From the IMG/VR virus record IMGVR_UViG_3300031772_000066, positions 1-44,145 of that record: 44,145 bases of DNA; one strand, written 5' to 3'. A program made the translations under genes and the position numbers. The stretch is from a virus. Under the pieces are notes generated by a model. That model saw only the letters and a list, made by a program, of their open reading frames with translations. It was not told where the DNA came from and did not search any database. Shown here in pieces: positions 1-44,145 of the stretch. Numbering within the stretch: position 1 is the stretch's first letter; every line of letters starts with the position of its first letter.

Positions 1-98
1 GGTCCCCGTTACATGGTTTTATAATAAAAAAAAAAAAAAAAAAAAAAAAAAAAGACAAGACTGTCCGAAGAGCTATCCCTATTTTTTCCATAACTCCA
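1..98. repeat. Left copy of imperfect terminal direct repeat with A28 tract
   Basis: This segment aligns without gaps to 44048-44145. I count 11 mismatches in 98 positions: six in the first 25, none in the 28-A run at 26-53, and five in the last 45. The best conserved block is CTGTCCGAAGAGCTATCC at 61-78. The window ends exactly where the right copy ends, so these are probably the physical or assembled genome ends. Substitutions without indels, plus equal A-run lengths, argue against simple long-read noise, but a true replicated terminal repeat should be identical. Confidence 0.8.
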
Positions 99-154
99 TA
101 ACTCTCTTTATATTCATTGAGGTTACGTCCATAATTATTTCCATAAATTATGGA
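87..154. repeat. Left-end TCCATAA iteron cluster
   Basis: TCCATAA occurs at 87-93, 95-101, 128-134 and 140-146, and its complement TTATGGA at 148-154. The last two form a near-perfect palindrome at 138-156. The right end carries the same word in the opposite orientation. Clustered short iterons in an AT-rich, gene-free end are typical of initiator or regulator binding sites. No binding protein can be assigned from sequence. Confidence 0.55.
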
Positions 155-197
155 AAAACTTACCAAATCATTTTTTTAAAGTATTGAAAATTATGAC

Positions 198-263
198 TAT
201 TGAACTTATGATTGAATGCCAGCGTCGAGATAACTTATTAAACGGCAATATTGAACTTATGAT
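198..263. repeat. Two 15-nt direct repeats upstream of the left promoter
   Basis: TATTGAACTTATGAT occurs exactly at 198-212 and 249-263, 51 nt apart, just upstream of the promoter at 291. Its first part, ATTGAACTTA, equals a half-site of the dispersed 23-bp palindrome family. The pair may therefore bind the same protein and control this promoter. That link is inference. Confidence 0.5.
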
Positions 264-290
264 GTAATGAAAAAATAACTAAAATAATAC

Positions 291-318
291 TTGACAAATC
301 ATATACTTATGATATAAT
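291..318 (+). promoter_or_regulatory. Sigma70-type promoter PL1, rightward
   Basis: A consensus -35 TTGACA at 291-296 is separated by 16 bp from a consensus -10 TATAAT at 313-318. It lies about 50 nt upstream of the first gene. Both hexamers are perfect, so this should be a strong host-polymerase promoter used early. Confidence 0.85.
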
Positions 319-372
319 TTATTTAATCAGATATTAAAAGAGTAGTTAACGCAAAGATGGAAGGAGGATAGA

Positions 373-603
373 ATGAGTAAAAAAGTAATAGTAGCGAAGA
401 TGACGCATGATGATAAAGAATACATCGGAAAGCGTGAAGTTAAGTTGTATGACGGTGATGACCAAATCACAGCTGACGCGAACGTAGGTATGACATTACG
501 TGTACAGAGGCAAATCAGGGATGCGCTCAAGGGGAAGTATGGTTTAAAGAGTGTTAGCTCTGGCGGTGAGGCAGTTGACTTGTCCGCGGTTGAAAGTGTA
601 TAA
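373..603 (+). CDS. Small early protein of unknown function (76 aa)
   Basis: I do not recognise a family. The protein is charged and soluble, with a beta-rich N-terminal half and a short Ser/Gly-Ala-Val tail, and no signal or membrane segment. A strong AAGGAGG ribosome site precedes the ATG. The gene is the only one between the consensus promoter at 291-318 and the terminator at 631-668, so it is an independent transcription unit at the extreme left end. That placement suits an immediate-early regulator or host-takeover protein. It could also bind the end repeats. Both roles are inferred from position only. Confidence 0.8.
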   Translation: MSKKVIVAKMTHDDKEYIGKREVKLYDGDDQITADANVGMTLRVQRQIRDALKGKYGLKSVSSGGEAVDLSAVESV

Positions 604-630
604 TCTACGAAAGTAATCACTCCGCAATAT

Positions 631-668
631 ATCTGGCTATATCTTGCATAGGTATAGCCAGATTTTTT
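631..668 (+). terminator. Rho-independent terminator after the first gene
   Basis: An 11-bp perfect stem (ATCTGGCTATA at 631-641 pairing with 653-663) encloses an 11-nt loop and is followed by a T run at 663-668. It isolates the 373-603 gene from the head operon. Confidence 0.9.
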
Positions 669-908
669 ATGCCTCTTGAATTTAAACCTTGCCTTGATTT
701 TCCTGTATATGTTCAAGCCTTGCCCACGCAGGCAATCAATCCATAGAATTTCAATAGTTAGGCAGGCAATTTCAACGAACGCCAATCAAACCATACCTAT
801 GTATCCCCCCAAGCCTGCCAAGCATAATATAAAGTATAGAAATAAAATCCGCCAATTTTTTTCATAATTTCAACCATTGAAATTTTGATTAAACTAAAAA
901 AATAAAAC
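669..908. other. Gene-free segment with degenerate palindrome half-sites
   Basis: No convincing gene lies here. Reading frames on either strand lack ribosome sites and recognisable content. It holds a small hairpin (TTGCC/GGCAA around 719-734), fragments resembling half of the dispersed palindrome (AATTTCAATAG near 748, AATTTCAAC near 768), and a degenerate palindrome at 866-884 (AATTTCAA, 3-nt spacer, TTGAAATT) 24 bp upstream of the -35 at 909. It probably acts as the control region of the head operon. Confidence 0.5.
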
Positions 909-937
909 TTGACAAACCTGCTTTCTTGTGATATACT
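909..937 (+). promoter_or_regulatory. Sigma70-type promoter PL2 for the head operon
   Basis: TTGACA at 909-914 is followed by a 17-bp spacer and TATACT at 932-937. It is the last strong promoter I see before the packaging genes and lies about 60 nt upstream of the first start codon. The degenerate palindrome at 866-884 sits just upstream, as an operator would. Confidence 0.85.
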
Positions 938-998
938 ATTTTTAAGATGAGCAAGAATACGAAAAGGATAATGACTATAATATATGAGGTTCGAAATT

Positions 999-1238
999 AT
1001 GAAGGCAATTAAAATTCACAGTATTGACCTTATGGTGCATAGTGGTAGACGCAGAATGTTTTGGGACTCTAAGTTACAGAAATATATAAATGGTGCTAAG
1101 ATAGAACCAAAGGTTTATGCAAATAGAAGTGATTGTTTAGTGTGTGGTAATAGTATAGATTTAGAATGTCATCATATAGATGTGCATGCTGGAAGAACTA
1201 AGTTAAAAGATTATGCTGATTTTATAAGTATAAGATAA
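999..1238 (+). CDS. HNH-like protein, short or truncated (79 aa)
   Basis: The C-terminal half shows CxxC followed about ten residues later by a His-His-Ile pair, the first half of the HNH endonuclease beta-beta-alpha fold. The sequence then stops after about 20 residues, so the metal-binding Asn/His half is absent or very reduced. Full-length phage HNH proteins beside small terminases can assist packaging; this one may be a remnant or only a zinc-binding protein. The ATG at 999 has GAGG upstream; an in-frame ATG at 984 lacks a ribosome site. A 13-codon ORF at 971-1012 with a better site (AAAAGG) overlaps the start in another frame and might couple translation. Confidence 0.55.
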   Translation: MKAIKIHSIDLMVHSGRRRMFWDSKLQKYINGAKIEPKVYANRSDCLVCGNSIDLECHHIDVHAGRTKLKDYADFISIR

Positions 1239-1250
1239 GGAGATTGGGGG

Positions 1251-1739
1251 ATGTTACCACAAGAGGAAAAATCGGAAGCAACAATAAACGCTCAACCAGA
1301 TAAGGTGACCCCACGTCATAGGGCGTTGATGAGACGATTGGTGGCGGGGATGACGTTGTCGGAGGCGTGTGTGGATATTGGGTTCACTGTATCAAGAGCT
1401 TCTATCATCGTGAACTCTCCCCTTTTCCAGGCAGAGATGAAGGTGATGGAAGGGGAGGTAGCGAAAGAGTTTCAAGAGGCGGAGGCACAACGACCCACAG
1501 ACCCTACCCGAACAATGTTGAGTGAGTCAGCGGAGATGGCGGCACGCACTTTAAAGGGAGCGATGTCGGATGAGAGTGCAATGATACGTGTATCAGCTGC
1601 GAAAGATATATTGGATAGGACGGGGTATGCGAAGGAAGACAAGATAAAGGCGAAGGTGTTGGTGGAGCCGAGTCAAAGCTTGATAGATGTCATGAGTAGA
1701 ATAGTGCAGGAGAAGAATGAGAAGGCAAGTGATGAATAA
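1251..1739 (+). CDS. Terminase small subunit (162 aa)
   Basis: The N-terminal third has the helix-turn-helix layout of phage small terminases: a basic helix from about residue 20, the GMTLSEACVDIGF segment near 35-47, and a recognition helix. A middle region about 'NSPLFQAEM' and a helical C-terminal part with an AAKDILDRTGY segment match the family style. It recognises phage DNA and hands it to the large subunit for packaging. AAGGAG precedes the ATG. The gene overlaps the large terminase by 23 nt, indicating coupled translation. Confidence 0.8.
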   Translation: MLPQEEKSEATINAQPDKVTPRHRALMRRLVAGMTLSEACVDIGFTVSRASIIVNSPLFQAEMKVMEGEVAKEFQEAEAQRPTDPTRTMLSESAEMAARTLKGAMSDESAMIRVSAAKDILDRTGYAKEDKIKAKVLVEPSQSLIDVMSRIVQEKNEKASDE

Positions 1740-3249
1740 AGAGGGGATGACGGAGAGGGAGATAGAGAAGATGAGAGGGAGGTTGTTGGATGACTTCTCT
1801 TACTTCGCTCAACTCTTTACTGACCCTACTTTTTTTGATGTCATCTTCCACACAGAATTGTGTCATTTTCTTCAGCACTCCAAAAAAGATAAACTCGTCG
1901 TTCTTCCTCGAACTTATTTGAAGACGACTATTTCCGCATCCCTCTACGGGTTGTGGAAGGCGACACGTAATCCGGAGACTAGGATATTGATTACGTCAAA
2001 TACTACTCCTAATGCGCAGAAGACGATAAGGATGATTAGGTCGATTGTGGAACAGAATCAATTGTATCATCTATTCTTTCCAGACCGAGTCCCTCTCTTC
2101 AATAAAGTGAGGTGGAGTGACTCCTGTGCATGTCTGGCGAGACCTGTCGACCATCCAGAGGGTACCTTCGAAGCGGCAGGTATAGGTACCAACATCATCA
2201 GACGTCATTTTAATATAATTATAGAGGATGATACTGTGGCGCCGAAGAAGGATGAGTTGACTGGGGAGGAGGCGATGCCATCGAAAGACGATATAGAGAA
2301 AGCTGTCGGATTTCATAAATTGACTATCCCCCTCCTCATAAATGAAGAGGATGAGCGTATCGTCATAGGGACTCGATGGGCGAGCTACGACTTAATCAAC
2401 TACGTGATGGAAAACGAAAAGTTCGATACATACGATAGACCTTGTCTTCGAGAGGATGGGACGCCACTGTATAAGAAGTTTAGTCAAAAACGATTGGATG
2501 ACATACGAAGTGGTATGGGAGTATACATGTTCAGTATGCTTTACCAAAATAAACCTCTTGCTAAGGAATTCATGGCATTCAATCCAGATTGGTATAGATA
2601 CTATGAGGATGAGAAGTTGCCAGAAGAGGGGGAGGGGTTGGTAACAGTAGACCCAGCAGACCCTCCCACCGGGAAGGCGAGTCAAGATTATTCAGCTATC
2701 GTCTCCGTTAAACACACGAAGACAGGTCTCTACGTTCGTCGATATGTGAGGAAGAGGATGAGTGATAAGCAGATGATAGATGAGACGTTTGATACAGCGG
2801 ATAAGGATGGGTATACGAAGATTAGGATAGAGACGAATAGGTATGCGCATTTAGCGGCGGCGTTTAGAGAACAGATGAAGATAGACAATAAATATTATGT
2901 GATAGATGAGGTGAAGGCGAAGCGTATCAATAAAGAAGCTCGCATCAAGAACAGACTGTCGCCACTGTTCGAGAATGGTGTGATATGGATGAAGAGGGGG
3001 ATGAGAGAGTTGGAGGCGGAACTCACTACCTTTCCCTACGGTCGTCATGATGACCTCATCGACGCTCTCTCTTGGCAAGTGGGGGAGAGGACGTCTACAG
3101 AATATGAGAAAGAGCCATATCAGAGACCAGCATTACCGAGTGGGAGAAGGGTGTTTACGTTGGATGAGATTAGGGAGAGTTGTAGAGGAAGACATCGCAC
3201 ACCCTATCCATTCTCAAGACAATCCGAGATGGTGATGAGTGGAAGGTAG
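1717..3249 (+). CDS. Terminase large subunit (510 aa)
   Basis: This is the ATP-driven packaging motor and headful/terminus nuclease. A deviant Walker A lies at residues 61-71 (VVLPRTYLKTT), Walker B with catalytic acid at 165-172 (FNIIIEDD), and the RNase H-like nuclease follows with acidic residues at D312 (VTVDP), E372 and HDDLID at 444-449. Length fits the 450-600 aa family range. It assembles with the portal at the prohead vertex. The ATG at 1717 has AGGAG close by; an in-frame ATG at 1732 is an equally possible start. The gene ends 12 nt before the first dispersed palindrome. Confidence 0.92.
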   Translation: MRRQVMNKEGMTEREIEKMRGRLLDDFSYFAQLFTDPTFFDVIFHTELCHFLQHSKKDKLVVLPRTYLKTTISASLYGLWKATRNPETRILITSNTTPNAQKTIRMIRSIVEQNQLYHLFFPDRVPLFNKVRWSDSCACLARPVDHPEGTFEAAGIGTNIIRRHFNIIIEDDTVAPKKDELTGEEAMPSKDDIEKAVGFHKLTIPLLINEEDERIVIGTRWASYDLINYVMENEKFDTYDRPCLREDGTPLYKKFSQKRLDDIRSGMGVYMFSMLYQNKPLAKEFMAFNPDWYRYYEDEKLPEEGEGLVTVDPADPPTGKASQDYSAIVSVKHTKTGLYVRRYVRKRMSDKQMIDETFDTADKDGYTKIRIETNRYAHLAAAFREQMKIDNKYYVIDEVKAKRINKEARIKNRLSPLFENGVIWMKRGMRELEAELTTFPYGRHDDLIDALSWQVGERTSTEYEKEPYQRPALPSGRRVFTLDEIRESCRGRHRTPYPFSRQSEMVMSGR

Positions 3250-3260
3250 GAGAGAAGGTT

Positions 3261-3283
3261 GTAAGTTCAATAATTGAAATTAC
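3261..3283. repeat. Dispersed palindrome copy 1
   Basis: This 23-nt element has the core TTCAATAATTGAA with arms GTAAG and ATTAC. It lies 25 nt upstream of the ATG at 3309, between the large terminase and the next gene. It is the exact reverse complement of copies at 23831 and 41454. One G/A mismatch interrupts the otherwise perfect dyad. Confidence 0.9.
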
Positions 3284-3308
3284 TAAATAAAAGTAGGAGG
3301 AGGATAGT

Positions 3309-3629
3309 ATGAGTAACATTCACGGAGCTAGTTCAACAGTGGTGTTGGCAACGGGGGGAACAGGATTAGTAACTGTTGCTGGGAAAGCAGGGGTGTTGAG
3401 AGGGTATAGTTTAAAAATTGGGACAGATATATCTAAAGTAATTTTTAGGGATGGTGGTTCTGGGGGCACAATAAAATGGTCGGATGGTAATGTGGGAGTC
3501 ACAGTGGCTGGAGATGCATTTGTGAGACACTCTTTTAAAGAAGATGTGCCGTTCTCCACCGACATTTATGCTGCAGTAACAGGGACAGGTGCGATATTGT
3601 ATGCAGAGTTTGTGCAGATAGAAGATTAA
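3309..3629 (+). CDS. Small beta-rich virion-associated protein (106 aa)
   Basis: The protein is rich in Gly, Thr and Val, with alternating hydrophobic strands and almost no helix-forming segments, consistent with a small beta-sandwich. Its C-terminal part (VTGTGAILYAEF) resembles short hypothetical proteins common in phage head regions. I cannot assign a precise function. A capsid decoration or fibre-base role is plausible from its place between terminase and portal. A very strong AGGAGGAGG ribosome site and the palindrome at 3261 precede it, so it may be separately controlled. Confidence 0.75.
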   Translation: MSNIHGASSTVVLATGGTGLVTVAGKAGVLRGYSLKIGTDISKVIFRDGGSGGTIKWSDGNVGVTVAGDAFVRHSFKEDVPFSTDIYAAVTGTGAILYAEFVQIED

Positions 3630-3642
3630 GGAGGAGGTATAG

Positions 3643-3828
3643 ATGGCACCTCAAAGTTTTGATAATTGCAGAAAAGGTGGGGGAAAGATAAGGACGATAA
3701 ATCTTAAGGGTGGGAAGTATATGCATATCTGTATCTTGAATGGGAAGTCGTATAAGGGAGAGATTAAGAGTAAACAAGCGGAGAGTGGAAGTCCGGTAGC
3801 AAACGCTATTCAACAGAAGATGAAATAG
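3643..3828 (+). CDS. Small basic protein of unknown function (61 aa)
   Basis: AAGGAGGAGG lies just before the ATG. The protein is basic and Gly/Lys rich, with a 'GGKYMHICILNGKSYKGEIKS' style beta-hairpin (written here as a description of residues about 23-43) and no membrane segment. It sits between the beta-rich protein and the portal in one operon. No family is recognised. Confidence 0.65.
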   Translation: MAPQSFDNCRKGGGKIRTINLKGGKYMHICILNGKSYKGEIKSKQAESGSPVANAIQQKMK

Positions 3829-3836
3829 GAGAGAAT

Positions 3837-5576
3837 GTGAAAGCAGATATAGAGGATTGGGTAGAACTTATTCAACAGGGAGTTAGGTATAAAGAGAACT
3901 TTGGTAACTCCAAACGATGGAGTACGTATAGAGATTATGGGAGAGGGAAGTTTCCTGGCTACGTTGGGTCTAGTAGAGGGATTCTTCCTTACAATCTTGT
4001 ATATAGTATGAAGAGAGCGATGGTGCCAAATGTTTACTTCCGTAATCCATATATAAATGTGACACCAACTAGTAAGCCTGGTATCGACATTCAAGCACGT
4101 GTAGTTGAGGCGGTTGATAACTGGTTGATGGGGGAGTTGGGAATAAAGGCGACATTTAAAACGATGGTTCAAGATGCATATTACTGCACAAGAGGGATAG
4201 CTAAGATAGGCTACGATGGGTTGTGGAGTGAGAAGGTGACGGAAGAGGAGATGCAGTTATCAGAAGATTTAGGTATCCCCCTCTCTCATATGTCGAAGGA
4301 TAAAAAGGAGAGAGTTGAGTATAATGTAAATGTCAAGCCAGGGATGCCTTGGGCATCACGAATTATACCAGATGTATTTATAGTCCCTTTTGGAGTTAGA
4401 ACTTTAGAAGATTGTCCGTGGGTTGACCACGTCGTTCTTCGTTCATTAGCTGACGTCAAGGCGGATAGGAAGTATAAGAATACGGAGGGGTTGGAAGGAA
4501 CACATATGGAGATAATACATAAAGACCCAACTCGTTCTGACTTCTATAAAGAATTGTGTAGTAATGCGGATATTGTGGAGATACATGAAATTAGAGATTT
4601 TAAGAGGAAAGAGATAAAAGCGTTCGTGCCCGGATACGATAAGTGGATACGTCCTCCAACTGAAGATGTACTTCAAATAGAAGGACTTCCTTTTGTAGAC
4701 TTCACGTTTAATGAGGATGGGGAATATTATTGGGGACCGTCCGATGTCCAAATTATAGAACCACAACAACTGGAAATAAATGAGGCACGTACTCAAGCTA
4801 TGTTACATAGACGGATAGCGATGGTGAAGTTTTTGGTGGAGCAGAATGGGATGGCGGTAGAAGAGGTAGCGAAGATGTTATCGGAAGAGGTGGGACCTGC
4901 AGTCTTCACTAATGGAGACCCGAATAAGGTGGTGGCGTTACTTCAACCTCACATCCCTGCTGACCTCACTCAATGGTCGGAATTGATTAGGAGTGATGTG
5001 AGGGAACTTCTTGGACAAGGACGTCAACAATTAGGGGAGTCTCCTCCAGGTCGTCGTACCGCTGAGGAAATGAGAAATGTGCAGATGGCTACGGATACAA
5101 GGATGGATGAGAGAAGGGATATTGTAGCGGATGCACTAGTGTCGATGATGAGGAAAATCAATCAGATTATTTTTGAGAGATGGACTCAAGAGAAAGTGGC
5201 GCAGGTGGTGGGGTATGATGGGGCGAGGTATTGGGTGGCATATAAAGGGGCGGAGAATAGAGCGGAATACAACCTTAGGGTGGATGTGGAATCGATGACG
5301 CCTAAGACGAAGATGATGAAGAAACGTGAGATTGTAGAATTAATACAGGCTCTGTCGAAAAACCCTCGAGCGAATATAGACTATCTTATGAAGATGTTAT
5401 TGAGGGAATATGAATGGGTGGATGCTTTAAAAATATTTCCAGAGGCACCAGAAACGCAGGGTCAACCCATGCAACAACAGCAATTTATGCAACAACAACA
5501 AAAATTGTTAAATAATCCTGCAGAACTTCAGAAGAGAGCGGGAGCGAATGCGGAAACAATGGGGAGATTTTTCTAA
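3837..5576 (+). CDS. Portal protein (579 aa)
   Basis: The dodecameric portal forms the DNA-entry vertex, docks the terminase and later the tail. Length, position after the large terminase, and an N-terminal domain with aromatic and basic residues about 'YRDYGRGKFPGYVG' fit podovirus-type portals. A long helical stem region and a Gln-rich tail (residues about 545-560) follow; Gln-rich portal tails are common. Translation starts at GTG 3837, with AGGAG at 3827-3831 giving 5-nt spacing. The overlapping ATG at 3835 is immediately closed by TGA in another frame. Start choice is therefore GTG. Confidence 0.85.
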   Translation: MKADIEDWVELIQQGVRYKENFGNSKRWSTYRDYGRGKFPGYVGSSRGILPYNLVYSMKRAMVPNVYFRNPYINVTPTSKPGIDIQARVVEAVDNWLMGELGIKATFKTMVQDAYYCTRGIAKIGYDGLWSEKVTEEEMQLSEDLGIPLSHMSKDKKERVEYNVNVKPGMPWASRIIPDVFIVPFGVRTLEDCPWVDHVVLRSLADVKADRKYKNTEGLEGTHMEIIHKDPTRSDFYKELCSNADIVEIHEIRDFKRKEIKAFVPGYDKWIRPPTEDVLQIEGLPFVDFTFNEDGEYYWGPSDVQIIEPQQLEINEARTQAMLHRRIAMVKFLVEQNGMAVEEVAKMLSEEVGPAVFTNGDPNKVVALLQPHIPADLTQWSELIRSDVRELLGQGRQQLGESPPGRRTAEEMRNVQMATDTRMDERRDIVADALVSMMRKINQIIFERWTQEKVAQVVGYDGARYWVAYKGAENRAEYNLRVDVESMTPKTKMMKKREIVELIQALSKNPRANIDYLMKMLLREYEWVDALKIFPEAPETQGQPMQQQQFMQQQQKLLNNPAELQKRAGANAETMGRFF

Positions 5577-5578
5577 TA

Positions 5579-5803
5579 ATGAATAGAAAGAGGGTAGCTA
5601 TCATTTGTCAGACACACGGTTTCTTTCGTGGAGAACAGTGTCCAATCTGCCAACAGAAAAGGGAGAGTGAAGGAGTACATATAGAGGTGTTTAAACCTAT
5701 GGTGTATACGGATATATGCGACACCCCATTGTTGATAGAGTCGAAGAGACAACTTAGAGAAGAGTGTAAGAAACATAATGTGATTGCTGCAAGATTGTTA
5801 TAG
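5579..5803 (+). CDS. Zinc-ribbon-like small protein after portal (74 aa)
   Basis: Cys10, His13 and the CPIC pair (residues about 21-24) form a likely zinc knuckle near the N-terminus, followed by a helical C-terminal half with 'ESKRQLREECKKHN'. Similar small FmdB-like zinc proteins often follow phage portals, and I infer a morphogenesis or regulatory role. The ribosome site is weak (GGGGAG about 12 nt upstream), and the gene starts two bases after the portal stop, so it probably depends on translational coupling. Confidence 0.7.
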   Translation: MNRKRVAIICQTHGFFRGEQCPICQQKRESEGVHIEVFKPMVYTDICDTPLLIESKRQLREECKKHNVIAARLL

Positions 5804-5852
5804 AATAGTAGATTTGGAGTGATTACCAAGGGAGAGTTAGGGAGGGTGAAGG

Positions 5853-6077
5853 ATGGAAGAAGAGCGAAGTCAAGGAGAAGTTGTAGAGAAAGAGGAAGTG
5901 GATGCAAGACCAAAGGGGATTATTGTAATTAAAGTGTTTGAGAATAGTCCGTATGAGGTGGAGTTTGAGGGAGTGATTACTGGGGTGGAGATAGATATTG
6001 CATGGAAATCGATGATGAAAGAATACAGAATATGGAAGCATAGTTTATTTAAAGCGAATGAAAATGGAGGTAAGTAA
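5853..6077 (+). CDS. Small acidic protein before scaffold (74 aa)
   Basis: A GGGAGGG site precedes the ATG. The N-terminal 20 residues are highly charged, and the rest is a beta-strand region then a helix ending in basic residues. The last codon overlaps the scaffold start (TAATG). It resembles small unnamed proteins placed between portal and scaffold in many phages. Function is unknown. Confidence 0.65.
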   Translation: MEEERSQGEVVEKEEVDARPKGIIVIKVFENSPYEVEFEGVITGVEIDIAWKSMMKEYRIWKHSLFKANENGGK

Positions 6078-6799
6078 TGCCAAACGATGAAGCGAATGGT
6101 GGGGAAGGAAGTGGCGAAGGTAAAGGAGCTGCGGGCGATATCCAGCAGCAACTCACTGACCTAACAGCGAAGATGGCTGCGATGGAAGGGGAGTCGAAAA
6201 CATTAAAGGACGCGAAGGTTGACCTTGAACAGCGACTCGACGAAGCGGATAAGGAACTTCTCAGCGACGATTACCTCAACTTCAAAGAGAAGAGAGGTAA
6301 GGGTGCTTCCTCTAAAGATGGTGGAGAGGGAGAGATGGAGATTGATTTGGATAGGGCTTCTAATCGTGAAATCGTAGATTTTATTGAGAAGAAGTATAGA
6401 GGTGATGTTGATGCGGCTGTTAAAGACATCAAGGGTCAACTCGACCTAAATAAGCAGCAACTCGGGATGATTGCTGCCCAATTTGATGTGGCTTTAACGG
6501 AGCTTAGGCACGACGGTCGGGATGGGGAGCCGGGGTTCAAGGCTAACCAAAAAGAGATATTTGAAATCGCTAAGGCGAACCCGAAGTGGGGTGCTGAACA
6601 ATGTTACCACCAATTCTGTCTCCAATCAAAAGCAGACGCGGACAGTAAGTCCAAGGCTGACAGGAAGAAGGCTGAGGAGGAAGAGAAGGCAGCGACAGAG
6701 AGAGCTGGAGTGCCTGGTTCGACAGTCCAAGGAAAGCAGTTATCGAAAGAAGAAGCTGCAGCAATTGGATACCGAAAGGCATTTGGGAATAAAGAATAA
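6077..6799 (+). CDS. Scaffolding protein (240 aa)
   Basis: The protein is hydrophilic and mostly helical. Its Gly/Glu-rich disordered N-terminus is followed by a heptad coiled coil (about residues 24-60), an acidic middle and a Lys/Glu-rich C-terminal helix, which is the typical scaffold layout. It lies directly before the coat gene, as scaffolds do. It directs prohead assembly and then leaves or is degraded. Start overlaps the preceding stop. Identification rests on composition and position, not on sequence motifs. Confidence 0.75.
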   Translation: MPNDEANGGEGSGEGKGAAGDIQQQLTDLTAKMAAMEGESKTLKDAKVDLEQRLDEADKELLSDDYLNFKEKRGKGASSKDGGEGEMEIDLDRASNREIVDFIEKKYRGDVDAAVKDIKGQLDLNKQQLGMIAAQFDVALTELRHDGRDGEPGFKANQKEIFEIAKANPKWGAEQCYHQFCLQSKADADSKSKADRKKAEEEEKAATERAGVPGSTVQGKQLSKEEAAAIGYRKAFGNKE

Positions 6800-6816
6800 C
6801 TAAGGAGTTGTGAAAA

Positions 6817-7803
6817 ATGGCAATTGAACTTACGGAACAGCTAAACACAATGTACACGACTACCTGGTATCTTAGACGGAAGGAAGTGGTGGACCAGATT
6901 TTTAACGCCACGCCGTTTTGGTATTTGATGTCTAAGAAAGGGAAGAGGTCAACCCAATCAGGTGGGCGTTCGATAGAGATACCTTTGCAATATGCGAAAA
7001 ATGAAACTGTCACATTCATAGGTCGTGGCGGTACCGTAGCACTATCAGCAACTGACCCTCTAACTGTGGTTCATTGGAAGTGGAAGTATCTGACTGGTCA
7101 CATAATCAGGTATTTTGCGGATTTCCAGATGAACAGGGGACAGGCGCAGTTGATGAATAAGGTGAATGCGGATATTGATAACTTACAGAGTAGTTTGATT
7201 GATAAGTTGGAGACATCCTTATTTACGGCAGCTGGTGCAGGCACAGATATAGATGGGTTAGCGAACATCATCTCTATCACACCTACAACTGAGGCGGGTG
7301 GAGCGACAGGTGACCTCTCTCGGGTGACTTATCCGTGGTGGAGGAACAACTATAAGTCGATGAGTGGGGAGGCAGCATCAATTTATCTTCGTAAGAGGAT
7401 GAATACGATGTTTAATGATTGTGGACAACAAGGGGAGGGTGTGAGTAGGTTCCCTGATATTGTGGTGACTGCACAGAATGTGTATGAGATGTATGAGTCA
7501 GAAGCCTTAGAGATATCAAGGATTATGATTGCGGATAGGAAGATGGCAGATTTAGGTTTCGGTGATTTAGCTTTCAAAGGAAGACCGTTAACTTGGTCAC
7601 CATCCTGCCCATCGGGATATATGTACTTCCTGAACACATCTGTACTTGAGTGGGTGGCTGACCCAATAGAGAACTTCACACTTGGGGAGTGGTTACCGAT
7701 AGTAAATCAGCCACGTGATGTAGTGGCTCATACTATGACGGTTGGGAACTTTATAGCTTCTAACTTGAAGAGGTTAGGGGTTATTATTGCAATAGCCGAA
7801 TAA
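6817..7803 (+). CDS. Major capsid protein, HK97-fold type (328 aa)
   Basis: Position after the scaffold, length, and an N-terminal arm leading to a 'NATPFWYLMSKKGKR' segment and a beta strand with GGRSIEIPLQYAKNETV agree with HK97-fold coat proteins of podoviruses. A conserved-type C-terminal end ('VGNFIASNLKRLGVI') is also seen. It forms the icosahedral shell around the portal. AAGGAG lies 8 nt before the ATG. A run of three RNA hairpins follows the gene, which may stabilise its transcript. Confidence 0.85.
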   Translation: MAIELTEQLNTMYTTTWYLRRKEVVDQIFNATPFWYLMSKKGKRSTQSGGRSIEIPLQYAKNETVTFIGRGGTVALSATDPLTVVHWKWKYLTGHIIRYFADFQMNRGQAQLMNKVNADIDNLQSSLIDKLETSLFTAAGAGTDIDGLANIISITPTTEAGGATGDLSRVTYPWWRNNYKSMSGEAASIYLRKRMNTMFNDCGQQGEGVSRFPDIVVTAQNVYEMYESEALEISRIMIADRKMADLGFGDLAFKGRPLTWSPSCPSGYMYFLNTSVLEWVADPIENFTLGEWLPIVNQPRDVVAHTMTVGNFIASNLKRLGVIIAIAE

Positions 7804-7810
7804 TTTGGCA

Positions 7811-7880
7811 ACCGAACTTGACTCGGTAAATGTTAGTGATAGCTGGTCAGGTCAGTTATCAACATCTCCCTGAGGGGATG
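7811..7880 (+). other. Three consecutive RNA stem-loops after the coat gene
   Basis: Hairpin 1 pairs 7811-7815 with 7823-7827. Hairpin 2 pairs 7838-7845 with 7853-7860 (8 bp with one G-U). Hairpin 3 pairs 7863-7869 with 7874-7880 with a 4-nt loop. None has a T run, so they are not intrinsic terminators. They lie between the two presumably most expressed structural genes and end just before the ribosome site of the next one. RNA stability or processing is the likely role. Confidence 0.5.
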
Positions 7881-7893
7881 AAAGGAAAAAGAA

Positions 7894-8691
7894 ATGGCTA
7901 GAGTGTTAGGAGCAGATAGTGCAGCAATAGTTCTTAACCAAGATATCTATGAGATATCAGCTACGGCGAAGCATAGGTTAGGGACTAGAGTACAACGTGG
8001 AGATAGAGTATATAGGTATGGGAAGGCTGGTGCAGCGATGACTAGTAATGCTGTAGCTTGTTGGAGTATCTATAATCAAACTATCGCATCTAGTTCAGTT
8101 CAAGCAGCAGCTCCAGCAGGACAGAACTATGTATATGTTACTGTTGGGAGTAGTGAAGGTCTAGCGAATAATGGAGTCTTCGCTAAAGACGATTTAGCAG
8201 GTGGGAGTATCTTACTCGCATTGACTAGTGGATATGGAGAGATATTTAACTTCATGATTACAGGCAATGACGCGTTAGCTTCAGCAGGAACTCTAAAGAT
8301 ATATTTGGATGGAGAGTTACCTGTAGCATTGACTACATCCAGTTATGTAGAAGCTCATGCATCTATCTACTCTGATGTAAGACATGGTGATATGGGTGGA
8401 TTTGCTATGTGTCTGGGAGTATCGATGAGGTTACTTACAGCAGCTGCTCCTTACGGATGGATACAGACATGGGGACCGTCGTGGTTAGCATCACAACCAG
8501 CTGTAGGTCTTGGTGCTCATGCACAAGAGGCTGTGTTTAGAGATGATGGGTCTATTGGTCTAAGGACTGATGCTACTGCCCCTGGTGGTACTGCTTACAC
8601 TATAAATGGGCAGACTGCAGGAGTTGTTATGTGTCATGCACAGAATAATACACAAGGTGCTCCATTTCTTTTCTTGCAAGTTGCACCTTAA
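7894..8691 (+). CDS. Putative capsid decoration/accessory head protein (265 aa)
   Basis: The protein is Ala/Gly/Thr/Ser rich, predicted beta-rich, without signal or membrane segments. It contains conserved-looking aromatic patches ('YGWIQTWGPSWLA'). Immediate position after the coat gene, and being flanked on both sides by RNA hairpins, suggests an abundant virion protein such as decoration or cement protein. I recognise no named family. The AAAGGA ribosome site lies 8 nt before the ATG. Confidence 0.65.
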   Translation: MARVLGADSAAIVLNQDIYEISATAKHRLGTRVQRGDRVYRYGKAGAAMTSNAVACWSIYNQTIASSSVQAAAPAGQNYVYVTVGSSEGLANNGVFAKDDLAGGSILLALTSGYGEIFNFMITGNDALASAGTLKIYLDGELPVALTTSSYVEAHASIYSDVRHGDMGGFAMCLGVSMRLLTAAAPYGWIQTWGPSWLASQPAVGLGAHAQEAVFRDDGSIGLRTDATAPGGTAYTINGQTAGVVMCHAQNNTQGAPFLFLQVAP

Positions 8692-8698
8692 CATAATC

Positions 8699-8728
8699 GA
8701 GATGGGAGGCAGAGATGTCTCCCATCTC
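8699..8728 (+). other. Perfect 10-bp RNA hairpin after the decoration gene
   Basis: GAGATGGGAG (8699-8708) pairs perfectly with 8719-8728 around a 10-nt loop. There is no following T run, so efficient intrinsic termination is unlikely. Reduced read-through, mRNA 3'-end protection or RNase III cleavage are possible. Confidence 0.6.
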
Positions 8729-8759
8729 CTTAATCAATTAAACGAAAAGGAGAACGAAA

Positions 8760-9032
8760 ATGGGATTGAGGAGTCAGGTTATAGACACTGTATTCAAAGG
8801 TAATGCAGACCCGCTCTCTAACATTCTTCATAATACGAAAGGAGTAGCTACCGACCCGCAGACATTGGTATTAGTTGCACCAAGAGGAACCTTCTTTTGT
8901 ATGGTTAATTGTGGAACTGCAGATGATGATGATGATGTATACATCAATACTGATGGTGCTTCTGCTTGGACTAAGATTTATGATGGGGGCACTTCAGGAC
9001 ACCACCTCTATCTACCTACAGTCGCACCATAA
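8760..9032 (+). CDS. Small head/neck protein of unknown function (90 aa)
   Basis: AAAAGGAG precedes the ATG. The sequence is beta-rich with an Asp run (residues about 55-59) in 'NCGTADDDDDVYINTDG' and ends in Pro-Thr-Val-Ala-Pro, similar in style to the end of the preceding protein (LQVAP). The shared tail suggests related virion proteins. No known family is recognised. Confidence 0.7.
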   Translation: MGLRSQVIDTVFKGNADPLSNILHNTKGVATDPQTLVLVAPRGTFFCMVNCGTADDDDDVYINTDGASAWTKIYDGGTSGHHLYLPTVAP

Positions 9033-9036
9033 AGAT

Positions 9037-9399
9037 ATGGCAAGTATATTCGATGCGGTAGTTATGGAAGAGTCTGCAGGCAACCCTCTAGCTGCTTCTA
9101 TTAAAGGAGCGAGAGGGTTGATGCAGATTACTCAACCAGCTATTGACGATTATAACACATATAATCGTCAAAAGATGACAATGGATGATATGTGGGATAG
9201 TGGAAAGAATAAGACGGTTGGGGAGTGGTATCTTGCAGACCGTATACCTAAAATGTTAAAGGCGTATAAGTTACCAGTTACAACAGAAAATATATTGTGG
9301 GCATATAATGCGGGGATAGGGAATGTGGTGAAGGGTATAAAGCCGAAGGAGACGGTGGCGTATATAGATAAAGTGATGGGTAGGGTTAAGGAGAAGTAG
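9037..9399 (+). CDS. Lytic transglycosylase, SLT fold (120 aa)
   Basis: This is a compact murein-cleaving domain. Glu12 begins the signature ESAGNPxAxSxxGAxGLMQI (residues 12-31), and the AYNAG motif follows near residue 90. Such enzymes cleave the glycan strand between MurNAc and GlcNAc. Placement among head-neck genes points to a virion-borne activity for DNA entry, though a lysis role cannot be excluded because no other endolysin was found. I start at ATG 9037, four bases after the previous stop; an upstream in-frame extension to 8875 would run inside the preceding gene and is unlikely. Confidence 0.88.
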   Translation: MASIFDAVVMEESAGNPLAASIKGARGLMQITQPAIDDYNTYNRQKMTMDDMWDSGKNKTVGEWYLADRIPKMLKAYKLPVTTENILWAYNAGIGNVVKGIKPKETVAYIDKVMGRVKEK

Positions 9400-9401
9400 A
9401 G

Positions 9402-10094
9402 ATGGCTATGGTATTAGCGGACTTTGTAAGTGAGGTTAGGGAGAATATAAAGAGGGATACGACAGGAGTAGCGGATGTGAGAGTAGAGAGGTGGGTGAAT
9501 TGGGCGCAGGGATACCTCTCGGACTTACATACGTATAAGGAGATGAGGAAGTCAGATGCCACTTCCTTCACAACGGATGGGGATAATTCGTTAGCTTGGC
9601 CGACTCGGATGAAGGATTTGTATTCAATCACAGTGCAGGATGGGAGTAGGTCGAGGAAGTTGATATATGTGAAGGCGAGAGATTTCGACACCATCATCCC
9701 ACGAGCAGCCATATATAGTGAAGGATTGCCAGAGTGGTATGTGGACTTTGGGTCGACATTCGAACTATTCCCCATCCCAGATGCGAAGTATTTCTTAAAT
9801 AGACGATGGAGTCAACACCCTATCGACTTAACTGTTGGGGTGGCGTCTCCGTTGTTGAGGAAAGATGCATTGATAACTGCGATGGCAACCGTGTTTGGGT
9901 TCTATACTCTGCGGGAGATAGAGGATGCGGGGTATTGGGGAGGGGAGATTGTGCCAGCTTTATATGAGGCGAGTTTGACTGGAGACCACTCAGGGGAGGA
10001 TTGGGTACCGGTGGCGAGAGGATTTAAGATTGGAAATACAACTAGTTTAAGTGGACAATGGTGGCTCAATCCATTTACTGGGCGTAATGTTTAG
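9402..10094 (+). CDS. Head-tail adaptor/connector-like protein (230 aa)
   Basis: AAGGAG lies 7 nt before the ATG. The N-terminal helices ('VSEVRENIKRDTTGVADVR...W', about residues 9-33), a central beta region with 'LPEWYVDFGSTFELFP', and a C-terminal helical part match the general form of podoviral gp6/gp4-type adaptors that sit beneath the portal. Position after the portal/coat block supports this. Its stop codon overlaps the flank of the palindrome at 10091. Confidence 0.65.
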   Translation: MAMVLADFVSEVRENIKRDTTGVADVRVERWVNWAQGYLSDLHTYKEMRKSDATSFTTDGDNSLAWPTRMKDLYSITVQDGSRSRKLIYVKARDFDTIIPRAAIYSEGLPEWYVDFGSTFELFPIPDAKYFLNRRWSQHPIDLTVGVASPLLRKDALITAMATVFGFYTLREIEDAGYWGGEIVPALYEASLTGDHSGEDWVPVARGFKIGNTTSLSGQWWLNPFTGRNV

Positions 10095-10119
10095 TAAGTT
10101 CAATTATTGAAATTACTAA
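10091..10119. repeat. Dispersed palindrome copy 2, extended form
   Basis: The 23-nt unit at 10094-10116 has core TTCAATTATTGAA with arms GTAAG and ATTAC, extended by TTA and TAA on the two sides to a 29-nt dyad. It lies 25 nt before the ATG at 10142. It is the reverse complement of the copy at 29671. Confidence 0.9.
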
Positions 10120-10141
10120 ATTTAGTTAAAGGAGAGTAAAA

Positions 10142-10441
10142 ATGTCACTATATAAAGAGATAACTTTTAAAGGGGTTGTGTGTAACTACCATAAAATTTG
10201 GAGTATAGATGGAGAGTTTGCTGTACAGTCTCCCAACTCTAATGAATACACCTCTATAAATGTGGAAGTAGCATTGTATAAAGATGAAGCTACTCGTGCA
10301 ATAAATGTAGGTAACTACCTGAGGTTGAAGGAGTATCATTTTTTACACGACACACCTAACGCTCCTGTTAATGAGAGTATTACGAAAGTGTATAAAGCAC
10401 TTAAGCATTTGCCAGAGTTTAATGAAGCAGTTGATGTTTAA
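10142..10441 (+). CDS. Small protein of unknown function (99 aa)
   Basis: AAAGGAGAG precedes the ATG. The N-terminal 60 residues are beta-rich with aromatic residues, followed by a helical tail. It fits between adaptor and fibre genes and is the first gene after palindrome copy 2. The beta-strand portion resembles small phage tail-completion-region proteins in style, but no family can be assigned. Confidence 0.7.
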   Translation: MSLYKEITFKGVVCNYHKIWSIDGEFAVQSPNSNEYTSINVEVALYKDEATRAINVGNYLRLKEYHFLHDTPNAPVNESITKVYKALKHLPEFNEAVDV

Positions 10442-10465
10442 CAATCCGTGAAGGGGGAGGAAGAG

Positions 10466-10858
10466 ATGGCTATATCTAAGCGACCAATGGTTGGGGGTGC
10501 ATTCTATAAAGGGTATGTCCTGGCGGTAGGAGCAGCGCCTGGTGACCACGTCCTCAACCTTATGGTGATGGCGGATAAATCCTGTGCCTTAAATGGGATA
10601 ACGGTGGTGCCAGAAAAGTATGGTGCTCTCGACCACTTCAAACTAGAACACATCAATTCTAGTGGAGTGGTGGTGGCGTTGATTGTGGATAATGTATATA
10701 ATGTAGGTGCACATATAGCTTGGCTCTTCGATTTCCCCTCCCTTGAGTTGATGGAGGCAGGAGATATATTTCGGCTAACGTATACAAATGTGGCAGGGGT
10801 GGCTATGAATGTATACATCAATCTAGAGAGATTAACTACGAAGGATGGAGGAATGTAA
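10466..10858 (+). CDS. Beta-rich virion protein of unknown function (130 aa)
   Basis: I place the start at ATG 10466 because GGGGGAGG at 10453-10460 lies inside the longer reading frame that begins at GTG 10448. The protein is hydrophobic and strand-rich with an 'AGDIFRLTYTNVAG' C-terminal segment like phage jelly-roll or decoration domains. It overlaps the next start by TAATG. A structural role in neck or fibre is inferred from context. Confidence 0.72.
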   Translation: MAISKRPMVGGAFYKGYVLAVGAAPGDHVLNLMVMADKSCALNGITVVPEKYGALDHFKLEHINSSGVVVALIVDNVYNVGAHIAWLFDFPSLELMEAGDIFRLTYTNVAGVAMNVYINLERLTTKDGGM

Positions 10859-11400
10859 TGGGACAGACCGCGATGGGGGCTGGTGGTGAAGAAGACTTAG
10901 GAGTAAAGGTGATAACTCAAAAGTTGGATAAGAAGATTGTGTTGGAGGATGTGGAGATTAGGACGAAGGTGGTGGAGATACAAGTCCCTCGTTTTGTAGA
11001 TAAAATTGTGGAGTTACCAATCTATAAAAATAAAGAGATTGTGGTGACGGATGTGAAGGTGGTGGAGAGAGAGGTAGAGACACAAACTTTCAAACTACAT
11101 GAGAATTTGGTGGAGATAGATAAGCCATATTATAAAGAGGTGGTGGTAGAGGTGCCTCGTTTCGTTAACAAAGACATCATCAATCCTATCTTTAAAGATA
11201 CAGAAGTGATGAGAGAAGTATTGAAGGTGGTGGAGAAGATAAAAATAGAAGAAAAAGTGGTAGAAGTAACTACCTATAAATTGGTGGAAGAGATAGTGAA
11301 AGTGCCTAAGATACAGTATATTCCAACGGAAGTGGAGAGAGTGGTGTGGAAAGATGTTCCTCGTGAACGGTGCAGTCATTGTGGGAAGGGGATAGAGTGA
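10858..11400 (+). CDS. Alveolin-like Val/Glu/Lys repeat protein with C-terminal CxxC (180 aa)
   Basis: The chain is almost entirely short alternating strands such as VVEIQVPRF and EIVKVPK. Two units of about 51-54 residues (38-88 and 95-148) are clearly related: VPRFVDKIVELPIYKNKE and VPRFVNKDIINPIFKDTE. This EKxVEVP-type pattern resembles alveolin repeats of protist cytoskeletons and similar repeats in some bacterial and phage proteins. It ends with CSHC (172-175), a possible zinc knuckle. It probably forms an extended fibrous or sheath-like part of the particle; function is not established. TAATG links it to the upstream gene and GTGA to the downstream one. Confidence 0.75.
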   Translation: MGQTAMGAGGEEDLGVKVITQKLDKKIVLEDVEIRTKVVEIQVPRFVDKIVELPIYKNKEIVVTDVKVVEREVETQTFKLHENLVEIDKPYYKEVVVEVPRFVNKDIINPIFKDTEVMREVLKVVEKIKIEEKVVEVTTYKLVEEIVKVPKIQYIPTEVERVVWKDVPRERCSHCGKGIE

Positions 11401-12059
11401 GTATTAGGATAGAAGATTACTTTGGAGATGCACCATCAGATGGAACAATGTATGGTCAAAGGAATGGTGCTTGGGAAAGAATAACTTTAATGCCCCCAGT
11501 GGATGAATACTGGGATATTACGGAAGGACTACCTCCTACTCCTGAAGAAGGAGATAGATATATTTCTGATGGAACAGATGAAGACTTAGGTTGGTATGAT
11601 GGATATGTCTATGAGTGGACTGATGGGGAATGGATAGAATCAATACCTGTAGAAGGTTGGATGGTGTGGTTAATATTTGAAATGGTATTCTGGGTTTTCT
11701 TCTCTGGAGGTTGGATGGAAATGGGAGATGGTTCATTCTTAAGACTTGATGGAACAAATTCACCATCAGCAGACATATATTCAAGTTATGGATTTATTAT
11801 ACGTAGTCTTGGAATAACTGGACCTGAAGGTGATGGATTGGTTACCTTTACTCTTGCAGGAGCATATACAGCGGATGTAACAGTTCCAACTGAAAGCGGG
11901 AAACTTGCATTACAAACAGATATTCCAGACTTTGAAACCGACTCCCTCTCTCTACACCTCAACCAATCCACCCCCCAACGAGTAATCAATGACGCCCCGC
12001 ATTTTGATGGGGGGATTAAAATAAAGTCAGGACAGAAACTAATACTGGATGGAGATTAA
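11397..12059 (+). CDS. Tail fibre protein with DUF2793-like domain (220 aa)
   Basis: The segment about residues 40-95 (pattern P-x-x-GDRYISDGT...GWYDGYVYEWTDGEW...PVEGW) matches the DUF2793-type module seen in phage fibres, Trp- and Gly-rich with repeated short strands. The C-terminal half resembles fibre shaft sequence. I start at GTG 11397, after AAGGGG, overlapping the upstream TGA as GTGA; the longer frame from GTG 11370 would overlap the preceding gene further. It probably contributes to receptor binding. Confidence 0.72.
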   Translation: MSIRIEDYFGDAPSDGTMYGQRNGAWERITLMPPVDEYWDITEGLPPTPEEGDRYISDGTDEDLGWYDGYVYEWTDGEWIESIPVEGWMVWLIFEMVFWVFFSGGWMEMGDGSFLRLDGTNSPSADIYSSYGFIIRSLGITGPEGDGLVTFTLAGAYTADVTVPTESGKLALQTDIPDFETDSLSLHLNQSTPQRVINDAPHFDGGIKIKSGQKLILDGD

Positions 12060-12061
12060 CT

Positions 12062-13312
12062 ATGGCAGATAATGTAGATTTAAATGTTATGACTGGAGGG
12101 TCAACAGTAGCAACTGACAATGTTCAGGTAACTGGGCAGGCAGCTGCTGGGCATGTTCAATTTATTAAGTTGGTAGACGGAACTGCTAACGGGGTTGCTC
12201 CGATTGCTTCAGGTGGTGGTGTCGAAGCTGGGGCTTTACGAGTTACTATCGCTTCCGACTCGACAGGTGTAGTAGCAGTCACCAACGCAGGAATAACTAC
12301 CATAGCAGGGGCAGTCACAGGGACAGAGATGCAATGTGATGTTATTACTATGCCTACCGTAACAGTTAATGCCCACGCAGTTACTAACGCAGGAACTTTT
12401 GTTGTGCAAGAAAATGGCGCAGCTCTTACAGCACTTCAACTTATTGATAATGCTATCTCTGGTGCTGGGTTCAATATCACGCAGGTTAATGGTGAGACGA
12501 TAGATGTCGGCGCAGGTACAGAAGCCGCCGCTATCCGTGTTACGCTTCCTACTGACGGAACGGGTGTTGTGAAATTAGGTGCTGGCACAGCGGAGATAGG
12601 TAAACTTGCGGCGGGGACGGCTGAGATAGGAAAACTCGGAGCAGGTACAGCAGAAATCGGCAAGTTAGCGGCTGGCACTGCAAATATAGGTGATGTAGAC
12701 ATAATAAGCGGAACAGTAACAACGGTTTCAACAGTAACCAACCTTTCTCAACTTGGCGGTCAAGCTATATCAATGGGAACAGGAACAAGAGATGCAGGAA
12801 CGCAGAGGGTAACTATTGCGACTAATGACGCTGTTCCTGTTACCTTTACAGGTTCTACGGATGTTGCTACACAAACAACTCTTGCTGCGATAAATACCAA
12901 ACTTGCTACGGGAACGGTTATTGGTGATGTCAACCTTGGTGCCACCGATAACGCAGTGTTAGACTCTATCGTTACCAATACTAACCGTGCCGCAATCACA
13001 GGTTACGGACAAGCTAAATTAGATAATGCAGATGTAACTACAGCTCAAGTCTTAGTCGCCGCAGTAGCAAGTAATAAGTTTTATATCACCTCGATTATCT
13101 TTTCAGCCGCAGCCGCAGGTTCTTACTGGATAGAAGATGACGATGCCGCACAGATAACTTGCAAATGGACTTTAGCGGCAAATGGCGGTGTTTCGTGGAG
13201 CTGTCCGATAGATACACCGTTTAAGTCAACAACGGTGAATAAGGGTTTAAAAGTTAAAGGTTCAGCCGCTGGAGTTATTGGCTGTATGATTACTTATTAT
13301 ACTTTAGCGTAA
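12062..13312 (+). CDS. Repetitive tail fibre/shaft protein (416 aa)
   Basis: The protein is Ala/Gly/Thr/Val rich and strand-rich. Four perfect-register 10-residue repeats (consensus L-[GA]-A-G-T-A-E-I-G-K) occupy residues 172-211. This low-complexity, no-membrane profile suits a fibre shaft. Weak GGAG site 8 nt upstream. Base use differs from the packaging genes (more C and less G-rich purine bias), like the following fibre genes. Confidence 0.7.
   Translation: MADNVDLNVMTGGSTVATDNVQVTGQAAAGHVQFIKLVDGTANGVAPIASGGGVEAGALRVTIASDSTGVVAVTNAGITTIAGAVTGTEMQCDVITMPTVTVNAHAVTNAGTFVVQENGAALTALQLIDNAISGAGFNITQVNGETIDVGAGTEAAAIRVTLPTDGTGVVKLGAGTAEIGKLAAGTAEIGKLGAGTAEIGKLAAGTANIGDVDIISGTVTTVSTVTNLSQLGGQAISMGTGTRDAGTQRVTIATNDAVPVTFTGSTDVATQTTLAAINTKLATGTVIGDVNLGATDNAVLDSIVTNTNRAAITGYGQAKLDNADVTTAQVLVAAVASNKFYITSIIFSAAAAGSYWIEDDDAAQITCKWTLAANGGVSWSCPIDTPFKSTTVNKGLKVKGSAAGVIGCMITYYTLA
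12575..12694 (+). repeat. Four tandem 30-nt coding repeats
   Basis: Four in-frame 30-nt units encode LGAGTAEIGK, LAAGTAEIGK, LGAGTAEIGK and LAAGTANIGD. Codons differ between copies (GCGGGG, GCAGGT, GCTGGC), so the amino-acid repeat is old or selected, not a recent slippage product. Confidence 0.85.
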
Positions 13313-13331
13313 AGAAATATGAGGTGTAAAT

Positions 13332-13724
13332 ATGGCAGACAGAATTAGAATTCAGGTTCAATTCCGTAAGGCATGGTGGATGTGCCCCTCTTGTGGACAG
13401 GAAGATTACGAAGATTTTAATGTAGCGGGGGGGAATACTTACGAGCATCACTGTTCTCACTGTAATGCTTGGTTTAATAACTTCAAGGAATACAACGGAT
13501 GCCTTTCTTTCTCTCCTGAAGAATATGATAAATTAGCAGAAAAAGATATATCCGATGCTAAAACTATTATTATTGACAAATGGGTTTATGATGTTAAAAA
13601 CCCACCGCCTTATGTCGAACCTACCAAAGCACAGTTGGAAGCAGAAAAAGAACAAAAACTTCAAGAGATAGCAAGTTTAGACACAAGGATAGTGGAAGCA
13701 CAAAGTAAAGAGGCGATAAAATAA
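13332..13724 (+). CDS. Zinc-ribbon protein in the fibre cassette (130 aa)
   Basis: CPSCG (residues about 18-22) and a later HHCSHC pair make a four-Cys zinc ribbon in the N-terminal half. The C-terminal 45 residues are a charged coiled coil (QLEAEKEQKLQEIASLD). Such proteins next to fibres may be assembly factors or chaperones. This role is inference. Confidence 0.7.
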   Translation: MADRIRIQVQFRKAWWMCPSCGQEDYEDFNVAGGNTYEHHCSHCNAWFNNFKEYNGCLSFSPEEYDKLAEKDISDAKTIIIDKWVYDVKNPPPYVEPTKAQLEAEKEQKLQEIASLDTRIVEAQSKEAIK

Positions 13725-13725
13725 C

Positions 13726-16107
13726 ATGAGTCAAGTCTGCACATGGAAAGGTGATGGTGGAACAGATACGAACTTTGCGACAGCTAATAACTGGCATGGT
13801 TCTGTCGCTGACCATACTGCTCCCGTAGCGGGAGATGATGTGGTCATGGCTAACGCTGTTAATTGTGCGATAGCCGCCAATACTGTTGCCTTAAAATCCC
13901 TTGATATGACAGGTTATACGGGCACTTTGTCTGGGGCATCTTCCATCACGGTTAGAGGATTAGCTTCCACAACTGATGTTGTTAAGATTGCAGGAACAAT
14001 TTCTTGGACAGGGACACTTAATCTAAATCCTGTTGCGGCGGATACAGATATTCAACTTACTGCTAATGCAAAATCACTTACCGCAATTACAATAAACGGA
14101 AATACTGCTGGTGATGTAATGTTCATGGATGCGGTTACCTTGACAGGTGCTTGCACCCTTACTAACGGACATCTTCACGCCGACGGAGATAGCGACGACC
14201 ACGCAAACGCACATAGTTGGGTTAATTTTACAACTGCAACAGGAACGAAAACTTTTATCGGCGGAAATTGCACAATTACTCTTACAAAAGCATCGGGAAC
14301 TGCTTGGTCTTGGTCAACCACAAATGCTACTCTTACCGAAGGAACTTGCACAATAGTATGTAACGGTGCAACGCCTACTTTTGCGGGTGGAGGAGAAACC
14401 TACGCAACTGTTACATTCAACACGGGTGCGGGTGTTCACACCATAACAGGAGCAAATACTTTTGGAACATTAAACTTCGCAGGTTCGGCGGTAAAAACAG
14501 ACTCTCTAATAACCCCCACAGGAACGATAGTCACAGGAACTCTTAATTTAGATGGAAACTCAAGCATTAACCGTATTTTTGTTCAATCAGAAACATTAGG
14601 AACCGTATCTACCCTCACCCTCACAGGAGCCACAATATCAGGCTGTTCTAATGTAGATTTCAGAGATATAACCTTCGTAAAGAATGGTGCGATTTCTGCC
14701 GCCGCAAGTAATGGCGGTGATGGCGATGTAAGATTTACTACAAGTGCTGTTCACGGTCTTACCGTAGGTGAAAAGGTTACTATCGCAGGAATGGGTGAGG
14801 CAACTTATAATGGCTTAAAAACAGTTTCCGCAGTATCTGATACCACTCACTTTGAAATAGATGTCGCTTACTCTGCCAATGGTGATGAGGTAGGGACTTA
14901 TGGTGGAGTAGATTTATCAGGTATCTCGGGTTTGTCGGGAGATTGCGGTGGCAATACCATTACAGGCGGCGGGACACTTATATTTACTACAGCTGATGAT
15001 TGGTATTTCTACCAGACGACTAATAGTGGAACTCATAACTTCTCTGACTACACACAATGGTATCAAATTTCTGGCGGGACTACGCAGATGGCTTCTACAA
15101 GGTGCGTCCTTCCGCAAGACAATGCCTATTTTGATGCTTCAAGTATAAACGGAACTGGCACAGTTACAGTAGACCAAGATATGCCGAGAGTGTGTAAGAC
15201 GCTTGATTTTACAGGTGTAGATGCGATGGCGTTTCATATGAATAATATTGCACAGACGTTGTATGGGGGGTTAACGTTTGTAAGTAATGTTACTCTGACT
15301 CAATCAAAAAATATATATTTTGAAGGTAGGAATAGCTTTGTTCTGACAACTAATAATGTTAAAATGGGAGCATCGGGATATTCTGGACATCTTTATATTC
15401 AAATGATTGGAGGAACATTAACTCTTGGTTCAAATTTTGTTTATGATACTAATACAAATATTTTTTATATCAATAATGGAACATTCGATGCTGATATTTA
15501 TAATGTAACTGCGTTCGTGAATAGTTCTAATAGTAACACAAGAACTATTCTTATGGGGAGTGGAATTTGGACGGTACGAAGTGATTCCACAGTCTCGGGT
15601 TGGAATTTAGAAACAATCACAAATTTAACAAATCCAACTACAATGGGCGAAACTTCAACCATAAATTTTGGATTAACATCTGGTTCAACTGCTCAAAAAT
15701 TTGCGGGTGGAGGTTGTGTTTATAATAATATAACAATGGTAACTGGGAATACTGGCATAGTTACCCTCACAGGCTCCAACACCTTCGCCACCTTCACTAT
15801 CAATGCCCCTAAGACTGTCAAATTCACCGACGGCACAGACCAGACAGTTACCTCTTTCGTAGCCACAGGCACAGCAGTCAATGGGATTACACTTAACGGC
15901 ACATCAACGGCAGGGTGGAAAATATCAGATACCACAGGGACGAATACTGTATCCTACTGTGATATTTCCTATTCAACAGCAGAGGGCGGGGCAACTTGGG
16001 ATGCAAGCGACGGAACGAATGCCAATACGATAGGCAATAGCGGGTGGACATGGCCGGCGGGCGGAGCAACAGGCTTTATGACTACAAGTAAATTCTGGGG
16101 TGCGTAA
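13726..16107 (+). CDS. Large beta-helical tail fibre/spike (793 aa)
   Basis: The N-terminus has the pattern W-K-G-D-G-G-T...NNW...PVAGDDVV, frequent at the start of phage and bacterial beta-helix adhesins. The rest is made of Thr/Ala/Gly-rich strands with recurring TLTGA and GTLxLG-like turns, as in right-handed beta-helices. Residues about 319-393 contain an inserted module (AVHGLTVGEKVTIAGMGEATYNG) of a kind common in fibres. It likely mediates host attachment. No depolymerase active site could be picked out. The ribosome site is weak (GAGG about 12 nt upstream). Confidence 0.8.
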   Translation: MSQVCTWKGDGGTDTNFATANNWHGSVADHTAPVAGDDVVMANAVNCAIAANTVALKSLDMTGYTGTLSGASSITVRGLASTTDVVKIAGTISWTGTLNLNPVAADTDIQLTANAKSLTAITINGNTAGDVMFMDAVTLTGACTLTNGHLHADGDSDDHANAHSWVNFTTATGTKTFIGGNCTITLTKASGTAWSWSTTNATLTEGTCTIVCNGATPTFAGGGETYATVTFNTGAGVHTITGANTFGTLNFAGSAVKTDSLITPTGTIVTGTLNLDGNSSINRIFVQSETLGTVSTLTLTGATISGCSNVDFRDITFVKNGAISAAASNGGDGDVRFTTSAVHGLTVGEKVTIAGMGEATYNGLKTVSAVSDTTHFEIDVAYSANGDEVGTYGGVDLSGISGLSGDCGGNTITGGGTLIFTTADDWYFYQTTNSGTHNFSDYTQWYQISGGTTQMASTRCVLPQDNAYFDASSINGTGTVTVDQDMPRVCKTLDFTGVDAMAFHMNNIAQTLYGGLTFVSNVTLTQSKNIYFEGRNSFVLTTNNVKMGASGYSGHLYIQMIGGTLTLGSNFVYDTNTNIFYINNGTFDADIYNVTAFVNSSNSNTRTILMGSGIWTVRSDSTVSGWNLETITNLTNPTTMGETSTINFGLTSGSTAQKFAGGGCVYNNITMVTGNTGIVTLTGSNTFATFTINAPKTVKFTDGTDQTVTSFVATGTAVNGITLNGTSTAGWKISDTTGTNTVSYCDISYSTAEGGATWDASDGTNANTIGNSGWTWPAGGATGFMTTSKFWGA

Positions 16108-16244
16108 TGTTATTACTCTTTTTCACAGGTGAAGGGACAGCTGTAACACCTAACAATACTTATTTCATCTGTTCTTCAACCGACCCTGATGTATTAGATA
16201 TGTATTGCGACGGAGTTTTGACAGGAAGATTGACGGTGGCTTAA
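16107..16244 (+). CDS. Mini-ORF A in fibre cassette (45 aa)
   Basis: ATG overlaps the stop of the large fibre (TAATG), and the stop overlaps the next ATG (TAATG), so it is translationally coupled on both sides. The middle reads NNTYFICSSTDPDV, then DMYCDGVL. The same N-x-TY...D...Y-x-DG-[VI]-L pattern is found in the adjacent mini-ORF. It is short and lacks a separate ribosome site. It may be a real small fibre-associated subunit or a decayed piece. Confidence 0.5.
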   Translation: MLLLFFTGEGTAVTPNNTYFICSSTDPDVLDMYCDGVLTGRLTVA

Positions 16245-16330
16245 TGAGTGCGAACGATACTTATATAGACTTAACCGGCGATACAATTAGATTTTATGTT
16301 GACGGAATTTTAATCTTGGAGATAAACTAA
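16244..16330 (+). CDS. Mini-ORF B, related to mini-ORF A (28 aa)
   Basis: The ORF is bounded by TAATG and TAAATG junctions. NDTYIDLTGDTIRFYVDGILILEI parallels mini-ORF A, indicating a duplication of one strand-turn-strand unit. Similar units occur inside phage fibres, so A and B could be fragments of one once-fused fibre gene. Confidence 0.45.
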   Translation: MSANDTYIDLTGDTIRFYVDGILILEIN

Positions 16331-17146
16331 ATGTCTTGGACACTCTATAAAGACTTATTACCAGCAACCGATAGCGCAAGAAGCATAGGCTCTACTGGTT
16401 TGCGTTGGCTTAAATTATGGACAGATGAGATGGACTGTCCTTTAATAACTTCATCTACGGGTGCGATTTCTTTTGACAATGAAAATCTCCTTACCACAGG
16501 CACTCTCGGAGCGGGGGTAGGAACACTCACGAGTTTAAATACTCCAACAATAAAAACCGACACCACGGCTCCAACCGACCTTACCATAACCACAGGTGCG
16601 GCAAAAACACTTGTATTAGGAACATCAGTTTTTGATGACCTACAATTCCAAGTATCTTATGCAAAGACAAATCCTGCTAATGTCGCTCCTTCGTGGGAAA
16701 CCTTTACCGCTACAACTTCTGAATATGCTTTTAGTATAGATGATGAAGTGGATACTGCGGCTAACGAACTCCCTCATTGGTGGAAAGAGGGAACGGTTGG
16801 TAATGCTCATTTGCATATAACTACAAAAGGTGTCCCAGCACAAGAACAAAAAGCTCAGTTTACAGTTACTTTTGCTTACGCTGATACAAATGAGGTATGG
16901 GTAGAACAGGCACTTACAGCAGAACTTACTATCCCTATTTCAACTACGGCATTAACTAACTTCTATCTTGATTTAGGCGACCTTACTTTTACAAATTATC
17001 TTATAGGTGCTCAGGTAAAGTGCAGAATAAAAAGGGTAGCAAAGACAGCAGGTGGGACTGAATATGTTGGGGATATATTTATAACGCAAGTGGGGATTCA
17101 TCTTGAGAAAATTCGTATTGGGTCAAGAGCAGAACTAACATCATAA
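16331..17146 (+). CDS. Tail fibre/appendage protein (271 aa)
   Basis: The N-terminus (YKDLLPATDSARSIGSTGLRWLKLW) is the common 'D-x-x-R-x-I-G-x-x-x-x-R-W-x-x-L-y' segment of phage fibre proteins, often preceding an intramolecular chaperone or a receptor domain. The C-terminal 180 residues look like a jelly-roll carbohydrate-binding domain (LPHWWKEGTVGNAHLHI and VKCRIKRVAKTAGG). It follows the mini-ORFs directly. Host-surface binding is the likely role. Confidence 0.72.
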   Translation: MSWTLYKDLLPATDSARSIGSTGLRWLKLWTDEMDCPLITSSTGAISFDNENLLTTGTLGAGVGTLTSLNTPTIKTDTTAPTDLTITTGAAKTLVLGTSVFDDLQFQVSYAKTNPANVAPSWETFTATTSEYAFSIDDEVDTAANELPHWWKEGTVGNAHLHITTKGVPAQEQKAQFTVTFAYADTNEVWVEQALTAELTIPISTTALTNFYLDLGDLTFTNYLIGAQVKCRIKRVAKTAGGTEYVGDIFITQVGIHLEKIRIGSRAELTS

Positions 17147-17156
17147 GGAGTAGACA

Positions 17157-17411
17157 ATGGAACCTTGTCAATTTGCAGATAAAATTAACGAGATGCACGG
17201 AGATATAAAAGTATTAGTTAGTGAATTTAAAGCCATGAACGGTTCACTAAGAGATACTAAATTAGGTTATGAAAAGCATGAAAATGAAAGTAAGGATTAT
17301 CGGAACAAGGTAAACATAATCTGGTCAGCAATTCATACCGCAAAGTGGTCAATTTTACTTTTATTCGGAACAGGATTGATTTGGAAGTTACTAGAGATGG
17401 TATCTAAATGA
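17157..17411 (+). CDS. Membrane-anchored coiled-coil protein, XhlA/holin-like (84 aa)
   Basis: AAGGAG precedes the ATG. A helical N-terminal region with heptad-like spacing is followed by one C-terminal membrane segment (about residues 62-80, TAKWSILLLFGTGLIWKLLEM). This is the form of hemolysin XhlA-type lysis proteins found before holins. Neighbours are tiny membrane proteins, supporting a lysis block. The assignment is by topology rather than motif. Confidence 0.6.
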   Translation: MEPCQFADKINEMHGDIKVLVSEFKAMNGSLRDTKLGYEKHENESKDYRNKVNIIWSAIHTAKWSILLLFGTGLIWKLLEMVSK

Positions 17412-17575
17412 TAGACCGTAATTACCAATGCCCTAAGTGTGGAAATAAATTATTAGCCCGATACGGAATATTTATTTATTGCACTCTTGGTGAATGTGAT
17501 TGGGCGGTGCAGAAAAAAAGAAAAGAAGATTTGGGGATACCAGAAATAACAAAAATGAAGAAAGACTGGGAATGA
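17408..17575 (+). CDS. Small zinc-ribbon protein (55 aa)
   Basis: The ATG overlaps the preceding stop (ATGA). CPKCG at residues 8-12 and C25...C30 make a four-Cys zinc ribbon, followed by a basic helix. Function is unknown. It is too compact to hold another domain, so a nucleic acid- or protein-binding adaptor is likely. Confidence 0.65.
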   Translation: MIDRNYQCPKCGNKLLARYGIFIYCTLGECDWAVQKKRKEDLGIPEITKMKKDWE

Positions 17576-17718
17576 GAATAGAATTATGTAAAGAATGTAA
17601 TTCCGCAATGCCTACACGAAACGAGAAGATACTGGGTAGATGCCATAAGTGCGGAAAGCTTCATGAGGAAGAGTTTCATAAACAGAATGATATAACAAAG
17701 GAGGAGCAAAATGTTTAG
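17572..17718 (+). CDS. Small zinc-ribbon protein (48 aa)
   Basis: ATG 17572 overlaps the TGA of the previous gene. Two Cys pairs, CKEC and CHKC, are 15 residues apart and form a second consecutive zinc ribbon. A longer reading frame to 17500 would run through the previous gene and lacks a ribosome site. The gene overlaps the next start by a few bases, and its last codons contain that gene's AAGGAGGAG site. Confidence 0.65.
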   Translation: MRIELCKECNSAMPTRNEKILGRCHKCGKLHEEEFHKQNDITKEEQNV

Positions 17719-17800
17719 TTATATAGTGGTTTGGGTAATAGGGTTTGTAATGGGACTCGCTGGGATGTGGTTTCTAATTCATAAAGGACAGGTAAAGTAA
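17711..17800 (+). CDS. Single-pass membrane miniprotein (29 aa)
   Basis: A strong AAGGAGGAG site precedes the ATG. The chain MFSYIVVWVIGFVMGLAGMWFLIHK is one membrane helix with a short basic tail. Its stop overlaps the next start (TAATG). It may be a pinholin-type or antiholin-type lysis factor or a regulatory membrane peptide. This is inferred from topology and place. Confidence 0.6.
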   Translation: MFSYIVVWVIGFVMGLAGMWFLIHKGQVK

Positions 17801-18042
17801 TGTGGATGTGGTTAACAAGTTTCTTTGTTAGCAAAGCAGTTCCCGCAGTTCAACATGCACTGTGGAGAACTGTATCCGTGTTATGTGTGGTTGGGGTGTT
17901 AGCATTTTTTGGCTATGCTGGCTATAAAATCTTCCACCCTAAACCCACTACAACAGTTCAAGCTGGTGGAGTGTCAAATACATATGAGATAAAGGTTGGG
18001 TTTGGTGGATGTATAAGATTACCGACGGAGGTCAAAAAATGA
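17800..18042 (+). CDS. Single-pass membrane protein, lysis block (80 aa)
   Basis: One membrane segment at about residues 26-46 (VSVLCVVGVLAFFGYAGYKIF) is followed by a soluble C-terminal part ending GFGGCIRLPTEVKK. The topology fits an inner-membrane anchored, outward-facing protein, possibly an i-spanin-like or regulatory factor. I do not recognise a definite family. Confidence 0.65.
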   Translation: MWMWLTSFFVSKAVPAVQHALWRTVSVLCVVGVLAFFGYAGYKIFHPKPTTTVQAGGVSNTYEIKVGFGGCIRLPTEVKK

Positions 18043-18440
18043 TATGGATAATAAGGATATTGATTCTGTTAATAATGGCAACACTTAACTGGACTCGTGG
18101 TTACCATTGGCGACCAATAAGCATGTTAGCGATGACCTTTATTATGGGAATTTACTTCGCATTATTATTACATACTTGGTGGTTATTTGTAGTAGTTGGC
18201 GCTCCAATGTATGCTTGTCTTTCTTTACACGATGGGAATAGAGGTGTATGGTGTTCATTAGTATCATTGGGAGCATCAGTATTTTTACTTTTCTTCGGAT
18301 ACCTTAGTCTATTCTGGTTCATCATTTATTGTGGAGTAAACTTCATTCTGGGATGGCAGTTGAATAAACAAAAGGTTCAGCAAAGCATTATAGACCCCAT
18401 CACTGGGGCTGGATTTGGAAGTTTAGTTTTTTTAATATAG
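18039..18440 (+). CDS. Polytopic membrane protein, candidate holin (133 aa)
   Basis: ATG 18039 is preceded by GGAGG at 18026-18030 and overlaps the upstream TGA. An in-frame GTG/ATG further upstream would overlap the previous gene. About four hydrophobic segments (roughly residues 1-16, 28-45, 50-62 and 80-105) are present. A multi-span protein at the end of a lysis block could be a holin. Function is otherwise unknown. Confidence 0.65.
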   Translation: MIWIIRILILLIMATLNWTRGYHWRPISMLAMTFIMGIYFALLLHTWWLFVVVGAPMYACLSLHDGNRGVWCSLVSLGASVFLLFFGYLSLFWFIIYCGVNFILGWQLNKQKVQQSIIDPITGAGFGSLVFLI

Positions 18441-18451
18441 GAGGAGGATAG

Positions 18452-19183
18452 ATGGCGATACCAACAGTAGCATTAAATGAGGCAACTCCAGCTGGAAGTG
18501 CATACGTCAGGGATGGTGATGATAGGATAAAAGAATTTAAGACTCAAGTTCGTGAAGTATTGGGAGTAGACCACGACTTCCCTTCATCAGGGAATAGTGC
18601 GTCCGTTGGACGTCATAAGTGGGTGACGTTGAAGGAAGTGGCGGATATTGGGACGGGAGCGGATGGGGTTCCGATACTGGGGGCACAGTTAGATGGGGTG
18701 GTGCCAGAGTTGGTGTATACAGATGAAGCAAATAAGGATGTGCAGATAACAAAAGGTGGACTCCTTAATTTGAATGATGTTACTTTAGCATCTCTTGCTG
18801 TTCTTATGGCTTTTGTCTACCCAGTTGGTTCTCTTTACTACAATGCAACTGTCTCCACAAATCCAGGAACTCTCTTAGGATTTGGAACGTGGACAGCGTT
18901 TGGGGCTGGAAAAGTGGTGGTTGGAATAAATGCGGTGGAGACAGAGTTTGATGTATTAGGAGAGACAGGTGGGGAGAAGACGCATGTTTTAGTAGAAGCA
19001 GAATTGGCTGCACACGTTCATACAGTAACAACTTACGATAATGGTACCGATGGTGTAGCTGTTCGGTCGGCTGGTGCCACTGGAACAACAAGAAATGTTG
19101 CAACATCAAGTGTAGGTTCAGGAACAGCGCATAATAATTTACAACCTTATATTGTAGTTTACATTTGGAAGAGGACAGCATAA
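18452..19183 (+). CDS. Collar-type short tail fibre (243 aa)
   Basis: AGGAGGAGG precedes the ATG. The N-terminal part (ATPAGSAYVRDGDDRIKEFK) is a common virion-attachment segment in phage fibres. The C-terminal part matches phage tail-collar/gp12-like tips: FVYPVGSLYYNA, GFGTW, a GGE-KTHVL lead, and an H-x-H metal-type motif (AAHVHTV), ending NLQPYIVVYIWKR. It probably binds host receptors. Confidence 0.85.
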   Translation: MAIPTVALNEATPAGSAYVRDGDDRIKEFKTQVREVLGVDHDFPSSGNSASVGRHKWVTLKEVADIGTGADGVPILGAQLDGVVPELVYTDEANKDVQITKGGLLNLNDVTLASLAVLMAFVYPVGSLYYNATVSTNPGTLLGFGTWTAFGAGKVVVGINAVETEFDVLGETGGEKTHVLVEAELAAHVHTVTTYDNGTDGVAVRSAGATGTTRNVATSSVGSGTAHNNLQPYIVVYIWKRTA

Positions 19184-21216
19184 TGGCTACTAAAACTAGA
19201 AAACTCCCAACTCTCCGTCGACAATACCACTCCATCGTTGGTCTCGACTCTGGATTAGATTACTCTATGCCCTCCACAATGATTGCGGAGACGGCGACTC
19301 CAAAGTGTGAGGAAGTGACGTTTAGGAGGAAAGTGGTTGGGAAAGCATATGGGACTGAATTCTTCGCATCCACCAACACCACTCCCCTAACTGGAGTGGT
19401 GATGATGGGGAAACAATATATAAAGGATGATGAGTTGAGTGAGAAGTTTATACTCCACACATCTTCCAACGTCTATGTTTATAATACGACTAATGAATTG
19501 TTGGAATGTATTACTGAAGGGGTGGTGGTGGAAGATTGTGAAGATGTATGGAGTGTGGTAGGGACGGTGACATGTGCGACATCTACATCTGTAAGGAAAG
19601 GAACATATTCGGTTGCTATCACTATACCTGTCACTACCTTCACAGATGGAGTTGCGGCATATGAAGACTTCACCGCTAAAGACCTCTCCACTTTCACTCG
19701 TCTCCACTTCTACATCAAAAGTAGTATAACTACTATAACCACCGACCTTGATATTAGGCTATCGGAAGAGGTTGCTGGTGGAACGGGAGCTAGTTATGAA
19801 GACATCAGCGTTCCTGCTCTGGTGGCGGGAGTGTGGAAAGAGGTGAGTGTTGCGATTGCGGGAGCGGGACCGACACGAAATGCGGTGCTTAGCGTGAGTT
19901 TGGTGAGAGCAGCCGACCTCGGAGCACAGATTGTGAATATAGATGATGTGATGGCGACTATAGAACTGACAGGGGATGAAGATAATTGTGTATCTGCAGC
20001 TGTAGTTAATGATTATTATGTATTCAGCAACGACATCGTCCCCCTCCAATATTGGGATATGGCAGCAGCAACAGTTGCTACTCTCCCTATGACCACACCA
20101 ACAGCATGTCGAGCGATGACTATGATAGGAGAACGTCTTTGTTTATACTGGGCACCAAGTGCACCGAGGAGAGTGAGTTGGACAATTGTGGGAGCTCTCC
20201 ACGTCCCACCTGTGGTCACGGATTGGACAGCATCTGGAAGTGGAAATACTGATTTAGACTCCGTGTTTGGTGAGGATGTAATTCAGACCGCACATAAGTT
20301 AGGGAATTATGTAGTTGTGTATGGAAAGAAGACGATAGTGATGCAAGAATATACAGGGAAAGCAGTGACTGACCCCTTCTCATTCTATTCCAGAGTGACA
20401 GGGGTGGGAACGCCAGCGGAGAGAGGGGTTGCTAACCTTGGGAATAAACACATATTCTTAGGGTGGGATGACATCTATTTATATAAAGGGGGGTTGGATG
20501 TGGAGTCGATAGGGGATAAGGTGAGTGATGAAATCTTCTCCATCATCAATCCCACCTACATCCATCGTTCTTTTATGGTCTATCTTGATGAACAGTATGA
20601 AGTTCGTCTCTACTTCCCCCTCATTGGTTCCACTACTCCTAATTGTTACTTTACATATAGTCTTGGGAATGGAAGTTGGTCGAGGGGAAGTCGGAACTAC
20701 ACTGGATTTGGGTCGTATAAGAGGGTGACAGGTGCCTTCACTTGGGATACGATAGGGACGGCGACAACGACGTGGGATGAGATAATAACGAGATGGGATG
20801 ATACTACTAATGAAACCTTGTCACCATTAAATATATATGGGGATGGGAGTGGGGTTGTATATGTAGATAACGATACCATATTGAATAATGCAGGCGTGGC
20901 GATAGATGGATATTGGGATACTAAGGATTTGGTGGTGGGAGATGGATATAGACGGAAAACGACGAATTGGATGTCGCTCAATTTTGAGGCTACTGGAGAC
21001 TCAGTGATGGTGTCGTACTCAACAGATTTGGGTGCAACTTATTCCGTCCCCGTAACTTTCGCACTGACTAGTGAGTGGAAGACATATAAATACGACCTCA
21101 ACATCAATTCGCCTCAAGTCCGATTTAGATTTAGGAATTATCAGATGAGCGAAACGTTTGAGTTGAGACAGATAGAGGTGGGGTATATTGAGGCTACGGA
21201 TAGGGAGGTGGCGTAA
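19183..21216 (+). CDS. Tail hub/nozzle-like protein, beta-propeller style (677 aa)
   Basis: ATG 19183 overlaps the previous stop (TAATG) and has GAGG upstream; an extension to TTG 19165 is less likely. The chain consists of short strand repeats typical of P22 gp10/T7 gp12-type tail nozzles: an N-terminal LDSGLDYSM segment, central GFGSY and LGWDDIYLYKGG elements, and a C-terminal jelly-roll-like region. It likely forms the tail tube under the adaptor. Assignment rests on length, pattern and place. Confidence 0.65.
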   Translation: MATKTRKLPTLRRQYHSIVGLDSGLDYSMPSTMIAETATPKCEEVTFRRKVVGKAYGTEFFASTNTTPLTGVVMMGKQYIKDDELSEKFILHTSSNVYVYNTTNELLECITEGVVVEDCEDVWSVVGTVTCATSTSVRKGTYSVAITIPVTTFTDGVAAYEDFTAKDLSTFTRLHFYIKSSITTITTDLDIRLSEEVAGGTGASYEDISVPALVAGVWKEVSVAIAGAGPTRNAVLSVSLVRAADLGAQIVNIDDVMATIELTGDEDNCVSAAVVNDYYVFSNDIVPLQYWDMAAATVATLPMTTPTACRAMTMIGERLCLYWAPSAPRRVSWTIVGALHVPPVVTDWTASGSGNTDLDSVFGEDVIQTAHKLGNYVVVYGKKTIVMQEYTGKAVTDPFSFYSRVTGVGTPAERGVANLGNKHIFLGWDDIYLYKGGLDVESIGDKVSDEIFSIINPTYIHRSFMVYLDEQYEVRLYFPLIGSTTPNCYFTYSLGNGSWSRGSRNYTGFGSYKRVTGAFTWDTIGTATTTWDEIITRWDDTTNETLSPLNIYGDGSGVVYVDNDTILNNAGVAIDGYWDTKDLVVGDGYRRKTTNWMSLNFEATGDSVMVSYSTDLGATYSVPVTFALTSEWKTYKYDLNINSPQVRFRFRNYQMSETFELRQIEVGYIEATDREVA

Positions 21217-22229
21217 TGGGTGAACAATTTAACGTCGACCTCCCTCCCAGATTTGAATATGGAGAGGGGGAGCAGACAGAGAAAGATAGAGAACTTGAAG
21301 ACTATTTAAGTAAGTTAACTATCAGTTTGGATGAGATGTTCAAGAGGATATTTAACAGATTCTCTTCTACGAAAGTAGTAGGTGACGGTACCGTCAACCC
21401 CACCAACCTCCTCTCTAATGGCGACTTTGAAAATTGGACGGCAGGAACAACTGCTGTTCCAGACGGGTGGGCATTAATTTTAACTCCAACATTATTACGA
21501 GACACAGGTGACACTGGATATGGTTCTTATTCTGCTAAAGTAACAGCCGCTGGTGCAGGACTTGAAGGAATTAGTTTTTCCCTTGTGGGATTAAAAGCTT
21601 CAACTACCTATTCAGTGTCTTATAGAACTAAAGTTACTGCTGGAGACACTTCACAAGTCTTAACGACAGGCGCAGGTACTGACTTAGCTGCAACTGAAAG
21701 CACCTCAACAACTTTTGTAACTAAAACAGGAACATTTATAACGGATGCTTCTGGAACAACAGTAGTATTAAAATTAACTGCTAAAGCCGACGGAGATATA
21801 GTCTGGTTTGACGGAGTGCAAGTTAATCAAGGCGAATCAGCCTTTGCCTTTAGTGATAAACCAGCGGGTGAGGGAGTGTGGGCGGATTATTTTGCTACTT
21901 CTACTATTGTGGGATGGAGTAGTTTTACAGATTCATATATATATACTAAAAAGATAGGAAAAACAGTATTTGTAAGATACTTATTATCGGGCACGAGTAA
22001 TTCAACAACCACCACTTTTACCGTTCCATATAACAGTATTACTTTCTCTTTATTCGCACATGGTTATACCACTGATGCTGGCACTCCTACAACTACTGGA
22101 GGATTGTTGACTTTAGCTGCAAATGACACAGTAGTTACCTGTTATAAAACTATGGCTGGTGTTGCTACCGATTGGACAAATAATGGGACTAAAACAGTGG
22201 CGGGACAATTCTGTTATGAAGTGGCATAG
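21216..22229 (+). CDS. Tail appendage with carbohydrate-binding-like module (337 aa)
   Basis: A helical N-terminal attachment region (residues about 1-55) is followed by NLLSNGDFENW...GWAL (about residues 65-90), the hallmark start of a CBM4/9-type carbohydrate-binding jelly roll that runs to about residue 205. The C-terminal 120 residues are another beta domain. It probably binds cell-surface glycan. Base composition shifts in the CBM-like part, suggesting a swapped module. Confidence 0.75.
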   Translation: MGEQFNVDLPPRFEYGEGEQTEKDRELEDYLSKLTISLDEMFKRIFNRFSSTKVVGDGTVNPTNLLSNGDFENWTAGTTAVPDGWALILTPTLLRDTGDTGYGSYSAKVTAAGAGLEGISFSLVGLKASTTYSVSYRTKVTAGDTSQVLTTGAGTDLAATESTSTTFVTKTGTFITDASGTTVVLKLTAKADGDIVWFDGVQVNQGESAFAFSDKPAGEGVWADYFATSTIVGWSSFTDSYIYTKKIGKTVFVRYLLSGTSNSTTTTFTVPYNSITFSLFAHGYTTDAGTPTTTGGLLTLAANDTVVTCYKTMAGVATDWTNNGTKTVAGQFCYEVA

Positions 22230-22323
22230 TATGAGATAAATTAAGGAGTTAATAAGAGTATATATCTTACATTTTGGTATGAATCAGTATAACAGGGTGG
22301 GGGAAGGATAGCAGAAGGAAAAT

Positions 22324-22842
22324 ATGAATAATTTACTTACACAACATCTAGAACTGAGACATAAAATAGCCTATATTGAAACATCTATGCGCAGTCTCCC
22401 AAACGCATTGATAGGAGATTCTCCAGAATATTTAGCAGTCTGTCCTCTTAAGCATACTTTTGTGGACAGTGCTTACGTTCGAGAAATCTTCCTTCCGAAG
22501 GGGATGGTGTTTGTGACAAAGATACATAAGAAAACACACCCCTATTTCCTATTAAAAGGGGATGTGTCGGTATTGACGGAAGAGGGACCGATTAGGTTGA
22601 AGGCGCCTTTGTCTGGAGTTACGAAAGCAGGAACAAAGAGGGTTATCTATACTCATGAAGATACGGTGTGGATAACTGTGCACGTCACGAATGAAACAGA
22701 TTTGGGGAAGATTGAAGAAGAGGTCATTGCCAAGACTTTTGAGGAGATAGATGAGAAGTTTATAGATGTTGTTGGGGAAGATGTAGGAGAAAGTAAATTG
22801 CTAGATTTTATTCAACATATCAAAAAGGAGGAGACGTGTTAA
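22324..22842 (+). CDS. Cupin-like protein (172 aa)
   Basis: Residues about 50-120 read REIFLPKGMVFVTKIHKK...YFLLKGDVSVLT...APLSGVTKAGTKRVIYTHEDTVWITVH, which follows the two conserved beta-barrel motifs of cupins, with His residues that could bind a metal. Cupin-like proteins occur among tail/ejection genes of podoviruses. Catalysis is not established. AGAAGGA precedes the ATG. The 95-nt space before it is the largest gap in this area and holds no obvious promoter. Confidence 0.75.
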   Translation: MNNLLTQHLELRHKIAYIETSMRSLPNALIGDSPEYLAVCPLKHTFVDSAYVREIFLPKGMVFVTKIHKKTHPYFLLKGDVSVLTEEGPIRLKAPLSGVTKAGTKRVIYTHEDTVWITVHVTNETDLGKIEEEVIAKTFEEIDEKFIDVVGEDVGESKLLDFIQHIKKEETC

Positions 22843-23825
22843 ATTATCTTTTATCACATTTTAAGCGAACGATACGGAATGAGAGAGGGACGTGGGGAGC
22901 TATAGCAGCTAGTGTAATTGGTGCAGGTGTAGGTGTTGCAGGAAATGCGTTGATGAGTGGAGATGGAGGGACGGATGAAGATGGAAATCCTATAAAGAAA
23001 GTGTCCACCCTCTCTTCTGAACAAGAGAAGTTGATGAAAGGATTGGGAGATTATTTATTAGTGAATGTTGGGAAAGGAGCGACTCCCTACACAGGTCAAC
23101 TCGTCGCCCCCATCTCTCAAGGAGAACAATCCGCATATGATAAATCCCTCTCTAACCTCAGCGGAGGGATGACGAGTAGTGCTGCAGGGAGTGTAGATGC
23201 ATATAAGAAGGCTATTGCTGGTCTCTCTCCTGAAGAAGTATACAGTCAATATATGAAGTATACAGCTCCGTCGGAGGCGAGATATTTGAAGGATGTCTCT
23301 ATACCGACGTTTAAAGAGAGTATGGTTCCAGGGGGGACGTTGAGGTCAACAGGGACGGAAATGGGGATAGGAGATATAGTATCGAAATATGGGGAGGGAC
23401 AGTTAGGGAGGATAGGAGAGAGGATAAATGTGGAGAGGACGAACGCTATCAACGCTTTAGGTCAAGCTAGTGGGATAAATGCGTTGGAGAGTGGTTCCGC
23501 CGCTATGAATGAGGCAGCAACATATGGGGGATTGGCGAGGACTATTCAACAAGCTGACCTCTCCGCGAAGTTAGAGGAATTTAAGAGGACAACTCCTGAA
23601 GCCTCTCCTCTTATAGACAAGATGTTGGCGTATTTGGGGATATCGACGCAGGCGGCATACAACACAACTGACAACACAACTTCTCCATTCATGCAACTTT
23701 TAGGAGCTATTGCACCTGGAGTGGGAACATATTTGGGGAGTAAGACAACAACACCAACAACATCATCTAAATCGTCTTCTACAGACTCAATGAGAAATAG
23801 TTGGGGGACAATATATAATGCTTAA
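22836..23825 (+). CDS. Ejection (internal virion) protein 1 (329 aa)
   Basis: A GTG start at 22836 has AAGGAGG just upstream and overlaps the cupin gene by 7 nt. A Gly/Ala-rich hydrophobic stretch at about residues 19-40 (WGAIAASVIGAGVGVAGNALM) may insert in membranes, and helical regions rich in Ala/Gly/Ser follow. This fits the first of three consecutive ejection proteins, as in P22 and T7. Assignment is by place and composition. Confidence 0.65.
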   Translation: MLNYLLSHFKRTIRNERGTWGAIAASVIGAGVGVAGNALMSGDGGTDEDGNPIKKVSTLSSEQEKLMKGLGDYLLVNVGKGATPYTGQLVAPISQGEQSAYDKSLSNLSGGMTSSAAGSVDAYKKAIAGLSPEEVYSQYMKYTAPSEARYLKDVSIPTFKESMVPGGTLRSTGTEMGIGDIVSKYGEGQLGRIGERINVERTNAINALGQASGINALESGSAAMNEAATYGGLARTIQQADLSAKLEEFKRTTPEASPLIDKMLAYLGISTQAAYNTTDNTTSPFMQLLGAIAPGVGTYLGSKTTTPTTSSKSSSTDSMRNSWGTIYNA

Positions 23826-23827
23826 AC

Positions 23828-23856
23828 TTAGTAATTTCAATTATTGAACTTACTAA
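23828..23856. repeat. Dispersed palindrome copy 3, extended form
   Basis: The 23-nt unit at 23831-23853 has core TTCAATTATTGAA with arms GTAAT and CTTAC, extended by TTA and TAA. It lies 29 nt before the ATG at 23883, between ejection proteins 1 and 2. It is identical to the copy at 41454 and the reverse complement of the copy at 3261. Confidence 0.9.
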
Positions 23857-23882
23857 CTTTACATAACGAATAGGAGGACAAG

Positions 23883-24554
23883 ATGCCACAGTTACAATAT
23901 TTAGGAGATATACCAAAGCAAGGAAATAATGATATCTCAGCTCTAGCACAAGCACTTCAAGGAGGGATTGCTGGCTACTTTGGTGCGAAAGAGAATAGAA
24001 AGAAGAATGAGTTAGCTCAGTCTGAGATAGATTTAAAGTCTAAACAACTAGAACACGACTACGCTAAACTAGACTATGATAAACGAAAAGACATGTACGA
24101 TACCATCATTAAACTCCTCCCTTCCGTCCCACCAGAGAAACAACAAGAACTCACCTCCAGTCCGGAATGGACTACATTGGAGAAGAGTTTGGGGGTACCA
24201 TCTCTATCAGGTACAACGGTATCACCAGAGAAATCGAAACCAAGTTGGGGACAGGAGCAGGAGAAAGAAGCAGTTAAAGCAAATATACTCAGAGGTAGGG
24301 TAGGTCCTAAACGAGATATGTATGGTATATCAGAACCTATCATATTAGATACAAAAGAAAAAGTTATAGACTATATTACTGAGTCTGGATTTGACCCTAA
24401 TGACCCTGTGTTTACAGATAAGTTATCACAATTCAACATAGAAGGAGTTGGAGGAAAAAGGAAGTCACCATACAAAGAATATCCAGACGCCTTTCAAGAA
24501 GGGGGAGTGTGGAAGGTGATGAGAGGTGGAAAGAAGTATAAGGTGCAGGAGTAA
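23883..24554 (+). CDS. Ejection (internal virion) protein 2 (223 aa)
   Basis: AGGAGG precedes the ATG. A helical N-terminal half with a long charged coiled coil (KENRKKNELAQSEIDLKSKQLEHDYAK, about residues 38-64) is followed by a Pro/Ser-rich linker and a C-terminal basic tail. No membrane segment is evident. Place between two ejection candidates supports the role. Confidence 0.65.
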   Translation: MPQLQYLGDIPKQGNNDISALAQALQGGIAGYFGAKENRKKNELAQSEIDLKSKQLEHDYAKLDYDKRKDMYDTIIKLLPSVPPEKQQELTSSPEWTTLEKSLGVPSLSGTTVSPEKSKPSWGQEQEKEAVKANILRGRVGPKRDMYGISEPIILDTKEKVIDYITESGFDPNDPVFTDKLSQFNIEGVGGKRKSPYKEYPDAFQEGGVWKVMRGGKKYKVQE

Positions 24555-24557
24555 ACT

Positions 24558-27500
24558 ATGCCTAGACTAATATTAGATGAACTACAGAAAACAGGACCAA
24601 CATTAGTGTTAGATGAACCATCTTCAACTTTAGTAGAGGAGACAGGTCCTCATCTAGTTTTAGATGATACGGTAGAAAAAGATGAGCAATTCTCTAAAAT
24701 GTCTCCTCTCAACAAAACGTTAGATATCATTGGTCGACCAGGTTACGCCTTCCGTTCTCTCATCTCCCAAATACAAGATGAGACTAAACAATCTATAGAC
24801 AAGATAGATGAGAAGTATGGAATTGGAGTTGAAGGCGCCATCATCACTCCTGAGACTCAACGAAAGATGGAGAAAGAAAAGAAGATGGCAATACTATCAA
24901 CAAAGCCACAGGTAATGGAGAGGTTGAATGCGGTGTGGAGAGGACTAAGTGGGAAAGAACGTCTCACAGGTAATCAATTGTGGGAGAAGGTTGGAGTGAA
25001 GGGTGTCCCTCTATTAGGGTTTGCAACAGATGTAGCTACCGACCCTCTTATGTATGGAGGGTATAGTGCTATTACGAAGGGGGTAGGAAAGATTGCAGGA
25101 AAAGTAGGTGAGACATCTATGAAGGTTCCTGCCATCAAAACATTAGCTACAACAGTGAGTGAGTCAGCTAAACCTTGGATGGAGTTGATATCTACTAAAT
25201 CCCCCATCCCCGCTATGAACGATATGATAGATAAGTGGTTGTCAGAACGACAGTTCCTGAAAGGGAGGGAGATACAATACGCAGCACAAACTCGACTAGC
25301 AGTTAAATCAATAGCTAGAAAAATGGGGGTGACTCCTAAAGAGATAGGACAACGAACAGCAAATATAATAGAGTTACGCTATCATCCAGAGGAGTTAGCG
25401 AAAGTAGTCCCTAACATCCTTCCTGAAGAGAGAGCACTGGCTAATACACTCCAAAGTCATTGGACTAGTCAGATTGTGGATGAGATGAAACGTGGAGTTC
25501 CTATCTCTCCTCTCTCCAGTGTGAGAGATACTAAAGTGGCTAAGTTGCGAAAGAATCTAGAAGTGATACGAACTGGGTATGGGACGGAGTTGGCTAGGAC
25601 AAGAGCACAGTTAGTGAAAGAATTAGATGTGTATGGTGACCAGAAGTTGGGAGAGGTCACAAATAAGTTGATTGGAGCTAAAGAGAAGATAGAAGATGCA
25701 GCTTATCGTTCCCATCTTGACAATGTAAAGAGGTTGAATACGCAGATAGATTCTATTGATGGACAGATGCGGACGTTGGAAGAGTTAAGGTTGAAGGTAG
25801 CGAAGGGTGGTGGACGTGCTCTATCAGTAGAAGCAGATATACAGAAAACGCAAGGTCTGTTGGATAGAATGAAGTTGAGTGAAGAGGGTGGGTATGCTGT
25901 GGAGCCTAAATTTACTGGTAGTAAAGTTGCGATAGGTGAGGGGAAAGTAGAGATGATAAATGTTTCCGACACTCCTTCCCGTGCAAGAGTAGTGGGTATA
26001 AGTAAGGAAAAATGGGATATTATGGCTACTGATATTAAAACTAATGGCGTTAAGGTTCCCATTATTATAGATAAAGAAAGTGGAATGGTTTTAGATGGAC
26101 ACACAAGATTAACAATAGCGGAAGATTTAGGAATAAAGAAAGTTCCAGTTGTCTATGTAGACAAGTCAAATATGGATAAAACAGACATTACAGCCTTAAA
26201 TAAACAACTTACAGAACAATACAACCCCAAACTCTCCCAACCCACAGGTGTAGTAGTAGAAAAAGGCATTAGACCTCCCAACAAATCCGTCCAAGGTCTC
26301 CTCAATCGAAAGCGTCTTCTCGAACAGAATCTCTCCGACCTCCAATCACAATCGACCAAACCTCTCATCGAAATAGACAAACAACTGAGTAAACTCGAGA
26401 ATCAGTTCTGGTACTTGCATAGTGAGATGGCTGACCGTCTCCAAGACATTCCCGAACTAGCTAAAGGCAGTCTCTACATTAAACAGATTGATGACATTTC
26501 CAAACTCCTCTCAGCCGATATAGAGGTCAACTTAGGAGGGAGGGGAGTGTCGTTAGCTAAACAGATTATGGCTGCGGAAGAGAAGGTAGGTAAACTTCCA
26601 CACACCCCTATTGGTATACCAACAGGAGAGTCGCGTAAACTACTGAAACAGTTGACAATAGAGAGGGCGAAGAGAGAGTTTGGATACTTCCCTCGAATTA
26701 CGACTGATGATGCAAAGAAGATACTATTAAGTATGAGAATTGGACGCACTAAATTATGGACTCCCCAGATGATGAACGCGTTGAAGAGGAGGACAGAAGA
26801 CTTCACATTAGATGAGTTTAATTCGTTTGTGAATGGGTTTGGACTGAAATCTTTAGAAGGGAAGACGCTTGAACAATTCTTCCTCACCGACCCTTCCTAC
26901 ATCTCTGCAGTGAGAGGAACAAGAGGAGCGAAAGCAATCACCTCTGCCGAATTCTTGAGGGAGACAGGAGAGAAGTTCGGTCTCCCCATCGCTGATGCCC
27001 CCTCCACCTACATCCAACTCCCAGAGAATGTTATCAAACTCAACCCCTCTCTTAAGGGACTGGTGTTCCCTAATGAGGTGGCGGCAGAGATAGGGAGAGC
27101 TAGTGAATACTACATGAACCCAAGTTATCGACCTGAGGTATGGGATAGTTTTGTGAAACACTTTGACCAAGTACAGAACGTATGGAAGAGATGGCAATTA
27201 GCTGTGTTTCCTAAATATCATCTCCGAAATATGGTGGGGAATATGTGGAACAACTTCTTAGCTGACGTCTCCGTCGAATACTACCCTAAAGCAAGTGCTC
27301 TTCAAGCTTATCGCAAGTATGGTAACATCCCCTATTATGGAGACCTTGCACGAAAAGGGTTGAGGACGTTGGGGATATCGATAGAGGATGCAAACAAACT
27401 GATACTCGATGCTGAACGCCTAGGAGTCCTCGAACATGGATGGTATGCAAGCGACATCGACTTATCGATACGTCAAGCGATGGGAGGGAAGGGGGGGATT

Positions 27501-28385
27501 AGTGGAAGAGGAATGTTAGTGGGACGTACTATTGAGAATAATGCAAGGTTAGCACATTTTATGGATAGAGTAGTAGGGAGAGGGAAGTCGGTGGAAGAGG
27601 CAGCTCTCTCCGTGAAAAAGTATCTATTCGACTATGGTGACCTCACTCATTTTGAGAGGACAGTTATGAAACGACTCATGCCTTTCTATACTTGGACTAG
27701 AAAAAACATTCCCCTCCAGTTAGAGTCCCTGTTGAAGACTCCTGAGAAGTTTGCACCTCTCGCCATCCCCATCCGTAACCGAGAACCTATCGACCTACTT
27801 AGACTTAAATATACTAACAACAACCTCTACCAACGTCTCCCTCTCGAACTACAACGAACCATAGACACCGTCACCTACATCCCTCTCGAGGGGATATTAC
27901 CAGCAGCTGATTTAGCAAAGATAGCACGACCTCAAGACATCCTCTTTGATTTACTCTCCCCCTTCGTGAAGGAACCAGCACAACAAGCTTTCAATAAAGA
28001 CATCTACTTCGACCAACCTATTCAACGATATAAGGGAGAGAACGCTCCCTTCCTTGGTGCCGACATCCCTGTCCGCATCCGTCACCTCCTCACCACCGTC
28101 TCTCCAGGTGCACGTATCACAAGAGAATTGGATGGATTGGTGACGAAGAAGAAAAACAAACTACCATTAACACCAGCGGAATGGGCATTTGCATCTACCC
28201 TCTCTACTGTATATAAAAGTGATTTAAAAGATTTACGAAGACGTGCATTGACTAAGACGATGGGGGATATAAAAGAGTTGACGATGGGAGCAGCGAATGC
28301 GAAGAGGAATGGGAGAGAAGAGGAATTCAAGTCTATTAAAAACACATTAGACAATGTCGTGAAGGACATGAAAGGAATACGATGA
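24558..28385 (+). CDS. Giant ejection/polyvalent protein with ParB-like domain (1275 aa)
   Basis: The N-terminus has three short repeats of the type L-[IV]-L-D-[ED] (residues about 4-8, 16-20, 30-34). A large helical region with several coiled coils follows. Residues about 455-540 carry a ParB-N-like domain: RARVVGISKEKW...VPIIIDKESGMVLDGHTRLTIAEDLG...VPVVYVD. The C-terminal third (PKYHLRNMVGNMWNN and FYTWTRKNIPLQLE) looks like an ejection-protein channel region. Length exceeds T7 gp16-type proteins slightly. It likely enters the host with the DNA. The ParB part has base use unlike its flanks, suggesting insertion. Confidence 0.75.
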   Translation: MPRLILDELQKTGPTLVLDEPSSTLVEETGPHLVLDDTVEKDEQFSKMSPLNKTLDIIGRPGYAFRSLISQIQDETKQSIDKIDEKYGIGVEGAIITPETQRKMEKEKKMAILSTKPQVMERLNAVWRGLSGKERLTGNQLWEKVGVKGVPLLGFATDVATDPLMYGGYSAITKGVGKIAGKVGETSMKVPAIKTLATTVSESAKPWMELISTKSPIPAMNDMIDKWLSERQFLKGREIQYAAQTRLAVKSIARKMGVTPKEIGQRTANIIELRYHPEELAKVVPNILPEERALANTLQSHWTSQIVDEMKRGVPISPLSSVRDTKVAKLRKNLEVIRTGYGTELARTRAQLVKELDVYGDQKLGEVTNKLIGAKEKIEDAAYRSHLDNVKRLNTQIDSIDGQMRTLEELRLKVAKGGGRALSVEADIQKTQGLLDRMKLSEEGGYAVEPKFTGSKVAIGEGKVEMINVSDTPSRARVVGISKEKWDIMATDIKTNGVKVPIIIDKESGMVLDGHTRLTIAEDLGIKKVPVVYVDKSNMDKTDITALNKQLTEQYNPKLSQPTGVVVEKGIRPPNKSVQGLLNRKRLLEQNLSDLQSQSTKPLIEIDKQLSKLENQFWYLHSEMADRLQDIPELAKGSLYIKQIDDISKLLSADIEVNLGGRGVSLAKQIMAAEEKVGKLPHTPIGIPTGESRKLLKQLTIERAKREFGYFPRITTDDAKKILLSMRIGRTKLWTPQMMNALKRRTEDFTLDEFNSFVNGFGLKSLEGKTLEQFFLTDPSYISAVRGTRGAKAITSAEFLRETGEKFGLPIADAPSTYIQLPENVIKLNPSLKGLVFPNEVAAEIGRASEYYMNPSYRPEVWDSFVKHFDQVQNVWKRWQLAVFPKYHLRNMVGNMWNNFLADVSVEYYPKASALQAYRKYGNIPYYGDLARKGLRTLGISIEDANKLILDAERLGVLEHGWYASDIDLSIRQAMGGKGGISGRGMLVGRTIENNARLAHFMDRVVGRGKSVEEAALSVKKYLFDYGDLTHFERTVMKRLMPFYTWTRKNIPLQLESLLKTPEKFAPLAIPIRNREPIDLLRLKYTNNNLYQRLPLELQRTIDTVTYIPLEGILPAADLAKIARPQDILFDLLSPFVKEPAQQAFNKDIYFDQPIQRYKGENAPFLGADIPVRIRHLLTTVSPGARITRELDGLVTKKKNKLPLTPAEWAFASTLSTVYKSDLKDLRRRALTKTMGDIKELTMGAANAKRNGREEEFKSIKNTLDNVVKDMKGIR

Positions 28386-29482
28386 CACTATTATTCATAT
28401 CAAGAATAGGGGATAGTTTAGGACTAGCTATGCGATGCCTCAGTGAAGGATACTCCATTCTCTTCTACACCGAAGACGAGTCCGCATCCTTCCTAGGAAA
28501 TGGAATAGTGGAGAAGGTAGCATTCTCTAAACATCTCCTAAACCAGAGAGAGGAATGTGTCGCATCTAATATCCATCAACTCTTAACCGAAACCAAACCA
28601 GACCTAGTGGTGGTGGATGGGGAGGGGATGGGGAAAGTAGCGGATTACATTAAAGAACAAGGGGTAAGTGTGTTTGGTAGTTCCCACTGGACCGACTCTC
28701 TCTGCAGTAACGAAAGTTATGCGAGAGAGGTGATGAAGAGGGTAGGGATAGAGAGGTGGAAAGGGGAAGAGGGAGTTAAACTGGAATGTGGAGTGTGGTG
28801 GAATGGACTCTCTTCCATCTCCTCATTCGTGGTATGGAATGAAGACCGCTTCATGACTTCCTCTCTCGGCCCCCTTATTGACTCTGCCAGCAACATCATC
28901 TCTTGTCCTCACTTACATACAGAGTTGGTGGAGAATGGGGTGGGGAAGATGGAGAGATTGTTGAAGAAATCTAAATTCCGAGGTATCCTTTCTCTATCAT
29001 CTATAGTAACGAAAAGTAAATTGTATGCTATCTCCTTCACAACCTCCACCCTCTACCTCTCCTCTCTTCTCGAATTATATAAAGGTTCAGTTGTCGAACT
29101 ACTATTAGCTGTATCAAATGCAAGAAAAAGTGATGGCGAATTCACCACGGACTATGCCCTCTCTCTCCTCCTCTCTGTCCCCCCCTTCCCATCTCCTTCC
29201 AATGGATGTGTAAAGACATTAGTGAAGGGAGTTAGTCCGTCCAACCTCCGTCACCTCTATATGATGGATATGCAGAAAAATGGAGATGTATATGAAAGTG
29301 GAGGTAGGGATGGGAAGTTGATGTTCGTAAGTGCTAGAGGGAGAGATGTGGGGGAAGCAAAGAAACGAGTGATGAAGACCATCTCCAATCTAGACATTGA
29401 CAATGTCCAGTATAGAGTCGACCCCACCACTCGTATCTCTATCGAAGAGAAGAAGTTATTGGAGTGGGGTTATTTAATTTGA
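28382..29482 (+). CDS. PurD-like ATP-grasp protein (366 aa)
   Basis: The N-terminal 120 residues resemble phosphoribosylamine-glycine ligase: a Rossmann-type start, KPDLVVVDGEG, then VFGSSHWTDSLCSNESYAREVMKRVGI, which parallels the PurD 'VFGPS...A-L-E-x-S-K-x-F-A-K' segment. The rest looks like a degenerate ATP-grasp fold with a LGPLID turn. Several catalytic positions cannot be confirmed by eye. Overlap with the ejection gene (ATGA) puts it in the late operon, not with replication. A role in purine supply is possible, but so is a peptide- or base-modifying ligase. Confidence 0.65.
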   Translation: MTLLFISRIGDSLGLAMRCLSEGYSILFYTEDESASFLGNGIVEKVAFSKHLLNQREECVASNIHQLLTETKPDLVVVDGEGMGKVADYIKEQGVSVFGSSHWTDSLCSNESYAREVMKRVGIERWKGEEGVKLECGVWWNGLSSISSFVVWNEDRFMTSSLGPLIDSASNIISCPHLHTELVENGVGKMERLLKKSKFRGILSLSSIVTKSKLYAISFTTSTLYLSSLLELYKGSVVELLLAVSNARKSDGEFTTDYALSLLLSVPPFPSPSNGCVKTLVKGVSPSNLRHLYMMDMQKNGDVYESGGRDGKLMFVSARGRDVGEAKKRVMKTISNLDIDNVQYRVDPTTRISIEEKKLLEWGYLI

Positions 29483-29646
29483 TACTTAATCCCATCTAAT
29501 AAAAATTCAGTATTGACTGCTGTCACACACAACCTCATCAATTCCTTTATTTGTGTATTACTCATTCTCTGAACTCTCCTCTTTCCATCCCACACCTTCT
29601 CCTTCGCTTTACCCAACCAATCATCATATAGAATGATTTGCATCAT
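29470..29646 (-). CDS. Small convergent protein (58 aa)
   Basis: AAAGGA lies 7 nt before the ATG at 29646. The protein starts MMQIILYDDWLGKAKEKVW and is helical and basic. It is the last gene of the leftward operon and overlaps the end of the PurD-like gene by 13 nt, tail to tail. Palindrome copy 4 lies 24 nt upstream of its start. Function unknown. Confidence 0.7.
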   Translation of the reverse strand: MMQIILYDDWLGKAKEKVWDGKRRVQRMSNTQIKELMRLCVTAVNTEFLLDGIKYQIK

Positions 29647-29670
29647 CTTACTATCCTTTCGTTAAAGTTA

Positions 29671-29693
29671 GTAATTTCAATAATTGAACTTAC
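29671..29693. repeat. Dispersed palindrome copy 4
   Basis: Core TTCAATAATTGAA with arms GTAAT and CTTAC. Read on the minus strand it stands 24 nt before the start of the 29470-29646 gene. It is the reverse complement of the copy at 10094. Its end overlaps the stop codon of the upstream minus-strand gene. Confidence 0.9.
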
Positions 29694-29857
29694 ACCCTCT
29701 TCTCTCTCCACGCCCTCTTCTCGTTGTTCACACATAAATCTCTCCGCCACAACGCACTCATATACGCCACCAACGCCTTCTCCAACGTATCCACATTACT
29801 CACTCTATCATAACACTGACTAAAGTGTTCACACTCCTTACAATCGTTGAGTTGCAT
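29690..29857 (-). CDS. Small Cys-rich protein (55 aa)
   Basis: The N-terminus has C6-K-E-C9 and C15 (MQLNDCKECEHFSQC), a possible three- or four-ligand metal site with C42. The remainder is helical and basic. AGGAG lies 9 nt before the ATG. Its stop lies inside palindrome copy 4. Function is unknown, but spacing and ribosome site support a real gene. Confidence 0.65.
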   Translation of the reverse strand: MQLNDCKECEHFSQCYDRVSNVDTLEKALVAYMSALWRRDLCVNNEKRAWREKRV

Positions 29858-29957
29858 CTCTCTTTCTCCTCTCGCATTTAAACCACACCCACTCTACACT
29901 ATCCACCAAATACATTATCCCCACTATTGTTACAAACCCTCCCAAAATCAACCCCAT
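29838..29957 (-). CDS. Single-pass membrane miniprotein, uncertain start (39 aa)
   Basis: One membrane helix (GLILGGFVTIVGIMYLV) is followed by a basic tail. ATG 29957 lacks a good ribosome site. In the same frame, an ATG at 29990 with a perfect AAAGGAGG site is followed by AGT and then TAG, so the natural start is closed at codon 3. The gene may use the weak start, carry a point mutation, or depend on read-through. It overlaps the next gene by 20 nt. Confidence 0.4.
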   Translation of the reverse strand: MGLILGGFVTIVGIMYLVDSVEWVWFKCERRKRDATQRL

Positions 29958-29989
29958 CGCTATACAAAACCCTATCCAAAACTAACTCA

Positions 29990-31180
29990 TCACTGTCCTC
30001 CTTTCATCTTATACCACCTCTTCCCCTCTTTCACATACTGCACCACCCTATCTCCCGCCACCAAATCCATCAACACTTCTTCCAACATCTTACTGTTCAA
30101 ACAGTAACTAAGTTGGCGAGAGAGTGAGACAAAATCAATCTCCTCCTTCCTACATATCGTCCTATACACCTTCTCCATATTCTCCCCTACATCCGTCATC
30201 TGTATTAGGCGGAGTGTGTCTGGTAAGTATTGCTCATTCTTATTCAACGCCCTCAGTGCCATCTTCAACTCAATCTCATCCACCACTAAACTATTCGATT
30301 TAGATACCGACAGACTTATTGCCACCTTCAACAATGTGTCGTGTTTGCGTCCAAAGTATCCATCGAGAGATGCGTATGGTGTCGTCTCAGGTTTGAACAC
30401 TGTCGTATACCACCCTTCATACCACTCCTTCGCCTTATCCGTTAACTTAAACTGTCCTCCCAACTTAGATATAACCTTCAAATCATGTATTAACTTCCCT
30501 TTCAACACCACCATCTCTGGAGTCAGTTCAGGAAATGCAATAAGTTTCTCAGGTTTATCTTGATACACGAAAATAATACGACTCGTAAATCCTCCACCAA
30601 CGGCGTGAGGAGGCATACTATCCTTCAACCATTGTGGTGTCGTGCCCGCAATCATATTACAATACACACAATTCATCACCTCTTTCCCCCTCATCATTGT
30701 ATGATACTCGAAATGCTTCGGACAATCATACCACTTCGTCAACAGTTGCATGAGGTCCATATTTTTCGCTTGCCCTCCCAAAAACACTCCCAACTCATCA
30801 CACACAATGACTCCACCTGATACTCCCTTCGTCTTATATCCATCAACGAATAGTGAAATGATAGCTTCTGGTGTCACCTTCTGACTAACTATCACCACAT
30901 CCTCTCCCATCGTCTCTCTAAAGACTTCATACCCAATCCCAATCGCTGTCGTCTTCCTCACCCTCGCACTCGCCCCTATCAACACTACATACAAATTAGG
31001 ATATAATGTATAATATCCTCTATGTATCCAACACTTCCTCTCTAGCGCACTCGCAATCACCGACGTTCCTACCCAAAAGTGGAACAGACTAGGGGACTCT
31101 GTCTCTTGAGTGTAATCAGCGTATGCTGTCAACCAATCATCTAAGAGACGTTTACCATTCTTCCCGTTCCCATTAGCCAT
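29990..31180 (-). CDS. DUF3987-type ATPase, replicative helicase candidate (396 aa)
   Basis: A P-loop variant GASARVRKTT (residues 69-78) and a Walker B GGVIVCDELG (122-131) match the DUF3987/YfjI-like family, whose members replace DnaB-type helicases or primase-helicases in many phages. The N-terminus begins with the family-type FxFWVGTSVIASAL segment. A C-terminal helical region follows. AGGAG lies 7 nt before the ATG. It is in the same operon as the polymerase, consistent with replication. No primase motifs were seen. Confidence 0.8.
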   Translation of the reverse strand: MANGNGKNGKRLLDDWLTAYADYTQETESPSLFHFWVGTSVIASALERKCWIHRGYYTLYPNLYVVLIGASARVRKTTAIGIGYEVFRETMGEDVVIVSQKVTPEAIISLFVDGYKTKGVSGGVIVCDELGVFLGGQAKNMDLMQLLTKWYDCPKHFEYHTMMRGKEVMNCVYCNMIAGTTPQWLKDSMPPHAVGGGFTSRIIFVYQDKPEKLIAFPELTPEMVVLKGKLIHDLKVISKLGGQFKLTDKAKEWYEGWYTTVFKPETTPYASLDGYFGRKHDTLLKVAISLSVSKSNSLVVDEIELKMALRALNKNEQYLPDTLRLIQMTDVGENMEKVYRTICRKEEIDFVSLSRQLSYCLNSKMLEEVLMDLVAGDRVVQYVKEGKRWYKMKGGQ

Positions 31181-31189
31181 AGATGTCTC

Positions 31190-31438
31190 CTATTTCTTTT
31201 TTAATAGTGTAGATAAAGGAGTTGACTGCCAAATACTACTTATTATTTTTCTTTGATGCCGTCTAAAACTTCGTGTGTATACACTACTTATATATTTCAA
31301 TGAATTCCAGCACTTAAACGCTCCACACTTAACACATTGCCAATACTTTATTTCTCTATTCCCTCCATACCACTTCCAAGATGGACGACCTACATGTGTA
31401 TGTTTCCAACGCATTGTTTTTCTTAAGTGTGCTTTCAT
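31190..31438 (-). CDS. Small basic protein with one Cys pair (82 aa)
   Basis: The ATG overlaps the polymerase stop (ATGA). HTHVGRPSWKWYGGNREIKYWQCVKCGAF (about residues 13-41, given here as a description) resembles small phage zinc-binding proteins with His and CxxC ligands. The C-terminal half is basic. It links polymerase and helicase genes, so a replication accessory role is plausible. Confidence 0.6.
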   Translation of the reverse strand: MKAHLRKTMRWKHTHVGRPSWKWYGGNREIKYWQCVKCGAFKCWNSLKYISSVYTRSFRRHQRKIISSIWQSTPLSTLLKKK

Positions 31439-33810
31439 TTAATCTTCTCCATCTCATCCCAATTCTTCCCTACTTTAATATCTATTGGCATAGTCAGTGT
31501 CTTCCCATTTATATAGATAGGGATGTTGAATACTTCTCTAATAATTAGAATAGTTTGGTCTATACTAGTAATGTCATTACCACACTGTACAACGAATGCA
31601 TCGTGTATCTGCAACATAGGTTCAGGCTTTGCAAATGTTGTGTACTTCCCAGAGTTTGTTAGACTATCCAATCTAATCAATGCTAAGTTTAGGACATCAG
31701 CAACAGTCGACTGTGGAACGAATGCATACGCCTTCCTAAAGAGTTGGTCCCCCCAAAGTCCAAAGAATGTCCTCTTCCTCCCCATAGGAGTAGTCATTGT
31801 TCTACTCTTTCCCAGACGAGATTGGATAGAGAGATGCCACGCCTTTATCCGCGGAAACATATCGAAGTACCTATCTCTAATGGCTCCTGCTGTCTTTCTA
31901 TCTATCTGCGCTCTCCTTGCAAATGTCCACTCTCCTTCTCCATAGTTAAACGCATGAACATGCTTCTTCGCAAACAATCTCCTCGGATTAGGGACATTCT
32001 CATAAGCAGAACCACTCGGCATAAACGATGTTGGTAATGAGTCCGCCGTTAATTGATGTATATCTCCCCCCTTCTCGAATATCTCTATCATCCTCTCTTC
32101 TTCTGATAGATATGCAACCACTCTCGCCTCCGCCTGTGATAAGTCAGCTTCAATAAAAACCTTCCCCTCATCCGCTACAAACATTCTTCTACACACTCCT
32201 GGCGGTATATTCTGAAGATTAGTTCCACTTCTGAAAACAGATTGTCTACTAGACAGTCTACCTGTCTCAGTCCCTCCAATCACATACGAACATCTCATCC
32301 TTCCATCATCCCCTCCCGCATCGTTTAGATACGTTCCTATCAACTTCCTATTCTGTCTAATCCCAAGGATGAGGTCGAATATAGGAGAATTAAACTTATT
32401 CGCCAAATTCTCAAGTGCTTCCTCATTTGTAGTTAACTGCGTCGTCCCTTTCTTATATTGTGGAGGTAGATTAAGCTCAACATACAGTAAATCCTTCAAC
32501 TGTTTCGGACTCATCACGTTAACTATCCTCCCTACCGCTCCTGACAACTTCTCTTCCAACTCTACCGTCTCTTTCTCATACATCTCCATCGCCGACATTC
32601 GAACAGATTGGTCGATAAGGACTCCCCTCATCTGCATCTCTAGTAATATTGGAATGAGTGGATGCACTAACTTATAATAAAAGCCGAAGACTCCAAACTC
32701 CTTCATCTCCTTCTCTATCACATCTGCACACTCATACGTCACACAGGCGTCCATACAGTTATATCTCCAGAAGATTTCATCCGTCCCACTCTTTCCCCAA
32801 TGTTTATAATACGGCTGTCTAGTATATATCGAACAGAGTAGACCTAATGACTTCCCCCCTCCAATGGAGTGCTTCCTCTTCCCTCCCGGACTTTCCTCCT
32901 CACTCGCTGCCATCTCTGGATACACAGTATGATGTCCACACATCGTGTCGAATACTAATCCCTTCACATGCGTGTGATATGGATTGATGAGCATCATAAT
33001 AATGTCGAATTGCGCATTTTGTGCAATCTTCCCTATCTCCTCATCTTCCATAATCTCTTTCACTTGCTTCCATATCTCTATCTCCTCCTCTAGTCTCCAA
33101 TACGGTGCGCCACTCGAATTCGTGAAAGGAATAGATAGTGCATGCCAAGGGTCTGGTGCAAGTGCTATTACAGTTATATGTCCATCCTCATCCGTCTCCA
33201 CATCGAAGCTTATCTTCTTCACCTTCTTTAGTCTACTCAACTCATACATCAATGTCTCGTATAGAGGACGAAGAATAAACTCCCTATTCCTCAATGAATA
33301 TTCAGGTGACTTACTCTCCTCCCTAATCCTCTTAAAATCAAACATCACTAGCGGTATATTATTCCAACTTCTGAGTAAGGCTGCTGGATGAATGGTAGGA
33401 ATAATCTTACACCCTATCTCCTTATTGAATAAGATGGACCCTCTCCAGTTCGTAATCCCTCTCTCTCCAGTCAACGCCCTCAGTGCCTCATTCCCTAACG
33501 CTACTACCACATTAGGATTACATCTCCTAATATCCTCCTTTAAATACTCTATCCCATCAACCAACTCTTGTTTAGGTATATGTTTCTGTCTATCCACATA
33601 AAAATGAGAGAAATCATTATTAGGCGGTCTCACCCTCATCACATTCCCTACTCTACACTCTCCCCTCACCAATCCAGCTTCCATAAGAAGTCGATTGAGG
33701 AGACGTCCCGCTCCCCCACAAAACGGCTTCCCCTCCATCTCCTCCGTCGAACCTGGCGCCTCCCCGCATATATATATCTTCGCGTTCTTAGGTCCATCAA
33801 ATTCTACCAC
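31435..33810 (-). CDS. Uracil-DNA glycosylase / 3'-5' exonuclease / family A DNA polymerase fusion (791 aa)
   Basis: Residues 1-190 are a UDG-superfamily domain: CGEAPGSTEEMEGKPF at 15-30 and IHPAALLR at 140-147. The iron-sulfur Cys set of family 4 enzymes is not complete. Exonuclease motifs follow: FDVETD 202-207, QNAQFD 264-269, YNCMD 350-354. Polymerase signatures are TGRLSS...NLQNIP (516-536), motif A EADLSQAEAR (554-563) and motif C QIHDAF (734-739). In motif B (RxxxKxxxHxxxYG, 611-624) His619 stands where E. coli has Phe762. It replicates phage DNA and may check or use uracil. It is first of the terminal replication genes. Confidence 0.9.
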   Translation of the reverse strand: MVEFDGPKNAKIYICGEAPGSTEEMEGKPFCGGAGRLLNRLLMEAGLVRGECRVGNVMRVRPPNNDFSHFYVDRQKHIPKQELVDGIEYLKEDIRRCNPNVVVALGNEALRALTGERGITNWRGSILFNKEIGCKIIPTIHPAALLRSWNNIPLVMFDFKRIREESKSPEYSLRNREFILRPLYETLMYELSRLKKVKKISFDVETDEDGHITVIALAPDPWHALSIPFTNSSGAPYWRLEEEIEIWKQVKEIMEDEEIGKIAQNAQFDIIMMLINPYHTHVKGLVFDTMCGHHTVYPEMAASEEESPGGKRKHSIGGGKSLGLLCSIYTRQPYYKHWGKSGTDEIFWRYNCMDACVTYECADVIEKEMKEFGVFGFYYKLVHPLIPILLEMQMRGVLIDQSVRMSAMEMYEKETVELEEKLSGAVGRIVNVMSPKQLKDLLYVELNLPPQYKKGTTQLTTNEEALENLANKFNSPIFDLILGIRQNRKLIGTYLNDAGGDDGRMRCSYVIGGTETGRLSSRQSVFRSGTNLQNIPPGVCRRMFVADEGKVFIEADLSQAEARVVAYLSEEERMIEIFEKGGDIHQLTADSLPTSFMPSGSAYENVPNPRRLFAKKHVHAFNYGEGEWTFARRAQIDRKTAGAIRDRYFDMFPRIKAWHLSIQSRLGKSRTMTTPMGRKRTFFGLWGDQLFRKAYAFVPQSTVADVLNLALIRLDSLTNSGKYTTFAKPEPMLQIHDAFVVQCGNDITSIDQTILIIREVFNIPIYINGKTLTMPIDIKVGKNWDEMEKIK

Positions 33811-33828
33811 TCTCTAACTCCTCTCTAT

Positions 33829-34092
33829 CTACAATATCTCGTATATAATCACAACCTCCCCTGATGGTGTATGTCCCCACCCTATAAACGCTATACTCAT
33901 CCCCTCCCCCACCTCATCTTCACACCCCATCACAAAGAACGCCCTCATCACCCTCTCTACATTCTCCGTCTCCACCTCCATCCACACCCATATCTTCCCA
34001 CCCTCATCTGTTGCACACACCACCTCCGATAAATTTGGTGTAGATATCTTATTCTCTCCTCTTACTAATTCATACTTCTTTATCGTTCTCAT
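33829..34092 (-). CDS. DUF7352-like small protein (87 aa)
   Basis: The sequence follows a common phage small protein: a KKYEL start, a 'P-x-L-S-E-V-V-C-A' strand, a Trp-containing strand (IWVWMEV), MGCEDE-type turn, and FIGWGHTPSGEVVIIYE at the end. Such proteins usually lie in replication operons, and their function is unknown. AAAGGA precedes the ATG. Confidence 0.7.
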   Translation of the reverse strand: MRTIKKYELVRGENKISTPNLSEVVCATDEGGKIWVWMEVETENVERVMRAFFVMGCEDEVGEGMSIAFIGWGHTPSGEVVIIYEIL

Positions 34093-34098
34093 CTCACC

Positions 34099-34248
34099 CT
34101 ATCCTTTCAACCACATCACATTCCAGTTAATTAACGCAGATAACAAATAGAAGTAACCCTTTGCTGGCTCCTTATATATAAATGATACAAGGCTAGCTCC
34201 AACAAACACTCCCACCACCATCCATTGAAAGATGTATTTACACCACAT
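34099..34248 (-). CDS. Small membrane protein (49 aa)
   Basis: This frame starts 11 nt before the methyltransferase stop, with GAGG-type sequence upstream. It has two hydrophobic stretches (about residues 9-24 and 32-41) and a C-terminal MWLKG. The segment would otherwise be a 145-nt gap in a tightly packed operon. Likely a small phage membrane peptide; function unknown. Confidence 0.6.
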   Translation of the reverse strand: MWCKYIFQWMVVGVFVGASLVSFIYKEPAKGYFYLLSALINWNVMWLKG

Positions 34249-35518
34249 CCTCTACCACCTCTTCCTCCCCTTTCTTCAACGCTTCCAACCTCAACACCCC
34301 TTGATTGCAGTATTCCTTATCTATATCACAACTCCACCCATTCCTTTTCATCTCCAATGCGCTAATCAAAGTTGAGAACGACCCTCCATACGGGTCTATC
34401 ACCAACTCTCCCGCTTGACTACTCTGCTCTATCATCTTCCTTATCATCATCCTTGGCTTCTCAGTAGGATGCACCTTCCTTTGAGGAGCCACTCTCGGCT
34501 CCAACCACACATTTGATTGACCCAACTTATTTAATGGACGTCTCCCTTTCATACAGAAGAAGAATGCCTCATAATTCGACGCATATGCATATTCACTTCC
34601 TCCCGCTCCTCCTCCCCCACTCTTATGCCAGATACAAGGAACAGGATTAACATTAAATCCCGTATCCCTCAACATCTTCAACAAATACTCATAATGTTGA
34701 ATACCAAACCAAATATACATGTGACGGTCATCCTTCAACACTCTATAACACTCTCTCACAACAATAGATATATTATTCATCACCCTCTCTACCTCATCAT
34801 CTTGTTGATACACCTTCCCCGCCCACGCATCAATAGATTTAAAGTCTTTATCCAAATTGATTGCATACTGAGGGTCAGTAAACACAAGGTCAACACTGTT
34901 CGACTTCAACTTCCTCATCTCCACCTCATTATTCCCACACACTATACACTTCGTATCTATCTCTATCTTCACCCTCTCCGCTAACTCATCCGTATACAAC
35001 CTCTCCTTCATCTTCTGAAATCTCTTCCATGCTGCATCCTTACTTGCCTCTCGTCCAATATCTGGAAACTCTTCTATCGCTCTCGCAAGTCGCAAATCAC
35101 GGCTAACAGTACCAATAGAATCACCAACACTATCAGCTGTGTCTCGTATCGACCACCCCCCACCATGTCCTTTAATTGCACTTCCATACAACTCCCTCTT
35201 TATCTTGTCTATCTCATTCTTCGCTTTAACTTCTTCTTGCCACGTAAAATCCTTCCTCTTTAAATTCTCCTCTATCTCAATCTCCCTCTTCTCAAGTTCC
35301 GTCATCTCCTTCAACTGCTTCACCTCAATCTCCGTAATCCCCAGAAGTCGATGCGCTTTTAACCTCCTCTCCCCCGCAATCAAATTCAACTCATTATCCA
35401 CCACAATTGGATGGAGTAATCCATACCTCTGAATTGAGACAGCCAACTCCTCTATCTCTCCATAATCATCCCTAAACCTCTCCGCTGCTATCTTCACCTG
35501 GTCTACTCTAACTCTCAT
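34238..35518 (-). CDS. ParB-domain DNA methyltransferase (426 aa)
   Basis: Residues about 5-90 are a ParB-N/sulfiredoxin-like domain with the ligand loop NLIAGERRLKAHRLLG. A helical, HTH-like linker (SIRDTADSVGDSIGTVSRDLRLA, about 123-145) follows. The methyltransferase has TDPQY at 214-218 (catalytic motif IV) before the AdoMet motif IDPYGGSFS at 374-382, the beta-class order of adenine-N6/cytosine-N4 enzymes. It may protect DNA from restriction, mark packaging or replication, or bind specific sites. ATG 35518 has AAGGAGAG upstream and overlaps the previous stop; ATG 35557 lies inside that gene. Confidence 0.88.
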   Translation of the reverse strand: MRVRVDQVKIAAERFRDDYGEIEELAVSIQRYGLLHPIVVDNELNLIAGERRLKAHRLLGITEIEVKQLKEMTELEKREIEIEENLKRKDFTWQEEVKAKNEIDKIKRELYGSAIKGHGGGWSIRDTADSVGDSIGTVSRDLRLARAIEEFPDIGREASKDAAWKRFQKMKERLYTDELAERVKIEIDTKCIVCGNNEVEMRKLKSNSVDLVFTDPQYAINLDKDFKSIDAWAGKVYQQDDEVERVMNNISIVVRECYRVLKDDRHMYIWFGIQHYEYLLKMLRDTGFNVNPVPCIWHKSGGGGAGGSEYAYASNYEAFFFCMKGRRPLNKLGQSNVWLEPRVAPQRKVHPTEKPRMMIRKMIEQSSQAGELVIDPYGGSFSTLISALEMKRNGWSCDIDKEYCNQGVLRLEALKKGEEEVVEDVV

Positions 35519-35883
35519 ATCTCTCCTTGTTTTAACATAAAGTTGATTGCGTTGCATTCTTCTCCAGATAGTTGGATAGAAGAAAACTCTTCTATCTCAA
35601 ACTGTTTTATATCTACTTCCACTTCCGTCTCCAAAAATGCCTCAAACTCCTTTTCAAACACCTCCGCATTTTCTGGCGTCACCGTCCACGTCTTCTTCTT
35701 CTCATCCTCTTTTCCAAACTTCTTCACCAACTCTACTCTACTCTTATTTATATCTCTCAACTCCCTCTCCACCCTATCCACATCTCTCCCCACCCAATAC
35801 GCTAATTTGATAGGTAAATCTTTACTCGCCACCTTCATTATCGCTTTTTGACTATCCCACAACTTTCTCAGTTTAACTTTCAT
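35515..35883 (-). CDS. Coiled-coil protein of unknown function (122 aa)
   Basis: TAGGAG precedes the ATG. An N-terminal KVKLRKLWDSQKAIMKVASKDLPIKLAYWVG segment (described here, residues about 2-33) and a charged helical middle part match small phage proteins of unknown role that lie beside replication genes. Its stop overlaps the methyltransferase ATG. A tRNA-like structure lies just upstream. Confidence 0.75.
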   Translation of the reverse strand: MKVKLRKLWDSQKAIMKVASKDLPIKLAYWVGRDVDRVERELRDINKSRVELVKKFGKEDEKKKTWTVTPENAEVFEKEFEAFLETEVEVDIKQFEIEEFSSIQLSGEECNAINFMLKQGEI

Positions 35884-35908
35884 ATCTTCTCCTATTTTAT
35901 TTTAGTGA

Positions 35909-35970
35909 TGGGGAAGGAAGGAGTTGAACCTTCGTCTTCTGCTACACGCAACCGACATGCGAGCTTCCCC
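35909..35970 (-). ncRNA. tRNA-like element without anticodon arm
   Basis: On the minus strand GGGGAAG (35970-35964) pairs fully with CTTCCCC (35916-35910), followed by A. A perfect T-arm GAAGG-TTCAACT-CCTTC precedes the 3' strand and holds the T-loop/B-box pattern GGTTCAACTCC. A 4-bp D-arm (CGCA/TGCG) has GG in its loop. Only 13 nt, with no stem, replace the usual anticodon arm plus variable loop of about 23 nt. The total is about 62 nt. It cannot decode as drawn. It could be a deleted tRNA, a tRNA mimic, or a processing signal. Confidence 0.6.
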
Positions 35971-35983
35971 ATTACTGAATGTT

Positions 35984-36006
35984 GTAATTTCAATTATTGA
36001 AATTAC
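35984..36006. repeat. Dispersed palindrome copy 5, perfect dyad
   Basis: Core TTCAATTATTGAA with arms GTAAT and ATTAC. This is the only copy with a perfect 11-bp dyad around the central base. It lies between the DUF669-like gene and the tRNA-like element, 100 nt before the next start codon. The TAACTTT flank follows it on the plus strand, opposite to the surrounding genes. Confidence 0.9.
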
Positions 36007-36020
36007 TAACTTTCTTACTC

Positions 36021-36434
36021 TTACAGAGCCACAATACTTTCTGTATCAATATCGCTAGCTTTCTTCGTACTCCCATCATTCTTATCCAAATACGACCTCT
36101 CCGTCACCGCCCCTTTAAACTGTCTCCCTAATAGGTTCTCACTAGTGAACTGTCCACTCCCACTAATATTCACCCCTATCTTATCCAGAAACGATTTTAG
36201 AAAGTAACGTGTCGCCTTCGTCTTATTACTAAACTGTCTCCTCACCGTCTTTCCCCCCTGTTCCCCTCCCACAATCTCAGGTCGAATGATGAACGTGAAC
36301 GCACTCCCTCCAATATCCGTCTTCTCATTCACTAACGGCACAATCTCCATCGGTGTCTTAATCGCGAATGTATATATCGCGGGTGGTACGGGTGAAAAGT
36401 CTTCAAAATCATGAAGCTGTGCATCTATCAACAT
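36021..36434 (-). CDS. DUF669-like single-stranded DNA-binding candidate (137 aa)
   Basis: AAGGAGAG precedes the ATG. The N-terminus (FSPVPPAIYTFAIKTPMEIVPLVN) and 'TKATRYFLKSFLDKIGVNIS' in the middle follow the usual pattern of DUF669-type proteins that sit with RecA-like annealing ATPases in phages and coat single-stranded DNA. The C-terminal tail has acidic residues (DIDTESIV), as in other SSBs. The nearby Sak4-like and RecB-like genes support this. Confidence 0.7.
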   Translation of the reverse strand: MLIDAQLHDFEDFSPVPPAIYTFAIKTPMEIVPLVNEKTDIGGSAFTFIIRPEIVGGEQGGKTVRRQFSNKTKATRYFLKSFLDKIGVNISGSGQFTSENLLGRQFKGAVTERSYLDKNDGSTKKASDIDTESIVAL

Positions 36435-36477
36435 TTTGTCTCTCCTTTTTACACCACTGGTTAACTACACTCACTTC

Positions 36478-36705
36478 CTATTCGTTACTTTCTTTGCCTG
36501 TCCCACCTCCTCTCTCCCTTTGTATATGTTCTTTAATCTCCTCTTGTATCGGCTTCCCACAAAAACCACAAAACTTTCCTATAATACTCACTTCATTCTC
36601 ACAATGTGGACACATCAACATACCATTTATACTCTTCTTCCCACATCTCCAACAGAACTTCTCACCACATAATACCGAACATTCTGGACAGTAGTTATTT
36701 AACAT
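36478..36705 (-). CDS. Double zinc-ribbon protein (75 aa)
   Basis: Four Cys pairs (CPEC, CWRC, CPHC, CGFC) form two consecutive zinc ribbons, followed by a charged helix. This resembles small zinc-ribbon proteins seen across bacteria. It overlaps the homing endonuclease end by 11 nt. Ribosome site is weak (GGAAAAG). Function unknown. Confidence 0.7.
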   Translation of the reverse strand: MLNNYCPECSVLCGEKFCWRCGKKSINGMLMCPHCENEVSIIGKFCGFCGKPIQEEIKEHIQRERGGGTGKESNE

Positions 36706-37156
36706 CTTTTCCAGTTACCACCTTTCCTTTAGTATTTAAACTTCTTATCTTGTTAGCAATTGTTCTACTTAAGTCACCAATTGGTTGGTTCTTCCCTTCT
36801 AACTCTCTTTGTTTAATATATTCTAACATCCAATATGCTTGTTCTTGTTTGCCTACTAAATACTTTTGTATCATTCTTAAATAAATTTCTATCTCGAAAT
36901 AGTTAGTTATCCTAACTTGATATGCATCTTTGTGGTTAGACGCAATATCTCTTTTTAGTATTTGAATAGCAGGTTGGATATTCATCTCTTTCATTAAATC
37001 CATTGTATGATAAGCAATTTTAGTGTCTGTAGAACTAACACATACATTCACACTATATCCTATTTTTTCTCTATCATATTTATGAACTTCACAAAGAGTA
37101 ATAGTTCCCTCTCCATCAATAATTCCTGCTAACCAACCTAAATCAGATTCTGTCAT
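36695..37156 (-). CDS. LAGLIDADG homing endonuclease (153 aa)
   Basis: The single motif LAGIIDGEG at residues 9-17 is the family signature, with Asp14 and Glu16 at catalytic positions. One motif in 153 aa suggests a homodimer. It overlaps the Sak4-like stop by ATGA. Its codons are more AT-rich than its neighbours, and the adjacent 3' part of the ATPase gene shares that bias. It is a free-standing mobile gene, not in an intron or intein as far as can be seen. Confidence 0.85.
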   Translation of the reverse strand: MTESDLGWLAGIIDGEGTITLCEVHKYDREKIGYSVNVCVSSTDTKIAYHTMDLMKEMNIQPAIQILKRDIASNHKDAYQVRITNYFEIEIYLRMIQKYLVGKQEQAYWMLEYIKQRELEGKNQPIGDLSRTIANKIRSLNTKGKVVTGKDVK

Positions 37157-37860
37157 ACTTTTATCTCCTTCACTTTAGACATAATCATATCAAATGCGTT
37201 TAACATCTTGCCATCTTTAGACCAATCCAAAATAGGTGGAAGACAATTTAAACGAGATTTTGCAGTGTACTTTAAGTCACCTACTGTTAGCAGACTGTAT
37301 AATGGTATTCCATCTTTCGTTCTGCTAATTTGAGTGCGAAAAACCTCATCAAACCAGAGGGGAAGTTGTGCCGGTAACTTCTTTCCCACAATCTGTGGTC
37401 TAACCATAACTTCACCTGTGATTTCGTCTTGTATCATTTGCTCATGCGCAATCACCACCAGATGCTTACTCATCTTCGTCGCCCTCATAAACAAATCTTT
37501 GAGGTCCGCAATCAACACATTCCACTCATTCATCGTCGGCATCACCCTCCTATTCGCCATCAACGCCCTATCCATACAATACTCTTCCAACGTCGTCACC
37601 GAGTCTAAAATGATGGTGTCGTATGGACAATTCTGTTCCAACTCCTTAAACTTCACCTCAAACTCCGCATACGCATTTGCTCCCTTATACGTCTCAAACT
37701 CCACATCCTTCCCTCTCTGACTCAACATCCCCTTATCGAAGTCGAAGGTAAAAGGGTGGGGGAAACAGTTTGCAAAAGTAGTTTTTCCCGTCCCACTCTT
37801 CCCATAAATGAGGACATTCAACTTCATATTAGCTGCCACAATATCTTTAGCGTTCTCCAC
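37153..37860 (-). CDS. RecA-fold ATPase, Sak4-like single-strand annealing recombinase (235 aa)
   Basis: Walker A GKSGTGKT at residues 20-27 and Walker B YDTIILDSV at 80-88 lie in a short RecA-like core, typical of phage Sak4 proteins. Together with the DUF669-like SSB and RecB-like nuclease it forms a recombination module. GTG 37860 has GGGAGG upstream and is used as start. The C-terminal third is AT-rich compared with the rest, possibly converted along with the neighbouring homing gene. Confidence 0.82.
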   Translation of the reverse strand: MENAKDIVAANMKLNVLIYGKSGTGKTTFANCFPHPFTFDFDKGMLSQRGKDVEFETYKGANAYAEFEVKFKELEQNCPYDTIILDSVTTLEEYCMDRALMANRRVMPTMNEWNVLIADLKDLFMRATKMSKHLVVIAHEQMIQDEITGEVMVRPQIVGKKLPAQLPLWFDEVFRTQISRTKDGIPLYSLLTVGDLKYTAKSRLNCLPPILDWSKDGKMLNAFDMIMSKVKEIKV

Positions 37861-38023
37861 TCTTCCTCCCTTTCAATTGTTTAATTAAACCTTCTAATAT
37901 CGCTATACCTATTCCTATATCACTCTGGATAAGGGAAGTAGTTTTTAATTCCTCTAACAATGCTATAGCTCCCTTTATCCTAAATATCGTCCAATTAGTT
38001 CTTTTAACTACTTTGCGTCCCAC
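37847..38023 (-). CDS. Small helical protein (58 aa)
   Basis: GTG 38023 is chosen because GGGGGAGG lies 8 nt before it; the longer frame to TTG 38059 has no site of its own and overlaps the lipoprotein frame. The product is basic at both ends with a helix 'IKGAIALLEELKTTSLIQ'. It overlaps both neighbours. Function unknown. Confidence 0.55.
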   Translation of the reverse strand: MGRKVVKRTNWTIFRIKGAIALLEELKTTSLIQSDIGIGIAILEGLIKQLKGRKSGER

Positions 38024-38108
38024 TATCTCCACCTCCCCCTCTTCCACACGCCACCCCAAATAGAAACATAACCACCACCACTAACGCGAGAGCTAAATCA
38101 AATGGCAT
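38004..38108 (-). CDS. Putative small lipoprotein (34 aa)
   Basis: GAGG lies 6 nt before ATG 38108, which overlaps the nuclease end. The chain reads MPFDLALALVVVVMFLFGVAC and then Gly-rich, charged residues. GVAC resembles a lipobox, so lipid attachment at Cys21 is possible. Hydrophobic h-region length is normal, but the n-region lacks a basic residue. It could be a membrane peptide instead. It overlaps the next gene by 20 nt. Confidence 0.5.
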   Translation of the reverse strand: MPFDLALALVVVVMFLFGVACGRGGGGDSGTQSS

Positions 38109-38907
38109 CTTCTACCTCTTTTTTATCTACTGTAAAATTCTGTTCTATAAACCTCTCATCTTCTCCATACACGCACAACTCCCAGTACTTACACTTCCCC
38201 CATCTGTTACATTGAGTGTAATGCTTTCGAAAATGTTTCCTCTCCACATCTCTCATTATCTCATTTGTTGTGTCACTAAATACCTCCTTCCACCCATCCA
38301 TCTCCTTCTCCAATCTAGTAGAAGGAAATCTAATAAACCTCTCCTTCGGATTCTTCGCTGTCGATATCCCATTTATAATCGCTCCATGACACCTCCCCAC
38401 AATCTCTCTACACGCCCAACAATACCCATCTATTTGAGGGCTAGGACGGTGACTACTCTCCGATAATTCAAGACGTGCTGATGTCTTGTGGTCATCCACA
38501 TATATCTGTCCTCCCCAATCCTCTATCCTATCCATTGTTCCCGCATAGATACGGTCACCTATTTCCACTCTAAACTTCACCTCCAAATGTAGTGTCTTCC
38601 CCATCTCCGTCTTATACCTCTCCACATATTGTTTGAATACCGCCTCCCCCCACTCCTTCGTCAACAAGTCCACAGTTATCAACGATGGAAGTTGACTAAA
38701 CTTCGCACTTGCTTTTTCTACATCTCCACTCCTATACCACTCTAACAACACTTCATGAAACACTCTTCCAAACTCTAGACTCAACTTCACCTCTTTCACT
38801 TTCAACTTCCTAATCCAACTATAATAGAATAGTCTCGGACACCCTTGGTAGTCAGAAATGCAACTACTATTAAACATATTCTTTTCTAAATCAAAGTTTG
38901 GTGACAT
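38098..38907 (-). CDS. RecB/Cas4-like PD-(D/E)XK nuclease with Fe-S Cys pattern (269 aa)
   Basis: GAGGAGGG precedes the ATG. Nuclease motifs are an early His (FGRVFHEVL, about 46-54), GTMDR at 123-127, DDHKT at 138-142 and Q158-x2-GY. One N-terminal Cys (16 or 23) and three C-terminal Cys at 233, 239 and 245 fit the iron-sulfur clasp of AddB/Cas4-type enzymes. It probably resects or processes DNA ends for the Sak4/SSB recombination module. Confidence 0.85.
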   Translation of the reverse strand: MSPNFDLEKNMFNSSCISDYQGCPRLFYYSWIRKLKVKEVKLSLEFGRVFHEVLLEWYRSGDVEKASAKFSQLPSLITVDLLTKEWGEAVFKQYVERYKTEMGKTLHLEVKFRVEIGDRIYAGTMDRIEDWGGQIYVDDHKTSARLELSESSHRPSPQIDGYCWACREIVGRCHGAIINGISTAKNPKERFIRFPSTRLEKEMDGWKEVFSDTTNEIMRDVERKHFRKHYTQCNRWGKCKYWELCVYGEDERFIEQNFTVDKKEVEDAI

Positions 38908-38925
38908 CTTTCCCTCCTCTTTTTC

Positions 38926-39075
38926 TTATATAACTATCAATATAAACCCAACCCCTAACCTCACCCACCTCCCAATATCAAGCAACCACTCGTGCTTGTT
39001 TCGTTCTGTCTTTAAACTCCAAAGTCCATCAATCACCATCAGTAAACCCAGTAAACATATTATTTTATCTCTCAT
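38926..39075 (-). CDS. Small two-segment membrane protein (49 aa)
   Basis: GGAGG lies 5 nt before ATG 39075, which overlaps the preceding stop (ATGA). Two hydrophobic parts flank a charged middle: IICLLGLLMVIDGLW and LGVGFILIVI at the end. Function unknown. Confidence 0.65.
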   Translation of the reverse strand: MRDKIICLLGLLMVIDGLWSLKTERNKHEWLLDIGRWVRLGVGFILIVI

Positions 39076-40061
39076 CTCTCCTCCCCCTGTGCCGAGTTAA
39101 AGGCACGACATAATTGATTGATTTTATCCCACATCAAAATTAAATTAGTATCTGTTCTTAACAAAAACTCTCTAACTTCTTTAGTAGGTTCATTTAATGG
39201 CTCAACCTTCTCTGTTTCTTGGGGTGGGAGAGGTTTGATTTCTTTTCCACAATTAAAACACTTAGTCCCTACAATATTCCCAATTTTTAAAACTGCTGAT
39301 TTATTACATTCACACACTCCCTCTGGTTTTGGTGGGAGAGGTTTGCTTTTGCCACAATAAATACAATATTCTTTTCCATAACTAACCTGTCCTGCGGTAT
39401 AAGTATGGCTACACACTCCCCCATTTTCGGGGTGGGGAAAATATTTATCATTTACTAAATACCACATACGCTCTGGAATAGTTTTATCAATTTTAATAGG
39501 AATACCTAAAAATGTGTGCTCTTTCCCTTCCTCCTTAACTTCAGGGTGGGGTTTCTTATAATGTTTATCCCAACATTCTTCGCAAACTGTGAAAGTAGTT
39601 CCGCCTTGATTCTTACTTCTCATTTTTCCGCAATCAGCACAAGGGTATATTTCTTTATCGTCTTTCCCTTCTCCCTTAACTTCAGGGTGGGGTTGATATA
39701 ATCCACATTTATTTACTATCCCCATTGTTGAGAATCGGACTGTGCAATCTCTAACAATTTTACAGATTTCACAAAGACTCTTTTGGATTGTTTCTTCCTC
39801 TTCCCCCTTAATCTGAAGTTTAGAGAGGGCGAGGGCCAAATCACTAATTCTTAGATTAGGTGGTAATCTGCCTTTGTATTGTCTTTTCAATTCTGTATAA
39901 ATTATTTTCTCTATCCCCCCCACCAAAGGTTCGGGAAAGAGGGCGAGGATTTGGTCAGAAATTCTATACCAATCTACTAATTGTAGTAATTCTTTTTTAT
40001 CAAAAAACTCTAACTTAAATTGTTCTACTAGTGTTCTTGCTATCTGCTCTCTCTTATCCAT
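39072..40061 (-). CDS. Multi-zinc-ribbon protein with PHPE repeats (329 aa)
   Basis: The N-terminal 100 residues are helical. Three or four Cys-pair sets follow: CEIC...C, CADC...CEEC, CIYC with CSH, and CEC...CFNC. They are joined by repeated linkers with PHPEVK (residues about 123, 171) and PHPENGG. The repeated linkers are visible in DNA as near-identical segments around 39530 and 39668. It starts with the repeated RBS cassette GGAGGAAAACTAA. No family is recognised, but the organisation suggests a binding hub. Base use is AT-rich and unlike most of the operon. Confidence 0.7.
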   Translation of the reverse strand: MDKREQIARTLVEQFKLEFFDKKELLQLVDWYRISDQILALFPEPLVGGIEKIIYTELKRQYKGRLPPNLRISDLALALSKLQIKGEEEETIQKSLCEICKIVRDCTVRFSTMGIVNKCGLYQPHPEVKGEGKDDKEIYPCADCGKMRSKNQGGTTFTVCEECWDKHYKKPHPEVKEEGKEHTFLGIPIKIDKTIPERMWYLVNDKYFPHPENGGVCSHTYTAGQVSYGKEYCIYCGKSKPLPPKPEGVCECNKSAVLKIGNIVGTKCFNCGKEIKPLPPQETEKVEPLNEPTKEVREFLLRTDTNLILMWDKINQLCRAFNSAQGEER

Positions 40062-40239
40062 TTAGTTTTCCTCCAATCCAAATTCTTTCAATTATGCTTT
40101 TTAGCCCGTGTTTATCTATGTAGGAAATTACATAACCTATACTAAATACAAAACACAAAAGAAACAGAACCATTAACCCTATTATTAACCACGGAAATAC
40201 TTCCCAAAACAACATTCCAAGTTTATATTTTAGTTCCAT
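40054..40239 (-). CDS. Single-pass membrane protein (61 aa)
   Basis: AGGGAGG and the cassette AAAACTAA precede the ATG. A long hydrophobic stretch (about residues 14-40) is followed by a basic C-terminus. It overlaps the next start by 8 nt. Function unknown. Confidence 0.65.
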   Translation of the reverse strand: MELKYKLGMLFWEVFPWLIIGLMVLFLLCFVFSIGYVISYIDKHGLKSIIERIWIGGKLNG

Positions 40240-40416
40240 TTAGTTTTCCTCCCTCTGTCTATTCTCTTCTTCCTGTTCTCGCTGTCTTTCTTCTTCTCTT
40301 TGTCTTTCCCGCCGTTCATAACCTTCGGGGTCTTTATCATAGAAATCCTGATTTTCTCTAATGCGACTAATAATCTCTGGTGTCATTACGCAATCTAAAA
40401 ACTTGGGTCTACTCAT
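40240..40416 (-). CDS. Small charged coiled-coil protein (58 aa)
   Basis: ATG 40416 follows the GAAAGGAAAACTAAG cassette, which decides the start. The C-terminal half is Glu/Arg/Gln repeats (REEERQREQEEENRQREE), a strongly charged helix. The frame is open upstream to ATG 40461, which overlaps the previous stop, so a 73-aa form is possible. Function unknown. Confidence 0.55.
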   Translation of the reverse strand: MSRPKFLDCVMTPEIISRIRENQDFYDKDPEGYERRERQREEERQREQEEENRQREEN

Positions 40417-40460
40417 CTTAGTTTTCCTTTCGTGGGGTTGGTTCATTACTTTTTTACTCA

Positions 40461-40742
40461 TTAAACCTCGCCTTCTTTCCAAACATACTCATTAGCAATA
40501 TCCTCAAATATCCTTGTCATTTCAAAATCTGACTTAATTGACTTCGCAAAACATAAGGTAATTCTTGGTTCCGTGGGTGCGTATAATATTTTTAAATTAC
40601 TAACATAATGTCCTGCTTCTGTAATTATGGCACTTAAAATATAAACTCCAGAATTTTCATACGGTGGTATAGTTCCACCAGTTTGAATTTGGCATTCCCT
40701 TATAGCTTTACATAAGTAATCAACTCTTTCTTTGCTTATCAT
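40461..40742 (-). CDS. Small soluble protein (93 aa)
   Basis: ATG 40742 overlaps the preceding TGA. A GTG at 40757 in the same frame is too close to AAAGG to be efficient. The N-terminal helix, a central 'GVYILSAIITEAGHYVSNLKI' region and a C-terminal helical region are seen. No family recognised. Confidence 0.6.
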   Translation of the reverse strand: MISKERVDYLCKAIRECQIQTGGTIPPYENSGVYILSAIITEAGHYVSNLKILYAPTEPRITLCFAKSIKSDFEMTRIFEDIANEYVWKEGEV

Positions 40743-40921
40743 TTTATCAACCCGCACCTTTCTATAGGAATTTTAGAATCTCCCATTTCAATTATCCATA
40801 AAGCACAGTCTTTGCCAAGACATTTAACCTTACACAAATCTTCGTTACCATCTGTGTTTTCTGTTACACCTTTAAACCTACTTCTAATTATTTCGCTCAT
40901 CATAGGACATATTTTACCCAT
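40739..40921 (-). CDS. Small Cys-rich protein (60 aa)
   Basis: AGGAG lies 6 nt before the ATG. Cys at residue 5 and a set near 30, 34, 39 and 56 (LCKVKCLGKDCALW) could hold zinc or an iron-sulfur cluster. Overlaps both neighbours by a few bases. Function unknown. Confidence 0.6.
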   Translation of the reverse strand: MGKICPMMSEIIRSRFKGVTENTDGNEDLCKVKCLGKDCALWIIEMGDSKIPIERCGLIK

Positions 40922-41228
40922 TTATTCTCCTTTCTATCTCTTGAATCACTGAGTTGAATTTGATTATTAACATAGCGTATAAAACTATTGCCTGACCTCT
41001 TTCCTTACAATCACCTTTTGGAAAATACTCATCTACTAAATCAATACCAATATTCTTTATTTCTTCTTCGCTCGGCAACATCCCCAAATAAAATTCCTTA
41101 TAGAGTGCGTCTAGTTGGGTGTGGGCAGACTTAATATCCTTCTGCTTATACTTCTCATTAGACTTTGCTTTATCGTGATACTGCCCTGCTTCATATATTC
41201 CTTCCAACACCGCTCTAACTTTATCCAT
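40914..41228 (-). CDS. Helical protein of unknown function (104 aa)
   Basis: Start overlaps the preceding stop (TAATG), and GGAGAG lies just upstream. The product is mostly helical and charged, with a hydrophobic segment near residue 80-90 (GQAIVLYAMLIIKF). No family recognised. Confidence 0.65.
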   Translation of the reverse strand: MDKVRAVLEGIYEAGQYHDKAKSNEKYKQKDIKSAHTQLDALYKEFYLGMLPSEEEIKNIGIDLVDEYFPKGDCKERGQAIVLYAMLIIKFNSVIQEIERRING

Positions 41229-41518
41229 TAGCCGCTCTCCTTCAATCCATGTTCTTTCTCATTCTCCCTAATCTTCCTCTCTACACTCTGCACACTCTGC
41301 ATCAACGCCATCTTTACCGACAATAAATTATCTTCACATAGAGATAGTGCAAATTTAGTAATCTTCTTCCCCATCTCTTCTACTGCTGTATGATATTGCT
41401 GGAGAGATAATGACCGTGCATCCACTTTTGGTTGAGTGTCAGTTTTTGGTTTAGTAATTTCAATTATTGAACTTACGACTTCCTTTGGCTTCTTTCTGGC
41501 TCCAATTTTAGCTTTCAT
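41228..41518 (-). CDS. Helical protein carrying palindrome copy 6 in its coding sequence (96 aa)
   Basis: ATG 41518 is overlapped by the previous TGA and has GAGG 8 nt upstream; a GTG at 41527 is less likely. The N-terminus is basic (KAKIGARKKPKE); the remainder is helical. Palindrome copy 6 encodes VSSIIEIT near residues 14-22, so a DNA signal is kept inside codons. Function unknown. Confidence 0.65.
   Translation of the reverse strand: MKAKIGARKKPKEVVSSIIEITKPKTDTQPKVDARSLSLQQYHTAVEEMGKKITKFALSLCEDNLLSVKMALMQSVQSVERKIRENEKEHGLKESG
41454..41476. repeat. Dispersed palindrome copy 6, inside a gene
   Basis: Core TTCAATTATTGAA with arms GTAAT and CTTAC, identical to the copy at 23831. It lies 42-64 nt inside the coding sequence of the 41228-41518 gene, the only intragenic copy. 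Confidence 0.9.
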
Positions 41519-41709
41519 TCCTTCCACCTCTCAATCATCTCCCTCACTATCATCTTTATCTGCGTCCCCCTATCATTCCACCCATGTCCATAGTCTGCCA
41601 TTCCACCTAACTCATGTCCATTCTCTAACACCTCTTTTAGCACATCCACCACCAACTTCCTAACCTCTTTATCCGTAATCACTAATGCTAATCTCTGCTC
41701 TATATCCAT
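41515..41709 (-). CDS. Small helical protein (64 aa)
   Basis: GAAGG precedes the ATG. Amphipathic helices (RLALVITDKEVRKLVVDVLKEVLENG) are followed by a Gly/His turn and a basic C-terminus. Overlaps both neighbours. Function unknown. Confidence 0.6.
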   Translation of the reverse strand: MDIEQRLALVITDKEVRKLVVDVLKEVLENGHELGGMADYGHGWNDRGTQIKMIVREMIERWKE

Positions 41710-41885
41710 TCTGCACCTTCTATCTTCTCCGCATCCTCCACCTTCTTCTTATCACTCACCTGCCCCGCAATTCTCTTCGATTTAGATGCAGCTCTCCTCA
41801 CCCTCCCCTTCCCTGACCTCTCTGCTCTTATTCGTTCTACTTCCGCCCTTAGTTCTTCCACCGTCATCTCTTTTATATTACTCAT
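41700..41885 (-). CDS. Small basic coiled-coil protein (61 aa)
   Basis: AAGGAGAG precedes the ATG, which overlaps the previous stop. The helix EELRAEVERIRAERSGKGRVRRAAS is followed by Lys-rich and acidic parts. A nucleic-acid-binding role is possible from charge only. Confidence 0.6.
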   Translation of the reverse strand: MSNIKEMTVEELRAEVERIRAERSGKGRVRRAASKSKRIAGQVSDKKKVEDAEKIEGAEWI

Positions 41886-42289
41886 ACAAACTCTCCTTCC
41901 TCTTTCTCCTCCACATCCCTCTCCTTATCTGGATTATCTAACTCATCTTCTTCTATCGTCTCCATCAAGTGCGAGTTTGGTTGATACCTCTTCCAATACG
42001 GACTCTCCTCCAATTCACACACCACTACCTCTCCACATTCTATCCTAATTCCCTTCTTCTTCTTTATCCAAAATGAAAACATAATACTATGCTGTATCGA
42101 CCTCATCTCCCCACATGATAGAGGAAATTCTTTCTCTATATATACCTTCTCCTCTATCATCTTCTCCAACATCTCATGTATCCTCATCAACTCTCTATCT
42201 TCCATTAGACTGAACACTACCTCCAACTCATTCTGGTATACTAACCACTCTTCCTTCTTAACCTCACCATTGTTAGTTATATCTGGCAT
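41882..42289 (-). CDS. Acidic protein of unknown function (135 aa)
   Basis: The N-terminal helical half (residues about 14-55) precedes a middle 'CGEMRSIQHSIMFSFWIKKKKGIRIECGEVVVC' with three Cys, and a very acidic C-terminus. Ribosome site is weak. No family recognised. Confidence 0.6.
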   Translation of the reverse strand: MPDITNNGEVKKEEWLVYQNELEVVFSLMEDRELMRIHEMLEKMIEEKVYIEKEFPLSCGEMRSIQHSIMFSFWIKKKKGIRIECGEVVVCELEESPYWKRYQPNSHLMETIEEDELDNPDKERDVEEKEEGEFV

Positions 42290-42468
42290 TTAGTATTAAA
42301 CCCCAACTCCTTATACCACCTATCACTCTTCCCCGCCATCAACACAATCACATCCTCTTCCCTCAAATGCATCTGTATCGCTATACTTCTACAGCAACCT
42401 TCAACATCTCTTCCCTTTTTGTTGAAGAGTTTCTTGACTCTCTTGTATACTGTCTCAACCTTGTGCAT
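42277..42468 (-). CDS. Small protein, start set by strong RBS (63 aa)
   Basis: AAAGGAGG lies just before ATG 42468. A longer frame to 42585 lacks a site and has low-complexity content. The N-terminus is basic (KVETVYKRVKKLFNKKGRD), with CC at about 24-25. It overlaps the 42381-42701 gene by 88 nt in another frame. Function unknown. Confidence 0.55.
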   Translation of the reverse strand: MHKVETVYKRVKKLFNKKGRDVEGCCRSIAIQMHLREEDVIVLMAGKSDRWYKELGFNTKCQI

Positions 42469-42701
42469 ACAACCTCCTTTATTGGCTCCGCTCCAAACCA
42501 CATCCTCTCCATCTCCTCCACCGTTATCTCCCTCTTCGTTCCCCACCAATTCTCCAACCCCTGTTCTTTCCCACATTGTTGACACATCGTATATGTCCTA
42601 TTTCCCGTCTCCACCAAATAGTAACACTTCCCTTTCGATAGATGATGATTACACGAACATCTTCCTCCCTGTCCTCCCACAATCTTATATATTGTCTGCA
42701 C
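42381..42701 (-). CDS. Zinc-binding protein overlapping its neighbour (106 aa)
   Basis: A GTG start at 42701 has AAGGAGG 6 nt upstream; ATG 42719 lies before that site. Cys/His ligands CSCNHH and CQQC form a plausible zinc ribbon. The C-terminal third runs through the next gene's start region in another frame, an unusually long overlap for this genome. Confidence 0.5.
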   Translation of the reverse strand: MQTIYKIVGGQGGRCSCNHHLSKGKCYYLVETGNRTYTMCQQCGKEQGLENWWGTKREITVEEMERMWFGAEPIKEVVCTRLRQYTRESRNSSTKREEMLKVAVEV

Positions 42702-42966
42702 CACACACCTCCTTATCATACACTATCACTCTTCCATCATCTACCAATTTCTGTAGTGTAGCTTGTATATCCCCTTCATAATGTTCCATATATGGTTGAT
42801 TTCCAAATCCTAGCACCACTTCTACCTTGCACTTACCACACTTCCAGAGGTCAGCTTCCCACAATTTATATATCTCTGTATTCTGATGCATCATCTCCAC
42901 CACAACCACCCCATTCTTTTCACACTCTAGTTCTTGTTCACATTTGACGCATACTGATTTAGGCAT
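42685..42966 (-). CDS. Zinc-ribbon phage protein (93 aa)
   Basis: AAGGAG precedes the ATG. CVKC at residues 6-9 and CGKC at about 43-46 form the ribbon, with the context LWEADLWKCGKCKVEVVLGFG, a pattern common in small early phage proteins. Function unknown. Confidence 0.72.
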   Translation of the reverse strand: MPKSVCVKCEQELECEKNGVVVVEMMHQNTEIYKLWEADLWKCGKCKVEVVLGFGNQPYMEHYEGDIQATLQKLVDDGRVIVYDKEVCGADNI

Positions 42967-42969
42967 CTT

Positions 42970-43071
42970 CTACTCTCCTTCCACTTTGCACTTCTTACTA
43001 AACATACATTTACCACACTTCCTTGTGTCTGGCTTCACACACATCCTCACCCATCCCCAATCATCTCGCAT
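42970..43071 (-). CDS. Cys-rich miniprotein (33 aa)
   Basis: The chain MRDDWGWVRMCVKPDTRKCGKC... has four Cys (11, 19, 22, 28) that could hold zinc. It overlaps the preceding gene and fills an otherwise empty 94-nt space. No good ribosome site is present, so translation would depend on coupling. Confidence 0.45.
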   Translation of the reverse strand: MRDDWGWVRMCVKPDTRKCGKCMFSKKCKVEGE

Positions 43072-43264
43072 TATGCTGTAGAATGGTATCTTCCCTGTTA
43101 GTTTCTTTTCTGTATTCACTACTCCCATCTCTCACCTCCTTATACTTTCCGTATAACTGTCTCTTACTCATCCTCTCCCACTTCCAATCTGGATAGAGTG
43201 GATATCTCCATTTAAACCAAGCTACGAGTTGCCATTTGTATGTAGGATGCCAGTAGTCGCTCAT
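43061..43264 (-). CDS. Small Trp/Tyr-rich phage protein (67 aa)
   Basis: The pattern HPTYKWQLVAWFKWRYPLYPDWKWERMSKRQLYGKY (residues about 6-42, abbreviated: six Trp, five Tyr) is typical of a small early phage family with W-rich helices and an RQLY end. The ATG overlaps the previous stop. Function unknown. Confidence 0.7.
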   Translation of the reverse strand: MSDYWHPTYKWQLVAWFKWRYPLYPDWKWERMSKRQLYGKYKEVRDGSSEYRKETNREDTILQHNAR

Positions 43265-43446
43265 TCTTTTAACACCAATTCTTGTCCACTACCTAACCCT
43301 AATCTAATTCCGTGTATGCCAAAGCAACCTAAACACATATATCCCCACTGTCCTGTTTTTGTTCTTCCATCATAATGCGCTGTCTCTCCACAGAAGTCAC
43401 ACTTTGGTAATACTAATACTTCTACTTTCTTATGCTCATTCTTCAT
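43261..43446 (-). CDS. Zinc-ribbon protein (61 aa)
   Basis: CDFC at residues 16-19 and CLGC at 38-41 form a ribbon around 'GQWGYM'. ATG 43446 overlaps the preceding TAA. Such proteins are frequent among phage early genes. Function unknown. Confidence 0.7.
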   Translation of the reverse strand: MKNEHKKVEVLVLPKCDFCGETAHYDGRTKTGQWGYMCLGCFGIHGIRLGLGSGQELVLKE

Positions 43447-43541
43447 TATAGTAAATCCTTCCTATGCCTAAACACATAATCCGCATATACTATACCACCT
43501 GCCAATAAAGTTGCTAATACAACCACAACCGCTGTCCACAT
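43446..43541 (-). CDS. Single-pass membrane miniprotein (31 aa)
   Basis: AAAGGAG lies 7 nt before ATG 43541. The chain MWTAVVVVLATLLAGGIVYADY is one membrane helix, with a basic tail. The strong site supports translation despite the size. It overlaps the 43468-43689 frame. Confidence 0.65.
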   Translation of the reverse strand: MWTAVVVVLATLLAGGIVYADYVFRHRKDLL

Positions 43542-43689
43542 CTCTTATCTCCTTTCTATACATCTTCACTATTTCTGGAATAAATAAATATGATGAATTT
43601 ACCACCACTTTTCTCTCCTCTTTACAATACACTTTTAATCTTGGCATCATCACTTGATTTAGATATATCAGTTTATGTTCTAGTTTCAT
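43468..43689 (-). CDS. First leftward early frame, start uncertain (about 73 aa)
   Basis: This is the first open frame behind the right-end promoter. Neither ATG 43689 nor TTG 43704 has a ribosome site; GTG 43608 has GAGGAG 6 nt upstream and would give 46 aa. Its end overlaps the membrane miniprotein by 74 nt. The product is basic and unknown. It may be a leader rather than a functional gene. Confidence 0.4.
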   Translation of the reverse strand: MKLEHKLIYLNQVMMPRLKVYCKEERKVVVNSSYLFIPEIVKMYRKEIRDVDSGCGCISNFIGRWYSICGLCV

Positions 43690-43704
43690 TTGTTTTGGAT
43701 ACAA

Positions 43705-43739
43705 TAAAAAATACCATTCGTTAGTGAATTGAATGGTAT
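43705..43739 (-). terminator. Leader attenuator-like hairpin on the leftward transcript
   Basis: On the minus strand ATACCATTC (43739-43731) pairs perfectly with GAATGGTAT (43719-43711) around 11 nt and is followed by TTTTT. It lies between the right-end promoter and the first leftward frame. The stem is AT-rich with three G-C pairs, so termination may be partial. Confidence 0.55.
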
Positions 43740-43834
43740 ATTGACGATAATTTTAAAGATTGAATTTATATTCATTTTTGCCTTAATCGAATTACCTTAA
43801 AATTATGGTTTTCTCGACGGTGATTTATATTTAT

Positions 43835-43862
43835 ATGATATCATAATTTTAATTTTTGTCAA
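43835..43862 (-). promoter_or_regulatory. Sigma70-type promoter PR, leftward
   Basis: On the minus strand TTGACA (43862-43857) is separated by 16 bp from TATCAT (43840-43835). Transcription should start near 43828 and run into the early genes. It mirrors the left-end promoter. Confidence 0.75.
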
Positions 43863-43880
43863 GGGATTTTTTTATTTTAT

Positions 43881-43896
43881 TTTATGCTGGCATAAA
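43881..43896. promoter_or_regulatory. Palindromic operator candidate upstream of PR
   Basis: TTTATGCTGGCATAAA is a perfect 7-bp dyad with a 2-bp centre, about 18 bp upstream of the PR -35. ATGCCAGC is also seen near 217-224 at the left end. This suggests one regulator for both ends. Confidence 0.5.
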
Positions 43897-43962
43897 TTCA
43901 ATGTTTGTGAAGCTCGTCGCTGTCCGTCGGTAATTGTTGTAACTTAACTATTTTATAGGGGA

Positions 43963-44040
43963 TTATGGAAATTATGGACGGTTATGGACAAAATTATGGA
44001 GTTAAGTTGTTGTGGCACAAGGGAATTATGGAGTTATGGA
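43963..44040. repeat. Right-end TTATGGA iteron cluster
   Basis: TTATGGA occurs at 43963-43969, 43972-43978, 43982-43988, 43994-44000, 44026-44032 and 44034-44040, all in one orientation and immediately before the right terminal repeat. They point toward the end, and the left-end copies are inverted relative to them. Confidence 0.65.
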
Positions 44041-44047
44041 GATTTTA

Positions 44048-44145
<98 letters not shown>

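Follow-up and report, generated by a model that had tools for sequence, protein, structure and literature searches.

KorB of plasmid RK2 acts at many dispersed OB sites that share a 13-bp, odd-centred core, and we know of no methyltransferase attached to it. Short signals repeated across a genome are also familiar from phages, as in the L5 stoperators, the N15 dispersed partition sites and the T7 RNase III sites. To our knowledge these rely on different proteins or on RNA processing, and none has a ParB-methyltransferase as its reader. The parS site of the ParB systems is one central base shorter than the odd 23-bp phage sites described below. As set out in PMC11790492, KorB operators lie at a distance from promoters, and the protein works with KorA and silences over distance as a sliding clamp; OB is there called a 16-bp sequence. 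In Caulobacter ParB, R173 bonds with guanine 1 of parS, and a Gln in Noc reads adenine (PMC7383237). Fusions of a ParB-CTPase domain with an N6/N4 methyltransferase have been described as commoner in phages, enriched in prophages and open in function, perhaps anti-defence (PMC12704722). A section heading of that paper states that neither sequence nor AlphaFold3 reliably predicts nucleotide specificity, and the stem "palindrom-" has 0 occurrences in it. We found no binding sites for ParB-methyltransferase fusions in the open-access literature.

The DNA analysed here, referred to as the window, is the whole of virus record IMGVR_UViG_3300031772_000066 (44,145 bp). Its terminase, portal and major head genes run rightward, and its Sak4, ParB-methyltransferase (ParB-MTase), DNA polymerase and primase genes run leftward. 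A sigma-70 match of 12/12 lies at 291-318. Spread over the window are six copies of a 23-bp palindrome, GTAAKTTCAATWATTGAAMTTAC, each matching with 0 mismatches, together with two degenerate copies:

3261..3283, no strand: palindrome copy 1, GTAAGTTCAATAATTGAAATTAC, 11 nt 3' of the terminase large subunit gene and 25 nt upstream of the ATG at 3309
10094..10116, no strand: palindrome copy 2, 25 nt upstream of the ATG at 10142
23831..23853, no strand: palindrome copy 3, 29 nt upstream of the ATG at 23883
29671..29693, no strand: palindrome copy 4, at a convergent junction ~300 nt past the primase gene and 24 nt upstream of the minus-strand ATG at 29646
35984..36006, no strand: palindrome copy 5, a perfect dyad, upstream of the gene at 35515-35883 and of ParB-MTase
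41454..41476, no strand: palindrome copy 6, in frame within the start of the minus-strand ORF 41228-41527 (MKAKIGARKKPKEVVSSIIEITK...)
864..886, no strand: degenerate copy ATAATTTCAACCATTGAAATTTT, in the early region at the left, with a PWM score of 23.1 (shuffles reach at most 12.0; the site is part of the matrix)
43747..43769, no strand: degenerate copy ATAATTTTAAAGATTGAATTTAT, close to the early genes that run leftward, with a PWM score of 22.0 (shuffles reach at most 12.0; the site is part of the matrix)

Chance matches to the palindrome numbered 0 in 100 dinucleotide shuffles of the window, and no seventh copy was found in the window at up to 3 mismatches. The first-pass annotation had placed the six copies at these positions, had described copies 1, 3 and 6 as one sequence (1 inverted), copies 2 and 4 as one sequence inverted and copy 5 as a perfect dyad, and had given spacings of 25, 25, 29 and 24 nt from copies 1-4 to an ATG; each of these statements proved correct. 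The fifth base pair is mismatched in five of the six copies. The ORF behind copy 4 encodes 58 aa on the minus strand from 29646, and copy 5 is followed, after ~100 nt, by the small gene at 35515-35883 and then by the ParB-MTase gene. When folded as RNA, only copy 5 is strongly stable (-11.8 kcal/mol, z -7.45 against shuffles). Each of the other copies has an internal mismatch, and their folding energies range from -4.1 to -9.5 kcal/mol; among them, copies 2 and 3 are moderately stable (z -2.17 and -2.67), and the hairpins of copies 1, 4 and 6 show no stability above shuffles.

A motif scan of related genomes, which had been proposed earlier as a check on the palindromes, found them kept at equivalent positions. 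The exact 23-mer occurs in 25 stretches of IMG/VR by exact scan; an exact scan of genome contigs gave no match in the species-genome set, and megablast of window positions 1-24000 against phages gave none either. Among the alignments listed, relatives that are ~64-80% identical in nucleotide sequence around the sites keep the exact 23-mer at equivalent places. In these alignments, copy 1 has a counterpart after TerL in L005 and L010, copy 2 before the 10142-type gene in L009 and L010, copy 3 before the 23883-type gene in L006, copy 4 also in L006, and copy 6 in G002 (L016 8850), where it too is in frame as judged by eye. Copy 5 is paralleled by sites upstream of ParB-MTase in G002, G013, G017 and G019. 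The fusion was seen in 5 of 19 palindrome-bearing records, whole in these four (88%, 77%, 58% and 44%, respectively) and in part in G009, a phage almost identical to G019. It was not found in the remaining 14, most of which are fragments of 4.7-19 kb. Three of these were checked: G005 and G015 are also without PolA and primase, and the contig of G006 begins beside PolA, so that the neighbouring region is absent.

The protein encoded behind copy 5, its parts and the small gene that precedes it lie as follows:

34238..35557, minus strand: ParB-HTH-DNA methyltransferase fusion, the proposed palindrome reader (Pfam ParB_N and N6_N4_Mtase; models, structure matches and covariation)
35222..35515, minus strand: ParB CTPase-type N domain, residues 15-112 (GERR and ENxxR motifs; structure match to M. 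xanthus ParB)
35069..35149, minus strand: helix-turn-helix (HTH), residues 137-163, with the recognition helix at 148-163 (structure models)
34274..34960, minus strand: N6/N4 methyltransferase domain, residues 200-428 (motif IV, DPQY, and motif I, PYGGSF, altered; CcrM fold match)
35515..35883, minus strand: small gene that separates copy 5 from ParB-MTase (YolD-like match, weak and under the cut-off)

The fusion possibly starts at the ATG at 35518; residue numbering follows the longer ORF, 34238-35557. As a structure search with the whole protein gave mostly methyltransferases, residues 1-203 were modelled and searched separately. In the model searches, residues 12-102 matched nucleotide-bound M. 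xanthus ParB (7bnk; Z 15.7, rmsd 1.4, 90 residues), residues 13-190 matched Caulobacter ParB (6t1f; Z 13.2, rmsd 3.7, 157 residues), residues 12-199 matched KorB (8qa9; Z 12.3, rmsd 6.0, 170 residues), and the C-terminal part matched CcrM (6pbd; Z 24.7, rmsd 2.6, 210 residues). The ENxxR and GxRR motifs are each present in 65/65 aligned homologues, some of which are nearly identical to each other. Motif IV of the methyltransferase (DPPY/F/W) is kept in 57/65, and the window and G002 instead have DPQY and PYGGSF; the methyltransferase motifs of the window thus look degenerate. With the NCBIfam model parB_part (TIGR00180; cut-off 58.45 bits), the window protein scored 39.8 bits, and L063 (72.7) and L201 (62.1) scored above the cut-off. 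Residue 148 is the first of the recognition helix in the AlphaFold model, and our own motif alignment through G-K-S-x pairs it with ParB residue 173.

We propose, with a probability of roughly 0.8, that the palindromes are parS/OB-like candidate binding sites of the phage's own ParB-HTH-methyltransferase fusion and serve as its clamp loading points, a reading built on sequence comparison. Many distantly related phages very probably share this arrangement, each with its own matched protein and site sequence. Of at least 545 ParB-MTase loci, 80 were kept, and 33 near-complete fusion records (at least 38 kb each) were searched for palindromes; these form a non-random sample and take in 26 of 32 long records chosen by length and similarity. 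A dispersed, odd-centred 23-bp palindrome with at least four copies was present in 24/33, often with quite different sequences, and 23-bp families exceeded their own null, the maximum of ten order-2 Markov sequences, in 29/33. Copy numbers include eight in G025, thirteen in G044, fifteen in G032 and sixteen in G048, and Desulfofustis phage LS06-2018-MD01 (OP947158) has nine 23-bp palindromes of the CTATGTCCCAAATTGGGACATAG type. Even-length families (22 or 24 bp) of at least four copies occurred in 5/33 fusion records, one being the clear 24-bp set of G037 with 12 copies. Microcystis phage Mel-JY34 (MICRO), G031 and G035 have the fusion and no palindrome family.

In the controls T7, VpV262, CVT22, G058 and G060, 23-bp families reached a maximum of 2 copies; at shorter lengths, T7 (6 vs 2 at 14 bp) and VpV262 (5 vs 3 at 15 bp) rose above the null. 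Five records with a related primase, G058 to G062, are without the fusion; in G058 the methyltransferase part alone is weakly matched. Neither G058 nor G060 has a palindrome family. Families are present in G061 and G062, whose contigs end in or beside PolA, adjoining the position where the fusion gene is expected. G059 is one counterexample among the records without the fusion: it has four window-like sites and lacks the fusion where it would be expected. The record is 32 kb long and possibly incomplete, and its polymerase shows up as two overlapping frames.

Site and protein sequences were compared across 58 non-redundant records by Mantel analysis, in the partial form with the other proteins taken out. 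Site distance was correlated with HTH distance (r 0.196, p 0.004) and not significantly with that of the ParB N domain (0.061, p 0.136) or the methyltransferase (0.063, p 0.182). The value for PolA was as large as that for the HTH (r 0.191, p 0.006), and that for primase was negative (-0.168). Column-wise covariation was calculated for 49 of the 58 records, with MICRO, G030, G033, G035, G037, G041, L287, L265 and L267 dropped as weak or even-length. When summed over all site positions, covariation in the 49 records was not concentrated in the HTH (p 0.97), and the outer palindrome arms evidently follow phylogeny. At the inner positions it leaned towards the HTH: residues 147 and 149 had the two highest ranks among 380 columns for position 8 (49 records). 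Residue 149 ranked second at position 7, and residues 152 and 148 ranked third and eighth at position 6. His148 occurred with G at site position 6 (G6) in 7/8 records, compared with 3/41 others (Fisher 1e-5, uncorrected, for records that are related and a pairing first spotted by eye). Judged visually on a tree from which the HTH was left out, His148 was gained in about six lineages, five of which have G6 beside sister branches with neither. L271, with His148 and no G6, is the exception, and L265, dropped as a weak family, is a further mismatch of the same kind.

Since the pairing had been noticed by eye, we tested it as a prediction on new records. The prediction was written down before these were inspected, and a K/R clade was flagged beforehand as a possible exception. 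The new batch listed 24 records, of which 23 were examined (all except G051) and 15 were countable, that is, had at least 3 copies and a family above null, a rule fixed after the families had been viewed. Among the countable records, His148 was accompanied by G6 in 2/2 (in G054 only by plurality), and G6 was found in 0/8 records outside the K/R clade in which residue 148 is not His, Lys or Arg. Within the K/R clade, G6 was present in 4/5, the fifth member having Pro148 and T6. The eight that were not countable were G078, G079, G081, G083, G085, G087, G088 and G045. Three of these have His148: G078 (11.6 kb) has a weak family of two with C6; G079 has no palindrome family; and G081 has an unmasked family that is a tandem array with T6 and, after masking and with a relaxed palindrome threshold, CTATGGTGAA... 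with G6, neither being counted. Site and protein thus appear to change together, and the link between residue 148 and base 6, though not covariation over the whole site, favours the HTH as the putative reader of the palindrome. With the association between palindromes and fusion, this link also strengthens the earlier suggestion that the ParB-methyltransferase might be the binder.

Placement was assessed in 29 near-complete records with 281 strong sites and a simple ORF-based gene call. Intergenic sites numbered 170 of the 281 (60%), compared with 23 (8%) expected. Spacing was even across the group, with a median quantile of 0.04 against uniform placement and 0.0095 against random intergenic gaps (28 records; the records are related and combined p-values non-independent); for the window taken by itself the evenness did not reach significance (quantiles 0.09 and 0.07). 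The 300 bp that follow the primase gene contain a site in 23/48 records (3.3 expected; median distance 17 bp), the 300 bp that follow TerL in 7/15 (0.9 expected), and the 600 bp upstream of ParB-MTase in 18/48 (5.8 expected). The spacing to start codons, which the first-pass annotation had noted at four copies, does not generalise to the relatives, where the sites mark gene junctions instead, often those after primase or terminase. Taken together, comparison supports the candidate sites and their conservation, the link between them and the protein, the recognition-helix covariation and the even intergenic placement across the group.

From here, we infer dimerisation, nucleotide use, sliding, genome coverage, methylation and regulation as follows. 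A dimer would sit on the palindrome with one recognition helix per half-site and residue 148 near base 6. A closed clamp would load at each site and slide over the neighbouring DNA under nucleotide gating; such loading and sliding are likely because the ParB domain retains the nucleotide-binding motifs of CTP clamps. From spaced sites, the protein would come to cover the phage genome, where the attached methyltransferase could modify phage DNA in cis and the bound fusion would control both the operon that encodes it and genes close by. In the window and G002 the methyltransferase motifs are altered, yet each has six exact sites, so selection on the predicted binding appears to persist where methylation may be lost. 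Tentatively, the whole might amount to self-marking by a guided clamp that loads at spaced sites, slides and methylates its own genome and not the host's. Fast change of site and recognition helix would then restrict each system to the genome that encodes it, and where the methyltransferase motifs have degenerated, as in the lineage of the window, the clamp may remain as a genome-coating or regulatory scaffold.

A real possibility, though one we would sooner bet against, keeps the same binder and makes the sites mainly operators, with ParB-MTase as a KorB-like global transcription regulator near promoters and at its own operon. The excess of sites upstream of the ParB-MTase gene, the start codons that follow copies 1-4 and the position of the degenerate sites, close to where the early genes of the window diverge, would all suit such a regulator, and KorB itself is both a CTP clamp and a long-range repressor (PMC11790492). 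However, the sites are strongest at gene 3' ends, after primase and TerL, and are spread over structural genes; sigma-70-like promoter matches at positions 1-12000 of the window number 29 compared with 26.9 in shuffles, and we claim no promoter link.

It is unlikely that the palindromes are stoperator-like operators of another phage repressor to which ParB-MTase is a bystander. Binding by ParB-MTase is deduced from sequences, site sequence tracks phage relatedness too, as the PolA Mantel value indicates, and G059 has sites without the fusion, all of which such a repressor would accommodate; the convergent His148-G6 pairing and the out-of-sample test indicate the ParB-MTase recognition helix instead. 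Slightly more improbable is that the phage is a plasmid-like prophage with a genuine ParABS partition system. The ParB fold and the parS-like sites would fit, and the site of G053 resembles canonical parS, but the sites are scattered genome-wide and ParA (PF13614) was above the cut-off in 0/26 records, some of them maybe fragments, with 14/14 control genomes positive. The only weak ParA match among the 26 was in G032 (22.2 bits, cut-off 27), and a ParABS system is disfavoured on this ParA count. Least probable is a role as RNA hairpins that RNase III or a comparable activity would process: although copy 5 folds well, copies 2 and 3 fold moderately and copies 1-4 precede start codons, the other five copies carry an internal mismatch, copies 1, 4 and 6 are not stable against shuffles where T7-type RNase III sites would form a stable hairpin at each, some sites are found within a gene or where genes end, and inner bases vary with the protein recognition helix; of the "binding or processing signal" suggested at first pass, the binding half is supported and the RNase III half is not.

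Sites read by the phage's own fusion would have several consequences. The fusions are already in print, and genome-encoded candidate sites for them appear to be new here. A large group of phage fusions of open function (PMC12704722) would gain concrete candidate DNA sites, and the proposal predicts an amino acid-to-base reading and supplies dozens of natural protein-site pairs. Besides their part in partition and in the silencing of plasmids, ParB-type loading sites would then also occur in phage genomes in which no ParA is recognisable, and the role of the fusion becomes directly testable by binding, clamp and methylome assays.

Compared with known systems, the proposed reader resembles KorB in its ParB-type CTPase fold and HTH, as the match to 8qa9 indicates, and the phage sites differ from OB in being 23 bp long and mostly at gene junctions. 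With chromosomal ParB-parS and Noc-NBS it shares the N domain and HTH, and residue 148 corresponds by motif alignment to specificity residue 173 (PMC7383237). In contrast to these systems, the phage records are without ParA above the cut-off, and the fusion has a C-terminal methyltransferase where canonical ParB has its dimerisation domain. Closest of all in domain make-up, which is the same, are the fusions of PMC12704722, to which this study adds proposed candidate sites.

In the ParB-methyltransferase fusion of the window (34238-35557, minus strand) and in that of the palindrome-bearing relative G002, methyltransferase motifs IV and I are changed to DPQY and PYGGSF. G013, a close relative, retains DPPF, versus DPQY in the window and G002. 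Three further features of the window are as follows.

291-318, plus strand: sigma-70 promoter match (12/12), TTGACA, 16 nt, TATAAT, preceded by TG
24558-28385, plus strand: 1275-aa protein with a ParB_N-like segment, in the structural half
36695-37156, minus strand: weak LAGLIDADG homing-endonuclease match, within the replication module

The promoter match lies upstream of the gene at 373-603. In the 1275-aa protein, PHROG ParB-like matches place the second ParB_N-like segment of the window at about residues 482-549. At the window ends, positions 1-100 and about 44030-44145 each contain a long run of A and then CTGTCCGAAGAGCTATCC; the two stretches are alike without being identical and look like diverged terminal repeats.

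Vibrio phage VpV262, a control genome lacking the fusion, contained no dispersed 23-bp palindrome family; its ORF41 (18577-19437) is annotated as a ParB-like nuclease-domain protein. Among other records with the fusion, G037 represents one lineage with a 24-bp version of the site, of the CTTTGTTCAAAATTTTGAACAAAG type, in 12 copies; this version has one extra central base. In G081, a palindromic unit of the GGTCCT-AGGACC type is tandemly arrayed with a 36 bp period at 29498-29678. Lastly, the site core of G053, TGTTTCATCATGAAACA, resembles bacterial parS with an altered centre.

Follow-up and report, generated by a model that had tools for sequence, protein, structure and literature searches.

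Residue 762 of family A DNA polymerases (E. coli numbering) is a marker that ties the biochemistry and lifestyle of viral polymerases to metagenomic sequence, and its accepted alphabet is Phe, Tyr, and Leu. In the stretch of viral DNA analyzed here (44,145 nucleotides, referred to below as the window), one open reading frame was originally predicted to join a uracil glycosylase (UDG) domain, an exonuclease, and a polymerase with His at this position and HDA in motif C. What kind of polymerase does this gene encode, and do the histidine, motif C, and the glycosylase share an explanation such as uracil avoidance or modified bases?

The window encodes a family A polymerase with His762

The fusion gene (31435..33810, minus strand, as are all of its features below) begins with GTG and remains open through to its stop codon, encoding 791 aa. 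As predicted, three domains lie on one chain: a UDG domain at residues 6 to 151 (33358..33795; PF03167, E = 2.8e-25), a 3'-5' exonuclease domain at residues 191 to 369 (32704..33240; DNA_pol_A_exo1, E = 3.8e-7), and a family A polymerase domain at residues 409 to 786 (31453..32586; DNA_pol_A, E = 4.3e-60). Motif A reads DLSQAEAR (32122..32145), with D556 equivalent to D705 and E561 to the steric gate E710. In motif B (O-helix; 31939..31980), R611, K615, H619, Y623, and G624 aligned without gaps to E. coli R754, K758, F762, Y766, and G767, both by HMMER against Klenow and in a multiple alignment with E. coli PolA. The predicted His, H619 (codon 31954..31956), thus stands opposite F762. In the same Klenow and PolA alignments, motif C (H736-D737-A738; 31597..31605) stands opposite H881-D882-E883, bearing out the HDA reading, and the equivalent of N845 is A696 (31723..31725). 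Residues K758, Y766, R668, D705, Q849, H881, and D882 (E. coli numbering) are retained in the polymerase domain, as are exonuclease acids D203, E205, D269, and D354.

The AlphaFold2 model of the protein (pLDDT 93.6, pTM 0.92) adopts the Klenow fold, with H619 inside an O-helix spanning residues 609 to 622; the top Foldseek match was 8oo6_A, a closed DNA complex (TMt 0.81). Motifs A, B, and C with D705/D882, K758, and R668, together with this fold, identify a family A DNA polymerase, and H619 places it outside the Phe762, Tyr762, and Leu762 viral PolA classes. Alignment with phage PolA sets, proposed as a check on the original prediction, placed no residue other than His at 762 in the window. 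Across 67 to 70 relatives, H619 was among 21 invariant columns at a mean column identity of ~30%, which is far beyond chance. A misaligned or chance His was ruled out, given the gap-free alignment and the invariance in ~70 relatives.

Motif C proved less distinctive than had been claimed. Among 95 Phe762 sequences, HDA occurred in 56 and HDS in 34, compared to HDE in only 3. Because HDA and HDS are common to the His762 and Phe762 groups, motif C is no special feature of either. Loss of catalysis as the meaning of HDA was also ruled out: HDS or HDA is the majority form in the sampled phage PolA, and phiVC8 DpoZ, a studied active enzyme, carries Ser at that motif C position (PMC8599892).

His762 marks a single clade of phage polymerases

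At least 557 relatives were found in IMG/VR by profile scan; 80 of them were retained, and the sample was widened with phage isolates, a scan for Phe762 UDG-PolA fusions, and other phage polymerases. Of the 191 sampled polymerase domains, 90 had His, 95 Phe, 3 Tyr, and 3 Leu at residue 762; because the sample was seeded with UDG-PolA sequences, these tallies do not measure how common His762 is across viral PolA as a whole. A UDG accompanied 86 of the 90 His762 and 83 of the 95 Phe762 polymerases among the same 191 domains. Three of the four His762 sequences in which no UDG was detected are fragments or split genes, and the fourth, from Aeromonas phage P5 (L270), truly lacks the domain, as does its His762 relative L275. 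Given that UDG fusions occur with Phe762 and His762 occurs without a UDG, the two traits are separable, and neither should explain the other.

Trees were built with the 762 column omitted. FastTree placed 78 His, one Leu, and one Phe sequence in one group, and IQ-TREE (60 rows) recovered the His762 clade with strong support (UFBoot 100, SH-aLRT 99). The parsimonious reading of these trees would be one gain of His762 and two losses, in L043 (Leu) and L082 (Phe). Named phage genomes with His762 include Microcystis phage Mel-JY34 and Caulobacter phage Kuura.

The polymerase gene takes other forms in several sampled records. In Caulobacter phage Kuura (L011, 5965-9369) and in L276 (2807-6716), a UDG-exonuclease protein and a His762 polymerase protein are encoded separately, with two small ORFs between the halves in Kuura. 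The polymerase frame is broken just before motif A in L005/L006 (~7640-7800, with a ~110-nt insertion), near motif A in L003 (near 7600), and between exonuclease and polymerase in L013 (2983-3130); these breaks could be intron remnants, intein scars, split genes, or sequencing errors. Two Phe762 UDG-PolA sequences (L244 and L258) carry an intein-like in-frame insert of ~200 residues (CIAEGQRV...VHNC) in the O-helix, between motif B positions 762 and Y766. Archaeal virus vir526 (L014) and L262 have an extra motif B residue between K758 and Y766 (KIFFFGGISYG and KGAVFGGIMYG, respectively), leaving their 762 equivalent ambiguous.

The fused UDG is a diverged family 4 relative without Fe-S cysteines

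By sequence, the solved structures closest to the window UDG are those of Thermotoga and Thermus family 4 enzymes. Its TIGR00758 score (100.3 bits; E = 9.7e-29) fell below the cutoff of 125.3, and we therefore file it as a diverged family 4 relative rather than a full member. The family 4 catalytic motifs GExPG..E (GEAPGSTEE, residues 16 to 24; 33739..33765), Asn, and HPxxxxR (HPAALLR, H141 to R147; 33370..33390) are present, predicting a glycosylase. A check for loss of catalytic residues, which would have undermined the original prediction, found E17, E23, N56, and H141 in place. None of the 4Fe-4S cysteines was present at the four Thermus UDG positions. Across the clade, the Fe-S Cys84/Cys100 pair was absent in 74/74 His762 fused UDGs but present in 61/65 Phe762 fused UDGs.

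A loop inserted after RPPNN (approximately residues 66 to 80; 33571..33615) is not seen in Fe-S family 4 UDGs. It recurs in the His762 clade and in standalone UDGs (L101-L123), mostly from Azospirillum genomes, which also lack the Fe-S cysteines, have the same insertion site, and group with the His762-clade UDGs in UDG trees. These relatives differ in being free-standing bacterial proteins, with a loop of 36 to 37 residues compared to 11 to 33 in the clade between the same markers; they may form a family 4 branch, free of Fe-S, that has yet to be described. The window loop lies at about the position of the UdgX loop, whose KRRIH sequence carries the crosslinking His. A UdgX-like crosslinking domain was ruled out, however, since a KRRIH-type His is not conserved and the TIGR03914 score was 76 bits against a cutoff of 190. 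An N-terminal UDG-like match was also seen in PDB 9qhs_A (1142 aa).

The split between Fe-S and non-Fe-S UDG types, together with the tree, suggests that UDGs were fused to polymerases twice independently. Nevertheless, a single clade of fused UDGs was not rejected (p-AU 0.213).

Uracil excision and DNA holding as proposed roles for the UDG domain

The UDG domain would sample DNA at the polymerase and excise, or stall at, uracil; it would also help hold the DNA. Uracil surveillance by the window polymerase is a plausible reading, in keeping with part of the original prediction. We see a nearly even chance that the domain is a catalytically active, replication-coupled glycosylase, clearing uracil from template or nascent DNA and substituting for a missing dUTPase. 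Catalytic E, N, and H were all retained in 62/74 fused His762 UDGs, which argues for catalysis, and these positions were intact in 22 of 22 standalone Azospirillum UDGs that share the loop. Furthermore, a dUTPase was found in only 1/53 clade records (L084 record, G042; 42803-43069). However, 12/74 fused copies lack one or more of the E, N, and H residues while retaining the domain. The losses require 8 changes on the tree, and one of the affected proteins, L021, is 52% identical to the window protein over the best segment. Excision at the fork would also leave an abasic site that may block replication or break the strand, and the domain has no family 4 Fe-S cluster.

Retention of the UDG after catalytic-residue loss in several members argues for an additional DNA-holding role, and it is quite possible that the UDG works chiefly as a DNA clamp or a processivity factor, a role suggested for SPO1-type polymerases and established for vaccinia D4. 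Consistent with a clamp, the loop insertion is lysine-rich in many members, and in Kuura and L276 the UDG remains joined to the exonuclease, with the polymerase in an ORF of its own; a processivity proposal has been published for SPO1 and Shbh1 (PMC5135824). On the other hand, most members conserve catalytic residues that a pure clamp would not need, and Aeromonas phage P5 and L275 manage without a UDG. The UDG is likely a uracil-sensing or DNA-gripping appendage on a replicative polymerase with a retuned nucleotide pocket.

Pocket residues and a DUF3987 gene travel with His762

The histidine does not change alone. N845 is replaced by Ala in 81/90 His762 polymerases, including the window, whereas Asn is kept in 93/95 Phe762 polymerases. 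Similarly, E710 is replaced by Asp in 38/90 His762 sequences but is Glu in 95/95 Phe762 sequences; the window has Glu (E561). The aromatic ring of F762, or of T7 Y526, packs against the sugar moiety of the incoming nucleotide (PMC13228545). By analogy, the H619 imidazole would replace the Phe or Tyr ring against the incoming dNTP sugar, and the nucleotide pocket would be remodeled jointly with residues 845 and 710.

A gene for a DUF3987 P-loop protein ("DNA primase" phrog_14296; 29990..31180, minus strand) lies beside the polymerase gene, both in the window and in the annotated records examined. This gene was present in 37/38 His762 clade records compared to 0/36 Phe762 UDG-PolA records. It also occurs in the records of L270 and L275, which lack a UDG, of L276, in which the UDG is split off, and of archaeal virus vir526. 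The remodeled pocket would suit a fast replicative enzyme working with this ATPase. No tyrosine integrase was found in the 38 clade records, consistent with virulent phages.

Other genes near the polymerase were also observed. Upstream in the window, a ParB-N domain is fused to an N6/N4 DNA methyltransferase (34238-35557, minus strand), and a methylase or ParB-like gene lies near the polymerase in L009, L010, L012, and L013 as well. A 1275-aa protein (24558-28385, plus strand) oddly combines a ParB-like stretch (residues ~479-554) with a tail-fiber match (residues ~1009-1066). A 366-aa protein (28382-29482, plus strand) gave only a subthreshold match, to a phosphoribosylglycinamide synthetase C domain. 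A LAGLIDADG-type homing endonuclease ORF (36695-37156, minus strand) adjoins the gene for a Sak4-like annealing protein.

Could the His762 polymerases stand beside the Phe, Tyr, and Leu types of phage PolA as a fourth functional class, with their own sugar and nucleotide selectivity, a DUF3987-driven replisome, and a new Fe-S-free, looped UDG type? We advance this combined claim only tentatively and think it rather less than likely. If true, candidate properties would include Tyr-like ddNTP acceptance, looser ribonucleotide discrimination where Asp replaces Glu710, and pH-tuned catalysis. It is unlikely that His762 is instead a neutral leftover of a single ancestral fixation, with no functional consequence. 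A single origin does mean that the tallies are not independent observations, but His762 has stayed invariant at ~30% mean identity, has reverted only twice (to Leu and to Phe), and is coupled to changes at 845 and 710.

No genes for modified bases were found in the clade records

The suggestion that the fusion reflects modified bases was not upheld. No thymidylate-synthase-fold (TS-fold) gene was found in 53 His762 clade records, some of which are fragments, so that absence is not absolute; likewise, ThyX and adenylosuccinate synthetase (PurZ family) were each absent from 38 clade records, some fragmentary. In favor of a modified-base reading, TS-fold genes occur in 4/4 isolates and 12/31 contigs of Phe762 UDG-PolA phages, and SPO1-type phage DNA contains hydroxymethyluracil. 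The contrast in TS-fold genes between the Phe762 and His762 groups is clear despite the fragmentary records. It is very improbable that His762 and the UDG are adaptations to a noncanonical genome (uracil, hydroxymethyluracil, or 2-aminoadenine DNA), since these genes were not found in the clade records and the DpoZ models scored far below cutoff for the window polymerase. Identity as DpoZ, the 2-aminoadenine polymerase, was ruled out (NF038380/NF038381, 93 bits against a cutoff of 500; no purZ in the genome), as was base replacement or hypermodification, for which no supporting genes were present.

Relation to known polymerases and glycosylases

The clade carries a fixed set of features: His762, Ala845 (sometimes with Asp710), a looped UDG lacking Fe-S, and a neighboring DUF3987 ATPase. 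We conclude that the window protein is probably the replicative, proofreading family A polymerase of a ~44-kb tailed phage, in a clade founded by a change from Phe762 to His; we infer the replicative use from gene neighbors. His762 is apparently an unreported, clade-defining variant; neither the fusion nor HDA is out of the ordinary. The 762 literature searched names only Phe, Tyr, and Leu (PMC6302109, PMC9069017, PMC13228545, PMC5928236, PMC12656738), and our search found no polymerase paper on "His762," although subscription papers were beyond its scope and priority is unproven. The finding adds a fourth 762 residue, fixed in a clade whose diversity matches that of the Phe762 fusions and which falls outside the published classes. 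At least one survey filter would exclude it, as the survey in PMC9069017 discarded sequences with any residue but F, L, or Y at 762. These polymerases offer natural enzymes for probing the effect of the O-helix residue on speed, fidelity, and nucleotide choice, and their UDGs, as predicted from their motifs, represent a second way of tethering a glycosylase to a polymerase, one free of Fe-S.

Fusion of a UDG to PolA is itself already known, having been described for SPO1 and Shbh1 (PMC5135824) and for PaBG (PMC7412058). These SPO1-type fusions (SPO1, Shbh1, and PaBG gp205) have the same UDG-exonuclease-polymerase order in one chain as the window protein, and motif C likewise reads HDA or HDS in the sampled Phe762 fusions, SPO1-like ones included. 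In other respects the two groups part. The sampled Phe762 fusions (SPO1-like SBSphiC and LysYB1, PMBT14, and others) have Phe762, Asn845, and mostly four Fe-S cysteines, with no loop insertion, no DUF3987 partner, and often a TS-fold gene, unlike the His762 clade. The window system lacks the SPO1-type combination of Phe762, an Fe-S UDG, and a TS-fold neighbor. Compared to family 4 UDGs (Thermus TTUDGA, PDB 1ui0; TM0511), the window UDG is alike in its GEAPG..E motif, Asn, HPAxLLR, and domain length but differs in having lost all Fe-S cysteine positions, in the loop after RPPxN, and in its fusion to a polymerase. Finally, in the Phe762, Tyr762, and Leu762 viral PolA classes (PMC6302109, PMC9069017), residue 762 also marks the clade and tracks replication neighbors; His is missing from their residue types.
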